Assembly: GCF_001428305.1 (NCBI RefSeq) | Contig: NZ_LMRZ01000008.1 | Span: 1-64,000, forward strand | Origin: Janibacter sp. Soil728 | GTDB lineage: Bacteria; Actinomycetota; Actinomycetes; Actinomycetales; Dermatophilaceae | Reading direction: 5' to 3' | Length of the DNA stretch: 64,000 nt | Part shown: piece by piece, positions 1 to 64,000 of the stretch | How the letters are laid out: each line of letters begins with the position of its first letter | How positions within the stretch are numbered: the first letter of the stretch is position 1 | Notes under the pieces: model-generated | Databases searched by the model: none | The model's input: only the letters and a program-made list of their open reading frames with translations | What the model was told of the DNA's origin: nothing | Translations under genes and position numbers: made by a program

Positions 1-1
1 G

Positions 2-121
2 CCGCGCAGCCTGGCCAACACCACCGACGAGGATGCTCTCTTCTGCGTCATCATCGGCACCAAGAAGCCGCAGCTGCCCACCTACCCCGAGACCTCGGAG
101 ATGCACGGCGTCACCCGCTGA
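2..121 (+). CDS. C-terminal end of a probable cupin-fold protein (partial)
   Basis: Only the last 39 codons are in the window; the frame is open from the left edge to TGA at 119-121. The residues read like the last beta strand and tail of a small cupin: a hydrophobic strand (ALFCVIIGT) followed by a KKPQLPTYPE-type tail. The next gene starts 42 bases later on the same strand, so this is probably an upstream member of the catabolic operon. Cupins in such clusters can be ring-cleavage or isomerase-type enzymes, but no metal ligands are visible here. The cupin call rests on the tail alone. Confidence 0.5.
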   Translation, partial: PRSLANTTDEDALFCVIIGTKKPQLPTYPETSEMHGVTR

Positions 122-162
122 GCAGAGTCCACACCACCACGGTCAGCGCGAGGAGCACTGTC

Positions 163-1131
163 ATGAAGATCGGTTCAGAGTCGAGTCAGGTCCTGCGGGT
201 CCACCAGAAGACCTGGGAGGCGCAGGGCGTCACGAGCGTCACCCTGGTCCACCCGCACGGCGAGGCCCTGCCCCGGTGGGAGCCCGGTGCGCACCTGTCG
301 CTGCACCTGCCCAATGGGCTGGTGCGGGAGTACTCGCTGTGCTCCGACCCTGATGACACCTCGCGCTGGACCGTGGCGGTGCTGCGCGTGGAGGACTCCC
401 GTGGTGGCAGCAGCCTGATCCACGACCAGCTGCCGGTCGGGGCCGAGATCCTCGTCGACGGCCCGCGCAACCTCTTCGAGCTCGATGGCGACTCCCCTCG
501 CCACCTGCTCGTGGCGGGCGGCATCGGGATCACGCCGATCGTCGCGATGACGCGCGCGCTCCAGGCGAAGGGGGCCGACTGGCACCTGCTCTACACCGGC
601 CGCTCTCGCGAGGTCATGGCCTTCGTCGACGAGATCAGCGGCCTGCCGGCCGACCGGGTCACCGTCCACGTCGATGACGAGGTGGGTGGCTTCGCCGACA
701 TCTCGGGCATCGTCGGGGGAGTGGATGACGAGACGGTCGTGTACTGCTGCGGCCCCGCGACCCTCATGGAGGCCGTGGAGATCTCGGCGCCGGACGCAGC
801 CCGGCTGCGTCTCGAGCGCTTCCGCGCGCCGGACCCCGTGGTCGACGCCGATGCCGCGCCTGATGGTGGCTTCGATGTCGTCATCAGCAGCAGCGGCGAG
901 CGGATCCCCGTGGGTGCACAGACCTCGATCCTGGACGCCCTCGCCTCGGCCGGTCACGACATGCCCTTCTCCTGCACCGAGGGCATCTGCGGGACCTGCG
1001 AGACCGGAGTGGTCTCCGGGGAGATCGACCACCGCGACTACCTCCTGACGGATGAGGAGAAGGAGTCCGGCACCACGATGTGCATCTGTGTCTCGCGCTG
1101 CCGGGGGCCCGAGCTCGTCCTCGACCTCTGA
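163..1131 (+). CDS. Oxygenase reductase with flavin, NAD and C-terminal [2Fe-2S] domains
   Basis: A 322-aa phthalate-dioxygenase-reductase type protein that would pass electrons from NAD(P)H through flavin and a plant-type [2Fe-2S] cluster to an oxygenase. The flavin-binding RxYS motif is at residues 55-58 and the NAD-binding GGIGITP motif at 119-125, with CGP near 196-198. The C-terminal ferredoxin domain has Cys271, Cys276 and Cys279 (C-x4-C-x2-C), and the fourth ligand is Cys309 (or Cys307). This domain order and length match VanB-like reductases of two-component Rieske oxygenases. The obvious partner is the Rieske protein at 6982-8067. Start chosen at ATG 163; the gap to the upstream gene is 41 bases. 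Confidence 0.9.
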   Translation: MKIGSESSQVLRVHQKTWEAQGVTSVTLVHPHGEALPRWEPGAHLSLHLPNGLVREYSLCSDPDDTSRWTVAVLRVEDSRGGSSLIHDQLPVGAEILVDGPRNLFELDGDSPRHLLVAGGIGITPIVAMTRALQAKGADWHLLYTGRSREVMAFVDEISGLPADRVTVHVDDEVGGFADISGIVGGVDDETVVYCCGPATLMEAVEISAPDAARLRLERFRAPDPVVDADAAPDGGFDVVISSSGERIPVGAQTSILDALASAGHDMPFSCTEGICGTCETGVVSGEIDHRDYLLTDEEKESGTTMCICVSRCRGPELVLDL

Positions 1132-1178
1132 GCCCGATCCATCACCACCCCCTCCCGGACCCGACCAAGGAGCCCTTC

Positions 1179-2186
1179 ATGAACTACTGCGACGAGCCCG
1201 TCGTCACCCTCCGCGGCCTGCGCTCGGTGACCCTGCGCGTGCCCGAGGTCGTGACGGCCAAGGACTTCTACACGCAGGTGTGGGGTCTGGGCGTGAGCGA
1301 GGAGGACGGCAACCGTTTTTGGCTGCGCGGTACCGGTCAGGACCACCACATCCTGCGGCTCGAGGAGGCGGCGAGCAATGCCATGGGTGGCATCTCCTTC
1401 GCGGTCGGGACCCCCGGCGAGGTCGACGAGGCTGCTCGACGTCTGAGCGCGGCGGGCATCCCGCTCCTGCGTGAACCGGGGCGGCACGACGAGGCGGCCG
1501 GTGGGTACTCCCTGGCCTTCGTCGACCCCGAGGGACGGGTCGTCGAGCTGGCCAGCGAGGTCAACGCCGTGGTCCACCAGGATCGCGACGGTTACCCGAG
1601 CGCGCCCCGCCAGCTGGCGCACGTCGTGCTCAACACCGTGGACATCGAGGTGGCCACGCAGTTCTACACCCAGGTCCTCGGGATGCGGATCTCCGACTGG
1701 TCCGAGCGCCAGATGGCCTTCCTGCGGTGCACGCCCAAGCACCACGTCATCGCCTTCAACCAGGCGCCCTGGACCTCGATCAACCACGTCGCCTACGAGC
1801 TGACGAGCATCGATCACTTCATGCGAGGTATCGGCAACCTCAAGGTGCACGGGATCGAGCCGCAGTGGGGCCCGGGCCGCCACGGCCCGGGCAACAACAC
1901 CTTCTCCTACTTCACCGACCCCGCCGGCCTCGTGTGCGAGTACACCTCGGAGGTCGAGGAGATCGACGAGGACAGCTGGCTGTGCCGTACCTGGCGTCGC
2001 ACGCCCGAGCTGTCCGACCAGTGGCGCACCGCCGGTCCGCCGACGCAGGGTGTGCGTTCGGCCATGGCCGGCATCCCCGACGATGGTGCCCGCGGGGCCG
2101 TCGAGGCGACGTCCGGGTACTTCCTCGCGGACGGCCGCGATGGCGTGGAGACGCCCGAGCAGCGCGCTGCCAGCGGCCGGTTCTGA
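1179..2186 (+). CDS. Extradiol ring-cleavage dioxygenase (VOC family, BphC-like)
   Basis: A 335-aa type I extradiol dioxygenase that should open a catechol-like ring next to the hydroxyls using Fe(II). It has two vicinal-oxygen-chelate modules, roughly residues 8-130 and 145-270. The metal triad is visible as His148 (LAHVV), His203 (INHVAYE) and Glu254 (VCEYTSE), spaced as in 2,3-dihydroxybiphenyl 1,2-dioxygenases. The N-terminal module lacks the ligands, as is normal for the family. The start is ATG 1179 with AAGGAG about 6 bases before it; an earlier in-frame ATG at 1080 lies inside the reductase gene and is rejected. The next gene, a hydrolase, starts 1 base after the stop. The exact substrate is unknown. 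Confidence 0.87.
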   Translation: MNYCDEPVVTLRGLRSVTLRVPEVVTAKDFYTQVWGLGVSEEDGNRFWLRGTGQDHHILRLEEAASNAMGGISFAVGTPGEVDEAARRLSAAGIPLLREPGRHDEAAGGYSLAFVDPEGRVVELASEVNAVVHQDRDGYPSAPRQLAHVVLNTVDIEVATQFYTQVLGMRISDWSERQMAFLRCTPKHHVIAFNQAPWTSINHVAYELTSIDHFMRGIGNLKVHGIEPQWGPGRHGPGNNTFSYFTDPAGLVCEYTSEVEEIDEDSWLCRTWRRTPELSDQWRTAGPPTQGVRSAMAGIPDDGARGAVEATSGYFLADGRDGVETPEQRAASGRF

Positions 2187-2187
2187 G

Positions 2188-2997
2188 ATGACGACCATGG
2201 CTGCCACCAGTACCCCCACCTGGACGCAGGACGGGATCGCTCTTGTCGAGCACCGCCCCGAGGGCGCACCGACCCGCACCGCAGTGCTCCTGCACGGCAT
2301 CGGTGGCAACGCTGCCTCCTGCGCCGAGCTCGGCGACCGTCTCGCCGACCGTGGGGTGCTCGCCATCGCCTGGGACGCTCCCGGGTACGGGCGATCCCGT
2401 GACCCGCGTGGTGACGTCGACCTCGTCGACCGACTCGCGGGTGCGATCACTTCTCGACGCCTGGGCCCGGTCGATCTCGTCGGGACGTCGTGGGGTGGTG
2501 TCATCGCCACCGTGCTGGCGCACCGTCGGCCCGCCCTGGTCCGCTCCCTCGTGCTGGCCGACTCGACGCGGGGCTCGGGCACCACTCACGACAAGGCCAC
2601 GGCCATGCGAGACAGGGTGACCGAGCTGGAGTCCTTGGGCGCCGAGGAATTCGCGGCCCGCAGGGCCGGACGGCTCGTCTCACCCCACGCGGACGACCAC
2701 ACGGCAGTGCAGGTGCGCCGTCAGATGTCCCGGGTCCGGGTGCCCGGCTACCGCGCGGCGGCCGAGTTCATGGCCAGCACCGACACCGGGTCGATCCTGT
2801 CCCGGATCAGCGCCCCGACGCTGGTCGTCGTCGGTGAGGACGATGTCGTGACCGGTGTGCCCGAGTCACGCCTGCTCGCCGAGCGGATCCCCGGCGCACA
2901 GCTGAGCATCATCCCGCGCGCCGGCCACGCCGCAGTCTCGGAGCGTCCCGACGCGATGGCCGATGCCATCACCGACTTCTGGGGGCTGACCTCGTGA
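2188..2997 (+). CDS. Alpha/beta hydrolase, probable C-C bond (meta-cleavage product) hydrolase
   Basis: A 269-aa alpha/beta hydrolase. The nucleophile elbow GTSWGG puts Ser at about residue 101, the acid is in GEDDVV (about 218-219) and the catalytic His is in GHAAV (about 247). The oxyanion-side HGIGGN motif is near 36-41. Directly after an extradiol dioxygenase, such proteins usually hydrolyse the ring-cleavage product. That role is inferred from context, and an esterase would look similar. The start at ATG 2188 lies one base after the dioxygenase stop; the longer frame from 2050 would run through the upstream gene. The 3' end overlaps the next gene by 4 bases (GTGA). Confidence 0.82.
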   Translation: MTTMAATSTPTWTQDGIALVEHRPEGAPTRTAVLLHGIGGNAASCAELGDRLADRGVLAIAWDAPGYGRSRDPRGDVDLVDRLAGAITSRRLGPVDLVGTSWGGVIATVLAHRRPALVRSLVLADSTRGSGTTHDKATAMRDRVTELESLGAEEFAARRAGRLVSPHADDHTAVQVRRQMSRVRVPGYRAAAEFMASTDTGSILSRISAPTLVVVGEDDVVTGVPESRLLAERIPGAQLSIIPRAGHAAVSERPDAMADAITDFWGLTS

Positions 2998-3737
2998 CGC
3001 AGCCTCGACTGGTCGTCATCACCGGCGCCGCGCGCGGACTCGGCCGGGCCATCGCCGAGAGCTTTGCCGGGGACCGGCTCGTCCTGGGCGACGTGCTGGC
3101 GGAGCAGCTCGACGAGACCGCCCGGGCGCTGCGGGCTGGTGGCACGGACGTGCACACCGTGCCCCTGGACATCGCCGACCGCGACTCGGTCCGGGCGCTC
3201 GCCCGAGTCGTCGAGGAGCTCGGCGGCGCGGACGTCCTCGTCAACAACGCCGCCAAGGCCGACGGCGTCGGCGGCGACACCTTCTGGGAGCTCGACGAGG
3301 ACCGCTTCGAGGAGCTGGTCCGGATCAACGTGATGGGCACCTGGATGGTGAGCAAGTACCTCGTCGGTCCGATGCTCGCCCGGGGCGCGGGAGCGATCGT
3401 CAACATCGCCTCCGATGCAGCCTTCTACGGGTCGCCGCGGCTCGTCCACTACGTCGGGTCGAAGGGGGCCGTGCTCGCCATGACCCGCACGATGGCCCGT
3501 GACGCCGGCCCTCACGGGGTGCGGGTCAACGCGGTGGCGCCGGGCCTGACCCGCGTCGACGCCACCGAGGGCGTACCCGCCGACCGCTACGCACTGTACG
3601 AGGACAACCGCGCGCTCAGCCGCGACCCCGTCCCGTCCGACGTCGCCGACGTCGTCCACTTCGTCGCCTCCGAGGCGGCCGGATACATGACGGGCCAGGC
3701 GCTCGTCGTCGACGGTGGCTTCGTCATGCCCACCTGA
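2994..3737 (+). CDS. Classical short-chain dehydrogenase/reductase
   Basis: A 247-aa classical SDR with the full set of motifs: nucleotide-binding TGAARGLG at residues 10-17, VNNAA at 84-88, catalytic Ser140 and the YVGSK pair Tyr153/Lys157. It should carry out NAD(P)-dependent oxidation of an alcohol or dihydrodiol, or reduction of a ketone. Within an oxygenase cluster a cis-dihydrodiol or hydroxy-intermediate dehydrogenase is the natural guess, but the substrate cannot be read from the sequence. The GTG start at 2994 overlaps the hydrolase stop by 4 bases, so the two genes are translationally coupled. Confidence 0.88.
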   Translation: MTQPRLVVITGAARGLGRAIAESFAGDRLVLGDVLAEQLDETARALRAGGTDVHTVPLDIADRDSVRALARVVEELGGADVLVNNAAKADGVGGDTFWELDEDRFEELVRINVMGTWMVSKYLVGPMLARGAGAIVNIASDAAFYGSPRLVHYVGSKGAVLAMTRTMARDAGPHGVRVNAVAPGLTRVDATEGVPADRYALYEDNRALSRDPVPSDVADVVHFVASEAAGYMTGQALVVDGGFVMPT

Positions 3738-3747
3738 GGAGGGTGAG

Positions 3748-4542
3748 ATGGATCTGCAGCTGACCGACCGCATCGTGCTCGTCACCGGCGCCAGCTCCGG
3801 CGTCGGTCTGGCCGTCACCGAGATGCTGCTCGGCGAGGGCGCCCGCGTCGTGGCCGTGGCCCGTGACGTACAACGCCTCGAGGACGCGATCACGCCCCTC
3901 GACCCCGACGGCTCCCGGGTCCTGCGCCTGAGCGCTGACGTCACCGACCGGTCTGCGGTCGAGGCCGCAGTGACCGCGGGTGCCGAGCACTTCGGTGGCC
4001 TCGACGCCGTCGTGTGCAACGCGGGCCGCTCGCTGATGGCGCGGATCAGCGACACCACGGACGAGCAGATCCGCGAGGAGATGGACCTGAAGATCTTCGG
4101 TGCGTGGAATGTCATCCGCGCGGCCCGGTCGCACCTGGCCGCCTCGTCCGTCGGCGCCGTCGTCAACACCAATGCGATCCTCGCCAAGCAGCCCGAGGCC
4201 AAGCTGGCCATCACCGCTGCGGCCCGGGCCGCCTTGCTCAACCTCAGCCGCACCCTGGCCGAAGAGCTCGCCCCCGAGGGGATCCGGGTCAACTCGGTCA
4301 ACCTCGGCCTCATCGACACCGGCCAGTGGCGCCGCCGTTTCGAGACCTACCGCAGCGACGGCGGCGCCCTCGACTACGACGCCTGGAGTGCCGATCTGGC
4401 AGCAGACCGCGGCATCTCGCTCGGTCGCTTCGGCACCGCCGACGAGGTCGCGTTCGCCATCGTCTCCCTGCTCAGCCCCCGTGCTTCATACATCACCGGC
4501 GCCCACGTGGACGTCGGCGGAGGAGTGACCCGACAGCCATGA
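3748..4542 (+). CDS. SDR-fold protein lacking the catalytic Ser/Tyr/Lys
   Basis: A 264-aa protein with a normal Rossmann start (TGASSGVG, residues 13-20) and the NAG motif at 91-93. The active site is altered. Where classical SDRs have Ser it reads TN (residues 141-142), and the YxxxK block is replaced by Thr156-x3-Arg160 inside AITAAARAALLNLSR. The fold is probably intact, so it may bind a cofactor, work by a different mechanism, or act as a partner of the active SDR just upstream. GAGGAGGG lies 6-7 bases before ATG 3748, a strong ribosome site. The stop overlaps the ThDP enzyme start (ATGA). Confidence 0.83.
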   Translation: MDLQLTDRIVLVTGASSGVGLAVTEMLLGEGARVVAVARDVQRLEDAITPLDPDGSRVLRLSADVTDRSAVEAAVTAGAEHFGGLDAVVCNAGRSLMARISDTTDEQIREEMDLKIFGAWNVIRAARSHLAASSVGAVVNTNAILAKQPEAKLAITAAARAALLNLSRTLAEELAPEGIRVNSVNLGLIDTGQWRRRFETYRSDGGALDYDAWSADLAADRGISLGRFGTADEVAFAIVSLLSPRASYITGAHVDVGGGVTRQP

Positions 4543-6236
4543 CCCAGACCTCAGCAGCCCCCCGTGCCGACAGCGTCCAGCAGGCCGGCCCCGCGACCGG
4601 CGGAGACGTCCTCGTCGACGTGATGCGCCGCCACGGCATCACCCACGCCTTCGGCGTCATCAGCATCCACAACCTCCCTCTGGTCGAGGCCGTCTCACGA
4701 GAGCTGACCTTCGTCGAGGTCCGGCACGAGGCGGCCGCGGTCAACGCCGCCGATGCCTTCGCCCGGGTCACCGGGGGAGTGGGTGTCGCCCTGACGAGCA
4801 CCGGGACGGGCGCGGGCAACGCCGCCGGGTCGATGCTCGAGGCCCTCACCGCCGGCTCCCGCGTGCTCCACGTGACCGGACAGGTCGAGGCGGAGTGGAT
4901 CGGCAGCAATCGTGGAGTCATCCACGAGGTCCCCGCCCAGCTGGAGATGCTCACCGCGATCTCGAAGGGAGCGGCCCGGGTCGCCGTCGCCGAGGACTCC
5001 GCGCGGGTCCTCGAGGAGGCGATCGCGATGATCCTCACCGCGCCCCACGGGCCGGTCTCCGTGGAGTGGCCCACCGACCTGCAGTACCTCGCCCGGCCGG
5101 ACGCCCAGGTCGACGGAGACGTCGTCACGGTGCCGAGCCCGCCGGAGGCGCCCCTCGACGAGATCGACGCTGCCGTCGCGCTGCTCACCGGGGCCCGCCG
5201 TCCCGTCCTCTGGCTCGGTGGCGGTGCAGCCGGTGCCGGGGCGCAGGTGCGCGAGCTCGCCCATCGGCTCGGCGCCGGCATCATCACGAGCAACTCCGGC
5301 CGGGGGGTCGTGCCCGAGGACGACGACCTGGTCATCGGCAACTTCGGGTCCACACCGCAGGGAGCCGCGCTGCTCGAGGACGCCGATGTCCTGCTGAGCA
5401 TCGGCACCCACTTCCGCTCCAACGAGACCCGGACCTACTCCCTTCGCCTCCCGGCGCAGCACGTGCAGGTCGACGTCGCCGCCGCGGCCATCGGCCGGGT
5501 CCACCCGGCCACGGTCGGGGTGCAGGGCGACGCCGCGCAGGTGGTCACCGCACTCCTGGAGCGCCTCACGCAGACGGCCACCGAGGACGGCTGGGCCGAC
5601 CGGGCCCGGACCGTGCGACGGGAGGTCCGCGACCACCTCACCGGCTACATCGGTGGCTACGCCGAGGTCTGCGCCGAGCTGCGATCGCAGCTGCCCAGGG
5701 AGTCGGTCATCGCTCGTGACGTGACGATCCCCTCCAGCCAGTGGGGCAACCGGCTGCTGGAGATGTACGCACGGGAGACCAATGTCTTCCCGCTGGGCGG
5801 CGGCATCGGACAGGGCCTGGCGATGGGGATCGGTGCCGCAGTCGCTCGCCCGGAGGTGCCGACCGTCGTGATCGCCGGCGACGGCGGTCTGTCCGTGCAC
5901 CTGGGGGAGCTCGCCTCCCTGAGAGGGACCGGCGCTGCGTGCGTCGTCATCGTCTTCAACGACTCGGGCTACGGCGTGCTGCGCAACATGCAGCAGGCCA
6001 ACGACATGCGTCGTGCGGCCGTCGACCTGTGGACCCCGGACTTCGCGGTGCTCGCCGCGTCGATGGACATGCCCTACTGGCTCACTGGCGCGCCCGGGAC
6101 CTTCGGCCCTGCGCTGCGTGAGGCGATCGCCACCGGCCGCCCGACGGTCATCGAGGTGTCGGTCGCCGACCTTGCGCCGGCCCCCGGTCCCTTCACCCCA
6201 CCCGTACACATCCCCCAGCCGCAGGACGGTGCCTGA
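4539..6236 (+). CDS. Thiamine diphosphate-dependent enzyme (2-oxo acid decarboxylase/lyase family)
   Basis: A 565-aa protein with the three-domain layout of the POX/benzoylformate decarboxylase/acetolactate synthase family. The activating Glu is Glu64 in VRHEAAAVNAAD, and the Mg-ThDP site GDGG starts at about residue 447 and ends at VFND about 27 residues later. It would act on a 2-oxo acid, by decarboxylation or carboligation. In this operon it may process a product of ring cleavage; that is inference. The start at ATG 4539 overlaps the SDR-like stop by 4 bases, and its own stop overlaps the next start (TGATG). The longer frame from 4014 is a shadow of the upstream gene. Confidence 0.85.
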   Translation: MTQTSAAPRADSVQQAGPATGGDVLVDVMRRHGITHAFGVISIHNLPLVEAVSRELTFVEVRHEAAAVNAADAFARVTGGVGVALTSTGTGAGNAAGSMLEALTAGSRVLHVTGQVEAEWIGSNRGVIHEVPAQLEMLTAISKGAARVAVAEDSARVLEEAIAMILTAPHGPVSVEWPTDLQYLARPDAQVDGDVVTVPSPPEAPLDEIDAAVALLTGARRPVLWLGGGAAGAGAQVRELAHRLGAGIITSNSGRGVVPEDDDLVIGNFGSTPQGAALLEDADVLLSIGTHFRSNETRTYSLRLPAQHVQVDVAAAAIGRVHPATVGVQGDAAQVVTALLERLTQTATEDGWADRARTVRREVRDHLTGYIGGYAEVCAELRSQLPRESVIARDVTIPSSQWGNRLLEMYARETNVFPLGGGIGQGLAMGIGAAVARPEVPTVVIAGDGGLSVHLGELASLRGTGAACVVIVFNDSGYGVLRNMQQANDMRRAAVDLWTPDFAVLAASMDMPYWLTGAPGTFGPALREAIATGRPTVIEVSVADLAPAPGPFTPPVHIPQPQDGA

Positions 6237-6754
6237 TGGACGACCTGACCAGACCGGTGGCTCTCGTGGGAGCCGACCCCGGGCCGCCGCCGGAGGGCCT
6301 GCGCGTCATCCCGGTGGCTGCCGACGAGCGAGCCCGCTGGGCGGCGGACGCGGCCGGACAGCTCGCCGAGGCCACCCATGTCGTCGCCATCGGTGCTGAC
6401 GCGCCTGGGGCCCTCACCCTGGCCGCGGACCACGAGCCCCACGTCGTCTCGCTCGTCCTCGTCGACCCCGAGGTCGACCTCGCGGACCCCGAGCACGAGG
6501 CCACGATGGCCCGGATCACGATCCCGACCCTCGTCATCGCCTCGGCGCCCACGCCCGAGACGTCCATCGAGCAGCCGCAGTCCATCGCGGGTGGTGTCGA
6601 CAACGGGGTCTTCGTCGTCATCGACGGCGCAGCGGCCCCGACGCTCGTCACCCGTCCGGCCTCGGTCCTCGAGTGGTCGTCCGCCTTCATGGCGATCGCC
6701 GAGGGGCTGGCCGACACCCGCACCGACCTGATCCCGCCGCGCGACGAGTCCTGA
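6236..6754 (+). CDS. Truncated alpha/beta-hydrolase-like protein without a catalytic triad
   Basis: A 172-aa protein with no family I can name firmly. Its middle (VSLVLVDPEVDL ... ITIPTLVIAS) resembles the second half of an alpha/beta hydrolase, where a strand after the nucleophile is followed by the PTLVI strand that precedes the catalytic acid. No G-x-S-x-G elbow and no terminal GH motif are present, so if related it is degenerate and non-catalytic. It starts on the ATG that overlaps the ThDP stop and ends 9 bases before the small HTH-like gene. Retention in a tightly packed operon suggests a structural or binding role. Confidence 0.65.
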   Translation: MDDLTRPVALVGADPGPPPEGLRVIPVAADERARWAADAAGQLAEATHVVAIGADAPGALTLAADHEPHVVSLVLVDPEVDLADPEHEATMARITIPTLVIASAPTPETSIEQPQSIAGGVDNGVFVVIDGAAAPTLVTRPASVLEWSSAFMAIAEGLADTRTDLIPPRDES

Positions 6755-6763
6755 GGAGGAAAT

Positions 6764-6979
6764 ATGTCGCAGTACCTCGAGGTGCACCAGACGCACCCAG
6801 AACCCTTCACCCCGTACGAGACCAAGCTGGCCGGCTCCATCATGGAGATCTTCGGCCGTGGGACCCACGATCTGCCCGGTCTCGTCGCCGGGCTCAACGA
6901 CCTCGGCCTCCACGCCCCCGACGGCGGCGAGTGGACCGAGGACAACTTCCGCGACGAGATGCGAAGGATGGGCGACTGA
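6764..6979 (+). CDS. 71-aa recombinase-like helix-turn-helix protein
   Basis: A small acidic protein with a conserved-looking pattern: an N-terminal proline-rich stretch ending in PYE, a helix (KLAGSIMEIFGRG), then HDLPGLVAGLNDLGLHAPDG and a WTEDNF-type helix. This resembles the recombinase-like helix-turn-helix domain proteins annotated beside Rieske oxygenases in other bacteria. The second half looks like the small HTH of serine recombinases (choose-a-rule, read-a-template layout), but there is no catalytic domain, so it is not a recombinase. Its role in the operon is unknown. GAGGAGG precedes ATG 6764, and only 2 bases separate it from the Rieske gene. Confidence 0.72.
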   Translation: MSQYLEVHQTHPEPFTPYETKLAGSIMEIFGRGTHDLPGLVAGLNDLGLHAPDGGEWTEDNFRDEMRRMGD

Positions 6980-6981
6980 CG

Positions 6982-8067
6982 ATGACGACGACCACACAAC
7001 ACCCCGCAGGGGCACCCGCCACGGCGAAGCCCCTCCACGCTGTCGGTACCCGACGCACCCTGGATGCCGACGAGCTGGCGGCCTTCGGCCTCCGGGATCG
7101 CTGGTACCCGATCCTGCCCGGGCACATGCTCGCCGGCGGGTCGATGCAGAAGGTGACGCGCCTCGGTGTCGACTGGCTGCTCTTCCGTGACGCGACCGGC
7201 CGGGTGCGCATGCTCGAGGACCGGTGCCCGCACCGCAGCGCCCCTCTCTCGGCGGGGCAGCACCTGGGCGACCGGGTCGCGTGCCGCTACCACGGCGTCC
7301 AGGTGGACGGCACCGGCACCGTCGTCTCCGTCCCGGGCATGCCCGGCTGTGCCCTGGAGGGCCGTCAGGCGACCGTCTCCCTCGAGGTGGTCGAGGCGGC
7401 GGGAGTGATCTTCGCCTTCGTGCCCCTCACGGACGACAGCGAGCCCACCCCCTTCGTCCTGCCCGACCGACTCGACGACGAGGAGCACTCCCACTTCCTC
7501 AACTACGTGGAGTGGGCCGGCCCGTGGCGCTTCTACATGGACAACGTCCTGGACCCGATGCACGGTGCCTTCCTGCACCGTGACTCGCACTCGATGAACG
7601 CCGGTGGCACCTCGGCGCGCTTCCGCATCCGGGAGACGGAGCGAGGCTTCTTCTTCGAGAAGACCGACCAGCGAGGCAAGAACTTCGACTGGGTCGAGTT
7701 CGTGCGCGGGTCCATGGACCACGTCGACCTCGAGATCCCCTACGGCGACGAGGCCGGCCCGGGCGGGTCCTTCGGCATCGTCGGGATGTCCGTGCCGATC
7801 GATGCGGGCAATGTCGCCGTCTTCCACTGGCGCACCCGCAAGGTGTCCGGCTGGGAGCGCGAGGTCTGGCGCTTCCTCTACCGCACGGCGCTGGAGGAGA
7901 AGCACTGGAACGTCCTCGAGCAGGATCGCGCCGTCCTGGAGATCCTCGCCCACGACGCCGACAGCCATGAGCACCTCTACCAGCACGATCTCGGGGTCTC
8001 GCGCATCCGCCGGATGTACAAGGCGGACGCCAAGGCCCAGGCAAAGATCCTGGCCGGCCAGGCGTGA
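6982..8067 (+). CDS. Rieske non-haem iron oxygenase, alpha subunit
   Basis: A 361-aa ring-hydroxylating or demethylating oxygenase. The Rieske cluster ligands are Cys82, His84, Cys101 and His104 (C-x-H-x16-C-x2-H). The catalytic iron site reads Asp187-x3-Asp191-x2-His194-x4-His199, with Asp315 as the likely third ligand and Asp191 as the bridging residue for electron transfer. No beta-subunit gene is present, so it resembles alpha-only oxygenases of the vanillate demethylase or phthalate type and would use the reductase at 163-1131. Start ATG 6982 lies 2 bases after the upstream stop; the longer frame from 6673 crosses two genes and is rejected. The stop overlaps the next gene (GTGA). Confidence 0.92.
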   Translation: MTTTTQHPAGAPATAKPLHAVGTRRTLDADELAAFGLRDRWYPILPGHMLAGGSMQKVTRLGVDWLLFRDATGRVRMLEDRCPHRSAPLSAGQHLGDRVACRYHGVQVDGTGTVVSVPGMPGCALEGRQATVSLEVVEAAGVIFAFVPLTDDSEPTPFVLPDRLDDEEHSHFLNYVEWAGPWRFYMDNVLDPMHGAFLHRDSHSMNAGGTSARFRIRETERGFFFEKTDQRGKNFDWVEFVRGSMDHVDLEIPYGDEAGPGGSFGIVGMSVPIDAGNVAVFHWRTRKVSGWEREVWRFLYRTALEEKHWNVLEQDRAVLEILAHDADSHEHLYQHDLGVSRIRRMYKADAKAQAKILAGQA

Positions 8068-8411
8068 GCCCAGCTCCACAGGCGCAGCAGGACGGTGAGC
8101 TCATGCTCACCGTCCTGCTCCGGCACGACCAGTCGCAGCACCTCGAGCAGATCCAGTCCTCCCTGGAAGAGCGCGACTGGTGGCACGGGTTCCCTCCGGA
8201 GGGCTGCGAGATCGTCTCGTGGGTCGTCGCCATGGGCATCGGCCAGATCGTCACCCTGCGCTTCCCCGCGGAGCGCCTCGCGGCGGTCAACGTCGAGCTG
8301 GAGCGCCGGGCCTGGGGTGTCTTCGCGACGGAGTTCTACCCCACCTATGACTTCCTCCCGGTGCGCGAGCGACTCACCCGCGAGGCCGACGAGCGCAAGG
8401 CCTCGGCGTGA
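8064..8411 (+). CDS. Small protein of unknown function in the oxygenase operon
   Basis: A 115-aa protein I do not recognise. After a polar N-terminus it has the look of a ferredoxin-like alpha/beta fold: a strand (LMLTVLLRHD), a helix, then alternating strands around VVAMGIGQIVTLRFP and a helix ending in a conserved-looking EFYPTYDFLP segment. The overall shape resembles small muconolactone-isomerase or EthD-type proteins, but no diagnostic residues are seen. GTG 8064 overlaps the Rieske stop by 4 bases. ATG 8104 is an alternative start that would remove 13 residues. It overlaps the RidA-like gene (GTGA), so it is co-expressed with the oxygenase. Confidence 0.72.
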   Translation: MSPAPQAQQDGELMLTVLLRHDQSQHLEQIQSSLEERDWWHGFPPEGCEIVSWVVAMGIGQIVTLRFPAERLAAVNVELERRAWGVFATEFYPTYDFLPVRERLTREADERKASA

Positions 8412-8818
8412 AGGTCAGTGCCGAGTCCGTGCCCGAACCGCCACGCGAGGGCATGTTCAGCAACGCGGTCGTGCGGGGTGAGCGCTTCTGGGTCTCGGGC
8501 ATGCACGCCGGTGCCATCGGCGGCCCAGTGGGCGGGGACGATGCGTACCTGCAGGCCCGCGAGGTCTTCCGGCGCGTCATCGCGCTCGTCCACGCGTGCG
8601 GCGCGATGCCTGCGGACGTCACGGCACTGAGGGTCTATCTCACGGACATGGCCGACAAGGCCGCCGTGGGTCGGGCGCGTGGGGAGTTCTTCACCGGCGA
8701 CATGCCGTGCTCGACGCTCGTGGGAGTCAGTGCCCTCGTCGAGCCGGGCCTGCGGGTCGAGGTGGAGGCAGAAGGCGTGATCACGGTGGCGGAGGAGATC
8801 GAGACGCCCCAGCCGTGA
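8408..8818 (+). CDS. RidA/YjgF-family protein
   Basis: A 136-aa member of the RidA/YER057c family, with the typical pattern of a strand ending in VSGMHA, a central helix and the VTALRVYLTDM strand, then the C-terminal VEVEAEGVI strand. RidA itself removes reactive enamine/imine intermediates. The Arg that binds the substrate carboxylate in true RidA is not evident at the usual place (LRVEVEAEG), so this may be one of the catabolic branches of the family, which act as deaminases or hydrolases in aromatic pathways. GTG 8408 overlaps the upstream stop and the gene overlaps the monooxygenase start (GTGA). Confidence 0.85.
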   Translation: MKVSAESVPEPPREGMFSNAVVRGERFWVSGMHAGAIGGPVGGDDAYLQAREVFRRVIALVHACGAMPADVTALRVYLTDMADKAAVGRARGEFFTGDMPCSTLVGVSALVEPGLRVEVEAEGVITVAEEIETPQP

Positions 8819-9984
8819 GCGGGGCGCGCAGCATCCTGGTGTCCGGTGCCGGTATCGCCGGCTGTGCCGCTGCGATCGCCCTCGCCGAGCGGGGGCACGC
8901 CATCCGGCTCATCGAGCGGCAGGAGGAGTGGGCCTTCGCGAGCTCGGGGATCTTCCTCTACTCCAACGCCTTGGTGAGCCTCGAGATGCTCGGGGTGCTG
9001 GAGGAGATCCTCGCTGTCGGCTTCGTCGTCCCGGAGGGCCGCAACCGCTATCTCGATCACCACGGCGAGCCCATCGTCACGACCCACTACCCGCCAGCAG
9101 AGGGCGGACGGGTCCCGGCGATCGTCGGGATCAAGCGAGCCGAGCTGCACCGGGTCCTCGCGCACCGGATGTCGCAGGTCGGCGTCGAGGTCGAGCTCGG
9201 GACCACGATCGTCGATCTGGTCGACGGTGCCGAGAGCGTCCGGGTGGTCACCAGCGACGACGAGGTGCGCGTGCACGACCTCGTCGTCTCCTGCGAGGGT
9301 CTGGGCTCCCCCCTTCGCCAGCACGTCGCGCCGGGTGTGCACGCGAGCTACTCCGGGTTCGGGATCTGGCGCAGCGTCCATGCCCGCCCGGGGGACCTCA
9401 CCGACAAGATCATGCAGATGGGCACCGGTACCCGGTTCGGGATCATGCCCATCAGCCACGACCGCCTCTACACCTTCGGCACGGTCAGCGATCCGGGCAA
9501 GACCTGGCACGAGCGCGCCGACTGGCCGCGACTCATGAGGGAAGCCCTGGCGGAGTACGCAGGACCGGCGCGTGCCTTCCTCGACGAGCTCGACGAGACC
9601 AGCGACGTGCTCTACACAGCCGTGGACGAGGTCCTTCTACCCCTGCCCTGGCATCGCGGTCGCGTCGCCCTGATCGGTGACGCTGCGCATGCGGGGACCC
9701 CCTTCATGGGGCAGGGCGGCGCCATGGCTCTCGAGGACGCCCTCGTGCTGGCCGACTGCCTCGAGGACGCTGACCTCGAGGCGGCGCTCACGCTGTTCGA
9801 GGAGATCAGGTACCCGGTGTGCGTCTACGCGCAGGACGTCTCCCGGCGCGTGGGGGAGTCAGGCGCACGCTCGGACGGCAGCGTGACCGAGCGCGAGGCC
9901 TTCGCCGCGGCCGCGCAGGGTGCGGTCGACGAGTTCTACGCGCAGCTGGACCGCCTGCGAGGGCAGCAGGCGCCGGGCCGGTGA
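8815..9984 (+). CDS. FAD-dependent aromatic monooxygenase (salicylate hydroxylase-like)
   Basis: A 389-aa group A flavoprotein monooxygenase. The FAD-binding GAGIAG is at residues 11-16, and the second FAD motif GDAAHAGTPFMGQGG starts at about residue 288. The middle motif, usually DG, appears as SCEG near residues 160-163. Such enzymes hydroxylate phenolic or N-heteroaromatic rings with NAD(P)H and oxygen, so this operon carries two oxygenases. GTG 8815 overlaps the RidA-like stop; the longer frame from 8596 reads back through that gene. It is the last gene of the operon and faces the MarR gene 3 bases away. Confidence 0.88.
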   Translation: MSGARSILVSGAGIAGCAAAIALAERGHAIRLIERQEEWAFASSGIFLYSNALVSLEMLGVLEEILAVGFVVPEGRNRYLDHHGEPIVTTHYPPAEGGRVPAIVGIKRAELHRVLAHRMSQVGVEVELGTTIVDLVDGAESVRVVTSDDEVRVHDLVVSCEGLGSPLRQHVAPGVHASYSGFGIWRSVHARPGDLTDKIMQMGTGTRFGIMPISHDRLYTFGTVSDPGKTWHERADWPRLMREALAEYAGPARAFLDELDETSDVLYTAVDEVLLPLPWHRGRVALIGDAAHAGTPFMGQGGAMALEDALVLADCLEDADLEAALTLFEEIRYPVCVYAQDVSRRVGESGARSDGSVTEREAFAAAAQGAVDEFYAQLDRLRGQQAPGR

Positions 9985-9987
9985 CGC

Positions 9988-10512
9988 TCAGGCGTCCTGG
10001 ACCTGTGCGTCGGGCTCGGCCCGGTGGATCGACTGCTCGAGCTTGCCCAACCCCTTGGCCAGGCCGGCGCGCTCTGTGTCGGACAGGCCGACGAGGAGTC
10101 GGTCGAGGTTGGCGAAGTGCAGCTCGGCGACCCGGTCGACCAGCTCGATACCCTTGTCGGTGAGCTGGACGTGGACGACCCGGTTGTCGCGGGTGTCGCG
10201 CGTACGGCTCACGAGGCCGTCGGCCTCGAGTCGGCGCACCCGCAGGGTCAGGCCGCCGGTCGTCACGAGAGTGCTCTGTGCCAGATCGCCTGCGGCAGCG
10301 CGGAAGTCGGGCTGCCGGCGCAGGGCCGCCATCACCTCGAAGCCCGACGCACTCGTCCCGAGCTCCTCGAAGAGGTCGTTGATCTGCTTGCGATAGAGCA
10401 AGAAGTTGCGGTGCAGCCGGCTGAAGACATGCATGGGCGTCACGTCGAGGCCGGGCTTGACGTCGGCCCACGACTCGATGATGTGGTCGACCTGGTCTGG
10501 TTCGCTCTTCAT
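9988..10512 (-). CDS. MarR-family transcriptional regulator of the catabolic operon
   Basis: A 174-aa winged-helix regulator. The DNA-binding part covers roughly residues 60-125 and includes a recognition-helix region near TLVTTGGLTLRVRRLEADGLV and a wing (TRDTRDNRVVHVQLTDKG). The N- and C-terminal helices would form the dimer. It lies tail to tail with the oxygenase operon, so a ligand-responsive repressor of that operon is likely, but this is inference. ATG at 10512 was chosen because GGGGGA lies 6 bases upstream; the frame runs on to 10581 without a better start. A TTAGCGCTAA palindrome just upstream suggests autoregulation. Confidence 0.85.
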   Translation of the reverse strand: MKSEPDQVDHIIESWADVKPGLDVTPMHVFSRLHRNFLLYRKQINDLFEELGTSASGFEVMAALRRQPDFRAAAGDLAQSTLVTTGGLTLRVRRLEADGLVSRTRDTRDNRVVHVQLTDKGIELVDRVAELHFANLDRLLVGLSDTERAGLAKGLGKLEQSIHRAEPDAQVQDA

Positions 10513-10552
10513 GCGGGTCCCCCGGGAGCTGGTTGTTGTCACACAAAGAATA

Positions 10553-10562
10553 TTAGCGCTAA
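10553..10562. promoter_or_regulatory. Palindromic candidate operator TTAGCGCTAA
   Basis: A perfect 10-bp palindrome in a local A+T-rich patch (10541-10570), 40 bases upstream of the MarR start. MarR proteins commonly bind short palindromes of this kind, and position and symmetry suggest an autoregulatory operator. A second copy before the catabolic operon would support the idea, but that promoter lies outside the window. Confidence 0.6.
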
Positions 10563-10605
10563 GAGGTTGATCGTGCAGCACCGACTCGATTGCGGTCGCG
10601 CCGGA

Positions 10606-10643
10606 CGAAGGGAGTGGCCGCAGTTCACAGCCACCCCCTTCGC
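10606..10643 (-). terminator. Hairpin terminator of the Ltp-repeat gene, built from an inverted CGAAGGG pair
   Basis: CGAAGGGAGTGGC at 10606-10618 pairs with GCCACCCCCTTCG at 10631-10643 (12 of 13 positions), with a 12-base loop. It lies just past the stop of the minus-strand Ltp gene. There is no clear U tract. The two arms are inverted copies of the word that recurs throughout the window. Confidence 0.6.
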
Positions 10644-10668
10644 CCCTCCTCTCCCCCGGAGTCCTGGG

Positions 10669-11313
10669 TCAGAGACCGACCTGGTCGGCCGCGTAGGTGG
10701 CCTGTTCCTTCGTGAAGCCGGAACCGGCGTCCGACGACAGCTGGTCGATGAGTCCCTGACGTGAGAAGGGCATCGTGTCGAGGTAGCTCTCGGCGGACTT
10801 GACCGCCTGGGCCTTCCAGTCGACCGTGATGTGGTTGACGGCGAACTCGGCCACGGCGCGGGGATATCCGCTGCCGGCGTCGGACGCGAGCTGGTCCATC
10901 AGGCCCTTCTTGGAGAAGGCCATGAACTCCAGGTAGTTCTCCGCCTCTGCCACCGCGTTCTCCTGCTCCTTGGTCATCTCCGCCGTGGTCGCCTTGGGCG
11001 GAGGGGGAGTGGTCGACGCGGGGGCCTTCGTCGTGGAGCTCTTCGTGGACGAGGAGGCGGCCGCCTTGGCCGTGCTGCTCGACGTGGCGTCGGAGCTCGC
11101 TGACGTGGCGCCTGCGGCATCGTCGGTGGTCGCCGTCGAGGAGTCGCTGGTCGACTCACCACCCATGCTGAGCACGCCTGCGCCGCAACAGACGAGCACG
11201 ACGGTGAGGGTGATCCCCAGGATCACACCGAGGACCTTGTGGCGGGCGAACCAGCTCTGCTGGACGGCCGGGACCGGCGGATTGGTGGGCTGCCACTGCG
11301 GCTGATGGGTCAT
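10669..11313 (-). CDS. Membrane-anchored Ltp-repeat (host cell surface-exposed lipoprotein) family protein
   Basis: A 214-aa protein. It has a short Gln/Pro-rich cytoplasmic start, one membrane segment (about residues 26-48, VLGVILGITLTVVLVCC), a long Ser/Thr/Ala linker (about 50-115) and two tandem Ltp repeats of about 47 residues, each with an AExYL-FS-GL-DQL-SDAGSG pattern. The Ltp domain is named after a phage superinfection-exclusion lipoprotein and is common in Gram-positive surface proteins; its function here is unknown. No classic lipobox is present, although a CC pair ends the membrane segment. CAGGAG precedes ATG 11313. It is transcribed away from the two-component genes. Confidence 0.82.
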   Translation of the reverse strand: MTHQPQWQPTNPPVPAVQQSWFARHKVLGVILGITLTVVLVCCGAGVLSMGGESTSDSSTATTDDAAGATSASSDATSSSTAKAAASSSTKSSTTKAPASTTPPPPKATTAEMTKEQENAVAEAENYLEFMAFSKKGLMDQLASDAGSGYPRAVAEFAVNHITVDWKAQAVKSAESYLDTMPFSRQGLIDQLSSDAGSGFTKEQATYAADQVGL

Positions 11314-11397
11314 CGTGACTCCTGGGTTGCGGTGCGGAAGGTGATGCCGCTGATGCAACCGTGCCTAGGGGGTGGCGCGCCTCGCCCGATCGGTCAC

Positions 11398-11409
11398 GGT
11401 CGATCGACC
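11398..11409. promoter_or_regulatory. 12-bp palindrome upstream of the histidine kinase gene
   Basis: GGTCGATCGACC is a perfect palindrome 34 bases before the -10 box of the kinase gene, in the 141-base gap between two divergent genes. It could be an operator for the adjacent NarL-type regulator; this is position-based inference only. Confidence 0.35.
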
Positions 11410-11442
11410 GAAGGGGGGACCCGGGCTGTCCCTGCCCGGGCC

Positions 11443-11448
11443 TACGAT
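11443..11448 (+). promoter_or_regulatory. -10 box (TACGAT) for a leaderless kinase/regulator transcript
   Basis: TACGAT ends 6 bases before ATG 11455 and there is no Shine-Dalgarno sequence in that space, so transcription probably begins at or next to the start codon. No convincing -35 is seen. Confidence 0.5.
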
Positions 11449-11454
11449 CCGGGC

Positions 11455-12708
11455 ATGGACAAGGAGACACTGCAGCGGTGGGGACGGGCGTCGTGGTGGC
11501 GCTCGGTGCTGTGGACCTTCGCCTGCCTGATGAGCACGACCCTGGCGGTGGCGATGGGGGAGCCGCGTGCCGACCGCCTCGGTGGTCGCGTCCCCGACGA
11601 GATGGCCAGCGGTGCCTGGCTGCTCTTCTGGCTCGTCGGGATGCTGCTCATCGTCGTGATGTGGTGGCGTCGTCGGTGGTCCTGGCAGATCACCGTCATC
11701 GCCTCGCTCGTCACACTCGCCGTGCCGATCGACCCGCTCGTCGCTCTCGTCGTGCTGCTGCAGGTGTGGATCCGCTGCCGGTGGTCGATCGTCGCGGGGT
11801 GTACCGCTCTGGTGGCTGTCGCGACCTTCGTCGCGACCTGGCGAGACACCCGGGGCCACTCGCAAGCAGAGTCCTTCTGGTGGGTCCTCCTCGGCAGCGA
11901 CCCGACCGCGACCCCCGGACCCTTCCCGTGGTGGGCGCCCGTGATGATCACCGTCCTGGTGGTCGCCCTCTTCGCCGGCATCGGTGGGTTGCGGCGGGAG
12001 CTGCACCGCGCGCAGGCCACGGGGGAGGGGCATCGGGTCACCGCGGCCCAGCTCGCCGACGAGGTCGTCCGGCAGGCCGAGCGCGAGCGCGTCGCCCGCG
12101 AGGTCCACGACGTCATCGGGCACCGGCTGTCGCTCCTGTCGATCCATGCGGGCGCGCTCGAGGCCAACACTCGTGACCAGGACGAGCGGTTGGCCGGCTC
12201 GGCGAGCCTCGTGCGGGAGTCGGCTGCCCAGACCGCGTCGGACCTGCGCTCCCTCCTCGAGGTCCTGCGCCGCCCCGATGACCCGGACCTGGCGCGGGCC
12301 GTGCCGGGGCTCGAGGCACTGTCTGCACTCGTCGACGAGACCGTCGCCCATGGGATGCCGCTCGTGGCGACCGTCGTGCTCGACGGCTCGACGATGCTCG
12401 ACCCCGCCCTCGGGCAGACGGCCTACCGCGTCGTGCAGGAGTTGCTCACCAATGCGCGCCGGCACGCTCCCGGTGCAGGCGTCCGGTTGGCCGTCGTGGT
12501 CCGTCCGGACCTGGGCGTGACCATCGAGGCTGCCAACCGCATCGGCTCCACCCGCGTCGTCGAGGGCAACGGGCTCGCCGGGGTGCGCGAGCGGGTCACC
12601 CAGGCCGGTGGCGAGACCCACCTGCAGGTCGACGACGAGAGCGTCCTGCGGGTGGCCGTGCGGTTGCCGTGGCGCCCGGCGCCGACCGGAGCGGGGGTGC
12701 TCGTATGA
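11455..12708 (+). CDS. Two-component sensor histidine kinase (NarL/DesK type)
   Basis: A 417-aa membrane kinase. Residues about 15-175 hold five or so hydrophobic segments with little extracytoplasmic sequence. The HisKA_3 dimerisation helix follows, with phospho-acceptor His218 in REVHDVIGHRLSLL. The ATP-binding domain shows QELLTNARRHAPG (N box) and GNGLAGVRERV (G box). The compact membrane sensor suggests sensing of a membrane or envelope cue, as in DesK- or LiaS-like kinases; the signal is unknown. Start ATG 11455, 6 bases after a -10 box, is preferred over the long upstream frame from 11239, which overlaps the divergent gene. It overlaps the response regulator by 4 bases. Confidence 0.9.
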   Translation: MDKETLQRWGRASWWRSVLWTFACLMSTTLAVAMGEPRADRLGGRVPDEMASGAWLLFWLVGMLLIVVMWWRRRWSWQITVIASLVTLAVPIDPLVALVVLLQVWIRCRWSIVAGCTALVAVATFVATWRDTRGHSQAESFWWVLLGSDPTATPGPFPWWAPVMITVLVVALFAGIGGLRRELHRAQATGEGHRVTAAQLADEVVRQAERERVAREVHDVIGHRLSLLSIHAGALEANTRDQDERLAGSASLVRESAAQTASDLRSLLEVLRRPDDPDLARAVPGLEALSALVDETVAHGMPLVATVVLDGSTMLDPALGQTAYRVVQELLTNARRHAPGAGVRLAVVVRPDLGVTIEAANRIGSTRVVEGNGLAGVRERVTQAGGETHLQVDDESVLRVAVRLPWRPAPTGAGVLV

Positions 12709-13367
12709 GGGACCAGCCCATCCGCGTCCTCCTCGTCGACGACGACCCGCTCGTGCGGTCGGGCGTGCGCCTGATGCTCGAGGCGTCGGCCGATCTCCTC
12801 GTGGTCGGCGATGTCGGATCCGGCGAGGAGGCCGTACCCGCCGTCCAGGCCCACCGACCCGATGTCGTCCTGATGGACTACCGGATGGGCGAGCTCAACG
12901 GCATCCAGGCCATCGCCGAGCTGCGGCGCCTGGATCGCCCGCCCAGGGTGGTGCTGCTCACGACCTTCGACCTCGGCGACCTGCCCCTGCAGGCCGTGCG
13001 GGCGGGAGCCGACGGCTTCTTGCTCAAGACAGCCGGTCCCGACGAGATCGCCCAGGCCGTGCGCGACGCCGCCGCTGGTCATGCGCCGATGTCGCCCGCC
13101 TCGGCCAGGCACGTCCTCACCCACGTCAGGAGCGACGTCGCGGACGGTCGGCGGGCCGAGGCCGTGCAGCGCGTCGAGGTCCTCAGCGACCGCGAGCGTG
13201 AGGTCTGCGTGCTCATGGCCAGGGGCGCGACCACGGCGTCCGCGGCAGCCGAGCTGTTCGTCTCCGAGTCGACGGTCAAGACGCACCTGCGCAGCGCCGA
13301 GGCCAAGCTGAGGGTTGGCTCGAGAGCCGAGCTGGCGATCCTCGTGGACCGGGCCGGGTTGGTCTGA
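12705..13367 (+). CDS. NarL/LuxR-family response regulator
   Basis: A 220-aa regulator with a receiver domain (residues 6-125: acidic pocket VDDD at 11-14, phospho-acceptor Asp58 in LMDYRM, Thr86 and Lys108) and a C-terminal LuxR-type HTH (about residues 155-212, LSDREREVCVLMARGATTASAAAELFVSES in pieces). It is coupled to the kinase by an ATGA overlap, so the two form a cognate pair. Targets are unknown; a palindrome upstream of the kinase and a repeat just downstream of this gene are candidate sites. Confidence 0.92.
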   Translation: MRDQPIRVLLVDDDPLVRSGVRLMLEASADLLVVGDVGSGEEAVPAVQAHRPDVVLMDYRMGELNGIQAIAELRRLDRPPRVVLLTTFDLGDLPLQAVRAGADGFLLKTAGPDEIAQAVRDAAAGHAPMSPASARHVLTHVRSDVADGRRAEAVQRVEVLSDREREVCVLMARGATTASAAAELFVSESTVKTHLRSAEAKLRVGSRAELAILVDRAGLV

Positions 13368-13393
13368 GCCGGGTGGTTCGTCCACACGTCCAC

Positions 13394-13433
13394 ACGTCCG
13401 GACGTTCTTGGGGTCCGGACGTTCTTGGGGTCC
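13394..13433. repeat. 12-bp palindrome plus 17-bp tandem repeat before the antiporter gene
   Basis: ACGTCCGGACGT (13394-13405) is a perfect palindrome. It runs into two abutting identical 17-bp units, GGACGTTCTTGGGGTCC, at 13400-13416 and 13417-13433. The array sits between the response regulator and the antiporter, directly upstream of the antiporter -10 box, where an operator would be expected. Confidence 0.6.
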
Positions 13434-13440
13434 GGCGCCC

Positions 13441-13446
13441 TAATGT
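13441..13446 (+). promoter_or_regulatory. -10 box (TAATGT) for a leaderless antiporter transcript
   Basis: TAATGT ends 6 bases before ATG 13453 with no ribosome site between. The tandem repeat described at 13400-13433 covers the place where the -35 region would be. Confidence 0.5.
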
Positions 13447-13452
13447 TGGTCC

Positions 13453-14778
13453 ATGCCCGCCGACGCCGCGTACCTCATCGCGGGACTCTCGCTCCTCGTG
13501 GCGGTCGTCCTCCCGGGTCTGACCCGGAAGCTGGCCCTCTCCACGCCCATGGTGCTGCTCGGTCTGGGTATGGCCATCGGCTTGCTGCCTGTGCCCGACG
13601 GCACCAATCTCGACCCGGTGGATTCCCGGGCGATCGTCGAGCACGTCACGGAGTTCACCGTGCTCGTGGCACTCATGGGTGTGGGTCTCGCCCTGGACCG
13701 ACCACTGTCCCTGCGCCGCCCGGGCACCTTCCGGGCCTGGGGCGCGACGTGGGGCCTGCTCCTCGTGACGATGCCGCTGACCATCGGTGCGGTGGCTCTG
13801 CTCGGCTGGACCGTCGGTGGGCTCGCACCCGCGACCGCACTCCTGCTGGGCGCCGTGCTCGCACCCACCGACCCCGTGCTCGCGAGCGATGTGCAGGTGG
13901 AGGGCCCGGCGGTGGAGTCCGATGGCCCCTCGGTCGATGAGCGCGACGAGGTCCGCTTCGCCCTGACCTCGGAGGCGGGGCTCAACGACGGGCTGGCGTT
14001 TCCCTTCGTCCATGCGGCGATCCTCATGCTCACTGCCGGCGCCGTCTCCGACTGGGGACCGCGCTGGCTCCTCTGGGACCTCCTCGGCAGGGTGGCGGTG
14101 GGGGTGCTCGTGGGCATCGCGGCCGGGTGGCTGCTCGCCAAGGTCGCCTTCCGGGCACCGAGCCCAGCGATGCGCACCGCCGAGCTGGGAGAGCCGACGT
14201 TCGCCCTGGCCGCGGTGTTCGCCGCCTACGGGGCCAGCGAGCTCCTCGGCGGTTATGGGTTCCTGGCGGTCTTCGTGGCGGCGATGACGATCCGGGCGGC
14301 GGACCGCGACCACGTCTACCACCGACACATGCACGAGTTCGTGAATCGACTCGAGCACCTGCTCGTCTTCGTCATCCTCCTGCTGCTGGGTGTTGCGCTG
14401 ACGCGCGGGATCCTGGCGCACCTCGACTGGCGCGGCGCGCTCCTCGGCGCAGGGGTCGTGCTCGTCGCGAGACCGCTGGCCGGTGCCGCCGGCCTGTGGA
14501 TCGGACGGTGGCGCGGTGGCCGGGTCCACAACCTGGACGTCCGGGAGCGAGCGGTGACCGCCTTCTTCGGTGTCCGGGGCATCGGCTCGCTGTACTACCT
14601 GGCGTACGCGGCCGGGCACGCGCCGGTCGAGGACGAACGCTGGCTGTGGTCGACCGTCACCTTCACCATCGTGCTGTCAGTCGTCGCCCACGGCATCCTC
14701 GTCACGCCCGCCATGAGCTGGATCGAACGCCACCGTGAGGGCGGCAGCGACCGGGAGCCGACGGTCACCCCCGGGTGA
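13453..14778 (+). CDS. Cation:proton antiporter (CPA1/NhaP-like)
   Basis: A 441-aa integral membrane protein with about 12 hydrophobic segments. The transport-site motifs of the CPA1 family are visible: APTDPVLASDV near residue 137 and EAGLNDGLAFP near 175. Near the end is FFGVRGIGSLYYL, matching the conserved FxGxRG region. It would exchange Na+ or K+ for protons across the membrane to control pH or salt. A polar stretch of about 20 residues (DGPSVDERDEVRF) separates the two motifs and is probably a loop. ATG 13453 is 6 bases after a -10 box. The gene ends 21 bases before a convergent GntR gene. Confidence 0.88.
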   Translation: MPADAAYLIAGLSLLVAVVLPGLTRKLALSTPMVLLGLGMAIGLLPVPDGTNLDPVDSRAIVEHVTEFTVLVALMGVGLALDRPLSLRRPGTFRAWGATWGLLLVTMPLTIGAVALLGWTVGGLAPATALLLGAVLAPTDPVLASDVQVEGPAVESDGPSVDERDEVRFALTSEAGLNDGLAFPFVHAAILMLTAGAVSDWGPRWLLWDLLGRVAVGVLVGIAAGWLLAKVAFRAPSPAMRTAELGEPTFALAAVFAAYGASELLGGYGFLAVFVAAMTIRAADRDHVYHRHMHEFVNRLEHLLVFVILLLLGVALTRGILAHLDWRGALLGAGVVLVARPLAGAAGLWIGRWRGGRVHNLDVRERAVTAFFGVRGIGSLYYLAYAAGHAPVEDERWLWSTVTFTIVLSVVAHGILVTPAMSWIERHREGGSDREPTVTPG

Positions 14779-14799
14779 GTGCGGTACCGGTCGAGGCGC

Positions 14800-15519
14800 T
14801 CATCGTGGGTCGTCCCGCCCCTCGGTGCTGATCTCCTCCATGGCGTCCTGTGCCTCGCCGACGATCCGACGCATGATCTCCTCCGCGAGCTCCGGGCGGC
14901 CGTCGCCCACCTGGGCCGCGACCTCCACGTGCCACTCGATGGCACCCTGCTCGGGGATCTCGGGCATGAGGTCGTGCTCGGTCCTGCCGGTGAGGGCCTC
15001 CGCGACGAAGGGGGCGAAGCCCGCCAGCAGCGCATTGCCGGAGGCCTCCAGCAAGGTCCGGTGGAAATCGATGTCGTGCTGCAGATAGGTGCTCAGGTCA
15101 CCCCGGGGTCCCGTGGTGGCCATCCCGGCGGCTGCGGTGCGCAGCTGCTCGACCTGCTCGGGCGTGGCTCGCTGCGCGGCGAGCCACGCGGCCTGGGGCT
15201 CGACGCCCCGACGCAGCTCGCTGACCTCGCGCAGCTGGGCGAGGCGCTGCGGCCCCTCCAGGCGCCAGTGGATGATCACCGGGCTCAGCGACTCCCATGT
15301 GCTCTCGGGCTGGATCGTCACCCCGACGCGTCGGCGGGAGGTGGCCACGCCGATCGACTCCAGCACCTTGATGACCTCGCGCACGACGGTGCGGGAGACG
15401 CCGTAGCGCCCCTCGAGCTGCTCCATCGAGAACACCTCGCCGGCGACGAGGCGTCCTGAGGTCAGGTCCGACCCGATCCGGCTCAGCACGCTGTGGTGCA
15501 GGCCCCCGCCCAGTGACAT
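14800..15519 (-). CDS. GntR/FCD-family regulator, probable gluconate operon repressor
   Basis: A 239-aa regulator. The N-terminal winged helix covers residues 8-75 (VFSMEQLEGRYGVSRTVVREVIKVLE in pieces) and an all-helical FCD ligand domain covers about 95-225. The FCD metal ligands are likely Asp and His in the HDIDFHRTLLEASGN region and the two later His residues. It is divergent from gntP-gntK, and FCD regulators of this kind often sense gluconate or its phosphate. Repression of the adjacent genes is therefore likely but inferred. The start at ATG 15519 lacks a clear ribosome site; a GAGACT hexamer 7 bases upstream may be a -10 box of a leaderless transcript. Confidence 0.87.
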   Translation of the reverse strand: MSLGGGLHHSVLSRIGSDLTSGRLVAGEVFSMEQLEGRYGVSRTVVREVIKVLESIGVATSRRRVGVTIQPESTWESLSPVIIHWRLEGPQRLAQLREVSELRRGVEPQAAWLAAQRATPEQVEQLRTAAAGMATTGPRGDLSTYLQHDIDFHRTLLEASGNALLAGFAPFVAEALTGRTEHDLMPEIPEQGAIEWHVEVAAQVGDGRPELAEEIMRRIVGEAQDAMEEISTEGRDDPR

Positions 15520-15570
15520 GCGCCAAAGTCTCGCAGAGGGGATGGTGCACCTCCAAAGAAAAGGATGATG

Positions 15571-15584
15571 ATTGGTTGCGCAAT
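15571..15584. promoter_or_regulatory. Candidate GntR operator between gntR and gntP
   Basis: ATTGGTTGCGCAAT contains the perfect palindrome TTGCGCAA (15576-15583) with ATTG/CAAT ends. It lies in the only A+T-rich patch of the 132-base divergent gap. An operator for the FCD regulator is plausible from position; the match to any published consensus was not checked. Confidence 0.4.
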
Positions 15585-15651
15585 AAGCATACTTTTGGGA
15601 CAGTGGGCGCGCGAAGTCCCCGCCCGCATCCCGCCACCGGAAGATACGAAG

Positions 15652-25018: not shown

Positions 25019-25669
25019 TCAGTCCAGGGTCTCGACGTCGATCTGCTCGTCGGGGTCGTGGCTGCGACGCCGGGCGCGCAGGACCATCCACGCGAAGACG
25101 CCGATGACGGCCAGGATGATCAGCAGGTAGACGACCTTGCTGATCGGGTCCATGTACTTCTCGACGACCTCGTAGCGGTCGCCGAGCTGGAACCCGATCC
25201 AGACGAAGAGGGTGTTCCAGATCAACGAGCCGGCGGTCGTGTACCCGAGGAACTGCGTCAGCGGCATCCGGTCGATGCCCGCAGGGATCGAGATGAGGCT
25301 GCGGATCCCCGGCACGAAGCGTCCGAAGAAGACCGCCTTGGGGCCGTGCTTGGTGAACCAGACGTCCGTCTTGTCGATGTCGGCGACGTCGACGAGCGGC
25401 ATCCGGTGCGCGATGCGCTTCAGCCGCTCCATGCCGAGCGCCGCACCGATCCCGTAGAGCAGCAGCGCCCCCGTGACCGAGCCGAGCGTGGCCCACAGGA
25501 TCGCCTCGACGATCGAGTAGCGCCCCTGGGCGGCGGTGAAGCCGGCGAGCGGCAGGATCACCTCACTGGGGATCGGCGGGAAGATGTTCTCCAGGAAGAT
25601 GCCGAGCGCGATCCCGGGGCCCCCGATGCTGTCCATGAGGGCGAGGACCCAGTCGACGACGGTGTTCAT
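25019..25669 (-). CDS. DedA-family membrane protein
   Basis: A 216-aa DedA/SNARE-associated (VTT domain) protein. It has the conserved ENIFPPIPSE motif near residue 27 in the first re-entrant region and GRFVPGIRSLISIPAG near 116, followed by two further membrane segments and a charged C-terminal tail. Members of this family move phospholipid or undecaprenyl-phosphate carriers across the membrane or support the proton-motive force. GGAAGG lies 6 bases before the ATG at 25669. The 5' end is separated by 39 bases from a divergent methyltransferase gene. Confidence 0.92.
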   Translation of the reverse strand: MNTVVDWVLALMDSIGGPGIALGIFLENIFPPIPSEVILPLAGFTAAQGRYSIVEAILWATLGSVTGALLLYGIGAALGMERLKRIAHRMPLVDVADIDKTDVWFTKHGPKAVFFGRFVPGIRSLISIPAGIDRMPLTQFLGYTTAGSLIWNTLFVWIGFQLGDRYEVVEKYMDPISKVVYLLIILAVIGVFAWMVLRARRRSHDPDEQIDVETLD

Positions 25670-25694
25670 GCAGTCCTTCCGAGGCGGTGGCGTC

Positions 25695-25700
25695 TACGGT
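25695..25700 (+). promoter_or_regulatory. -10 box (TACGGT) for the RNA methyltransferase gene
   Basis: TACGGT ends 8 bases before GTG 25709. The spacer has only G and C runs and no Shine-Dalgarno match, so a leaderless message is likely. Confidence 0.45.
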
Positions 25701-25708
25701 GGGGCCCC

Positions 25709-26386
25709 GTGGGCACCCCGGACGATCATGCCAAGGCTAAGGGCGAAGTCTCGACATCGCCTGTGAGTCACGGGGTGGGTCCGTGGGAGGGTTCCTGGCC
25801 CGATGATGCCCGGCTCGACCCGGAGCTGCTCCGGGAGGGCGACCGGCGCAATGTCGAGGACCGGTATCGCTACTGGTCCCACGACGCCATCACCGCGGAC
25901 CTGGCCACGCGTCGCCACGACTTCCACGTCGCGATCGAGAACTGGGAGCACGACTTCAACATCGGTTCCGTCGTGCGCACCGCCAACGCACTCGGCGCGG
26001 CCGCCTTCCACATCGTCGGCAAGCGGCGCTGGAACCGTCGCGGTGCGATGGTCACCGACCGTTACCAGGTGGAGCACCACCACCCCGACGTCGCCGAGCT
26101 CGTGGAGTGGGCGAGCACCGCGGGCGAAGGGGGGACCCCCCTTCGCCTCATCGGTATCGACAATGTCCCCGGCTCGGTCCCGATCGAGACCTACGACCTG
26201 CCACGAGAGTGCGTGCTCGTCTTCGGCCAGGAGGGTCCGGGGATCTCCGCGGAGATGCTCGCCGCCTGCGACGTCGTCCTCGAGATCAGCCAGTTCGGCT
26301 CGACCCGGTCGATGAACGCCGGCGCCGCCGCAGCCATCGCGATGCACGCGTGGGTCCTGCGGCACCACTTCGGCCAGCACCCCTGA
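25709..26386 (+). CDS. TrmH/SpoU-family RNA methyltransferase
   Basis: A 225-aa SPOUT methyltransferase that should transfer a methyl group from SAM to a ribose 2'-OH in tRNA or rRNA. The three family motifs are present: NIGSVVRTANALGA (motif 1, near residue 88), LVFGQEGPGI (motif 2, near 170) and SMNAGAAAAIAMHAW (motif 3, near 203). A short variable loop, GEGGTPLRL (about residues 139-147), is encoded by a perfect 25-bp DNA palindrome. GTG 25709 fits family length; the long upstream frame is antisense to the DedA gene. Confidence 0.9.
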   Translation: MGTPDDHAKAKGEVSTSPVSHGVGPWEGSWPDDARLDPELLREGDRRNVEDRYRYWSHDAITADLATRRHDFHVAIENWEHDFNIGSVVRTANALGAAAFHIVGKRRWNRRGAMVTDRYQVEHHHPDVAELVEWASTAGEGGTPLRLIGIDNVPGSVPIETYDLPRECVLVFGQEGPGISAEMLAACDVVLEISQFGSTRSMNAGAAAAIAMHAWVLRHHFGQHP

Positions 26387-26395
26387 GGGCGCCGA

Positions 26396-26432
26396 GGGCG
26401 CGGACCACGGCTTCGACGCCGGGTCCGCGCCC
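26396..26432. terminator. Bidirectional hairpin between trmH-like and putP genes
   Basis: GGGCGCGGACC (26396-26406) pairs perfectly with GGTCCGCGCCC (26422-26432) around a 15-base loop. It lies between convergent genes 9 bases after the methyltransferase stop, so it can serve both. There is no T tract. Confidence 0.65.
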
Positions 26433-26445
26433 CCTCACCGGACGG

Positions 26446-27972
26446 TCAGTCCACCAGCGTGAGGTCGATGTCCCCGCGGGAGGCCGCCAGCTCGCGCTCC
26501 ATCAGGGTGAACTCGGCCTCCACCTCGGGGTTGGTCGACGGCTTCACCAGGGAGACCGCGACCGCGACGAGGAAGTTGAGGATGAAGCCGGGCACGATCT
26601 CGTACATGTTGGAGGTCAGGACCTCGACATTGCCCCAGACGAAGACGGTGATCGCACCGGTGAGCATGCCGGCGAGCGCACCTGCCGCGGTGAGTCGGCG
26701 CCAGTACAGGGACAGCAGGACGATCGGACCGAAGGCCGCACCGAAGCCCGCCCACGCGAAGGCGACGAGCTCGAGGATCGCCGAGCTCGGGTCGAGCGCC
26801 AGGACGAGGCCGACGAGGGCGACGACGAGCACGCCGAGCCGGCCGTACATGAGCAGGGCCTTGTCGGAGGCCTTGCGGCCGGTGAGGTTGACGAGATCCT
26901 CGACGAGGGCAGAGGAGCACACGACGAGCTGGCTGGACATGGTCGACATGATCGCGGCGAGCACGGCCGCGAGGACGAAGCCGGCGACCAGCGGGTGGAA
27001 GAAGACCTGGCTGAGCAGGAGGAAGACCGTCTCCGGGTCGTCGAGCGCCTTGGCCGGGTCGGGGCCGTTGAAGTAGGCGACGCCGATGAGGGCCGTGGTG
27101 ATGGCACCGAGGCCGGTGATGATCATCCAGGTCGTGCTGACGATCCGCCCGTAGTGGGCGTCCGCGGGGCTGCGCAGCGCCATGAAGCGCACGATGATGT
27201 GCGGCTGGCCGAAGTAGCCCAGACCCCACGCGGCGGTCGAGAAGATGCTGAGGGCGAGCAGCACGACGCCGTCGTCGCCGGCGAAGAGGTTGAAGGCATC
27301 GGGGTTGACCGCCGTGACGCCGTCCACGATCGCGCCGGGCGAACCCATCTTGACCACGGCGACGATCGGCACGGCGACGAGCGCGGCAAACATCAGCAGG
27401 CCCTGGGCAACATCGGTGAGCGTCGCCCCGAGGAAGCCACCGAAGAGCGTGTAGAGCAGCGTGATCGCCGCGACGAGCAGGACTCCGTGCAGGTAGGTCC
27501 AGCCGAAGGAGCTCTCGAAGAACTTGCCCGCTGCCACCATGCCGGAGGAGACGTAGAAGGTGAAGAAGACGAGGATGATCAGCGCCGCGACGATGCGCAG
27601 CACGTTGGTCCGGTCGCGCAGGCGGCGGCCGAAGAAGCTCGGGATGGTGATCGAGTCACCGGCGATCTCGGTGTAGGCCCGCAGCCGAGGGGCCACGAAC
27701 TTCCAGTTGAGCCAGGCGCCGATGGTCAGCCCGATGGCGATCCACGCCTCGATGAGGCCGGAGACGTAGATCGCGCCGGGCAGACCCATGAGGAGCCAGC
27801 CGGACATGTCGGCGGCGTTGGCGGACAGCGCCGCGACGGCCGGGTGCAGCCCGCGCTCGGCGAGCATGTAGCCGTCGATGTTGCGGGTGCGCGTGTAGGC
27901 GTAGAACCCGATGGCGATCATCGCCGCGAAGTACACCCCGATCGCGATGAGTTGGTAGGTCGTCTCCGACAT
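26446..27972 (-). CDS. putP: Sodium/proline symporter (SSS family)
   Basis: A 508-aa transporter with about 13 membrane segments and strong PutP features. The first helix is preceded by MSETTYQLIAIG and contains YAYTRTRNIDGY, followed by LSANAADMSGWLLMGLPGA (Na+ and substrate region, residues 49-67). GYFGQPHIIVRFMALRS follows further on. It takes up L-proline with Na+ for nutrition or osmoprotection. AAGGACAT precedes ATG 27972. No proline-degradation genes lie nearby. The 106-base gap upstream separates it from a divergent aminotransferase gene. Confidence 0.93.
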   Translation of the reverse strand: MSETTYQLIAIGVYFAAMIAIGFYAYTRTRNIDGYMLAERGLHPAVAALSANAADMSGWLLMGLPGAIYVSGLIEAWIAIGLTIGAWLNWKFVAPRLRAYTEIAGDSITIPSFFGRRLRDRTNVLRIVAALIILVFFTFYVSSGMVAAGKFFESSFGWTYLHGVLLVAAITLLYTLFGGFLGATLTDVAQGLLMFAALVAVPIVAVVKMGSPGAIVDGVTAVNPDAFNLFAGDDGVVLLALSIFSTAAWGLGYFGQPHIIVRFMALRSPADAHYGRIVSTTWMIITGLGAITTALIGVAYFNGPDPAKALDDPETVFLLLSQVFFHPLVAGFVLAAVLAAIMSTMSSQLVVCSSALVEDLVNLTGRKASDKALLMYGRLGVLVVALVGLVLALDPSSAILELVAFAWAGFGAAFGPIVLLSLYWRRLTAAGALAGMLTGAITVFVWGNVEVLTSNMYEIVPGFILNFLVAVAVSLVKPSTNPEVEAEFTLMERELAASRGDIDLTLVD

Positions 27973-28078
27973 GGGATGTCCTTGCTCTCGGGGGTGGTGC
28001 TGGGGTTGTGGCCGGGAGACTGTACCGCCCGCCCGTGCGCCCGGTCACACCTCCGCTCCCTGGTGTGAGGATGTGGGC

Positions 28079-29287
28079 ATGCCGTCATCTCCCTTCGCCC
28101 CGTCCGCCCGGTCGGCCGTCGCCCCCTTCGAGGTCATGGATGTCCTCGCCACCGTCGCCCGCATGCGCGCGGAGGGAAGGGAGGTCATCTCGCTGTGTGC
28201 GGGGGAGCCCAGCCAGGGCGCGCCGAGCGCGGTCCACGCGGCTGCCGCCCGCATCCACACCGAGGCACGTCCGCTCGGCTACACGCCGGCGCTGGGGACC
28301 GCCCCCCTTCGCTCGGCGATCGCGGGCCACTACGGCCGCTGGTACGGCCTCGACATCGACCCGAGCGAGGTCGCCGTCACGACGGGCAGCTCCGGTGGCT
28401 TCGTCCTCGCCTTCCTCGCGGCCTTCGACCACGGGGACCGCGTCGCGCTCGCCCGCCCCGGCTACCCGGCCTACCGCAACATCCTCGCGGGCCTGGGCTG
28501 CGAGGTCGTCGACATCCCGACCGGTCCGGTCGAGCGCTACCAGCCGACCGTCGCCCAGCTCGAGGCGGAGCATGCGCAGGCGCCGCTCGCCGGGCTCGTC
28601 CTGGCCTCGCCCGCCAACCCGACCGGCACGATGGTCGACCGCGGTGAGCTCACCGCGATCGCCGCCTGGTGCAGCGCCCACGGCGTGCGGCTGGTCAGCG
28701 ACGAGATCTACCACGGCGTCACCTATGCGGACCCCGCGTCACCCGATGCGAAGGGGGTCTGTGCCCGCGAGGTCGACGAGCACGCGATCGTCGTCTCCTC
28801 CTTCAGCAAGTACTGGGGGATGACCGGGTGGCGGCTGGGCTGGCTGCTCGTCCCGCAGGACCTGCGCGCTGCGGTCGACGCGCTCGCCGGCAACATCGCG
28901 CTCTGCCCGCCGGCCGGCGCGCAGGAGGCTGCTGTCGCCGCCTTCACCGAGGACTCCTACGCGCAGGGGGAGGCAGCGCGGCTGGACTTCGCGCGGGCGC
29001 GCGAGGTGCTGCTGGAGCGTGCGCCCGAGCTCGGTTGGGGCGCAGCGGCGCCCGCCGACGGTGCCTTCTACTACTGGGCCGAGCTGGGGGACCGGCTGGC
29101 CGGCTTCGCCGACGCGCGGGAGTACGCGGCGGCCCTGCTCGAGGCGACGGGGGTGGCCGTGACCCCGGGCGGCGACTTCGACCCCGTGGTCGGCTCGCGG
29201 TGCGTGCGCCTGTCCCTCGCCGCAGGTCCTGACGCGATAAAGGAGGCGCTGGATCGCATCATCGCGTGGCAGGGTTCGCGAGCATGA
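28079..29287 (+). CDS. Class I/II pyridoxal-phosphate aminotransferase (aspartate aminotransferase-like)
   Basis: A 402-aa fold-type I PLP enzyme. The cofactor lysine is in SFSKYWGMTGWRLGW (about residue 244). The LASPANPTGTMVD segment carries the conserved Asn, and DEIYHG the conserved Asp and Tyr. The C-terminal Arg that binds the substrate carboxylate is in VRLSL. This group moves amino groups between aspartate, aromatic or branched amino acids and 2-oxo acids; the exact substrate is unclear. Its 3' end overlaps the GNAT gene by 4 bases. Confidence 0.9.
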   Translation: MPSSPFAPSARSAVAPFEVMDVLATVARMRAEGREVISLCAGEPSQGAPSAVHAAAARIHTEARPLGYTPALGTAPLRSAIAGHYGRWYGLDIDPSEVAVTTGSSGGFVLAFLAAFDHGDRVALARPGYPAYRNILAGLGCEVVDIPTGPVERYQPTVAQLEAEHAQAPLAGLVLASPANPTGTMVDRGELTAIAAWCSAHGVRLVSDEIYHGVTYADPASPDAKGVCAREVDEHAIVVSSFSKYWGMTGWRLGWLLVPQDLRAAVDALAGNIALCPPAGAQEAAVAAFTEDSYAQGEAARLDFARAREVLLERAPELGWGAAAPADGAFYYWAELGDRLAGFADAREYAAALLEATGVAVTPGGDFDPVVGSRCVRLSLAAGPDAIKEALDRIIAWQGSRA

Positions 29288-30138
29288 CGCTCCTCGAGCA
29301 CTTCCACGCCCAGATCCGGCTCGCCGGACGCGAGGACGAGCCGCGGCCGGGACTCGTGCAGGACAGCGACGGACCGGTCCGGCGGACGTGGTCGCAGGAC
29401 CCGACGGCGTTCGCGATGGTCGAGTGCCCTGCCGGTCTGGGGGAGGACCCGGACCACTGGATCTCGCGTCAGGTGGACTTCTTCGCCGAGCGGGGGCAGG
29501 AGCTCGAGTGGAAGACCTACGACTACGACGAGCCGGCCGACCTGCTCGACCGGTTGCGGGCCCACGGGTTCACGCTCGAGGACGACGAGGCGCTGGTCTT
29601 GGGTGAGGTCGCGGACCTGCTCCACCCCGTGATGGCGAAGGGGGCCTCCCTTCGCCTCGTCGAGGCGGGGGACGACGCGGCCTTCGCCGGGATCGCCGAC
29701 CTCCACGAGATCGTCTGGGGACGGCGCGACGGACACACCCAGCAGCTGCGGGACGAGCTGCGCAGGAGCCCCGAGACCCTCGACGTCTTCGTCGCCGAGG
29801 CGAGCGAGCCGATGGAGGCCGGCGGCCACCGGGCGGAGGTCGGTCAGGTCGTGTGCGGCGCCTGGGTGCGCTACAGCCCGGGCACCGACTTCTGCTCCCT
29901 CTGGGGCGGGACGACCCACCCCGCTGCCCGCCGCCGCGGGATCTACCGCGCACTCGTGGCAGAGCGGGCCCAGCGCGCGAGCCGGCGGGGCTTCCGCCTC
30001 GTCCGGGTGGACTGCTCACCGGACTCACTGCCGATCCTCACCCGCCTAGGGCTGGAGCGGGTCGCGACGACCGTCCCGGCGACCCGCGCCCCCGCCCCGG
30101 CGGGCCCCACGCCCGGCCAGCCGGCCCCCACGCGCTGA
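29284..30138 (+). CDS. GNAT-family N-acetyltransferase (two-domain)
   Basis: A 284-aa protein. The N-terminal half (1-125) looks like a degenerate GNAT or helper domain, and the C-terminal half (about 125-270) a canonical GNAT fold with the acetyl-CoA loop THPAARRRGIYRALVAE near residue 217 (R/Q-x-x-G-x-G/A pattern). It is coupled by ATGA to the aminotransferase, so it may modify an amino acid-type product; that is inference. Codons of residues about 117-125 (MAKGASLRL) lie on a near-perfect DNA palindrome at 29634-29656. Confidence 0.85.
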   Translation: MTLLEHFHAQIRLAGREDEPRPGLVQDSDGPVRRTWSQDPTAFAMVECPAGLGEDPDHWISRQVDFFAERGQELEWKTYDYDEPADLLDRLRAHGFTLEDDEALVLGEVADLLHPVMAKGASLRLVEAGDDAAFAGIADLHEIVWGRRDGHTQQLRDELRRSPETLDVFVAEASEPMEAGGHRAEVGQVVCGAWVRYSPGTDFCSLWGGTTHPAARRRGIYRALVAERAQRASRRGFRLVRVDCSPDSLPILTRLGLERVATTVPATRAPAPAGPTPGQPAPTR

Positions 30139-30144
30139 CGCCAG

Positions 30145-30260
30145 AACCTACGTGCGGGTACGACGTGCACCCGTGTCGTCGTGTGCGCTCGGTGGCCCGG
30201 AATGACGGGGGTTGCCGAGCCGCTCGTGGGGCAGGTGCACGTCGTACCCGCACGTAACCT
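30145..30260. repeat. MITE-like element: 22-bp perfect terminal inverted repeats with a 5-bp direct flank
   Basis: The left arm 30150-30171 (starting ACGTGCGGGTACGACG) is the exact reverse complement of the right arm 30234-30255. AACCT is found directly outside both ends (30145-30149 and 30256-30260), as a 5-bp target duplication would be. The 62-base centre holds a further GCTCGG/CCGAGC pairing. No open reading frame is inside. It lies between the GNAT gene and fba, and the right arm sits 85 bases from the fba start. A transcript terminator is the conservative alternative. Confidence 0.6.
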
Positions 30261-30344
30261 TCGCGGGCATGGGCTGGCACCGGGGCGATCTGCGAGGATC
30301 GGGGCAAAAGACCAACCGATCACCGCGCCAGGAGGCTCTCCGCC

Positions 30345-31379
30345 ATGCCCATCGCCACCCCAGATGTCTATCGAGACATGCTCGACCGCGCGAAGGCGGG
30401 CTCCTTCGCCTACCCCGCGATCAACGTGACCTCCAGCCAGACCCTCAACGCCGCGATCCGCGGCTTCGCCGAGGCCGGCAGCGACGGCATCGTCCAGGTC
30501 TCCACCGGCGGTGGCGAGTACCTGTCCGGCCCGACGATCAAGGACATGGTCACCGGCTCCCTCGCGCTCGCGGCCTATGCGCAGGAGGTCGCCAAGAACT
30601 TCGACGTCAACATCGCGCTGCACACCGACCACTGCCCCAAGGACAAGCTCGACGGTTTCGTCCGCCCGCTGCTCGCCGCGAGCAAGGAGCGCAGGGACGC
30701 GACCGGCCTGCCGATCTTCCAGTCGCACATGTGGGACGGCTCGGCCGTGCCGCTGGCCGAGAACCTGCAGATCGCGCAGGAGCTGCTCGAGCTGTCCGCC
30801 GCGGCCGACATCGTCCTCGAGGTCGAGATCGGTGTCGTCGGTGGCGAGGAGGACGGTGTCGCCAACGAGATCAACGACCAGCTCTACACGACCCCCGAGG
30901 ACGCGCTCGCGACCGTCGAGGCCCTCGGCCTGGGCGAGAAGGGCCGCTACATGACGGCCCTGACCTTCGGCAATGTCCACGGCGTCTACAAGCCCGGCAA
31001 CGTCAGGCTGCGCCCCGAGATCCTCAAGCAGTGCCAGGACGCGATCGTCGCGAAGTACGGCAGCGACCACGGTGAGCGCCCCCTCGACCTGGTCTTCCAC
31101 GGCGGGTCGGGTTCGACCGCGCAGGAGATCAGTGACGCGGTCGACTTCGGCGTCGTCAAGATGAATGTCGACACCGACACCCAGTACGCCTTCAGCCGTC
31201 CGGTCGCCGGGTGGATGCTCGAGAACTACTCGGGTGTGCTCAAGATCGACGGGGAGGTCGGCAACAAGAAGCAGTACGACCCCCGGGCCTGGGGCAAGGA
31301 GGCCGAGGCGGCCATGGCCGCCCGGATCGTCGAGGCCTGCGAGAACCTGCGCTCGGCCGGGACGTCGGTGAAGGCCTGA
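30345..31379 (+). CDS. fba: Fructose-bisphosphate aldolase, class II
   Basis: A 344-aa zinc-dependent aldolase that splits fructose 1,6-bisphosphate into two triose phosphates in glycolysis and the reverse in gluconeogenesis. The zinc and catalytic region reads ALHTDHCPK (about residues 91-99), with further zinc ligands in EVEIGVVGGEEDG and in the loop LVFHGGSGS (about 250-258). NVDTDTQYAF follows in the active site. CAGGAGG precedes ATG 30345. It is directly followed by the DUF3151 gene, an arrangement common in Actinobacteria. Confidence 0.97.
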   Translation: MPIATPDVYRDMLDRAKAGSFAYPAINVTSSQTLNAAIRGFAEAGSDGIVQVSTGGGEYLSGPTIKDMVTGSLALAAYAQEVAKNFDVNIALHTDHCPKDKLDGFVRPLLAASKERRDATGLPIFQSHMWDGSAVPLAENLQIAQELLELSAAADIVLEVEIGVVGGEEDGVANEINDQLYTTPEDALATVEALGLGEKGRYMTALTFGNVHGVYKPGNVRLRPEILKQCQDAIVAKYGSDHGERPLDLVFHGGSGSTAQEISDAVDFGVVKMNVDTDTQYAFSRPVAGWMLENYSGVLKIDGEVGNKKQYDPRAWGKEAEAAMAARIVEACENLRSAGTSVKA

Positions 31380-31780
31380 TGGACAACCTGCTCGGTATCC
31401 CCGAAACGCTCCTGCCCGAGGACCCCGCCGCCGCACGGATCGACGCCGGTGAGGACGCCACCACAGTGGCGGCGGACCTCCCTTCGTCCTCCCTGCCGTG
31501 GGCGGTGCTCGCCGAGGCCTCCCTGGACGGGGGCCGCTCGATCGAGGGCTACGCCTACGCCCGCACCGGCTACCACCGCGGTCTCGACGCGCTGCGTCGC
31601 TCGGGGTGGAAGGGTCAGGGGCCGGTCCCGTGGTCGCACCTGCCCAACCGCGGCTTCCTCCGCGCGCTCGCGGCACTGTCGCAGGCGGCCGGTGAGATCG
31701 GCGAGGACGACGAGGAGCTGCGCTGCCGCACCTTCTTGACGGACTCGTCGCTGGAGGCCGCCCGGGCGCTGCTCGGCTGA
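31379..31780 (+). CDS. DUF3151-family protein
   Basis: A 133-aa protein matching the actinobacterial DUF3151 family, usually encoded next to fba, as it is here (TGATG overlap). It begins MDNLLGIPETLLPED and has a helical middle with EGYAYARTGYHRGLDALRRSGWKG in pieces, then NRGFLRALAALSQAAG. No catalytic residues or membrane segments are obvious. Co-location with the aldolase suggests a link to central carbon metabolism, but no function is established that I know of. Confidence 0.85.
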   Translation: MDNLLGIPETLLPEDPAAARIDAGEDATTVAADLPSSSLPWAVLAEASLDGGRSIEGYAYARTGYHRGLDALRRSGWKGQGPVPWSHLPNRGFLRALAALSQAAGEIGEDDEELRCRTFLTDSSLEAARALLG

Positions 31781-31831
31781 CCACGCTCCCTGAGGAGGCC
31801 GTTCGCGGCCGTCTCGAAGGGGCCGCAATGC

Positions 31832-31870
31832 ACGAAGGGCGTCACGACCAGTGGTCGTGACGCCCTTCGT
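31832..31870. terminator. 19-bp perfect inverted repeat terminator after DUF3151
   Basis: The arms 31832-31850 and 31852-31870 are perfect reverse complements around a single central G. The outer part of each arm is the recurring word ACGAAGGGC/GCCCTTCGT. It follows the DUF3151 stop by about 50 bases. There is no T run. A single-base loop cannot fold as drawn, so the top of the stem would open by a few pairs. Confidence 0.65.
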
Positions 31871-32004
31871 CGCCGGTCCGGTGTCCCGTGTCCGGAAGTG
31901 CGAGGCGCGGGGCGCCGCTCTGAGTCCCCTGATCCATCGGCGGCGCCCGCGCGCAGGGCCATTGTGTCGCACGACGAACCTCAGAAATGGCACTAGACGG
32001 CCAC

Positions 32005-32020
32005 TGGCAATAACATGCCA
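32005..32020. promoter_or_regulatory. Inverted repeat over the start of the LuxR-type gene
   Basis: TGGCA-ATAACA-TGCCA spans the probable start codon at 32015. A repressor bound here would block transcription or translation start; autoregulation by the encoded HTH protein is a guess. Confidence 0.35.
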
Positions 32021-32821
32021 ATCATGTGCCCATCGACGCCACCGGACGACGAGCCGCTGCTCCGCCTCGAGCGCTATCTCGCCGAGGACAGCGTCCGCAT
32101 CGAGCAGGGCCGCGAAAAGCTCATCGACATCGGTGACGCCCTGATGACGCTGCGGGCACGGATGCACAACATCGACCTCGGTGACGACCCCGGGGTGCAG
32201 GTGCTCACCCAGGAGATGGCGGCGCCGATGATCGACCGCATCGCCGGCCAGGTGGACCGCACCGACAACGTCATCCTCGACCTCGAGACCGGTGCCGGTC
32301 GCGAGGAGGTCAACGGGCGCCACGAGCGCGCTCGCGCGGTCGAGGGGCAGGTCCAACGGACCCTGCTGCACCCGTCGGTGCTGGGTACCGAGCTGGCTCG
32401 CAGCGAGCTCGCGGCCAAGCGCGGGACCGGGCAGGAGCAGCGGGTCTCCGAGCTCGTGGTCACGGAGTTCCTCGTCCTCGGCGAGGAGGCCGTCGTCACC
32501 CTGTCGGAGTGGGCCGACCCGCAGGCGCCGTACGTCTTCATCCGCAATCCCGCACTCGTGCAGTGCTTCGCGACGTGGTTCGAGCTCATGTGGTCCGTCT
32601 CGCCCGAGGTCGAGGTTCCGGAAGGTGGCGCCGACGATGCCCTGATCAGGATGCTGGCGCTCGGGGCCAAGGACGAGATGATCGCCCGCACGCTGCACGT
32701 CGGGCTGCGCACCGTCCGGCGTCGGGTCGCGGCGTTGATGGACCAGTACGGCGTGGGCACCCGCTTCCAGCTGGGGGCCGCTCTGGAGCGCGACGAGAGG
32801 CTCACGAAGTCCCCTCGGTAG
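32015..32821 (+). CDS. LuxR-type HTH transcriptional regulator (TrmB-like N-terminus)
   Basis: A 268-aa protein. The N-terminus is helical (LLRLERYLAEDSVRIEQGREKLIDIGDAL in pieces), the middle is a mixed domain resembling sensor or phosphatidylserine-like folds of TrmB/LuxR regulators, and the C-terminus is a LuxR-type HTH (about residues 208-262, ALIRMLALGAKDEMIARTLHV then TVRRRVAALMDQYGV). No receiver domain is present. The first residue could be either ATG 32015 or ATG 32024, three codons apart. It stands alone between terminators, so its targets are unknown. Confidence 0.8.
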   Translation: MPIMCPSTPPDDEPLLRLERYLAEDSVRIEQGREKLIDIGDALMTLRARMHNIDLGDDPGVQVLTQEMAAPMIDRIAGQVDRTDNVILDLETGAGREEVNGRHERARAVEGQVQRTLLHPSVLGTELARSELAAKRGTGQEQRVSELVVTEFLVLGEEAVVTLSEWADPQAPYVFIRNPALVQCFATWFELMWSVSPEVEVPEGGADDALIRMLALGAKDEMIARTLHVGLRTVRRRVAALMDQYGVGTRFQLGAALERDERLTKSPR

Positions 32822-32824
32822 AGT
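32819..32824 (+). promoter_or_regulatory. Possible purA -10 box (TAGAGT)
   Basis: TAGAGT overlaps the stop of the upstream gene and lies 80 bases before the purA start. It would give a leader of about 74 bases containing the hairpins described at 32838-32859. Confidence 0.35.
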
Positions 32825-32835
32825 GGGCCGGGTGA

Positions 32836-34194
<1,359 letters not shown>

Positions 34195-34233
34195 GCCACA
34201 CGTGGTGACGCCGACGTAAAGGCGTTGCCTTCT

Positions 34234-34301
34234 CTCCCTTCGTGCAGGAAGGTTGGGACAGACGAGGCCGCACCCGCGGTCCCGGCCAGCGACGAAGGGA
34301 G
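34234..34301 (+). promoter_or_regulatory. Inverted CTCCCTTCGT/ACGAAGGGAG pair covering the ribosome site of the DUF5302 gene
   Basis: CTCCCTTCGT (34234-34243) is the reverse complement of ACGAAGGGAG (34292-34301). The second arm is also the ribosome-binding site (AAGGGAGG) for ATG 34307. Pairing would hide the ribosome site, with a 48-base loop. Confidence 0.4.
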
Positions 34302-34306
34302 GTCCC

Positions 34307-34486
34307 ATGAGCAACCACGAGAGCGCTCCTGAGGACATGAAGGCGAAGTTCCGGGAAGCGCTGGAGAAGAAGCAGCAGCACGGCGGCGCGAATGTCTCGC
34401 GCGGTGGGGCGCACGGCAAGGTCGAGGACTCGCACCGGGCCGAGACCACGGCGACCCAGCAGATGTTCCGGCGCAAGAGCGGCTGA
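34307..34486 (+). CDS. DUF5302-family small protein
   Basis: A 59-aa highly charged protein with the DUF5302 pattern: an N-terminal acidic stretch, a helix (DMKAKFREALEKKQQ), a glycine-rich middle and a C-terminal TQQMFRRKSG. The family is common in Actinobacteria and I know of no established function. The C-terminal QQMFRRK may contact RNA or another protein; that is a guess. AAGGGAGG precedes ATG 34307, and a strong terminator follows. Confidence 0.85.
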   Translation: MSNHESAPEDMKAKFREALEKKQQHGGANVSRGGAHGKVEDSHRAETTATQQMFRRKSG

Positions 34487-34506
34487 CCGACACCTCCAAC
34501 TCGCGG

Positions 34507-34532
34507 GCCCCCGGAGCGGTTGCTTCGGGGGC
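34507..34532 (+). terminator. Hairpin terminator after the DUF5302 gene
   Basis: GCCCCCGGAGC (34507-34517) pairs with GCTTCGGGGGC (34522-34532), allowing one G-U pair, around the tetraloop GGTT. It follows the stop by 20 bases. A short T/C tail follows, but no T run. Confidence 0.7.
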
Positions 34533-34583
34533 TCTCGGGTAGTGGGAAGATGTCTGGAACCCCGATACGCAGGAGGCGCTGCC

Positions 34584-35075
34584 ATGGGCCACGATGCCGC
34601 CATGACTCATGATCTGTCCGGGAGCGCGACGGTGCGCTGGACCACGACAGCCTCCCCCGAGCGGGTGTGGTCGGTCATCGAGGACGGCTGGACCTACGCC
34701 GCGTGGGTGGTCGGTGCCTCGCGGGTGCGCTCCGTCGATGCGTCCTGGCCTGCCGAGGGGAGCGATCTGCACCACTCGGTGGGGGTGTGGCCGCTCGTGC
34801 GAGATGACCGGACCTCGGTGGTCGAGATCGATCCCTCGCGGATGCGCATCGTCCTGCGGGCCCGGGTGCGGCCCTTCGGGACGCAGCTCGTCGAGATCGA
34901 GGTCGCCAGGCGGACCGAGGGGACGATGGTCACGATGCGTGAGGACGCCTCGGGAGGTCTGGCAGGCCTCGTCCCCCGACCGGTGCGTCAGGTCGGACTG
35001 ACGGCGCGCAACCGTGAGGCGCTGCACCGGCTGTGCCTGCTTGCCGAGCGCGAGACGCACGTCGAGGAGGTCTGA
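34584..35075 (+). CDS. SRPBCC (START-like) family protein
   Basis: A 163-aa protein of the SRPBCC/polyketide-cyclase superfamily, which forms a deep hydrophobic pocket. Typical features are the early TTASPERVWSVIEDGWTYAAWVVG run (in pieces, about 21-45) and alternating strands thereafter. AGGAGG lies 7 bases before ATG 34584. A downstream in-frame ATG at residue 7 is possible. It is followed after 3 bases by a CrtI-like oxidoreductase and an extended SDR, suggesting a three-gene unit for an unknown lipid or pigment substrate. Confidence 0.8.
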   Translation: MGHDAAMTHDLSGSATVRWTTTASPERVWSVIEDGWTYAAWVVGASRVRSVDASWPAEGSDLHHSVGVWPLVRDDRTSVVEIDPSRMRIVLRARVRPFGTQLVEIEVARRTEGTMVTMREDASGGLAGLVPRPVRQVGLTARNREALHRLCLLAERETHVEEV

Positions 35076-35078
35076 GGG

Positions 35079-36668
35079 TTGGAGAGCGTCGACGCCGTGA
35101 TCATCGGTGCCGGTCACCATGGTCTGGTCACCGCTGCCTACCTGGCCGATGCGGGCTGGGACGTGCTCGTGGTCGAGGAACGTGACCGTGTCGGTGGGGC
35201 GGTGGCGAGCCGCAGCAGCGAGGGCTGGATCGAGGACGAGTTCAGCGCCTGTCACCCTCTGGCGATGGCCTCGCCGGTGCTGCGAGAGCTCGATCTCGAG
35301 GCCCACGGGTTGCAGTGGGCGCAGGCGGAGCGGCCGCTCGCCCACGTCGCTGGCCCGGGCGAAGGGGGAGTCGCCCTCCACGCAGACGCCGAGGCGACCG
35401 CAGCCGGGCTCGATCGCGAGCACCCGGGCGACGGGCGGGAGTGGCTGCGCATGGTCGAGCAGTGGGGGCGGGTCCGAGACCCGCTCCTCGCGGCCTTGCT
35501 CACCCGCTGGCCGCCCATCAAGGACGCCGCCCGGGTCCTGGCCCGTCTGGGGCTGCGCGAGGCGCCCGACCTCGCCCGGCTCGCGGTGCTACCCGTCACC
35601 CAGCTCGCGGCGGAGAGCTTCGGCGGCCGCGGTGCCGGTCAGCTCCTCGCGGGCAATGCGATGCATGCCGACATCCCCCCGACCTCGGCCGGGAGCGGTC
35701 TCTACGGGTGGCTGATGACGATGCTGTGCCAGGAGGTCGGCTTCCCCTCGCCGAAGGGCGGTACCCGCGAGCTCGCCGAGGCCCTGCGTCGCCGGGCGGA
35801 GTCCGCGGGCGCGAGGGTCGAGACCGGCGCCGCCGTGGAGAGGATCGTCGTCGCCAGCGGACGGGTCCACGGCGTCGAGCTGGCCGACGGCCGGCGGATC
35901 CGCGCCCGACGCGCCGTCGTGGCGGACACGAGCGCCCAGGCCCTCTACGAGCGCCTGCTCGACCCTGACTGCGTGCCCGATGGGTTGCGGCGCAGGATGC
36001 AGCGGTTCACCTGGGACCTGCCCACGCTCAAGCTCAACCTGCGTCTCGACGCCCCGATGCCGTGGACCGCATCGGCAGCCCGGGGCGCAGGTGTGGTGCA
36101 TGTCGGGCAGGACCTGCCCGGGCTCGTGCGGTGGTCCGCGGACCTGGAGAGCGATGTCGTCCCCGAGCGGCCCTTCTCCCTCGTCGGGCAGATGACGACG
36201 ATCGACCCGTCGCGCTCGCCCGCTGGCACCGAGGCGCTGTGGCTCTACACCCACCTGCCTCGGGGCCGGCACGACGACCCGGCTGCCGCCCGAGAGGTCG
36301 TCGCGGGCGTCGAGGACATGCTCGAGTCGCTCGCCCCCGGCTGGTCCGCGCACGAGGTCGGCCGGTGGGTCCAGACACCGCGGGACCTGCAGGCAGCTGA
36401 CGCCAACCTCGGTCACGGCGCTGTGGGTGGAGGCACCCAGCAGCTCTTCCAGCAGGCGATCTGGCGCCCGACGACCGGGCTGGGCGGACCGCGCACCCAC
36501 GTGGCCGGGCTCTACCTGGGTAGTGCAGCGACCCACCCGGGCGGCGGGGTGCACGGTGGCTGCGGCTTCCTGGCCGCACGCGCGGCGTTGCAGGACTCCC
36601 GGTGGTGGGGGCGGCCCCGCCAGCGGCTGCTCCTGTCGACCCTCCAGCGATTGCACGACGCGCGGTGA
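35079..36668 (+). CDS. Phytoene dehydrogenase-like FAD oxidoreductase
   Basis: A 529-aa NAD(P)/FAD-dependent protein related to CrtI and its non-carotenoid relatives. It starts with the dinucleotide-binding motif VIIGAGHHGLVTAAYLADAG (in pieces, residues 7-26) and the ERDRVGGAV motif at about 34-42. A conserved GGVHGGCGFLAAR segment near residue 490 contacts FAD. No other carotenoid genes are near, so the substrate is unknown. The TTG start at 35079 has GAGGAGG about 9 bases upstream; other start choices would lose the first binding strand. The stop overlaps the next gene (GTGA). Confidence 0.85.
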   Translation: MESVDAVIIGAGHHGLVTAAYLADAGWDVLVVEERDRVGGAVASRSSEGWIEDEFSACHPLAMASPVLRELDLEAHGLQWAQAERPLAHVAGPGEGGVALHADAEATAAGLDREHPGDGREWLRMVEQWGRVRDPLLAALLTRWPPIKDAARVLARLGLREAPDLARLAVLPVTQLAAESFGGRGAGQLLAGNAMHADIPPTSAGSGLYGWLMTMLCQEVGFPSPKGGTRELAEALRRRAESAGARVETGAAVERIVVASGRVHGVELADGRRIRARRAVVADTSAQALYERLLDPDCVPDGLRRRMQRFTWDLPTLKLNLRLDAPMPWTASAARGAGVVHVGQDLPGLVRWSADLESDVVPERPFSLVGQMTTIDPSRSPAGTEALWLYTHLPRGRHDDPAAAREVVAGVEDMLESLAPGWSAHEVGRWVQTPRDLQAADANLGHGAVGGGTQQLFQQAIWRPTTGLGGPRTHVAGLYLGSAATHPGGGVHGGCGFLAARAALQDSRWWGRPRQRLLLSTLQRLHDAR

Positions 36669-37729
36669 CGCGGGTCGTCATCTCCGGCGCGAGCGGCAAC
36701 ATCGGCTCAGCGCTCGTCCCCGCGCTGCTCGCCTCCGGTCACCAGCCGGTGGCGTTGGCCCGTCGACCACCGCCAGCGGCCGACGGGGCGGAGTGGATCC
36801 GCGCGGACCTGAGCACCTACGGCGGCCAGGAGGCCCTGACCCGTGCTCTGCGGGGCGCCGACGCCTATGTCCACCTCGCGTGGCCGCTGCAGCCGATGCG
36901 CCGGCCCGGTCTGCTGCACGACCGCGGTCCCCGGATGCTCCTGCCCTGCGTGACGGCCGCGCTCGACGCGGGGGTCGGCAAGATCGTGCACCTGTCGTCG
37001 GTGGCGGCGTACTCACCCGGTCCCGAGGGGGGCCGCGTCGATGAGACCTGGTCGCTCGGGGGTGCCGCCGACTCGCCCTATGCCCGTGGCAAGGCGCTGG
37101 GCGAGAGGCGTCTGGACGTGCTGGTGCGCGCACGTTCGGCCACCGACCGGGTCGCCGTCATGCGACCGTGCCTCGTCGGGCAGCACCGGGCCGGGGCCCA
37201 GATGACGCGCTACGGTCTCCCCGCGCTGATGGCCGCCACCCGGGCCGTCCGCCACGTGCCGTGGGTGCCGAGGGCCGACGGCTTTGCACTGCAGATGGTG
37301 CACGCCGACGACGTCGCACGCGCGATCGTGGCCGCCATCGACGGCGATGCCTCGGGCGCGTTCAACCTTGCCGCTGACGGTGCGGTCGGCGGGCGGGAGA
37401 TCGCTGCGGCACTCGGCGCCCGGGCCGTGCGGGTCCCCCGGGGGCTCCCGCGGCTCGCGGTCGCGGCCGCGTGGCACGCCCACCTCGGTCCACTGGACCC
37501 GAGCTGGGTCGACATGGCGGTGCAGGCACCGCAGATGGCCACAGGGCGGGCTCGGGCGACGCTGGGTTGGCGACCCGAGCACGACGCGGTCGACGTCCTG
37601 CGCGAGGTCGTCGAGGGGATGCGGTCGGGCGCCGGCGGGGCGAGCGCCGCCCTTCGGCCGGCGGCCCGGGCCTCGGAGATCCGCAGCTGGACCGCCCGCG
37701 GGTCGGTCGCTCGCCGCTCGCTGACCTGA
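36665..37729 (+). CDS. NAD-dependent epimerase/dehydratase-like extended SDR
   Basis: A 354-aa extended SDR with the binding motif GASGNIGS (residues 7-14), VHLSSVAAYSP (about 103-113) and the catalytic pair in YARGK (about 139-143). It resembles sugar-nucleotide epimerases and cell-wall or steroid-acting relatives, though the substrate is unclear. GTG 36665 overlaps the upstream stop by 4 bases; it is the third gene of the SRPBCC/CrtI-like unit. The C-terminal tail after residue 315 is polar and repetitive. Confidence 0.83.
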   Translation: MTRVVISGASGNIGSALVPALLASGHQPVALARRPPPAADGAEWIRADLSTYGGQEALTRALRGADAYVHLAWPLQPMRRPGLLHDRGPRMLLPCVTAALDAGVGKIVHLSSVAAYSPGPEGGRVDETWSLGGAADSPYARGKALGERRLDVLVRARSATDRVAVMRPCLVGQHRAGAQMTRYGLPALMAATRAVRHVPWVPRADGFALQMVHADDVARAIVAAIDGDASGAFNLAADGAVGGREIAAALGARAVRVPRGLPRLAVAAAWHAHLGPLDPSWVDMAVQAPQMATGRARATLGWRPEHDAVDVLREVVEGMRSGAGGASAALRPAARASEIRSWTARGSVARRSLT

Positions 37730-37749
37730 GCCCGTCGCCGTCGTGACGG

Positions 37750-39954
37750 TCAGTCGGTCGGGCGCAGCACCGTCATCCGGTGTGCGGCCCGGGTGAGCAC
37801 GACATAGAGCACGCGGGCGCCGCCCGGGGACTCCGCGGCGATCGCGTCGGGGTCGACGACGAGGGTCGCGTCCCACTCCAGACCCTTGGTCGAGAGCGGG
37901 TCGATGACCACGACCCGGCCGCCGTGCGCGCCGGCGAGCGGGAGCACGGCATCGGTGTGCCGCTGAGGGGTGATGATGGCGATCGACCCGTCGACCTCTT
38001 GCGCGAGTGCGTCGAGGGCCTGCGCGGCAACGGCGCCCACGTCGGGACGCGAGGTGTCGAGCGCGTCGCCGAAGGTGATCTCCATCGGGTCGACGCCGGT
38101 CTCGCGCACCGCGTCGGGGATGTCGGCATCGGGGACGATCGGCAGGATGACATCGCGCGCGTAGTCGAAGATCTCCTGCGCGTTGCGGTAGTTGGTCGTC
38201 ATGTGGAAGGCCTGGCGCGGCTGGTTGCCGTAGGCCTCCTCACGCGCCTGGTCGGCCTCGGCGGTGTCCTGCCAGGACGCCTGGGCGACATCGCCCACGA
38301 CGGTCCACGAGGCACGGCGCCCACGTCGCCCGATCATCCGCCACTGCATCGGCGAGAGGTCCTGGGCCTCGTCGACGAGGATGTGCGCGTACTCGCCGGG
38401 GCGGCCGACGGTGCCGTGGAGCAGACGCTCTCGGGCGTTGGTCGGGGTCAGGCTGTGGCTCATCTCGGGTGCCGTGATGGCCGAGCCCATGGCGCGCAGC
38501 TCCTCGACGCCGTCGAGCTCCTCGATCTCGTAGAAGGAGCGCTCCTCACGCTCTGGCTCCTCGACCTGGCCGAGGCGGACCGACAGGTCGTCGACGAGGG
38601 CGGCGTCGGAGACACTCCACGTCCCGGCCTCGAGGGTCTCGCGGGCCGAGTGCGCCAGTGCGGCGGCATCACCCTGGCTGAGCACGGAGCGACACACCTC
38701 GTAGGCGAGCTCGGTGTCGGCGAGCCACAGCAGGGCCTCGCGGGGGTCGACCTGCGGCCACCACTCGGCGACGAAGTCGTCGATGGCCATCGACTCGTCG
38801 AAGGAGTCCATGAACTCGTCACGGTCACCCTCGCGGAGCTGGCGCCAGGCTGCCTGGCCGAGCAGCTCACGCACGTACCCGGTCGCCTGGTTGCGGCCGC
38901 GGTCGCGCAGCGCGCGCCGACGGATGTCGTCGAGCGTCCGCTCGTCGAGGCGCACGGGCAGACCGCCGACCATGGCCCGCAGGCTGGTGGGCGCACCGGG
39001 CACGGCCCGGTCAGCGAGCCGCTTGAGGACGGTGCGCATCTGCAGCGACCCCTTGATCGCGGCGACCTCGGGGGCGTCGTGGCGCACGGCGGTGATGACG
39101 TCGACGACGTCGCCGAGGGAGCGCAGCACCACCGAGTCCTCACCGAGCGAAGGGAGGACCCGCTCGATGTACGCGGTGTAGGCCGAGGAGGGTCCGATGA
39201 CGAGGATGCCGCCGGACTCGTAGCGACGACGGTTGGCGTAGAGCAGGTAGGCGGCGCGGTGCAGCGCGACGACCGTCTTGCCGGTGCCGGGACCGCCGCT
39301 GATCTCGGTGATCCCGCGGTCGGTGGCGCGGATGGCCTCGTCCTGGTGGGTCTGGATCGTCGCGACGATGTCGCGCATCTGCTGGCCGCGGGTGCGGGTG
39401 AGGGCGGCGAGCAGGGCCCCGTCCCCGACGATCACCATGTCGTCGGGTGCCTGGGGGACCATGAGGTCGTCCTCGACGCCGATGACCTCGTCGCCGCTGC
39501 ACCGCAGCACGCGGCGGCGGATGACGCCGTGGTTGTCGACGGGGGTCGCCCGGTAGAAGGGTGAGGCCGCCGGAGCGCGCCAGTCGATGACGAGCGGCTC
39601 GTAGTCGTCGTCGCGCACCCCGAGGCGGCCGATGTAGCGGATCTCGCGGTCGGAGCTGCCCTCGGGGTCGCCGTGCTCGAGGTCCAGGCGACCGAAGACG
39701 AGGCCTTCGTGCTGGTTCTCCAGGTGGGAGATGCGGCGGGCGGCGGTGTAGACGAGGGCATCCCGCTCGAAGAGCCCGGACATCTCCTCGTCGCGCACGT
39801 CGCCGGTGCGGTCGGTGCGGCCGCGGGACATTCCGTCGACCGCGACGAGGTCCGCTCGTTTGCCGGCCTTGGCCAGCTCGGCGTGCACGCGGTCGAGGTG
39901 CTTCTGCTCTGTGGCGACCTCCGCTGCGGCGGCGTCGACGTGGGTGTCGGTCAC
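37750..39954 (-). CDS. HelD/HelR-like UvrD-type ATPase (RNA polymerase recycling motor)
   Basis: A 734-aa superfamily I ATPase. The N-terminal coiled-coil arm (residues 1-60, VATEQKHLDRVHAELAKAGKR in pieces) is typical of HelD proteins, which reach into RNA polymerase channels. Walker A GGPGTGKT is near residue 220, followed by VVALHRAAYLLY. The later motor motifs include DEAQDLSP, TVVGDVAQA and VLTRAAHRM. HelD proteins remove stalled RNA polymerase from DNA; some actinobacterial forms (HelR) give rifamycin resistance. GTG 39954 sits at the end of the arm; the long frame upstream to 40107 is less likely. It faces purD across 358 bases. Confidence 0.85.
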   Translation of the reverse strand: MTDTHVDAAAAEVATEQKHLDRVHAELAKAGKRADLVAVDGMSRGRTDRTGDVRDEEMSGLFERDALVYTAARRISHLENQHEGLVFGRLDLEHGDPEGSSDREIRYIGRLGVRDDDYEPLVIDWRAPAASPFYRATPVDNHGVIRRRVLRCSGDEVIGVEDDLMVPQAPDDMVIVGDGALLAALTRTRGQQMRDIVATIQTHQDEAIRATDRGITEISGGPGTGKTVVALHRAAYLLYANRRRYESGGILVIGPSSAYTAYIERVLPSLGEDSVVLRSLGDVVDVITAVRHDAPEVAAIKGSLQMRTVLKRLADRAVPGAPTSLRAMVGGLPVRLDERTLDDIRRRALRDRGRNQATGYVRELLGQAAWRQLREGDRDEFMDSFDESMAIDDFVAEWWPQVDPREALLWLADTELAYEVCRSVLSQGDAAALAHSARETLEAGTWSVSDAALVDDLSVRLGQVEEPEREERSFYEIEELDGVEELRAMGSAITAPEMSHSLTPTNARERLLHGTVGRPGEYAHILVDEAQDLSPMQWRMIGRRGRRASWTVVGDVAQASWQDTAEADQAREEAYGNQPRQAFHMTTNYRNAQEIFDYARDVILPIVPDADIPDAVRETGVDPMEITFGDALDTSRPDVGAVAAQALDALAQEVDGSIAIITPQRHTDAVLPLAGAHGGRVVVIDPLSTKGLEWDATLVVDPDAIAAESPGGARVLYVVLTRAAHRMTVLRPTD

Positions 39955-40312
39955 GTGTCGTCCTGCTCTTCCTGCGGATCGGGCGAAAGATGTGAGTCTA
40001 GTTCCTCGCGAGGGTGCCTCGGTGCCCGGTCGGCGGCAGTGCTTGCGGTGGGGCGGCAGGCGAGCGGCAAGAACTTCACGGCACCATCTTGATTTCACCC
40101 TCAACAAAGTGTCACTATCGACAGGTCGGCTTCGGTCGACGGTCGCGCGGTCGGTGTCCCCCCTGATGTCTGGACCCGCGACCTGGGGCGCAGCTCACGA
40201 CAGATACCCCCTGCCTGCCGAGAGCTGCGCCCTCCCTCATGCCCTTTTGCGGTCGTCTCACCGCTCCAGGGGGTGCGGCGCGTGAGCCTCGAAGAGCCGT
40301 AGGCTCGCCCCC
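39955..40312. other. 358-base divergent gap between the HelR-like gene and purD
   Basis: No gene is seen here. On the minus strand TAGACT (39995-40000) could be the HelR-like -10 box, giving a leader of about 35 bases. GCTTGCGG (40041-40048) matches half of the rifamycin-associated element as I remember it, and GCAAG follows at 40067-40071, but the spacing is wrong for the known 19-bp element. A patch at 40085-40120 is A+T-rich, with TTGATT and CACTAT about 18 bases apart, a possible + strand promoter for purD. Confidence 0.4.
40300..40305 (+). promoter_or_regulatory. -10 box (TAGGCT) for leaderless purD
   Basis: TAGGCT ends 7 bases before GTG 40313. The spacer (CGCCCCC) has no ribosome site. 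Confidence 0.45.
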
Positions 40313-41602
40313 GTGAAGGTTCTCGTCATCGGCTCCGGCGCCCGCGAGCACGCTCTCGTCCGCGCCCTCACCCTCGATCCCACGGTGGCTGCGGTCATCG
40401 CCGCCCCGGGCAACCCCGGTACCGACGCCCTGGCGCTCAACGAGCCGGTCGACGCGACCGACCCGCAGGCCGTCGTCGAGCTCGCCCGGCGTCACGCGGT
40501 GGACCTCGTCGTCGTCGGGCCGGAGGCCCCGCTCGTCGCGGGCGTCGCCGATGTCCTGCGCGAGGCCGGGTTCCGCTGCTTCGGGCCGGATGCCGGTGCG
40601 GCTCGGCTCGAGGGCAGCAAGGCCTACGCCAAGGAGGTCATGGCTGCCGCCGAGGTGCCGACCGCGATGGCGCACGTCTGCGCCGACGAGGCGCAGCTGG
40701 CCCAGGCGCTCGACGCCTTCGGTCCCCCCTTCGTCGTCAAGGACGACGGTCTGGCGGCCGGCAAGGGAGTGGTGGTCACCGAGGACCGGGCCGTCGCCAT
40801 GGAGCACGGTCTGGCCTGCCTGGCGAAGGGAGCCGACGCCCGCGTCGTCATCGAGGAGTTCCTCGACGGCCCCGAGGCGAGCCTCTTCTGCATCTGCGAC
40901 GGGACCACCGTGGTCCCGCTGGACCTCGCCCAGGACTTCAAGCGGATCTTCGACGGTGACGAGGGCCCCAACACCGGTGGGATGGGCGCCTACAGCCCGC
41001 TGACGTGGGCCCCCGAGGGGCTCGTCGACGATGTCGTCGCTCGGGTCGCGCAGCCGGTGGTCGACGAGATGGCCAGGCGGGGGACTCCCTTCGTCGGGGT
41101 GCTCTACGTCGGTCTGGCGCTCACCTCGCGCGGGCCGCGGGTCATCGAGTTCAACGTGCGCTTCGGTGACCCGGAGACCCAGTCGGTCCTCGCGCGCCTC
41201 GAGTCGCCGCTGGCGGTGCTGCTCGCAGCGGCTGCCGATGGTCGGCTCGACGAGCTCGAACCGCTGCGCTGGAGCCCGCAGGCGTCGGTGACGGTCGTCA
41301 TCGCGGCCGAGGGCTACCCGGCCGCGCCCGTCACCGGTGTGGCCATCGACGGGCTGGAGGCCCTGGCCGCGAGCGATCTGGCCGATCACGTCCACGTCCT
41401 GCACGCCGGCACCGCGATCGACGAGGTCCGGGCCCAGCTGGTCTCCGCCGGCGGCCGCGTCCTGTCCGTCGTCGCCCTCGGTGACGACCTGGTCCGGGCC
41501 CGCCAGCGTGCCTACGAGGCCGTCGAGCAGATCGGTCTCGATGGTGGCCACCACCGCACCGACATCGCCCTGCGCGCAGCCCGCGGCGAGATCCGCGCCT
41601 GA
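40313..41602 (+). CDS. purD: Phosphoribosylamine-glycine ligase
   Basis: A 429-aa ATP-grasp enzyme for the second step of purine synthesis. The N-terminus reads [13 protein letters not shown] (about 3-15). The ATP-grasp region has [16 protein letters not shown] (about 140-155), [22 protein letters not shown], and the metal-binding [12 protein letters not shown] (about 280-291). Length and motifs are complete. The start is GTG 40313 after a close -10 box. Two copies of the recurring word CGAAGGG lie inside the gene. Its 3' end faces the WhiB-like gene. Confidence 0.97.
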
Positions 41603-41605
41603 CCC

Positions 41606-41632
41606 GCGACCGCGACCGCGACCGCGACCGCG
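41606..41632. repeat. Short tandem repeat of a CGCGAC hexamer
   Basis: About four copies of GCGACC in a row follow the purD stop directly. A simple-sequence repeat of this kind can change length by slippage; no function is evident. Confidence 0.6.
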
Positions 41633-41661
41633 CGCCCACGCGACCGCGCGCCACCGCGCTC

Positions 41662-41715
41662 GGTGGAGGTGAACGCGCCGGCCTTTCGTCCGCGTGTTGC
41701 CGTCCACTCGTCGGG
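41662..41715. repeat. 54-bp intergenic element, copy B
   Basis: It begins GGTGGAGGTGAACGCG, has CCGCG in the middle and ends TCCACTCGTCGGG, aligning without gaps to copy A at 23071-23124. It is preceded by the hairpin CCACCG(CGCT)CGGTGG at 41651-41666. Like copy A it lies between convergent genes (purD and the WhiB-like gene). Confidence 0.55.
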
Positions 41716-41735
41716 CTGCCGCCAGCGAAGGGGGC

Positions 41736-42038
41736 TCAGGCCGCCGTGTCCTTGCGCGGGCGCCCTCTCACCCGCTTGCGGGCGATGACCCGGCCCTCGT
41801 CGAGGATCTCGCCACCCCACACGCCCCAGGGTTCGCGCCGTTCGAGCGCGCCCTGCAGGCACATCATCCGCAGTGGGCAGCCCCGGTACAGGACCTTGGC
41901 GTGCTCCAGGTCAGCGGGGCTCTCGGCGAACCACAGCTCCGGGTCGCTCGCGCAGGGCGTCGACGGGGAGCCCGGCCGTGACGACGGGGTCGATGGCGAA
42001 GGGGGCGTGGTCGCCCGGGCGGCGATCGTCGAGGACAT
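41736..42038 (-). CDS. WhiB-like (WhiB7-type) regulator missing one cluster cysteine
   Basis: A 100-aa WhiB-family protein with the WhiB7-type EPWGVWGGEI turn (about 69-78) and a C-terminal AT-hook-like RGRPRK. WhiB proteins bind a [4Fe-4S] cluster with four cysteines. Here Cys29, Cys54 and Cys60 are present, but the position normally reading C in CxxCP is Tyr51 (TAC). WhiB7 activates antibiotic-resistance genes in mycobacteria and Streptomyces. ATG 42038 has GGAGGG next to it; the frame could extend to 42101, through the divergent promoter. The SoxR box at 42055-42072 is placed to control this gene. Confidence 0.85.
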   Translation of the reverse strand: MSSTIAARATTPPSPSTPSSRPGSPSTPCASDPELWFAESPADLEHAKVLYRGCPLRMMCLQGALERREPWGVWGGEILDEGRVIARKRVRGRPRKDTAA

Positions 42039-42054
42039 GCCCTCCAGCCTCTGA

Positions 42055-42072
42055 CCTGAAGTCCACTTGAGG
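42055..42072. promoter_or_regulatory. SoxR box between the WhiB-like gene and soxR
   Basis: CCTGAAGTCCACTTGAGG fits the dyad bound by SoxR (CCTCAAGT..ACTTGAGG); the symmetry extends to 42053-42074 with one mismatch. On the minus strand it lies in the 19-base spacer between TTGACC (42071-42076) and GAGGCT (42046-42051), the long spacer typical of MerR-family-activated promoters. The WhiB-like start is 7 bases beyond that -10. Confidence 0.8.
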
Positions 42073-42080
42073 TCAAGCGC

Positions 42081-42086
42081 TAGGTT
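42081..42086 (+). promoter_or_regulatory. -10 box (TAGGTT) for leaderless soxR
   Basis: TAGGTT ends 7 bases before ATG 42094. The SoxR box overlaps the place of its -35, which would allow autorepression. Confidence 0.5.
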
Positions 42087-42093
42087 GTCGGCC

Positions 42094-42552
42094 ATGGACA
42101 AGCGCGATCTCCTGACGATCGGCGAGACGGCGGCACGGGCCGGGGTGAGCGTGCCGACGCTGCGCTTCTACGAGTCCAAGGGGATCGTCCACTCCACCCG
42201 CACGTCCGGCAACCAGCGTCGGTACCCGCGGCACACGCTGCGGCGTCTCGCCTTCGTCCGGGCAGCACAGCGCTTCGGTCTGGCGCTCGCAGACATCCGT
42301 CAGGCGCTCGACACCCTCCCGGCGGACCGCCCGCCGACCGCGAGGGACTGGCAGCGACTCTCCCGCCGATGGCACGACGCGCTCCAGGAGCGGATCGACG
42401 CGCTCGTCGAGCTGCGCGACACCACGTCCGGCTGCATCGGCTGCGGCTGCCTGTCCACGAGCACCTGCCCGATCTACAACGCGGATGATCGGCATGCGCA
42501 GGAGGGCCCCGGGGCCGGACGGTGGCCGCAGGGCCTGCGCGAAGGTCACTGA
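42094..42552 (+). CDS. soxR: Redox-sensitive transcriptional regulator SoxR
   Basis: A 152-aa MerR-family protein. The HTH is at residues 7-45 (TIGETAARAGVSVPTLRFYESKGI in pieces), followed by a dimerisation helix (about 85-110) and the [2Fe-2S] site CIGCGCLSTSTC: Cys114, Cys117, Cys119 and Cys125 (C-x2-C-x-C-x5-C), exactly the SoxR pattern. SoxR is switched on by redox-cycling compounds. ATG 42094 gives the standard start; nine codons further upstream are open but lie over the promoter. Its last codons and stop are part of a 43-bp tandem repeat. Confidence 0.95.
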   Translation: MDKRDLLTIGETAARAGVSVPTLRFYESKGIVHSTRTSGNQRRYPRHTLRRLAFVRAAQRFGLALADIRQALDTLPADRPPTARDWQRLSRRWHDALQERIDALVELRDTTSGCIGCGCLSTSTCPIYNADDRHAQEGPGAGRWPQGLREGH

Positions 42553-42636
42553 AGGCCTGCATTCCCCTAGGGCAATGCAGACGAACGGTCACTGAAGGCC
42601 TGCATTCCCCTAGGGCAATGCAGACGAACGGTCACT
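42544..42636. repeat. 43-bp tandem repeat with a CCCTAGGG palindromic core
   Basis: Two identical 43-bp units at 42544-42586 and 42587-42629 are followed by 7 further matching bases. Each unit contains CTGCATTCCCCTAGGG and its near mirror (arms of 11 with one mismatched pair). The first unit includes the soxR stop codon. The core is shared with the palindromes at 55029-55068 and 55078-55103. Confidence 0.85.
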
Positions 42637-42713
42637 GTCCGGGGGGCTTGCTCGGCGTTCGCTCCGTCCCGCTGAACGCGCGTGCCCGGCGCCCGATCGG
42701 GTATGTGGTCCTC

Positions 42714-43109
42714 ATGGACGAAGCACACCGCAGACCGGACGGCGTCGACGACCTGACGGTCGAGGCGCTCGGCAAGCTGTCCGAGGCCCTCGAGGTGGTC
42801 GAGGAGACCCGGGGCCACCTCTACGCCTTCCACCGCCGGTGCGGCACGGCCGACCTGACGCTCCAGGAGGCGGTGCGACTCCTGCGCGAGGCAGGCCACA
42901 CCGCGATCGCCGACGACCTGCAGACCAACCTCGTGGGGCGCAACGTGCTCCCCGACCGCTGGAGCTACCAGATCGTCGAGGAGTACGACGCCACGTACTA
43001 CGAGACCTTCACGGCCGCCGAGGCCGCAGCGCGTGAGGCGCTCGTCGACGGCAAGCGCCACCTCTTCGAGGCGGAGATGAAGGTGGCGGAGCGCCGCGAC
43101 GGGCCCTGA
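42714..43109 (+). CDS. Conserved actinobacterial hypothetical protein
   Basis: A 131-aa soluble protein resembling a conserved family in Actinobacteria but with no function I know. It has a predicted helical N-terminal half (TVEALGKLSEALEVVEETRGHLYAFH in pieces), a middle LVGRNVLPDRWSYQIVEEYD segment and a helical end. The many Glu, Arg and Trp/Tyr residues in the middle look well conserved. The ATG at 42714 was chosen; the open frame continues far upstream through the tandem repeat, which argues against earlier starts. It precedes purC by 22 bases and is probably co-transcribed. Confidence 0.8.
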   Translation: MDEAHRRPDGVDDLTVEALGKLSEALEVVEETRGHLYAFHRRCGTADLTLQEAVRLLREAGHTAIADDLQTNLVGRNVLPDRWSYQIVEEYDATYYETFTAAEAAAREALVDGKRHLFEAEMKVAERRDGP

Positions 43110-43131
43110 CGCTGCCTGCGAAGATGGGCCC

Positions 43132-44088
43132 ATGACGACTGACGGCCACCTCGAGCTGCCCGGATACGCCCACGTCTACTCCGGCAAGGTGCGCGACCTC
43201 TACGCACCCCTGGGAGCTGACGGTGCCCCGCGAGCGGACCGGCTCCTCCTCGTGGCGAGCGACCGGATGTCGGCCTACGACTTCGTCCTCGACACCCCGA
43301 TCCCCGACAAGGGGGCCGTGCTGACCCAGATGTCGTTGTGGTGGTTCGAGCAGATGGCCGACCTCGTGCCGCACCACGTCGTCTCGACGGAGGTGCCCGC
43401 GGCCGTCGCCGGCCGGGCGGTCCTCGTCGAGCGCCTCGCGATGCTGCCCGTCGAGTGCGTCGCCCGGGCCTACCTCACGGGCGGCGGGTTGAACGAGTAC
43501 CGAGCGAGTGGCGCCGTGAGCGGTGTCGAGCTGCCCGCCGGCCTCGTCGACGGATCGCCGCTGCCTGAGCCGATCTTCACCCCCTCGACCAAGGCGCCGA
43601 TGGGCGAGCACGACGAGCCGATCCCCTTCGGCGGAGTCGTCGACGAGATCGGTCAGGCGCTCGCCGAGCGTGCCCGCGACCTCACCGTGCGGATCCTGCA
43701 GCGCGGCAACGAGATCGCCACCGAGCGCGGCATCATCCTCGCGGACACCAAGGTCGAGTTCGGCCTGCGTGGCCTCACCCTGGGCGAAGGGGAGGACGAG
43801 CGGGCCGCGATCCGCGACCGGGGGGCCGACTGCGAGATCGTCCTCGCGGACGAGGTCCTCACACCGGACTCCTCACGCTTTTGGCCGGCCGAGTCCTGGG
43901 AGCCGGGACGTCAGCAGCCCAGCTACGACAAGCAGTACGTCCGCGACTGGCTGACGTCCTCGGCGAGCGGGTGGGACAAGAGCTCGGGCGAGGCGCCCCC
44001 TTCGCTCCCGGAGGACGTCGTCGCGCAGACCCGGGCCAAGTACGTCGAGGCCTACGAGCGGCTGACGGGGCAGACCTTCCGCTCCTGA
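43132..44088 (+). CDS. purC: Phosphoribosylaminoimidazole-succinocarboxamide synthase
   Basis: A 318-aa SAICAR synthetase, an ATP-dependent step of purine synthesis. The N-terminus has YSGKVRDLY (about residues 14-22), then DRMSAYDFVLDTPIPDKG (about 44-61). The catalytic signature includes LPVECVARAYLTGG near residue 105 and SYDKQYVRDWL near 265. Length is normal. It has two inverted copies of the recurring CGAAGGG word. It lies downstream of the small conserved gene and upstream of the nucleotidyltransferase pair, which begins 26 bases after the stop. Confidence 0.96.
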   Translation: MTTDGHLELPGYAHVYSGKVRDLYAPLGADGAPRADRLLLVASDRMSAYDFVLDTPIPDKGAVLTQMSLWWFEQMADLVPHHVVSTEVPAAVAGRAVLVERLAMLPVECVARAYLTGGGLNEYRASGAVSGVELPAGLVDGSPLPEPIFTPSTKAPMGEHDEPIPFGGVVDEIGQALAERARDLTVRILQRGNEIATERGIILADTKVEFGLRGLTLGEGEDERAAIRDRGADCEIVLADEVLTPDSSRFWPAESWEPGRQQPSYDKQYVRDWLTSSASGWDKSSGEAPPSLPEDVVAQTRAKYVEAYERLTGQTFRS

Positions 44089-44108
44089 CGTATCAGATCG
44101 GATACGAT
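44089..44108 (+). promoter_or_regulatory. -10 box and overlapping inverted repeat for the nucleotidyltransferase/XRE pair
   Basis: CGTATC-AGATCG-GATACG (44089-44106) is an inverted repeat that overlaps the -10 box TACGAT (44103-44108), 6 bases before ATG 44115. Placement of a dyad on the promoter fits autorepression by the XRE protein, as in toxin-antitoxin operons. Confidence 0.6.
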
Positions 44109-44114
44109 GGGTGG

Positions 44115-44810
44115 ATGATCGCGCAGCCCACGCTGGCCCGTGTCCTCGAGTCTGCAGCCCACTTGCAGGAGATCGTCCCCGACGCCGTGCTCGTCGGAGG
44201 GTCCGCCGCTGCCTTCTATGCGGAGCATCGTCAGTCCTTTGACCACGACCACGTCGTGACCGATCTGGCGGCGCGTTACGCCGATGTCGTCGAGGCCGTC
44301 GAGGCCACGCAGGGTTGGGCCACGAGCGTGCGCGCCAGCTCGCCCCCTCTCACTCTGCTCGGCTCGCTCGACGGGGTGGAGGCGGGCCTGCGCCAGCTGC
44401 GTCGGACCCGGCCGCTGGAGATCGAGGTGGTGGACGTGCGTGGGCACGCGCTGCGCGTGCCCACCCCCGTCGAGTGCCTCCGCATCAAGGCCTACCTCGT
44501 CGTGCAGCGCAACCAGGTGCGGGACTACCTCGACGTCGTGGCTCTCGCCGACCGGCTGGGGAGCGCGGGCGCGGTGGCGGCGCTGAGCGAGATCGATGCC
44601 TACTACGCGGACCGGTCGGGAGAGTCCGACTCCGTCCTGACCGTCCTCACGCAGCGGCTCTCGCAACCGGATCCCCGCGATGTGCGGGTGACGCGACAGC
44701 TGTCCTCGTACAAGGGCCTGGTGGCCCGGTGGCAGGACTGGGGGGCCGTGGTCGGGGCCTGCCAGGCGCTGGCCGATGCCGTGGTGGATCGACTCGAGGC
44801 CGAGTCGTGA
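44115..44810 (+). CDS. Nucleotidyltransferase-fold protein (AbiEii/MenT-like)
   Basis: A 231-aa protein with the opening of a minimal nucleotidyltransferase: VLVGGSAAAFYAEHRQSFDHDH (in pieces), giving the GGS motif at residues 28-30 and the metal-binding Asp43-x-Asp45. A later conserved-looking stretch, TPVECLRIKAYLVVQRNQVRDYLDV, resembles the domain that follows in AbiEii-type proteins, with Lys and Asp at the expected places. AbiEii and MenT toxins add nucleotides to tRNA. Coupled by GTGA to an HTH protein, it looks like a toxin candidate, but a housekeeping function cannot be excluded. Confidence 0.78.
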   Translation: MIAQPTLARVLESAAHLQEIVPDAVLVGGSAAAFYAEHRQSFDHDHVVTDLAARYADVVEAVEATQGWATSVRASSPPLTLLGSLDGVEAGLRQLRRTRPLEIEVVDVRGHALRVPTPVECLRIKAYLVVQRNQVRDYLDVVALADRLGSAGAVAALSEIDAYYADRSGESDSVLTVLTQRLSQPDPRDVRVTRQLSSYKGLVARWQDWGAVVGACQALADAVVDRLEAES

Positions 44811-45253
44811 GCGTCTCCTTCCGCAATGTCGACGTCGATCCGACCGCACCCGTCGGGACCTGGCCCTACGAGGCGATCGTCACGGTCATCGAGCGAGGCT
44901 CGATCACCGACTGGATCGTGCTGACCCGGGCCATCGATGCGGACCCGTGGGGGCCGGTGGCCCGTCAGGTGGAGGACTACCTGTCCTACGAGTCTCCCTA
45001 TGGGGTGGGGCCATTGCTCGGTCGCGCCATCGCTCGGGCGCGACGCCAGGCCGAGGAGCGGGAGCGTGCGGCGGTGGCCGACGAAGTTCGGCGGCTCGTC
45101 GCCGACTCCGGCATGACGACGGAGGAGTTCGCGCGCAGCGTCGGTACCTCGCGCAGCCGGCTCTCGACCTATCGCACGGGGCGGGTCGTGCCCTCGGCGA
45201 CGATGATGCACCGCATGCGGGGCGCTGGTGGACGTGCCACGCCTGCTCAGTAA
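44807..45253 (+). CDS. XRE-type HTH protein, candidate antitoxin or regulator
   Basis: A 148-aa protein. Residues 1-95 form an unknown domain (FRNVDVDPTAPVGTWPYEAIVTVIERG then EDYLSYESPYGVGPLLGRAIARAR), and residues about 98-142 an XRE-type HTH (VRRLVADSGMTTEEFARSVG then SRLSTYRTGRVVPS). The pairing of this N-terminal domain with an AbiEii-like gene recurs in my recollection of actinobacterial genomes. It overlaps the partner gene by 4 bases, so both are made together. The dyad at 44089-44106 is the likely binding site. It overlaps the convergent SnoaL-like gene by 7 bases. Confidence 0.75.
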   Translation: MSVSFRNVDVDPTAPVGTWPYEAIVTVIERGSITDWIVLTRAIDADPWGPVARQVEDYLSYESPYGVGPLLGRAIARARRQAEERERAAVADEVRRLVADSGMTTEEFARSVGTSRSRLSTYRTGRVVPSATMMHRMRGAGGRATPAQ

Positions 45254-45615
45254 CGACCGACGACCGCGACCTCCCGCGCCGGCGGCTCGTAGGGCTCCGG
45301 CCAGAAGTCGTCGATCTCGGTGATCAGGCCATCGCTGAAGCGGAAGAAGCACAGACCGGTCATGGTCTCCTCGCCGACTGCGACGGTCGTCCAGCTCACC
45401 CCTTCGTCGTCCCGGGCGATGACCCGCTCGACCGTGAGGTGCCAGTCACCGGGGTAGGTCTGGTTGAAGGCCACGTAGTCGGCGCGACCGCGCACGATCT
45501 CGCGGGTCTGGGGATCTCGGTAGACGACGTCGGGCGCCACCGCCTGCCCGAAGGTCTCCCAGTCCCGCTCCTCGCAGGCGCGCCAGTACTGCGTGATGAG
45601 TGCGTGTCCGTCCAT
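45247..45615 (-). CDS. SnoaL/NTF2-like protein
   Basis: A 122-aa cone-shaped alpha/beta protein of the SnoaL-like (nuclear transport factor 2) superfamily. Features: an N-terminal helix YWRACEERDWETFGQAVAPDVVYRDP (in pieces), the VRGRADYVAFNQTYPGDW segment and a C-terminal strand pair around GLCFFRFSDGLITEIDDFW. Such proteins bind or isomerise small hydrophobic compounds. The function here is unknown. It is divergent from the acyl-CoA ligase gene across 90 bases. Confidence 0.85.
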   Translation of the reverse strand: MDGHALITQYWRACEERDWETFGQAVAPDVVYRDPQTREIVRGRADYVAFNQTYPGDWHLTVERVIARDDEGVSWTTVAVGEETMTGLCFFRFSDGLITEIDDFWPEPYEPPAREVAVVGRY

Positions 45616-45705
45616 GCGTGGACGATAGGGCCGGGCGCCGACAGCCGCTCGGTGGCGGGCGTCCCCGCCCTTCCGCCAAGCCGCGTCCCGGGGCAGACTG
45701 CGGTC

Positions 45706-47259
45706 ATGTCGACGACGACCGAGATGGCCACTGCCCGCGCCAACGGACTGGGAGAGGTGTTGCGCCGCAGCGCTTCCCGCTTCCGCGACAAGACGGCGAT
45801 CATCGACGGGGAGACCCGGTGGAGCTTCCGCGAGCTCGACGCGATCGTCAGCTCCGTGGCCGCCGGTCTGGCCGAGCACGGCGTGGCGAAGGGGGACCGG
45901 GTCGCCCTGCTCAGTCGCAACAGCGCCGAGTTCGCCGCGATCGCCTGGGGCGCCGCGCGCCTTGGGGCCATCCTCGTGCCGATCAACTTCATGCTCACCG
46001 CCGACGAGGTCGGCTGGATCCTCGGCGACGCCGAGCCGGTCGCCTTCGTCGCCCAGCCCGAGTTCGTCGCGACGGCGCAGTCCGCGATCGAGAGCAGCGG
46101 GCAGGAGGTGACCACGCGCATCGTCTCCGGGGGAGAGGCCGCGGGGTGGACCCCCTTCGCCGATCTCGTCGGGACCGATGCCTCCGACTGGACGCCACCG
46201 CTCGTCGCGGACGACGACCCGATCCGCCTGATGTACACCTCTGGCACCGAGTCGCGGCCGAAGGGGGCGCTGCTCACCTCCCGTGCCCTGCAGGCCGAGT
46301 ACCTGAGCGCGATCATCGACGGTGGCATGACCGGCGACGACATCGACCTGCACACCCTGCCGCTCTACCACTGCGCACAGCTGGACTGCTTCCTCGGCCC
46401 GGACATCATGCTGGGCGCGACGAGCATCATCCTGCCCGCGCCGGAGCCGGGGGCAGTGCTGCGCGCCATCGCCGAGCACGGGATCACGAAGTACTTCGCG
46501 CCGCCGACGGTGTGGATCGGGCTGCTGCGGCACGCCGACTTCGACTCCACAGAGCTGTCCTCGCTGCGCAAGGGCTACTACGGGGCGGCGGCCATGCCGG
46601 TCGAGGTGCTCAAGGAGATCCTGCAGCGGCTGCCGGAGCTCGACCTGTGGAACTTCTACGGCCAGACCGAGCTCGCGCCCGTCGCGACGATCCTGCCGCC
46701 GCACGAGCAGCTGAGTCACGCGGGCTCGGCGGGCTTCCCGGTGCTCAATGTCGAGACCCGGCTCGTCGACGACGACGGCAACGAGGTCCCTGTCGGCGAG
46801 GTCGGCGAGGTCGTGCACCGCAGCCCGCAGATCGCGGCCGGCTACTGGCGCAACGAGGCCAAGACCGCAGAGGCCTTCGCCGGGGGCTGGTTCCACTCCG
46901 GTGACCTGGCCGTCGCCGACGACGAAGGGAGGATCACGATCGTCGACCGCAAGAAGGACATGATCAAGACCGGTGGCGAGAATGTCGCCTCCCGCGAGGT
47001 CGAGGAGGCGATCTACACGCATCCCGACGTGGCCGAGGTCGCCGTCTTCGCGCTGGCCGACCCCAAGTGGATCGAGGCCGTCACCGCGACGGTCGTGGCT
47101 CGCGAGGGATCGACCCTGAGCGTCGAGGCGCTCCAGGAGCACTGCGCCGGGATCCTCGCCCCCTACAAGCGGCCCAAGCGGATCGAGATCCTCACCGAGC
47201 TGCCCAAGAACCCGAGCGGCAAGATCCTCAAGCGCGAGCTGCGGGAGCGCTTCAGCTGA
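45706..47259 (+). CDS. Acyl-CoA synthetase (AMP-forming)
   Basis: A 517-aa member of the acyl-adenylate-forming family that activates a carboxylic acid with ATP and then CoA. The P-loop core is MYTSGTESRPKGALLT (about residues 176-191). YGQTE is near 322, the hinge GDLAVAD near 400, and the catalytic Lys near the C-terminus in NPSGKILKREL. Long-chain or aromatic acids are both possible. ATG 45706 follows a 90-base gap; the long frame from 44776 overlaps other genes. Three copies of the recurring CGAAGGG word lie inside the gene. Confidence 0.93.
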   Translation: MSTTTEMATARANGLGEVLRRSASRFRDKTAIIDGETRWSFRELDAIVSSVAAGLAEHGVAKGDRVALLSRNSAEFAAIAWGAARLGAILVPINFMLTADEVGWILGDAEPVAFVAQPEFVATAQSAIESSGQEVTTRIVSGGEAAGWTPFADLVGTDASDWTPPLVADDDPIRLMYTSGTESRPKGALLTSRALQAEYLSAIIDGGMTGDDIDLHTLPLYHCAQLDCFLGPDIMLGATSIILPAPEPGAVLRAIAEHGITKYFAPPTVWIGLLRHADFDSTELSSLRKGYYGAAAMPVEVLKEILQRLPELDLWNFYGQTELAPVATILPPHEQLSHAGSAGFPVLNVETRLVDDDGNEVPVGEVGEVVHRSPQIAAGYWRNEAKTAEAFAGGWFHSGDLAVADDEGRITIVDRKKDMIKTGGENVASREVEEAIYTHPDVAEVAVFALADPKWIEAVTATVVAREGSTLSVEALQEHCAGILAPYKRPKRIEILTELPKNPSGKILKRELRERFS

Positions 47260-47380
47260 CACCCCGTGGACGCACCTTCGACGCGCCGACCCCCCGCGGC
47301 TCACGGGGTCCGCCACGGCGGCTCCCGTTAGAGTCAAGGGTCGAGTGCACCAGCATCAAACGAAGGCGTAGCCAATCACC

Positions 47381-49951
47381 ATGAACTCCCCCCGCCGGTC
47401 CATTGATCCGCTTCTTCCTCCCCTGAAGAGTCGTCTCAAGAAGGTGCTGCGGCCCGCGGCGGGCCGAGTCATGCCCACGGTCGCGAGGCTCGCCGGCGCG
47501 AGCGAGGTGGCCCCGAGCCGGGAGGCCGTCCAGCCGAAGGCCGATGCGGGCCGTGCGGCACGGACCCCGACCGTGGACTCCGACCAGCTGGTCCGCGGGG
47601 CATCGCTGGACGAGTCGCTCCTGACCGAGGTCCGTGGCCTGGTCAAGAACGGCGAGCGGGACAAGGCCGTCGCACTCGGCCATGCCCTGCGAGGACGGCC
47701 GGCCACGCGCGACCTGGGCTCTGCCGTGCTCGGTGTCGCCCTGCTCAACAGCTCTGGACCTGACAGGGCCTGGTCGGTCTTCTCCGAGATCGCCGGCACG
47801 CCGGCCTCGGAGCCCGTGGCCAACGAGCTCTACGCGGCTGCCTTCGGTGCGCTGGGCGACGACGCTGCCACGGTCCTCGACGAGGACCTCGCCTCGGGCC
47901 GGTACCGCAGCTGGAGCGGCAACTCCCTGCTGCGTGTCGCCCAGAAGTCCCTCGTCCGGGGCCTGCACGAGCAGGCCAGGGTCCTCATCAAGCAGGCGGA
48001 GGAGATCCCCGAGGGCGCGACGTCCAAGGCGGTCCGCAAGGAGCTCGCGCGCTTGGCCACCTGGCTCCCCGAGGGCACGAAGCGGGCCGAGATCCCGCAG
48101 GTCGCGGGAGCCATCAACTACGGCGTGATCGGCTACGACCAGCCCGACGTCGTCTCGCGCAACATCGGCGACTACATCCAGACGGTGGCCTCGATGGGGC
48201 ACATCGTGCGGCAGCGCAACTTCAGCTTCACCGGCAACGCGGACCTCGTCGACTTCGCCGCCGAGCTGCGGGCGTCGACCAAGACCGAGCGCATCGTCGA
48301 CGGACCATCGGCCACGCTCAACCTCTTCGAGCTCAACCGCGACGGCAACCCCTTCCAGGCCGTCCCCGAGCAGACCTGGGCGGTGACCTTCGGTTGGTTC
48401 ATGCACCACATGTTCGGCCAGGGCTTCGCCATCCCCTTCCACGACAACGTGCGCCCCATCATCCTGTCGGTCTACGTCCGCTTCCCGGAGATGCTGACCC
48501 CTGAGGTCGTCGACTACCTGCGCAAGTACGCACCGATCGGTTGCCGCGACTGGCAGAGCGTCGCCCTGCTGCGCGCTGTCGGGGTCCCCGCCTTCTTCTC
48601 CGGCTGCATGACGACCACCGTCGACACCGTCTTCCGCCGTGATGGCGAGGACACGCGAGACGCCACCATCTACGTCGACTCCCCGCAGACCGGTCCGGGG
48701 GTGTCGCGCACCCAGGTCCAGACCGGCATCCGGGACCTCTCCTTCGTCGAGAACCTGCGGCTCGCCCGCGACTGGGTCTCCCACTACCACCTCGAGTACG
48801 ACAAGGTCATCACCTCCCGCCTGCACTGCAACCTCCCTTCGCGCTCGGTCGGCTCCACGGTCACCTTCCTGCCGAAGAACCGGTCCGACACCCGCTTCGG
48901 CGGCCTGATCGACACCACCGACGAGGACTTCGAGCGGATCCGTCAGGGCATCCTCGACAAGGTCTCGGTCATGCTGCAGACCATCGCCTCGGGGGCCAGC
49001 GAGGACGACGTCTACGCGAAGTGGCGCGAGATCACCGCTCCCGCCATGGCCGAGGCGGACGAGCTGCTGGCCTCCAAGCACCTGCGCGTGCTCGACGCAG
49101 ACACCGTGGCCTCCCTCGTGCCGGCGGCGGGTACCGACATCGCCCAGGCCTCCAGCGCCGACACCATCAACGTCGTCGTGGACGTGCGGCGCGGAGAGCT
49201 GAAGCACCTGCCCAAGCTCATCCGGTCGATCGACGCCCACACCTCGACCCCGGTCGAGGTCTGGCTGGTCGCCGCCGGCGCGACCAGCGCCGAGCGCAAG
49301 AAGCTCCTCGCCCAGGACCTGCCGCTGAGCGTGCACTGGGTCGACCTCGACGCGTCGGCCCTGACCAGCCTGGGCAGCGACCTCAAGCCCGCCGCCCAGC
49401 AGGAGCTGGCCCTCGCCCTGACGGCTGCGGCGCTGCCGCAGGCCCAGCGCGCGGTCTTCCTCACGGCGCCGGCGCTGGTGCGCCAGGACCTCGCCACGCT
49501 GGCGGCCCAGGCGCCCACGGAAGGGTCCCTGGTCACCGCGACCGCGGACCGTCACCGCGGCCGGCAGAGCGGCCTGGCCCTCATCCACCGCGTGTCCAGC
49601 CGGCAGGGCGACGACAACCGCAAGGCCCTCGACTTCCTGATGGCCGCGCACGGCCTGCGCCCGGGTGAGTTCGCGACCTTCGACACCAATGTCATGGTGC
49701 TCGACCTCGAGGCGGCCCGGCGCGACAACCTCAGTGGTCACCTCGCGCCCCTGGTCGTCGACTACGGCATGACCTTCCGCGAGGCGCTCAACCTCGTCGT
49801 CGGGCCCCGACGCACGGATCTCGACGCCGTGTGGAACCACGCCCCCGGGTACGAGGTGCAGGACGAGCCGGCCGTCGTCAACTGGCGGGACACGACCAAG
49901 CCGTGGTCCGGGTCGGTGACCCCCTTCGCTGCGGAGTGGACGGCGAGCTGA
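47381..49951 (+). CDS. Large polysaccharide-modifying fusion: pyruvyltransferase-like plus GT8-like domains
   Basis: An 856-aa cytoplasmic protein with three parts. Residues 1-240 are basic, then helical TPR-like. About 245-540 resemble polysaccharide pyruvyltransferases, with NIGDYIQTVA near 265, FGWFMHHMFG, CRDWQSVALLRAVGVPAFFSGC and TSRLHCNLPS. About 590-856 resemble a family 8 glycosyltransferase (INVVVDVRRGELKHLPKLIRSI ... DTNVMVLDLEAAR ... VNWRDTTKPWSG), but the usual DxD at the end of the FL strand reads FLTAPALV. The role is probably in surface polysaccharide assembly, inferred from the folds. It stands alone, with no other polysaccharide genes in the window. Confidence 0.72.
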   Translation: MNSPRRSIDPLLPPLKSRLKKVLRPAAGRVMPTVARLAGASEVAPSREAVQPKADAGRAARTPTVDSDQLVRGASLDESLLTEVRGLVKNGERDKAVALGHALRGRPATRDLGSAVLGVALLNSSGPDRAWSVFSEIAGTPASEPVANELYAAAFGALGDDAATVLDEDLASGRYRSWSGNSLLRVAQKSLVRGLHEQARVLIKQAEEIPEGATSKAVRKELARLATWLPEGTKRAEIPQVAGAINYGVIGYDQPDVVSRNIGDYIQTVASMGHIVRQRNFSFTGNADLVDFAAELRASTKTERIVDGPSATLNLFELNRDGNPFQAVPEQTWAVTFGWFMHHMFGQGFAIPFHDNVRPIILSVYVRFPEMLTPEVVDYLRKYAPIGCRDWQSVALLRAVGVPAFFSGCMTTTVDTVFRRDGEDTRDATIYVDSPQTGPGVSRTQVQTGIRDLSFVENLRLARDWVSHYHLEYDKVITSRLHCNLPSRSVGSTVTFLPKNRSDTRFGGLIDTTDEDFERIRQGILDKVSVMLQTIASGASEDDVYAKWREITAPAMAEADELLASKHLRVLDADTVASLVPAAGTDIAQASSADTINVVVDVRRGELKHLPKLIRSIDAHTSTPVEVWLVAAGATSAERKKLLAQDLPLSVHWVDLDASALTSLGSDLKPAAQQELALALTAAALPQAQRAVFLTAPALVRQDLATLAAQAPTEGSLVTATADRHRGRQSGLALIHRVSSRQGDDNRKALDFLMAAHGLRPGEFATFDTNVMVLDLEAARRDNLSGHLAPLVVDYGMTFREALNLVVGPRRTDLDAVWNHAPGYEVQDEPAVVNWRDTTKPWSGSVTPFAAEWTAS

Positions 49952-50013
49952 GTCAGAGGCGCAGGTCCCGGATTGGTGAGCACGACCGTTGACCCGTCCG
50001 GGCCTCCCGCCGC

Positions 50014-51675
50014 CTAGCCGTCCTCGTCGGACGGGTGGCGGCGCGCGACCGCCCGGTCGGTCAGCACGATGTGCACCGCGAGAGCGACGGCCGCGAGCAC
50101 CGCGAAGGTGAAGAAGACCATCGCGATCGCGGGGAACCCGAGGATCCGCGCGTCGGTGTCGACACGCATCATCATCGCCGCACCGATGATGGTCGCCGCG
50201 ATGATCAGGCCGAGGGTCAAGCGGTTGCCGACCCGTTGGAGCACGAGGTGCAGCCGCTGCTCGTCGATGGCGTCGACGCGCAGGCGCATCTCGCCGCGCG
50301 CGAGGGTGTCGAGGATCCGGTTGGCCCGCTTGGGCAGCTGCGCGGTGAACTCCTTGGCCTCGATGGCCGCCGTGAGCATCCCGCCGGGCGAGAGCTTGAG
50401 CGACGAGGCGAAGATGTCGGACACGTTGTCGCGGATCGCCTCTGCGGGGGAGAAGTCCGGGTCCAGGTGCGATGTCGTCTGGTCGAGGTTGAGCAGCGCC
50501 TTGCCGATCATCGCCATCTCGGCGGGCGGTCGCAGACCGTGCATGCCGGAGAGGCGGGAGAGGTCGACGAGCAGGCGGCCGGCCTCGAGGTCGGCCCCGC
50601 TGGACACCGCCTCGCTCACCAGGTGCGCGACATCGTCGCGGAAGGCGCCGGGATCGTTGTCCTCGAGCGCGTGGCCCATGTCGGCCAGGACGGCAGCAAC
50701 CTCCTCGCCCTCACCGTCGTTGATCGCCAGCAAGAGCTTGGTGACATGGGTCTGCACCCGTCGAGGAACGGTGGCGACCATCCCGAGGTCCAGCAGCGCG
50801 AGGCGCCCGTCCTCGGTGATGAGCAGGTTGCCCGGGTGGGGGTCCGCATGCAGCACGCCGTCGTCGAGGATCATCCGCAGGTAGCAGTGGAAGAGCTGCT
50901 CGACGACGGGACGGGCGTCGAGATCGATGAGGGCCAGCGGGCCGAGGTCGGTGACCTTGCGGCCCTCGATGTACTCCATCGTCAGCACTCGTGTCGTGGA
51001 CAGCTGCAGCACCGGCTCGGGCACGACGAGCCGGTCGTGCTGCGAGGTCAGCTCGATGAAGCGCAGCAGGTTGCGCGCCTCGCGCCGGTAGTCGAGCTCG
51101 TCGACGAGCGAGCGGCGGAACTGGCGCAGCAGCTGGTTGAGACCGTAGGAGCGGCCCACGCTCGTGTGCCGATCCGCGAGTCCGGTCACGGTGTCGAGCG
51201 CGTCCATGTCGCCCCGGACGGTCTCGCGCACGTCGGGGCGCTGCACCTTGACGACGACGTCCCTGCCGGAGCGGGTCGTCGCCCGGTGGACCTGCCCGAG
51301 GGAGGCCGCCGCGAGCGGCTCCTCGTCGAAGAAGGCGAAGAGGTCCTTGATCCGGGCGCCCAGCTCCTCCTCGACGATCTCGCGCACCTCCTCGAAGGGG
51401 AAGGGCGCCACGGAGTCCTGCAGCCGGGTCAGAGCCTCGGTGTAGGCCGGCGGCAGCAGGTCGAAGCGCGTGGAGAGCAGCTGACCGAGCTTGATGTAGG
51501 TCGGCCCCATGGCCTCGAGGTCCGCGGCGAAGGCCTCGGCGTCGTCGCGGGCACCCTCGGGCTGGTCCGCGCCAGCCGCGAGGTCGTCCTGCTGCGCACC
51601 GGAGAGGAGGTCGCCTCGGGAGTGGCGCAGGAGGAGTCGCACGAGGTCGGAGTATCGGCTGGCGCTCATGGTCAT
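50014..51675 (-). CDS. ABC1/UbiB-family atypical kinase
   Basis: A 553-aa ABC1 (ADCK/UbiB) kinase. Family features run in order: the signature helix GPTYIKLGQLLSTRFDLLP (about 51-69), the Ala-rich loop AAASLGQVHRA (about 114-124), the catalytic lysine in VVVKVQRP, DYRREARN, and HADPHPGN with DLGM (about 285-310). Two hydrophobic segments end the protein (about 485-540). These ATPases help isoprenoid lipid metabolism at the membrane; quinone synthesis or lipid transport is the usual suggestion. The first ATG at 51675 was chosen; one two codons later is equally possible. It is divergent from the purSQL genes. Confidence 0.9.
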   Translation of the reverse strand: MTMSASRYSDLVRLLLRHSRGDLLSGAQQDDLAAGADQPEGARDDAEAFAADLEAMGPTYIKLGQLLSTRFDLLPPAYTEALTRLQDSVAPFPFEEVREIVEEELGARIKDLFAFFDEEPLAAASLGQVHRATTRSGRDVVVKVQRPDVRETVRGDMDALDTVTGLADRHTSVGRSYGLNQLLRQFRRSLVDELDYRREARNLLRFIELTSQHDRLVVPEPVLQLSTTRVLTMEYIEGRKVTDLGPLALIDLDARPVVEQLFHCYLRMILDDGVLHADPHPGNLLITEDGRLALLDLGMVATVPRRVQTHVTKLLLAINDGEGEEVAAVLADMGHALEDNDPGAFRDDVAHLVSEAVSSGADLEAGRLLVDLSRLSGMHGLRPPAEMAMIGKALLNLDQTTSHLDPDFSPAEAIRDNVSDIFASSLKLSPGGMLTAAIEAKEFTAQLPKRANRILDTLARGEMRLRVDAIDEQRLHLVLQRVGNRLTLGLIIAATIIGAAMMMRVDTDARILGFPAIAMVFFTFAVLAAVALAVHIVLTDRAVARRHPSDEDG

Positions 51676-51776
51676 ATCTTGCCTGCGGATACTCGTCGTG
51701 GGCACCAGAGGAGCAGCCTTGGGCTCGCCCGTAGACTCACCCCCGGACGCACCCCCTTCGCACCAGGAGATTCCCC

Positions 51777-52067
51777 GTGGGACGCATCGTCGTCGACGTC
51801 ATGCTCAAGCCCGAGATCCTCGACCCCCAGGGTCAGGCCGTCCGCGGGGCGCTGCCCCGTCTGGGCCTGGACCAGTTCACCGACGTGAGGCAGGGCAAGC
51901 GCTTCGTCCTCTCCGTCGACGGTGAGGTCACGGACGAGCACCTCGCCAAGGCCCGCGAGGCCGCCGAGACGCTCCTGTCCAACCCCGTCATCGAGGACGT
52001 CGTCAACGTCCACGAGCTGACGAGCGACGAGCCGGAGCAGGCGCCGATCACCGGGGCGGGCGCGTGA
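51777..52067 (+). CDS. purS: Phosphoribosylformylglycinamidine synthase, PurS subunit
   Basis: A 96-aa PurS subunit that bridges PurQ and PurL to pass ammonia. It begins with the strand [19 protein letters not shown] (in pieces) and contains the family pattern [18 protein letters not shown] lies 7 bases before GTG 51777. It overlaps purQ by 4 bases (GTGA), so the three subunits are made from one transcript. The tail after residue 83 is acidic and disordered. A copy of CCCCCTTCG sits just upstream. Confidence 0.95.
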
Positions 52068-52735
52068 AGATCGGCGTCGTCACCTTCCCCGGCAGCCTCG
52101 ACGACTCCGACGCCCGCCGCGCCGTGCGCATCGCCGGCGGCGAGGCCGTCGAGCTGTGGCACGGTGACGCGGACCTGCGCGGCGTCGATGCCGTCGTCAT
52201 CCCCGGCGGCTTCTCCTACGGCGACTACCTGCGCGCCGGGGCCATCGCCCGCTTCGCCCCGGTCATGACCGAGGTCATCACGGCGGCGAAGGGCGGCCTG
52301 CCGGTCCTCGGCATCTGCAACGGCTTCCAGATCCTCACCGAGTCGCACCTGCTGCCCGGATCGATGATCCAGAACGACCATCGCAAGTTCCTCTGCCAGG
52401 ACCAGGTCCTGCGGGTGGAGAACGCGAGCAGTGCGTGGACCAACGGCTTCGAGGTCGACCAGGAGATCACCGTCGTGCTGAAGAACCAGGACGGCCAGTT
52501 CGTCGCCGACGAGGCCACCCTCGACCGGCTCGAAGGGGAGGGACAGGTCGCCTTCCGCTATGTCGGAGGCAACCCCAACGGTTCCTCGCGTGACATCGCC
52601 GGCATCACCAACGAGCGCGGCAACGTCGTCGGGCTCATGCCGCACCCCGAGCACGCCGTCGAGGAGGGGTTCGGCCCGAGCCTGGACGGTCGCACCTTCT
52701 TCACGTCCGTCCTGCAGCAGGTGGTGTCCGCATGA
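52064..52735 (+). CDS. purQ: Phosphoribosylformylglycinamidine synthase, glutaminase subunit PurQ
   Basis: A 223-aa class I glutamine amidotransferase. The nucleophile is Cys86 in [10 protein letters not shown], and the catalytic His/Glu lie in [11 protein letters not shown] near residue 195. An early [13 protein letters not shown] motif (about 47-59) is typical of PurQ. It frees ammonia from glutamine for PurL. It overlaps purS and purL by 4 bases each. Confidence 0.96.
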
Positions 52736-54999
52736 GCATCCTCGACACCGTCACCCAGGCCGCCCAGACCCCTGACGTACAGCAGCCCTGGGCCGACCTC
52801 GGCCTCAAGCAGGACGAGTACGAGCGCATCGTCGCCATCCTCGGGCGTCGCCCCACGAGCGCCGAGCTGGCCATGTACTCGGTCATGTGGTCCGAGCACT
52901 GCAGCTACAAGTCCTCCAAGGTCCACCTGAAGCGCTTCGGCGACCTGCCCTCCGAGACGCCGCTGGGCAAGACCCTCGCCGGCATCGGCGAGAACGCGGG
53001 CGTCATCGACATCGGTCAGGGCTGGGCGGTGACCTTCAAGGTCGAGTCCCACAACCACCCGAGCTATGTCGAGCCCTACCAGGGCGCGGCCACCGGCATC
53101 GGCGGCATCGTCCGCGACATCATGGCGATGGGCGCCCGCCCGATCGCCGTCATGGACCCCCTTCGCTTCGGTGCCATCGACCACCCCGACACCGCCCGGG
53201 TCCTGCCCGGCGTCGTCCGGGGCGTCGGCGGTTACGGCAACTCCCTCGGCCTGCCCAACATCGGTGGCGAGATCGTCTTCGACGAGTGCTACCAGGGCAA
53301 CCCGCTCGTCAACGCGCTGTGCGTCGGGTCGCTGCGCCACGAGGACCTGCACCTGGCCAATGCCACGGGTGCGGGCAACAAGATCGTGCTCTTCGGTGCC
53401 AAGACCGGCGGCGACGGCATCGGTGGCGTCTCGATCCTCGCGTCCGAGACCTTCGACGAGGGCGGCCCCGCCAAGCGCCCCGCCGTGCAGGTCGGCGACC
53501 CCTTCGCGGAGAAGGTGCTCATCGAGTGCTGCCTCGACCTCTACGCCGCAGGCGTCGTCGAGGGCATCCAGGACCTCGGCGGAGCGGGCCTGTCCTGCGC
53601 CACCTCCGAGCTCGCCTCCGCCGGTGACGGCGGCATGAGCATCGAGCTCGACCGCGTCCCGCTGCGCGACTCCACGCTCTCCCCCGAGGAGATCCTGATG
53701 TCGGAGTCGCAGGAGCGGATGATGGCCGTCGTCGCGCCCGACAAGCTCGACGCCTTCCTCGAGATCACCGGCCGCTGGGATGTCGAGGCCGCCGTCCTCG
53801 GTGAGGTCACCGAGGGTGACCGTCTCGTCGTCACCTGGCACGGCGAGACCATCGTCGACGTGCCGCCGCGCTCCGTGGCCCACGACGGCCCGGTCTACGA
53901 GCGTCCGATCGCCCGGCCGGAGTGGCTCGACGCGGTGCAGGCCGACTCGAGCGACTCCCTTCCCCGCCCGAGCGACCTTGGCGCGGACCTGCTGGCGCTG
54001 CTCGCCTCGCCCAACATCTGCGACAAGTCCTGGGTCACCAACCAGTACGACCGCTACGTCCTGGGCAACACCAAGCGCGCCATGCCGCACGACTCGGGCG
54101 TCGTGCGCGTCGACGAGGAGACCGGCCTCGGTGTCGCGCTCTCGACGGACTGCAACGGCCGTTTTGGTCGGCTCGACCCCTACGCCGGTGCGCAGCTGGC
54201 GTTGGCCGAGTCCTATCGCAATGTCGCGACCACCGGCGCCCTGCCGCTGGCCGTCACCGACTGCCTCAACTTCGGCTCGCCCGAGGACCCGGCCGTCATG
54301 TGGCAGTTCCAGCAGGCCATCGGCGGGCTCTTCGACGCCTGCCTCGAGCTGGGCATCCCGGTGACCGGCGGCAATGTCTCCTTCTACAACCAGACCGGTG
54401 AGACGGCGATCCACCCGACGCCTGTCGTCGGCGTGCTCGGTGTCATCGATGATGTCGCGACGGTCGTCTCCTCCGGCTTCGAGACGAAGGGGGAGATCGT
54501 CCTCCTTCTCGGTGAGACGCGGGACGAGCTCGATGGTGGTGAGTGGGCGCACGCGCTGCACGGCCACCTCGGCGGCCAGCCGCCCCGGGTCGACCTCAAG
54601 GCGGAGAAGGCGCTGGCCGACTTCTTCGTCGACGCGGTGCGTCGTGGCGTGCTGACCAGCTCCCACGACCTGTCCGACGGCGGTCTCGCCGTGACGCTGG
54701 CGGAGTCGGCCATGACCGGTGGCATCGGTGCCTCGGTCGACCTGTCGCCGGTCCTCCAGCGCGACGGGGTCGACGCCTTCACCGCGCTGTACTCAGAGTC
54801 CACCGCCCGTGCGCTGGTCACCGTGCGCTCCGAGGCCGACCTGGCCACCGTCGCCGGCATCGCCGAGACCCACGGTGTCCCGATCGCCCGCCTCGGCAGC
54901 ACCGACGGCGACCGGCTCAAGGTCAAGGACGCCTTCGAGGTGGGCCTCGAGGAGATGCGCGCGGCGCACACCGGCACGATGCGGCAGTACTTCGGCTGA
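52732..54999 (+). CDS. purL: Phosphoribosylformylglycinamidine synthase, PurL subunit
   Basis: A 755-aa small-type PurL synthetase. It begins with the conserved [15 protein letters not shown] segment (in pieces, about residues 45-60), followed by the ATP/metal-binding [10 protein letters not shown] (about 103-112) and [13 protein letters not shown]. The second half repeats the AIRS fold, with [12 protein letters not shown] near 545. It completes the FGAM synthase complex with PurS and PurQ. After the stop come the CCTAGG palindromes and a convergent MFS gene. Confidence 0.97.
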
Positions 55000-55028
55000 C
55001 GCCCTGACCCGCCTCGGGCCACGCCACA

Positions 55029-55068
55029 CAGAGACCGTGCATTGCCCTAGGGCAATGCACGGTCTCTG
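55029..55068. repeat. 40-bp perfect loopless palindrome centred on CCTAGG
   Basis: Every base of CAGAGACCGTGCATTGCCCT pairs with its mirror across the centre between 55048 and 55049; the symmetry stops at both outer ends. It lies between convergent genes (purL and the MFS gene). The inner 22 bp are shared with 55078-55103, and its core with the repeats after soxR. Confidence 0.9.
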
Positions 55069-55077
55069 CGCGTGAGG

Positions 55078-55103
55078 GCTGCATTGCCCTAGGGCAATGC
55101 AGC
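55078..55103. repeat. 26-bp perfect palindrome, second CCTAGG-centred copy
   Basis: GCTGCATTGCCCT and its exact mirror meet at the centre 55090/55091. The inner 22 bp are identical to those of the 40-bp palindrome 9 bases to the left. It ends 2 bases before the MFS stop. Together the two form a strong termination or cruciform region. Confidence 0.9.
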
Positions 55104-55105
55104 GA

Positions 55106-56347
55106 TCAGGCGTCGCGTCCGGCAGCAGCGAGACGCTCCGCGACGAGGGCCACGAGCAGAGCCAGCGCCGCCATGCCGGCACCCACCCAGAGGGGTGAGG
55201 TGTACCCGAGCCCGGCCGCGATCGTCATCCCACCGATCCACGCGCCGATGGCATTGCCGATGTTGAAGGCCGCGATGTTGGCACCCGAGGCGAGGGTCTG
55301 GGCGTCGCCCGCCCAGGCCATGACCCGCATCTGGAGGGCTGGCACGGTCGCAAAGCCGAAGCCGCCCATGAGCACCAGCGCCACGACGGTCAGCCAGGGA
55401 GAGGAGGCGACGAGCGCGAAGCCGACCATGACGAGCGACAGCGCCGCGAGGGTCACCACGAGGGTGAGTGCGCGGGACCGGTCGGCAGCGCGGCCGCCGA
55501 GGGTGTTGCCGACGAAGAGCCCGCCGCCGAAGAGGATCAGCAGCCACGGCACGCTGGAGGAGGCGAACCCGGAGACGTCGGTGAGCAGGAAGGCGATGTA
55601 GGTGAAGGCGCCGAACATCCCGCCGAAGCCGAGCACGGTGACGAGCAGGGACAGCCAGACCTGGCTCTCGCGGAAGGCGGCCACCTCGTCACGGAGGGAG
55701 GCCTCCCCTTCGCCCCGGCCTGCACCCTGCGGTACGAGTGCAGCGATCGCCACGAAGGCGGCGATGCCGATGAGCGTGATGGCCCAGAAGGTCGAGCGCC
55801 AGCCGAGCTGCTGACCCAGCAGCGTGCCGAGCGGGACGCCGAGGACATTGGCAGCGGTGAGACCGGTGAACATCACGGCGATGGCTCCGGCGCGACGTTC
55901 GGGACTGACCAGCGAGGCCGCGACGACTGATCCGATGCCGAAGAAGGCACCGTGGCACAGCGCCGCGACGATCCGGCCGGCGAGCATCACCTCGTAGGTG
56001 CTGGCGAGCGCCGAGAGCGTGTTGCCCGCGATGAAGAGGGTCATGAGCGCGAGGAGGACCCGCTTGCGATCGAAGCGCGTGGCGACCGCTGTCAGCAGGA
56101 TGGCTCCGACGGCGACCGAGAGTGCGTAGCCGGAGATCAGCCAACCGGCTGTCGCTTCGTCGACACGGAAGTCCGCTGCCACCTCGGGGAGCAGCCCGGC
56201 AATGACGAACTCGGTCAGGCCGATGCCGAAGCCGCCGGCCGCAAGGGCGATGAGGCCCGCAGGCATCCGTCGCGAGGGCAGTGGCTCGGGCGCCACCACC
56301 ATGGATGCGTCTGGCGCGGATATAGGGCGTGTGCAAGTAGTTGCCAT
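55106..56347 (-). CDS. MFS drug/metabolite exporter (DHA1, arabinose-efflux/AraJ-like)
   Basis: A 413-aa membrane protein with 12 hydrophobic segments and the DHA1 pattern: motif RFDRKRVLL after segment 2, and GFGIGLTEFVIAGLLPEVA in the first segment (in pieces). The central loop is short and acidic/basic. It should export drugs or sugars with protons. ATG 56347 is 7 bases after a TACTTT box with no ribosome site, so the message may be leaderless; an internal ATG after 15 residues is also possible. The divergent MarR gene probably controls it. Confidence 0.87.
   Translation of the reverse strand: MATTCTRPISAPDASMVVAPEPLPSRRMPAGLIALAAGGFGIGLTEFVIAGLLPEVAADFRVDEATAGWLISGYALSVAVGAILLTAVATRFDRKRVLLALMTLFIAGNTLSALASTYEVMLAGRIVAALCHGAFFGIGSVVAASLVSPERRAGAIAVMFTGLTAANVLGVPLGTLLGQQLGWRSTFWAITLIGIAAFVAIAALVPQGAGRGEGEASLRDEVAAFRESQVWLSLLVTVLGFGGMFGAFTYIAFLLTDVSGFASSSVPWLLILFGGGLFVGNTLGGRAADRSRALTLVVTLAALSLVMVGFALVASSPWLTVVALVLMGGFGFATVPALQMRVMAWAGDAQTLASGANIAAFNIGNAIGAWIGGMTIAAGLGYTSPLWVGAGMAALALLVALVAERLAAAGRDA
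55706..55713. other. One copy of the recurring word, marked as an example of in-gene placement
   Basis: CCCCTTCG lies within the MFS gene. It is one of about 65 hand-counted copies of CGAAGGG or its complement in the window. See the finding on this word for the list of positions. Confidence 0.4.
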
Positions 56348-56354
56348 GAGGAGC

Positions 56355-56398
56355 AAAGTAGTTGCACACGCGTGTTGTTGCAAGTCGCCTGATATTGT
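56355..56398. promoter_or_regulatory. Divergent leaderless promoters and MarR operator region
   Basis: On the minus strand TACTTT (56355-56360) is 7 bases from the MFS start. On the plus strand TATTGT (56393-56398) is 6 bases from the MarR start at 56405. Between them lies the perfect palindrome ACACGCGTGT (56366-56375), flanked by GTTGC/GCAA words; a nearby copy of AGTAGTTGC is repeated at about 56335 and 56357. This is a typical layout for a MarR repressor of a divergent exporter. Confidence 0.6.
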
Positions 56399-56404
56399 TC
56401 GGTT

Positions 56405-56863
56405 ATGGGAATCGCTGATGACGCGGTCGAGATCCGCGCCCGGGGCTGGCGCACGCTCGCCGCACTGCACGGACTGATCGAGGGTGAGCTGGAGCGCTCG
56501 CTGCAGGCGGAGCACGGGCTGTCCGTCGTGGAGTTCACGGTGCTCGACGCCCTGAGCCGACAGTCGGGGTGGCACATGCGCATGTCCCAGCTGGCCCGCG
56601 CCGCAGCGCTCTCGAGCAGCGCGACGACCCGACTGGTCAACCGGCTCGAGGACCGTGCTCTGCTGACCCGCATCCTGTGCGCCGACGACCGCCGCGGGAT
56701 CTACACCGAGCTGACCGAGCAGGGCCGGACCATGCTGCACCAGGCCCGCCCCACCCACGACAAGGTGCTCGAGGTGGCCCTGTCCGATGCGCGCGAGCAG
56801 CCGGAGCTGGCTCCCCTCGTCGACTCCCTCCACGCCCTCGACATGGTGCCTGCCCATGGCTGA
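56405..56863 (+). CDS. MarR-family regulator divergent from the exporter
   Basis: A 152-aa winged-helix protein. The HTH spans about residues 55-110 (MRMSQLARAAALSSSATTRLVNRLEDRALLTR in pieces) with the wing at CADDRRGIYTELTEQG. It would repress the divergent MFS exporter gene, and itself, through the palindrome in the 57-base gap; that is inference from layout. The HAD phosphatase gene begins 8 bases before its stop, in a different frame, so both are on one message. Confidence 0.9.
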   Translation: MGIADDAVEIRARGWRTLAALHGLIEGELERSLQAEHGLSVVEFTVLDALSRQSGWHMRMSQLARAAALSSSATTRLVNRLEDRALLTRILCADDRRGIYTELTEQGRTMLHQARPTHDKVLEVALSDAREQPELAPLVDSLHALDMVPAHG

Positions 56864-57521
56864 CTCGTGGCTGGTCGTCTTCGACTGCGACGGCGTGCTC
56901 GTCGACAGCGAGCGGCTCAACGTGCGCACCTGGACCGGCATGATGCGCGACGCCGGTGTGGACTTCACCGAGGCCGACGCGGTCGAGACCTTCGTCGGTA
57001 AGGCCTACAAGGACAACCGCGTCACCCTCGCCGAGCTCACGGGTGCCGTCCCGGATCCCGAGTGGGAGAAGGTCTGGCGGGCGGAGTTCCATCGCAGCCA
57101 GGAGGAGCTCGAGCCGATCCCCGGGGCGGCGGAGGCCGTCGCGGCCGTCGAGGAGCTCGGGTGTGCGGTGTGCGTCGCCTCGGGCTCGCTCATGACGGCG
57201 ATCGGGACCAAGCTTGTTCGCACGGGCCTGGACGGGCTCTTCCCCGAGCATGCACGGTTCAGCGCCGAGCAGGTGGAGCACGGCAAGCCGGCGCCGGACG
57301 TCTTCCTCCTCGCGGCCGAGCAGATGGGTTTCGACCCGCAGCGCTGCATCGTCGTCGAGGACAGCCTGGCCGGGATCGAGGCGGCCGTGGCCGCGGGCAT
57401 GCCCGTCGTGGGCTACCGCAGCGACATGACCCCCGCGGGATGGCTCGACGAGGCCAGCGCCGTCATCGACGACATGGCGGACCTGCCGTCGGTCGTCTCC
57501 CGCCTGGCCGCACTGGGCTGA
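56856..57521 (+). CDS. HAD-superfamily phosphatase (beta-phosphoglucomutase/phosphatase type)
   Basis: A 221-aa HAD protein. Motif I is FDCDGVLVDSE (nucleophile Asp10, acid/base Asp12), motif II SGSL near residue 108, the Lys of motif III is in HGKPAPDVF near 147, and motif IV VVEDSLAGIEAA near 168. The four-helix cap (about 18-85) places it with sugar-phosphate phosphatases and phosphoglucomutases. The substrate is unknown. ATG 56856 lies inside the end of the MarR gene; no better start is seen. The convergent spermidine-synthase-like gene ends 146 bases away. Confidence 0.9.
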   Translation: MADSWLVVFDCDGVLVDSERLNVRTWTGMMRDAGVDFTEADAVETFVGKAYKDNRVTLAELTGAVPDPEWEKVWRAEFHRSQEELEPIPGAAEAVAAVEELGCAVCVASGSLMTAIGTKLVRTGLDGLFPEHARFSAEQVEHGKPAPDVFLLAAEQMGFDPQRCIVVEDSLAGIEAAVAAGMPVVGYRSDMTPAGWLDEASAVIDDMADLPSVVSRLAALG

Positions 57522-57532
57522 CACCCCCTTCG

Positions 57533-57620
57533 CACAAACTGTGGCTGGCTACAGCATGGATGGTCAGCCACACCACGTGCTGTGGCTGACCACACGAGAT
57601 GTGGCCAGCCACAGTTTGTG
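57533..57620. repeat. Nested inverted repeat (88 bp) between convergent genes
   Basis: The outer arms 57533-57549 and 57604-57620 are perfect 17-bp reverse complements (CACAAACTGTGGCTGGC and its mirror). Inside, 57562-57591 is a second near-perfect palindrome, GGTCAGCCACA on the left, centred on CACGTG with one mismatched pair. The words GTGGCTG and CAGCCAC thus appear four times. It could form a cruciform or act as a two-way terminator. CCCCCTTCG sits just before it. Confidence 0.8.
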
Positions 57621-57667
57621 GCGTCGGCGTTGGCGTTGGCGGTTGCGGGGCGGGTGGGCCAGCCCGC

Positions 57668-58483
57668 TCAGCGCACCCGCCACTGGCCCGGGTCGGGAGC
57701 CGAGGGCGAAGGGCGGGACTCGCCGTCCGTGAGCGGCCGACCGCTGGACGTCCGCTTGGCCAGCGCCGACCCCGCGAGGACGCCTGAGGGGAAGGGCCAG
57801 CGGGCGACCTGCCGCCGGATCTCGTCGAGGTCGAGCGGTCGGTGCGCGGCGACGAGCACGGCATTGCCGTAGCGACGCCCCTTGATCACATCGCGCATGG
57901 CGATCAGCGCCACGCTCCCGCCGGGGCCGAAGCCCGCTCGCAGCCCCGCGACCACATCGGCGAGATGGCGCCAGCCCGGCTCGTCGGGGGAGTTCATCAC
58001 CAGCACCCCGTCGGGGCGCAGCACGCTCGCGGCGTGGGTGAAGAACTCGAGCGTCTGCAGATCGGCGGGGACCCTCCCTTCGTCGAAGGCGTCCACGACC
58101 ACCGCGTGGGCGGAGGCGTCCTTGAGCGCCTCGACACCGGGCCGCCCGAGCTGTGGCCGCACCCGGATGCGGTGACCGCGGGGGAGGGGCAGCTCCTCGC
58201 GGACCGTCGCGGTGAGCGCCTCGTCGGGCTCGAGGACGATCTGTGGCGAGCCCGGCCGGGTGGACTGGACCCAGCGCGGCAGGGTCAGGCCGGCGCCGCC
58301 CACGTGCGTGACGCCGACCGGGTCGGGGCCGGGGAAGACCGCGTCGATCACGGCCGCCATGTGCTGCACGTACTCGAAGACGAGGTGGCCGGGGTCGTCG
58401 ACGTCGACGTGGCTCTGCGGGTGCCCGTCGCGCATCACCGTCACTCCGCCGTGCTCGTCGGGGACCAGCTCCACTGTCGCCAT
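57668..58483 (-). CDS. Spermidine-synthase-like SAM-binding protein
   Basis: A 271-aa class I methyltransferase-fold protein of the fused spermidine synthase (PAPT) family. The binding region includes GVTHVGGAGLTLPRWVQ near residue 62, the acidic end of the next strand in IVLEPDEAL near 85, and VVVDAFDEGRVP near 130. The polyamine-synthase Asp-rich gatekeeping is incomplete, so it may act on something other than putrescine, or not aminopropylate at all. The C-terminal 25 residues are polar. ATG 58483 has GAAGGTG upstream. Function unproven. Confidence 0.8.
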   Translation of the reverse strand: MATVELVPDEHGGVTVMRDGHPQSHVDVDDPGHLVFEYVQHMAAVIDAVFPGPDPVGVTHVGGAGLTLPRWVQSTRPGSPQIVLEPDEALTATVREELPLPRGHRIRVRPQLGRPGVEALKDASAHAVVVDAFDEGRVPADLQTLEFFTHAASVLRPDGVLVMNSPDEPGWRHLADVVAGLRAGFGPGGSVALIAMRDVIKGRRYGNAVLVAAHRPLDLDEIRRQVARWPFPSGVLAGSALAKRTSSGRPLTDGESRPSPSAPDPGQWRVR

Positions 58484-58503
58484 GGCGACACCTTCACACA
58501 CGA

Positions 58504-58543
58504 CGAAGGGAGGCACGCACCCAACGGTGCGCGCCTCCCTTCG
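58504..58543 (-). terminator. Hairpin terminator of the 5'-nucleotidase gene, built from an inverted CGAAGGGAG pair
   Basis: CGAAGGGAGGC (58504-58514) pairs perfectly with GCCTCCCTTCG (58533-58543), and inside it CGCACC pairs with GGTGCG around CAAC. It lies just past the minus-strand stop at 58565. There is no T tract. The arms are two inverted copies of the recurring word, here in its longest form. Confidence 0.75.
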
Positions 58544-58564
58544 ACATGGAGCCGTGCCAGGACG

Positions 58565-60859
58565 TCAGTGGCGACGTCCCGCGGTGCGGCGGACGCCCGC
58601 GAGGGCCAGCGCGATGCCGGCCGCGAGGAGCAGGCCCAGGCCGGACCCGGCGATCCCGGCGTCCATCGGCCCACCCGGACGGTCGGTCTCGACGACCGGG
58701 CCGGTCACGTCGTCGTCGCTCGTGGACGTCGCCGTCCCGGAGCCGGACGTGCTCGTGGAGGTCGCCGTCCCGCTCGTGCTGCTCCCCGAGGTGCTGGTAC
58801 CCGACGTGCTGCTGCTCGACGTGCTGGTGCCGGAGGTGCTCGTCGAGGTCGACGTACCCGCGGTGACGGTCACCGGCAGGCTCGCCTCGGTGCCACCCGG
58901 AGAGGTGACGACGCGCAGCGTCGCCGCGCCCGCCGACAGGCCGTCCGGCACCGTGAAGGTGATGTCCGCGCTCCCGTTGCGGGTCGGGACACCGTCGATG
59001 AGGCCGGCGGTGACCGGGAAGGTACCGACCGACGTGTCGCCGACGAAGACCTCGACCTCGGTGCTCGTCGGGGAGTCCACCGACGTCATGTCGAGGCCCG
59101 AGACGGTGAAGGAGACCTCGTCGCCCGCGGTGAGCTCGCTCGGCTGGCCCGAGACGGCCACTGCCTGCTTGCGGAAGTCCGGGTCGACGCTCGCGTTGCG
59201 CTCGAAGTAGCTGACGAAGGCGTCGGTGTCGATCAGGCCGGTGTCCTTGGCGTTGGCGCCCTCCTGCAGCACGGTGAAGTTGTCACCGCCACCGATGAGG
59301 AAGGACCCGGACGTGACCGTGTAGGTCGCGGCCTCGTCGATCGGCTGGCCGTCGACGGCCACGGAGGTGATGTGGCTGCCGTTGGCGGCGTCCGGGTCGT
59401 AGGTGTAGGTGACGTTGTCCGACAGGCCCAGCTTGAGGAAGGGCCGCGAGCTGCCCTCGGGCTGCCACTGCTGCTCGAGCAGCGTGATGAACTGCGCGCC
59501 GGTGACATCGACGGTCATCATCGTGTTGGCGAAGGGGTTGATCGACGCCGCCTCGGCGTAGGTGACCTCGCCCGGCGCCTCGTCGCCGGTGGGGGCGTGG
59601 CGCAGCTCGTCACGCAGACCGCCGGGGTTCATGATCCCGATGTCGGCGCCGGGACGGCCCGGCTGGTTGAGCGCGTCGAGCCAGATGTCGGCGGTGAGGT
59701 TGCCCAGGGTCGACTCGCGCTGCCGGTCGTCACGGCCGCCGTCGGTCTTGACCGCCGTCGTGATGTCGTCGGACACCGTGCCGATGACCGTCCTGCCCAG
59801 GACCTCGGCCTCGGCGACGGCGTCGTCGACGACCTGGGCGGCCGACGTGTAGGCCGCGTCGGCCTCGCACTCGGGCGTCACGGTGCCGGTCGGGACATTG
59901 GTCGCCGAGTACTGCGTGACCTTGCGGGTCGCGGGGTCGAAGCCGAGCTGCACCTGGCCGAGGTTGCTGGCGTAGGAGCCGGTCTGGATGATCGGGCGGG
60001 TCCCGCCGCCGGGCGCCGGCGCGTCCCACGCGTAGTCCATGTGGGTGTGGCCGGTGAAGATCGCGTCGACCTCGTCGGCGGTGTCCTGCACGATGTCGGC
60101 GAAGGCGCCGCCCGCGGCGACCTGCTGCGCGAGCGTGCTGCTGTCGGCGCCGGCGGTCGCGCCCTCGTGGTACTCGGCGACGACGATGTCGGCCTCGCCG
60201 TTGGTGGCGTCACCGTCCTTGAGCTGTGCAGCGACACGGTTGACCGCCTCGACCGGGTCGCCGAAGTCGAGACCGGCGACGCCCTGCGGGGAGACGAGCG
60301 AGGGGGTCTGCCGGGTGACCGCGCCGATGACGGCGACCTGCAGCCCGCTGACCTCGATGACCTCGTACTCCTGGAGCGCCGGGGTCGTGGTGCCGCGCTC
60401 GTAGACATTGGCGCCGAGCTGGTCGAAGTCCGCCGCCTGGTCCACCCGACCGGTGAGGTCGGAGAAGCCGCGGTCGAACTCGTGGTTGCCCACCGCCGTG
60501 GCCTCGAGGCCGAGCGCGTTGAGGAAGCTGATCGTCGGCCCGTCCTCCTGCGAGGAGGAGGTGAAGGGGGAGGCCCCGATGTTGTCGCCGGCGGACAGCA
60601 GCGCGGTCGAGTCCGCGCCGAGAGCCGCCCGCGTGGAGACGACGGTGCAGGCGAAGGTCTTGCCCAGCTCGCCGGTGTTGTCGTCGTCGATGCGACCGTG
60701 GAAGTCGTTGATGTTGAGCAGGTTGACCGTGGTCAGCGCCGGGTCGATGCCACCCGGGTCGACGGGGTCAGCAGCGTGCGCGGCTCCCGCTGTGGCGACG
60801 AGTGCGGTGATGGCACCGACACCGACGAGCAGCGACGCGCCCCTCTTCTTCACGGACAT
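58565..60859 (-). CDS. Secreted 5'-nucleotidase/metallophosphatase with a Ser/Thr stalk and membrane anchor
   Basis: A 764-aa exported protein. The signal peptide (residues 1-29, ending AHA-A) is followed by a metallophosphatase domain with NDFHGR (51-56), GDN (91-93), GNHEFD (124-129) and GHTH near 250, then a 5'-nucleotidase C-terminal domain (about 330-520). After an Ig-like region (about 545-660) come a Ser/Thr/Gly repeat stalk (about 662-715) and a final membrane helix with Arg residues behind it. It should release phosphate and nucleosides from nucleotides at the cell surface. No LPxTG is seen. GGGAGGA precedes ATG 60859. Confidence 0.93.
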   Translation of the reverse strand: MSVKKRGASLLVGVGAITALVATAGAAHAADPVDPGGIDPALTTVNLLNINDFHGRIDDDNTGELGKTFACTVVSTRAALGADSTALLSAGDNIGASPFTSSSQEDGPTISFLNALGLEATAVGNHEFDRGFSDLTGRVDQAADFDQLGANVYERGTTTPALQEYEVIEVSGLQVAVIGAVTRQTPSLVSPQGVAGLDFGDPVEAVNRVAAQLKDGDATNGEADIVVAEYHEGATAGADSSTLAQQVAAGGAFADIVQDTADEVDAIFTGHTHMDYAWDAPAPGGGTRPIIQTGSYASNLGQVQLGFDPATRKVTQYSATNVPTGTVTPECEADAAYTSAAQVVDDAVAEAEVLGRTVIGTVSDDITTAVKTDGGRDDRQRESTLGNLTADIWLDALNQPGRPGADIGIMNPGGLRDELRHAPTGDEAPGEVTYAEAASINPFANTMMTVDVTGAQFITLLEQQWQPEGSSRPFLKLGLSDNVTYTYDPDAANGSHITSVAVDGQPIDEAATYTVTSGSFLIGGGDNFTVLQEGANAKDTGLIDTDAFVSYFERNASVDPDFRKQAVAVSGQPSELTAGDEVSFTVSGLDMTSVDSPTSTEVEVFVGDTSVGTFPVTAGLIDGVPTRNGSADITFTVPDGLSAGAATLRVVTSPGGTEASLPVTVTAGTSTSTSTSGTSTSSSSTSGTSTSGSSTSGTATSTSTSGSGTATSTSDDDVTGPVVETDRPGGPMDAGIAGSGLGLLLAAGIALALAGVRRTAGRRH

Positions 60860-61003
60860 GGGTTCCTCCCAGAACACAGCAGTGTGACGTGCCCTGCACG
60901 GGCACACCGAGGTGACTCTGCCGCACTCAGGAGACGGATGTGGGCTGAGCGAGGTCGCGGATGTGGCAATCCGGTGAACGGTCGGGGGTGGGACAATGGG
61001 TCC

Positions 61004-61381
61004 GTGGCTGGACGACGTCGGATCCCCGTGGACGAAGGGTGGTCCGCGCTGCACGCGTGGTCAGCCATGCAGGACCGTTCGACGGTGGACCGCGCGACCC
61101 TCGCGACCGCGGTGCGACACACCGTCGCCGAGCTGGCCGACGCTGCCCCCGGCCGCAGCGTGGAGGTGCGGGTTCCTCCCTTCGCCGCAGCGCAGTGCGT
61201 GGCGGGCCCGGTCCACACCCGCGGCACCCCGCCCGCCGTGGTCGAGACCGACCCGCAGACCTGGCTGGAGCTGGCCGTCGGTGACCTCGCCTGGGCGGAC
61301 GGTGTGGCCGAAGGGAGGGTCCGCGTCAGCGGTCAGCGCACGGACCTGTCGGCCCACCTGCCCCTGCGCGAAGGGGGCTGA
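61004..61381 (+). CDS. Sterol-carrier (SCP2)-like family protein
   Basis: A 125-aa protein resembling the actinobacterial sterol-carrier family often found near purF. It begins MAGRRRIPVDEGWSALHAW and has an alpha helix (VRHTVAELADAAPG), a VEVRVPPFAAAQC strand region, then the TDPQTWLELAVGDLAW segment, which matches the SCP2 core. It probably binds a lipid. GTG 61004 is placed 6 bases after GACAAT, a possible -10. Its last 56 bases overlap the convergent oxidoreductase gene. Confidence 0.78.
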   Translation: MAGRRRIPVDEGWSALHAWSAMQDRSTVDRATLATAVRHTVAELADAAPGRSVEVRVPPFAAAQCVAGPVHTRGTPPAVVETDPQTWLELAVGDLAWADGVAEGRVRVSGQRTDLSAHLPLREGG

Positions 61382-62411
61382 GCAGCTCGTCGACGACCGC
61401 CAGCAGGCGGACGGACTCGTCCAGCGGCATGACGGGGGACTCCGTCTCGCCTGCGGCGACCCGCAGAGCGACCTCGGTCGCCTCGTGGCGCAGCCCGCGG
61501 TGCTGCTCGATCGGGTCGCCGACCATCTCGTCGAGGACGACGCCGTCCGCGCCGACCAGCCGCATCGTCGTCGGCTGGTAGAACATCGAGTCCAGCTCCA
61601 GCCGTGCCCAGGTGCCGTTGACCGAGGCCGTCGTCGGGGAGGATGCGGACATGTCCGTGGCGAGGGAGCCGACCGCGCCCGTTGGCCCCTGCACGACGAA
61701 GGCGAGCCGTCGGTCGACCCCGCGATCGGTGAGCGAGCCCAGGCCGGCGGCGCTGGAGATGCCCCCGAGGACCAGCGAGGCGAAGGACAGCGGGTAGATG
61801 CCCAGGTCGAGCATCGCTCCACCTGCGAGGTCCGGACTGGCCAGACGCTCGGGGCCCTCCGGCCACAGCGGGATGGAGTGGTCCGCGAGCACGGTGCTGA
61901 CCTCGCCGAGGATCCCGGAGTCGAGGACCTGCCGCAGGACGTCGATGTGCGGGAGGAAGCGGGTCCACATCGCCTCCATGCAGAAGACCCCGGCCTCCCG
62001 GGCCGCGGCGACGATCTGCGACGCCTCGCCAGCGGTGGGAGCCATCGCCTTCTCGACGAGGACGTGCTTGCCGGCCGCGATCGCGAGCAGGGCGTGCTCG
62101 AGGTGCTCGCTGTGCGGGCTCGCGACATACACGACGTCGACGTGCGGGTCGGCCACGAGACTCGCGTAGTCACCGTGCGCACGGGCTCCCGGGGCGTGCT
62201 CGCCGACGAAGGCCTGCGCGCGCCCGAGATCACGGGAGCCGATCGCCACCACCTGCTGGCTCGTGCCCTGCAGGGAGAAGGCCATCTCCGAGGCGATCCA
62301 CCCGGCGCCCAGCAGGCCCCACCGCAGCGGTGGAGCACTCGCCGGGTCCGGCGTCCGGGCGGGTGGGAGCTTCATCCCCGGGACGTCGGCATGCGGGCGC
62401 TGGCTGCTCAT
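61326..62411 (-). CDS. Gfo/Idh/MocA-family oxidoreductase
   Basis: A 361-aa NAD(P)-dependent oxidoreductase, usually acting on sugars, inositols or dihydrodiols. The Rossmann start is WGLLGAGWIASEM (about residues 31-43). The catalytic EKAMA segment (Lys near 121) and the GGAMLDLGIYPL segment (about 197-208) are present. ATG 62411 gives a 28-residue N-terminal tail; ATG 62375 would start close to the fold. The 3' end overlaps the SCP2-like gene by 56 bases on the opposite strand. Its start codon is only 22 bases from that of the divergent small membrane protein. Confidence 0.88.
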   Translation of the reverse strand: MSSQRPHADVPGMKLPPARTPDPASAPPLRWGLLGAGWIASEMAFSLQGTSQQVVAIGSRDLGRAQAFVGEHAPGARAHGDYASLVADPHVDVVYVASPHSEHLEHALLAIAAGKHVLVEKAMAPTAGEASQIVAAAREAGVFCMEAMWTRFLPHIDVLRQVLDSGILGEVSTVLADHSIPLWPEGPERLASPDLAGGAMLDLGIYPLSFASLVLGGISSAAGLGSLTDRGVDRRLAFVVQGPTGAVGSLATDMSASSPTTASVNGTWARLELDSMFYQPTTMRLVGADGVVLDEMVGDPIEQHRGLRHEATEVALRVAAGETESPVMPLDESVRLLAVVDELLSPLRAGAGGPTGPCADR

Positions 62412-62417
62412 GGACTC

Positions 62418-62427
62418 AACCTACGAT
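62418..62427. promoter_or_regulatory. Overlapping divergent -10 boxes
   Basis: AACCTACGAT reads as TAGGTT on the minus strand (62418-62423, 6 bases from ATG 62411) and as TACGAT on the plus strand (62422-62427, 6 bases from GTG 62434). The two boxes share two bases, so only one polymerase could bind at a time. Confidence 0.5.
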
Positions 62428-62433
62428 GGAGGG

Positions 62434-62667
62434 GTGAGCACCAAACGCCCCCGAAGCAATCCCAAGCCCGTCCCCTTCGTCGCGACCGGGGCGATCATCG
62501 GCTTCATCGTCTTCGGCGTCATCTCGTGGATCGGGCCCAACCGCAACGAGGGCTTCGACATCACCTACGACCCGAGCGCGGCCCTGGGCTACATGAGCGT
62601 CCTCGGTCTGCTGCTGGGCGCCCTGGTCGGCGCCGTCGTCGTCGCGCTGCTCACCTACCGCAGGTAG
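62434..62667 (+). CDS. Small two-helix membrane protein of unknown function
   Basis: A 77-aa protein with a basic Pro-rich start (STKRPRSNPKPVP), two hydrophobic helices (about residues 15-32 and 52-72) joined by a polar loop with EGFDITYDPS, and a YRR end. I recall similar proteins encoded near purF in other Actinobacteria, but know no function. GTG 62434 has GGAGG directly upstream and a -10 box 6 bases away, so either initiation mode could operate. The gene ends 117 bases before purF. Confidence 0.75.
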   Translation: MSTKRPRSNPKPVPFVATGAIIGFIVFGVISWIGPNRNEGFDITYDPSAALGYMSVLGLLLGALVGAVVVALLTYRR

Positions 62668-62682
62668 AAGCACCCTCCCTTC

Positions 62683-62731
62683 GCACGACCTCAAGGAGAT
62701 TCGCCCTCGGGTGTGCACGACCTCAAGGAGA
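62683..62731 (+). repeat. 17-bp direct repeat upstream of purF
   Basis: GCACGACCTCAAGGAGA occurs at 62683-62699 and again at 62715-62731, 32 bases apart (about three helical turns). Each copy has the near palindrome CCTCAAGG. The second copy lies 54 bases before the purF start. A regulator that binds both copies on one face of the helix would fit. Confidence 0.6.
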
Positions 62732-62784
62732 GGGGAAGTGGAGGGGGACGCGGGGTAGCACGCGCCTGTGGGAGACTGGTCCCC

Positions 62785-64000
62785 GTGCCACGCGGAGACG
62801 GAAACCTGTCCCATGACCTGCTACCAGGCGAAAAGGGACCTCAAGACGCTTGCGGTGTCTTCGGCGTCTGGGCGCCCGGTGAGGACGTCGCCAAGCTGAC
62901 CTACTACGGGCTGTACGCGCTGCAGCACCGTGGCCAGGAGTCGGCAGGCATCGCGACCTCCAACGGGAGGCAGATCCTCGTCTACAAGGACATGGGTCTG
63001 GTCTCCCAGGTCTTCGACGAGCGGAGCCTGTCCACCCTTCGCGGTCACATCGCCGTCGGCCACTGCCGCTACTCCACGACCGGTGGGTCGACCTGGGAAA
63101 ACGCGCAGCCGACCCTCGGCGGGCACGAGACCGGCACGGTGGCCCTGGCCCACAACGGCAACCTCGTCAACTCCGCCGAGCTGCGTGAGCTCGTCGAGAG
63201 CCACGGCGACGAGATCCCCGGTGACGACGGCAAGATCCGCCGGATCACCGATGGCGAGCTGCGCCGCGGCAACACCTCCGACACGGCTCTGGTCACCGCC
63301 CTCCTGGCGCACGACGAGCACCAGTCGCTCGAGGACGCCGCGATGGACCTGCTGCCCAAGCTGCGCGGCGCCTTCTGCTTCGTCTTCATGAACGAGAACA
63401 CCCTCTACGCGGCCCGCGACCCCCAGGGTCTGCGGCCCCTGGTCATCGGTCGCCTCGAGCGAGGGTGGGTCGTCGCGTCCGAGACCGCGGCCCTGGACAT
63501 CGTCGGTGCCTCCTTCGTCCGCGAGGTCGAGCCCGGCGAGCTGGTCACCATCGACGAGGACGGGCTGCGCACCCAGCAGTTCGCCGAGCCGGCCCGCAAG
63601 GGCTGCGTCTTCGAGTACGTCTACCTCGCCCGCCCCGACACGACGATCAACGGCACGACCGTCCACGAGGCCCGCGTCGAGATGGGCCGCACCCTGGCCC
63701 GGGAGCACCCGGTCGAGGCCGACCTCGTCATCGCGACACCAGAGTCCGGGACCCCTGCGGCGATCGGCTACGCGCAGGAGTCGGGGATCCCCTTCGGCCA
63801 GGGGCTGGTCAAGAACGCCTACGTCGGACGCACCTTCATCCAGCCGAGCCAGACGATCCGTCAGCTCGGCATCCGGCTCAAGCTCAACCCGCTGCACCAC
63901 GTGATCAAGGGCAAGCGCCTGATCATCGTCGACGACTCCATCGTGCGCGGCAACACCCAGCGGGCCGTCGTGCGGATGCTGCGCGAAGCAGGCGCTGCCG
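62785..64000 (+). CDS. purF: Amidophosphoribosyltransferase, 5' part (gene runs off the window)
   Basis: The first 405 residues of PurF, which starts purine synthesis by making phosphoribosylamine from PRPP and glutamine. A 22-residue propeptide precedes Cys23 (DACGVFGVW), the glutaminase nucleophile exposed by self-cleavage. The glutaminase motifs RYSTTGGSTWENAQP and HNGNLVN follow. The PRPP-binding loop IIVDDSIVRGNTQ is near residue 378. GTG 62785 gives the expected propeptide. The gene is open at 64000. It is the last + strand purine gene seen here. Confidence 0.96.
   Translation, partial: MPRGDGNLSHDLLPGEKGPQDACGVFGVWAPGEDVAKLTYYGLYALQHRGQESAGIATSNGRQILVYKDMGLVSQVFDERSLSTLRGHIAVGHCRYSTTGGSTWENAQPTLGGHETGTVALAHNGNLVNSAELRELVESHGDEIPGDDGKIRRITDGELRRGNTSDTALVTALLAHDEHQSLEDAAMDLLPKLRGAFCFVFMNENTLYAARDPQGLRPLVIGRLERGWVVASETAALDIVGASFVREVEPGELVTIDEDGLRTQQFAEPARKGCVFEYVYLARPDTTINGTTVHEARVEMGRTLAREHPVEADLVIATPESGTPAAIGYAQESGIPFGQGLVKNAYVGRTFIQPSQTIRQLGIRLKLNPLHHVIKGKRLIIVDDSIVRGNTQRAVVRMLREAGAA

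Follow-up and report, generated by a model that had tools for sequence, protein, structure and literature searches.

DNA uptake guided by a sequence tag has been described for two Gram-negative families (PMC12616744). The Neisseriaceae possess the DUS 5′-GCCGTCTGAA-3′ and its dialects, which vary between species and participate in dyad-symmetry structures, the 10-mer occurring in some 1900 copies in N. meningitidis and N. gonorrhoeae (PMC3630211). CTG is the core of this sequence (PMC12616744), and ComP is its receptor (PMC3868556). The USS of the Pasteurellaceae, of Hin-type (5′-AAGTGCGGT-3′) and Apl-type, are nine letters long, highly enriched and considered to be of an origin independent from that of DUS (PMC12616744). 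Natural transformation of Micrococcus luteus depends on a Tad/Flp pilus (PMC4322843; PMC6370729); the term “uptake sequence” is absent from the accessible portion of the former source, and the accessible portions of both give no uptake word for this species.

Here, we report on CGAAGGGRG, a word that is non-palindromic and strongly over-represented genome-wide, as are the members of the uptake-sequence class. On the evidence below, it is probably a DNA uptake sequence, i.e., a self-identification tag for natural transformation in one actinobacterial genus. It resembles DUS in being short and abundant, with dialects and inverted pairs, and USS in its nine letters and high enrichment. In contrast to both, its sequence is unrelated (the DUS core CTG occurs in neither the word nor its complement), and so is its host, a high-G+C actinobacterium. 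DUS have the receptor ComP, whereas no ComP is known for the genus, and amongst the T2SSE matches listed for 16 of its genomes there are only Tad-type and no full-length PilB-type proteins. As in the case of M. luteus, the host is actinobacterial and has comEA, comEC and tad genes.

The window, by which we mean the whole stretch of 64,000 nt that was analysed, contains 53 exact copies (25 on the plus and 28 on the minus strand; Table 1), while 100 dinucleotide shuffles yielded a mean of 1.63 and at most 6; the recurrence of the word on both strands, as had been claimed in the original prediction, is thereby confirmed. The excess of the core CGAAGGG was also correctly perceived (76 copies on both strands versus 27.4 under a third-order Markov model), but the earlier tally of about 67 was an undercount.

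Table 1. Exact matches to CGAAGGGRG, and inverted repeats, in the window. Gene context is from our own crude gene calls.
Feature	Position	Strand	Context
CGAAGGGGG	566..574	+	in gene
CGAAGGGGG	3460..3468	+	in gene
CGAAGGGAG	4963..4971	+	in gene
CGAAGGGAG	5438..5446	-	in gene
CGAAGGGGG	7448..7456	-	in gene
CGAAGGGGG	9309..9317	-	in gene
9-mer inverted pair	10606..10642	10606-10614 +, 10634-10642 -	intergenic hairpin, 26 nt from stop of 10669-11313 (-)
CGAAGGGGG	11409..11417	+	intergenic
CGAAGGGGG	15006..15014	+	in gene
CGAAGGGGG	15989..15997	-	in gene
CGAAGGGAG	19217..19225	-	in gene
CGAAGGGGG	20033..20041	+	in gene
CGAAGGGGG	20215..20223	+	16 nt past stop of 18156-20198
CGAAGGGGG	20668..20676	-	in gene
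CGAAGGGAG	21845..21853	+	in gene
CGAAGGGGG	23038..23046	-	10 nt past stop of 20334-23027
9-mer inverted pair	26125..26145	26125-26133 +, 26137-26145 -	in gene
CGAAGGGAG	28089..28097	-	in gene
CGAAGGGGG	28122..28130	-	in gene
CGAAGGGGG	28303..28311	-	in gene
CGAAGGGGG	28749..28757	+	in gene
9-mer inverted pair	29636..29654	29636-29644 +, 29646-29654 -	in gene
CGAAGGGAG	31478..31486	-	in gene
Long inverted repeat of 7-mer core (CGAAGGGC), not 9-mer	31832..31870		
CGAAGGGAG	34234..34242	-	39 nt past stop of 32905-34194
CGAAGGGAG	34293..34301	+	intergenic
CGAAGGGGG	35360..35368	+	in gene
CGAAGGGAG	39148..39156	+	in gene
CGAAGGGGG	40725..40733	-	in gene
CGAAGGGAG	40824..40832	+	in gene
CGAAGGGAG	41085..41093	-	in gene
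CGAAGGGGG	41726..41734	+	intergenic; 1 nt before stop of called gene 41736-42095 (-); 123 nt past another stop
CGAAGGGGG	41997..42005	+	in called gene
CGAAGGGGG	43996..44004	-	in gene
CGAAGGGGG	45887..45895	+	in gene
CGAAGGGGG	46151..46159	-	in gene
CGAAGGGGG	46259..46267	+	in gene
CGAAGGGAG	46923..46931	+	in gene
CGAAGGGAG	48833..48841	-	in gene
CGAAGGGGG	49920..49928	-	in gene
CGAAGGGGG	51752..51760	-	intergenic
CGAAGGGGG	53157..53165	-	in purL
CGAAGGGGG	54485..54493	+	in purL
CGAAGGGGG	57524..57532	-	2 nt past stop of 56856-57521
CGAAGGGAG	58074..58082	-	in gene
9-mer inverted pair	58504..58543	58504-58512 +, 58535-58543 -	intergenic hairpin, 21 nt from stop of 58565-60877 (-)
CGAAGGGAG	61176..61184	-	in gene
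CGAAGGGAG	61309..61317	+	in gene
CGAAGGGGG	61369..61377	+	in gene
CGAAGGGAG	62675..62683	-	7 nt past stop of 62410-62667

The genome from which the window derives contains 2345 copies (1158 + 1187), about one per 1.5 kb, against 38 (14 + 24) of the reversed-letter control, an excess of approximately 60-fold. In 440 called genes (475 kb of this genome), 233 coding copies were observed while 100 synonymous-codon shuffles gave a mean of 30.7 (sd 4.7, maximum 43), and codon usage, therefore, does not account for the excess. The word is sharp: in the source genome and in G009, single-letter variants at positions 2–5 are about as frequent as expected, or rarer. Enrichment of near-miss words reaches two- to three-fold at positions 6–7 in G001, where A is almost lacking at position 8 (10 copies versus 110 with G, in 400 kb). 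The flanks are not strongly conserved past positions −2 and −1; that is, no longer repeat is indicated.

Copies are spread evenly along the chromosome without replication-strand bias: on a closed chromosome beginning at dnaA, 183 of 348 sampled copies lie on the putative leading strand (share 0.53, p = 0.36), and each of the 59 stretches counted contains both orientations. Sense and antisense copies within genes are about equal in number (110:123 and 119:128), the sense copies occurring almost exclusively in two of the three frames. In the source genome, 233 of 304 copies are wholly within coding sequence, on both strands; the density rises from 0.54 per kb in genes to 1.61 outside and 3.23 within 60 nt after stops (0.65, 2.87 and 5.78, respectively, in G009). 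Convergent inverted pairs no more than 60 nt apart number 19 and 27, where 2.9 and 4.8 are expected. As for the individual sites in the window that the original prediction placed just behind stop codons, those at 20215, 23038, 57524 and 62675 are indeed there; the one at 41726 lies 123 nt past one stop and 1 nt ahead of another called stop. Of the hairpin pairs of the original prediction, two out of three (at 10606 and 58504) consist of the full word, the third (at 31832) only of the 7-mer core. Two further 9-mer pairs are located within genes (at 26125 and 29636).

All 16 genomes sampled from the genus carry the word, in 894 to 2601 copies, while the maximum amongst 395 genomes sampled from the rest of the phylum is 251, far under genus levels. 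Between species of the genus, it is kept in 822 of 1408 ordered comparisons versus 33% for other 9-mers and, where the encoded peptide is identical, in 596 of 807 (74%) versus 53%. G003 keeps none of five comparable coding words of the source genome; G009 has the most words within the genus. A different word, GTATGCCG, occurs in 28 of 47 other genera of the same family and is absent from the CGAAGGGRG genus; it is missing from single genomes within related genera, which are apparent losses. Another family of the order has GGATGCCG as its abundant word. Neither is related in sequence to CGAAGGGRG. Like uptake sequences, the words differ between lineages in the manner of dialects, to which the near-absence of A at position 8 in G001 also belongs. 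In three sister genomes sampled, inverted pairs of GTATGCCG are few, and two of the three show no enrichment of it after stops.

An unlikely, though not far-fetched, alternative is that the word serves a genus-specific DNA-binding protein as a nucleoid or chromosome-organising site, with no role in uptake. The even spread, the restriction to the genus and the low density in sampled new DNA (see below) would all suit such a site, but differing words in related genera and losses in single genomes would be odd for essential architecture, convergent hairpin pairs are enriched, and GTATGCCG is associated with a pilus gene, TadA-Y (see below). Likewise, the chromosome-maintenance function that had been envisaged as the other option loses ground because polarity is lacking and relatives show a dialect pattern.

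Chi sites, recognised by RecBCD or AddAB, are short, often G-rich, over-represented and non-palindromic, and their orientation in E. coli is biased along the direction of replication. CGAAGGGRG shares the former four traits, and RecC is present in all nine genus genomes tested, so that gene absence does not exclude a RecBCD regulatory sequence protecting and loading RecA at breaks. We nevertheless deem such a function quite improbable. The word is biased neither along replication nor along coding strands, is denser than Chi at the frequency given above, and is over-represented behind stop codons and as the inverted arms of hairpins. Moreover, 49 genomes that yield no RecC match are rich in its sister word GTATGCCG. 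The latter is not positively associated with RecC at the level of genomes (present in 23 of 44 that have RecC versus 49 of 78 that do not, p = 0.34), and at the level of genera the association is, if anything, negative (6 of 16 versus 22 of 31, p = 0.03). RecC-positive relatives (G021, G024, G025 and G028) lack CGAAGGGRG.

Inverted pairs and post-stop enrichment could also be expected of a transcription terminator element, an RNA hairpin arm that happens to occur elsewhere, but this very improbable reading is largely refuted by the preponderant coding copies, which lie on both strands and are conserved. KOPS and SRS are oriented toward the terminus; the word is as short, G-rich and abundant as a guide for FtsK/SpoIIIE, or another replication-oriented word, might be, but the absent polarity refutes a role that we consider scarcely conceivable. 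No more credible is an artefact of composition, codon pairs or repeat elements, which high G+C and the two-frame preference might suggest, and which is refuted in the main by the Markov, synonymous-shuffle and reversed-word controls, all exceeded, as well as opposed by the absence of strong flank conservation past positions −2 and −1 and by the relatives without the word. HIP1-type words are palindromes, and CGAAGGGRG is not one.

ComEC and Tad-type ATPases are present in all 16 genomes of the genus and ComEA in both genomes checked, including the source genome, which has Tad operons. Together with these comEA, comEC and Tad-pilus genes, the data agree more closely with uptake sequences than with nucleoid sites, terminators, KOPS or Chi. 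The original interpretation, namely that the pattern looks like that of DNA uptake sequences, is supported by the counts, the missing polarity, the enrichment after stops and in inverted pairs, the genus restriction, and the com and tad genes. We infer that free double-stranded DNA with the word would preferentially be bound and taken up, the putative receptor being a component of the Tad/Flp pilus or ComEA, and would then pass through ComEC and recombine into the chromosome. New copies would spread and old ones be retained because tagged DNA would be imported more often than untagged DNA. Such molecular drive could fill core genes with thousands of copies, equally on both strands, let pairs persist in terminator hairpins and leave newly arrived mobile DNA with few words.

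The Tad ATPase gene TadA-Y is whole in eight of nine genus genomes examined. In the word-richest, G009, the Tad-Y operon is wrecked (60 kb around it are without a TadB match, and TadC and the pilins are fragments only); either this loss is recent or Tad-Y is dispensable. The machinery is not sufficient for the word, since G017 and G024, from the two word-less genera checked, retain the whole Tad-Y operon and ComEC. CGAAGGGRG itself occurs in every genome of its genus, and the association of word and Tad rests on GTATGCCG: amongst family genomes at least 90% complete, none of 11 without TadA-Y has GTATGCCG versus 72 of the 111 others (p = 2.7e-5), and by genus none of six versus 28 of 41 (p = 0.0025), statistics that ignore phylogeny. 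The GTATGCCG-rich G472 and G516 have TadA-Y remnants only and, as decided after seeing them, were not scored as TadA-Y-absent; scoring them so gives 2 of 13 (p = 0.0016). In 39 family genomes with TadA-Y or pieces of it, GTATGCCG falls under the threshold.

There is perhaps an even chance that actinomycetes have independently evolved a third set of uptake dialects, in which the genus has CGAAGGGRG, a large part of its family GTATGCCG, the other family GGATGCCG and Nocardioides perhaps GTACGCCG-like words, that these are read by a Tad/Flp pilus and not by a type IV pilus of the classical kind, that mobile elements attack the system by insertion into TadA, and that the window's genus switched to an unrelated word. 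If confirmed, this would be a third, Gram-positive uptake-sequence system; self-recognition in bacterial sex would have arisen at least three times, in Gram-positive Actinobacteria with differing words in neighbouring genera, and the system would point to Tad pili bearing DNA receptors of a new kind. Transformation is little studied in the phylum, and the words would mark it at the level of the genome sequence; genetic work on harmless strains could also become easier. How uptake words originate and are replaced would become directly testable, given the losses within genera and what looks like a change of dialect.

In eight genomes, the pieces of a split TadA-Y lie on one and the same contig; four of these genomes have large serine recombinases at a break, and we attribute the splits to mobile elements; competence genes elsewhere are likewise split by such elements (PMC4774983). 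Splitting of TadA-Y (8/133) is not significantly commoner than that of PurL (0/22, p = 0.60) or RecC (0/60, p = 0.06). Words are scarce in the sampled mobile islands: six islands in split TadA-Y genes (one scored for CGAAGGGRG and five for GTATGCCG; two of the six not clearly low singly) contain 12 words versus 65.6 expected. Stretch L151, chosen as the poorest stretch, has 2 words versus 12.9 expected.

The window contains 53 copies of the nine-letter word CGAAGGGRG, 25 on the plus and 28 on the minus strand, against 1.63 expected and a maximum of 6 in 100 dinucleotide shuffles. In the whole genome of Janibacter sp. Soil728 (3,637,840 bases in 10 contigs; here G000), we counted 1158 + 1187 copies on the two strands, against 14 + 24 for the control word with its letters in backward order. 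An unprompted k-mer count of the window recovered the same word, with CGAAGGGGG found 32 times against 1.55 and CGAAGGGAG 21 times against 1.51 expected from a third-order Markov model. After synonymous-codon shuffling of 440 called genes of G000, 30.7 coding copies (sd 4.7) are left of the 233 observed; the corresponding figures are 31.4 for 247 in G009 and 13.6 for 86 in G001, two other members of the genus. The third-order Markov, synonymous-shuffling and reversed-word controls reject an artefact, and the excess, which the original prediction had claimed over base composition and proposed to weigh against a Markov model, is confirmed as a strong observation. No mention of CGAAGGGRG or its forms was found in the literature searched, which includes no bioRxiv preprints and only a minority of subscription journals.

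The word is sharply bounded at some positions and flexible at others. In G000 and G009, single-letter variants at positions 2-5 are about as frequent as expected or rarer. Position 8 takes either G or A; with G there, A or T in the ninth position exceeds expectation two- to eight-fold. The flank in G000 has G at position -2 in 74% of the copies and G or A at position -1 in about three quarters; the sampled genomes show no strong flanking conservation of the kind expected of a longer repeat. G001, the genus member furthest removed by PurL (83%), almost lacks the position-8 A variant (10 vs 110) and has near-misses at positions 6-7 enriched up to two- to three-fold, a small dialect difference. 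Downstream, at +12 to +22, the G000 and G009 samples show a weak C/T-rich bias, including T at +21, which may reflect the partner copies of hairpins or a second half-site.

Both strands carry CGAAGGGRG in all 59 stretches counted from three genomes, the window included; one further stretch from G001 (L194) has two copies on a single strand. On the closed chromosome of G009, which starts with dnaA, 183 of 348 sampled copies are in leading-strand orientation (p = 0.36, with the terminus assumed on the far side). Sense and antisense genic copies number 110 and 123 in G000, 119 and 128 in G009, and 49 and 37 in G001. The even strand use seen by the original prediction thus holds, no bias about the replication origin and terminus was seen in G009, and we reject the KOPS reading, since replication polarity is absent.

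Gene context was assessed with gene calls from a simple codon-usage script rather than a standard gene finder. As predicted from the window, many copies are genic: 233 of 304 lie wholly inside called genes in 475 kb of G000. The density there is 0.54/kb within genes and 1.61/kb outside them, and it rises to 3.23/kb in the 60 nt past stop codons, so that the proposed enrichment near stops is real in this genome; the same three densities are 0.65, 2.87 and 5.78/kb in G009 and 0.23, 0.96 and 2.06/kb in G001. The inverted pairs were likewise substantiated: convergent pairs within 60 nt number 19 in G000 (2.9 expected), 27 in G009 (4.8) and 3 in G001 (0.6), with longer stems visible around several of them. 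For divergent pairs (6, 10 and 1, respectively) the enrichment is about twofold, and five tandem pairs occur in G001.

Other repeats were encountered in the same sequences. A palindrome around CCCTAGGG occurs four times in the window, as two close pairs (42540-42640 and 55020-55115); in G009, ACCCTAGGGT palindromes are strongly enriched and CCCTAGGG has 36 strand matches in 400 kb against 1.1. The G001 sample (L154-L173) contains repeated words unrelated to CGAAGGGRG, such as AACTGCCCG (65 vs 2.2), ATTTGCCCG and TAACCCGATA, which may belong to small repeat elements.

Each of 16 genus genomes carries 894-2601 copies of CGAAGGGRG, against at most 113 in each of 42 other relatives and at most 251 in 395 other genomes of the phylum, the highest being an 8.6 Mb genome with a control count of 146; a plasmid stretch from Ornithinimicrobium has one copy in 50 kb. 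Within this sampling, CGAAGGGRG is characteristic of a single genus, which answers where among related genomes it is to be found. Conservation was followed in 14 of the 21 called genes around purL, those with five or more members across up to 16 genomes of the genus. The word was kept in the second genome in 822 of 1408 ordered comparisons (other 9-mers: 33% identity) and, at peptide-identical sites only, in 596 of 807 (74%, against 53% for other 9-mers), both being descriptive figures, as ordered pairs of related genomes are non-independent. Retention of the G000 words was uneven: 8 of 9 each in G006 and G012, and 0 of 5 in G003.

From its sequence and distribution, CGAAGGGRG is probably a DNA uptake sequence, and this putative role is the best supported reading; the main rivals are that it is a nucleoid site or a Chi. 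By function, our analysis suggests that it works like DUS and USS, as a putative uptake word; by descent it is filed in neither, because its sequence is unrelated to either.

Other genera of the family carry a different, sister word, GTATGCCG (sampled loci L204-L207, L211, L212). Among sister genera it was present in the samples of G018, G019 and G022; those of six others (G016, G017, G020, G021, G023, G024) had no clear word, although G020 has 939 copies of GTATGCCG genome-wide. In short samples of three sister genomes, GTATGCCG formed few inverted pairs and, in two of the three, was no denser after stops, which speaks against the uptake reading. Named loci with GTATGCCG come from Terrabacter, an Intrasporangiaceae isolate and, weakly, Pedococcus. 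In a family-wide count over 149 genomes (nine from the genus of G000), many genera have GTATGCCG in the hundreds or thousands (maximum 4724 copies per genome), and the genus of G000 and several others are at background; the word is missing from G494 and G547, though their genera otherwise have it. With a threshold of at least 150 copies and four times the control, which excludes some genomes with more than 1000 copies but a high control (e.g., G030 and G498), GTATGCCG passes in 28 of the 47 other genera that are represented by a genome of at least 90% completeness. It shows no strand bias (largest deviation 1.8 sd) and has flank dialects, such as GTATGCCGCG in G022. Local dialects of a word within one family are also what the DUS of Neisseriaceae shows (PMC3630211); those dialects resemble one another, whereas CGAAGGGRG and GTATGCCG are unlike each other.

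In another family of the order (f19), ten genomes carry the word GGATGCCG in 485-4831 copies, 3 to 28 times the control; the 485 of G369 are far below its listed genus mates. A few genomes of family f4 are moderately enriched (e.g., G606, 534 vs 67), and no further strong case was seen among 159 genomes drawn. GGATGCCG also occurs in named Microbacterium loci (L079, L102), and a variant, GGATGCGCG, in Microcella (L072). Separately, loci of Nocardioides (L033, L034, L037-L039, L042, L045, L057) and Kribbella (L044, L046) contain several times more GTACGCCG and GTACGACG than of the reversed control words. The Nocardioides signal is weaker, and GTACGCCG is mostly genic; these could be uptake-like words or codon effects. 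In the same kind of literature search, one of five other words occurs in one Ralstonia paper, by its title apparently unrelated.

Of the uptake genes that the original prediction proposed to look for, some were found. ComEC is encoded in 16 of 16 genus genomes, and in G000 it adjoins ComEA (SLBB + helix-hairpin-helix); since 22 of 23 other relatives also have ComEC, it alone does not track the word. As for type IV pili, the T2SSE matches listed for the 16 genus genomes are Tad-type ATPases only, with none of the full-length PilB type. G000 also has Tad operons, among them one termed Tad-Y, which encodes TadA (409 aa), TadB, TadC, Flp-like, TadE, 151-aa and TadG-like proteins. Transformation with comEA, comEC and Tad/Flp pili is reported for Micrococcus luteus (PMC4322843, PMC6370729).

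We compared the Tad-Y ATPase, TadA-Y, with GTATGCCG rather than CGAAGGGRG, the latter being present in every genome of its genus. With the genus of G000 excluded, 122 family genomes reach 90% completeness, and 72 of these pass the threshold: 0 of 11 without TadA-Y and 72 of 111 others (p = 2.7e-5, kinship ignored), or by genus 0 of 6 and 28 of 41 (p = 0.0025, kinship ignored). Two genomes with TadA-Y remnants only (G472, G516) were kept out of the absent class, a choice made after seeing them; counted as absent, they give 2 of 13 (p = 0.0016, kinship ignored). RecC shows no positive link with GTATGCCG (23 of 44 genomes with RecC and 49 of 78 genomes lacking it carry the word, p = 0.34; at genus level 6 of 16 and 22 of 31, p = 0.03 for a negative link; kinship ignored in both), and we therefore reject GTATGCCG as a RecBCD Chi. 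Some observations speak against the uptake reading. Tad-Y is not sufficient, because the word-less G017 (by tblastn) and G024 keep whole operons. It is possibly not necessary either, judging from G009, the genome richest in CGAAGGGRG, where TadA is broken, TadC and the pilins are only fragments, and no TadB match was found in 60 kb around the wrecked operon. The genes of the Tad-Y operon turned up in genomes with and without GTATGCCG alike, so that a comparison of the two groups gave no receptor candidate.

In eight genomes, TadA-Y lies in at least two pieces, 4-79 kb apart on one contig. The gene is a recurrent insertion site for elements of that size.

TadA-Y genes split by inserted elements, with contigs and sampled loci
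Genome:contig	Sampled loci	Features
G022:C43	L224, L225	large serine recombinase beside break
G456:C23	L229, L230	word-less genome; island left out of word count
G528:C2		break near residue 141; island left out of word count
G544:C6	L226	large serine recombinase beside break
G555:C1	L228	IS110-type transposase gene inside insert
G557:C11	L234-L236	large serine recombinase beside break
G562:C1	L231-L233	
G564:C1	L227	large serine recombinase beside break; word-less genome, island left out of word count

In all but G528, the break is close to residue 204-213 or 229-234, which places it at the ATP-binding loop (residue 201-208) or shortly after it. PurL was split in 0 of 22 matches, and RecC appeared as two pieces in 1 of 60, both within one open frame. 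Compared with PurL, TadA-Y shows no significant excess of splits (p = 0.60); compared with RecC, the excess is borderline (p = 0.06). A plasmid search for TadA-Y gave only matches under 60% identity. Mobile elements are known to insert into the competence genes comYC, comM, comFA and comK (PMC4774983).

Six islands, two of them part-sampled, contain 12 words where 65.6 are expected, five being scored for GTATGCCG and that of G009 for CGAAGGGRG; singly, those of G544 (p = 0.24) and G557 (p = 0.047) are not clearly low. The G009 Tad-Y island (L222:10625-19768; G009:C1:2232625-2241768) carries genes for an Eco29kI-like restriction endonuclease and a C5 DNA methylase, and the Tad genes beside it are missing or partial. 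In G000, a low-G+C stretch (L151; G000:C4:1-20000) has two copies of CGAAGGGRG against 12.9 expected; one part of it resembles plasmid-borne cadmium-resistance genes, and the stretch encodes an rve-type integrase, a cation efflux protein and a P-type ATPase.
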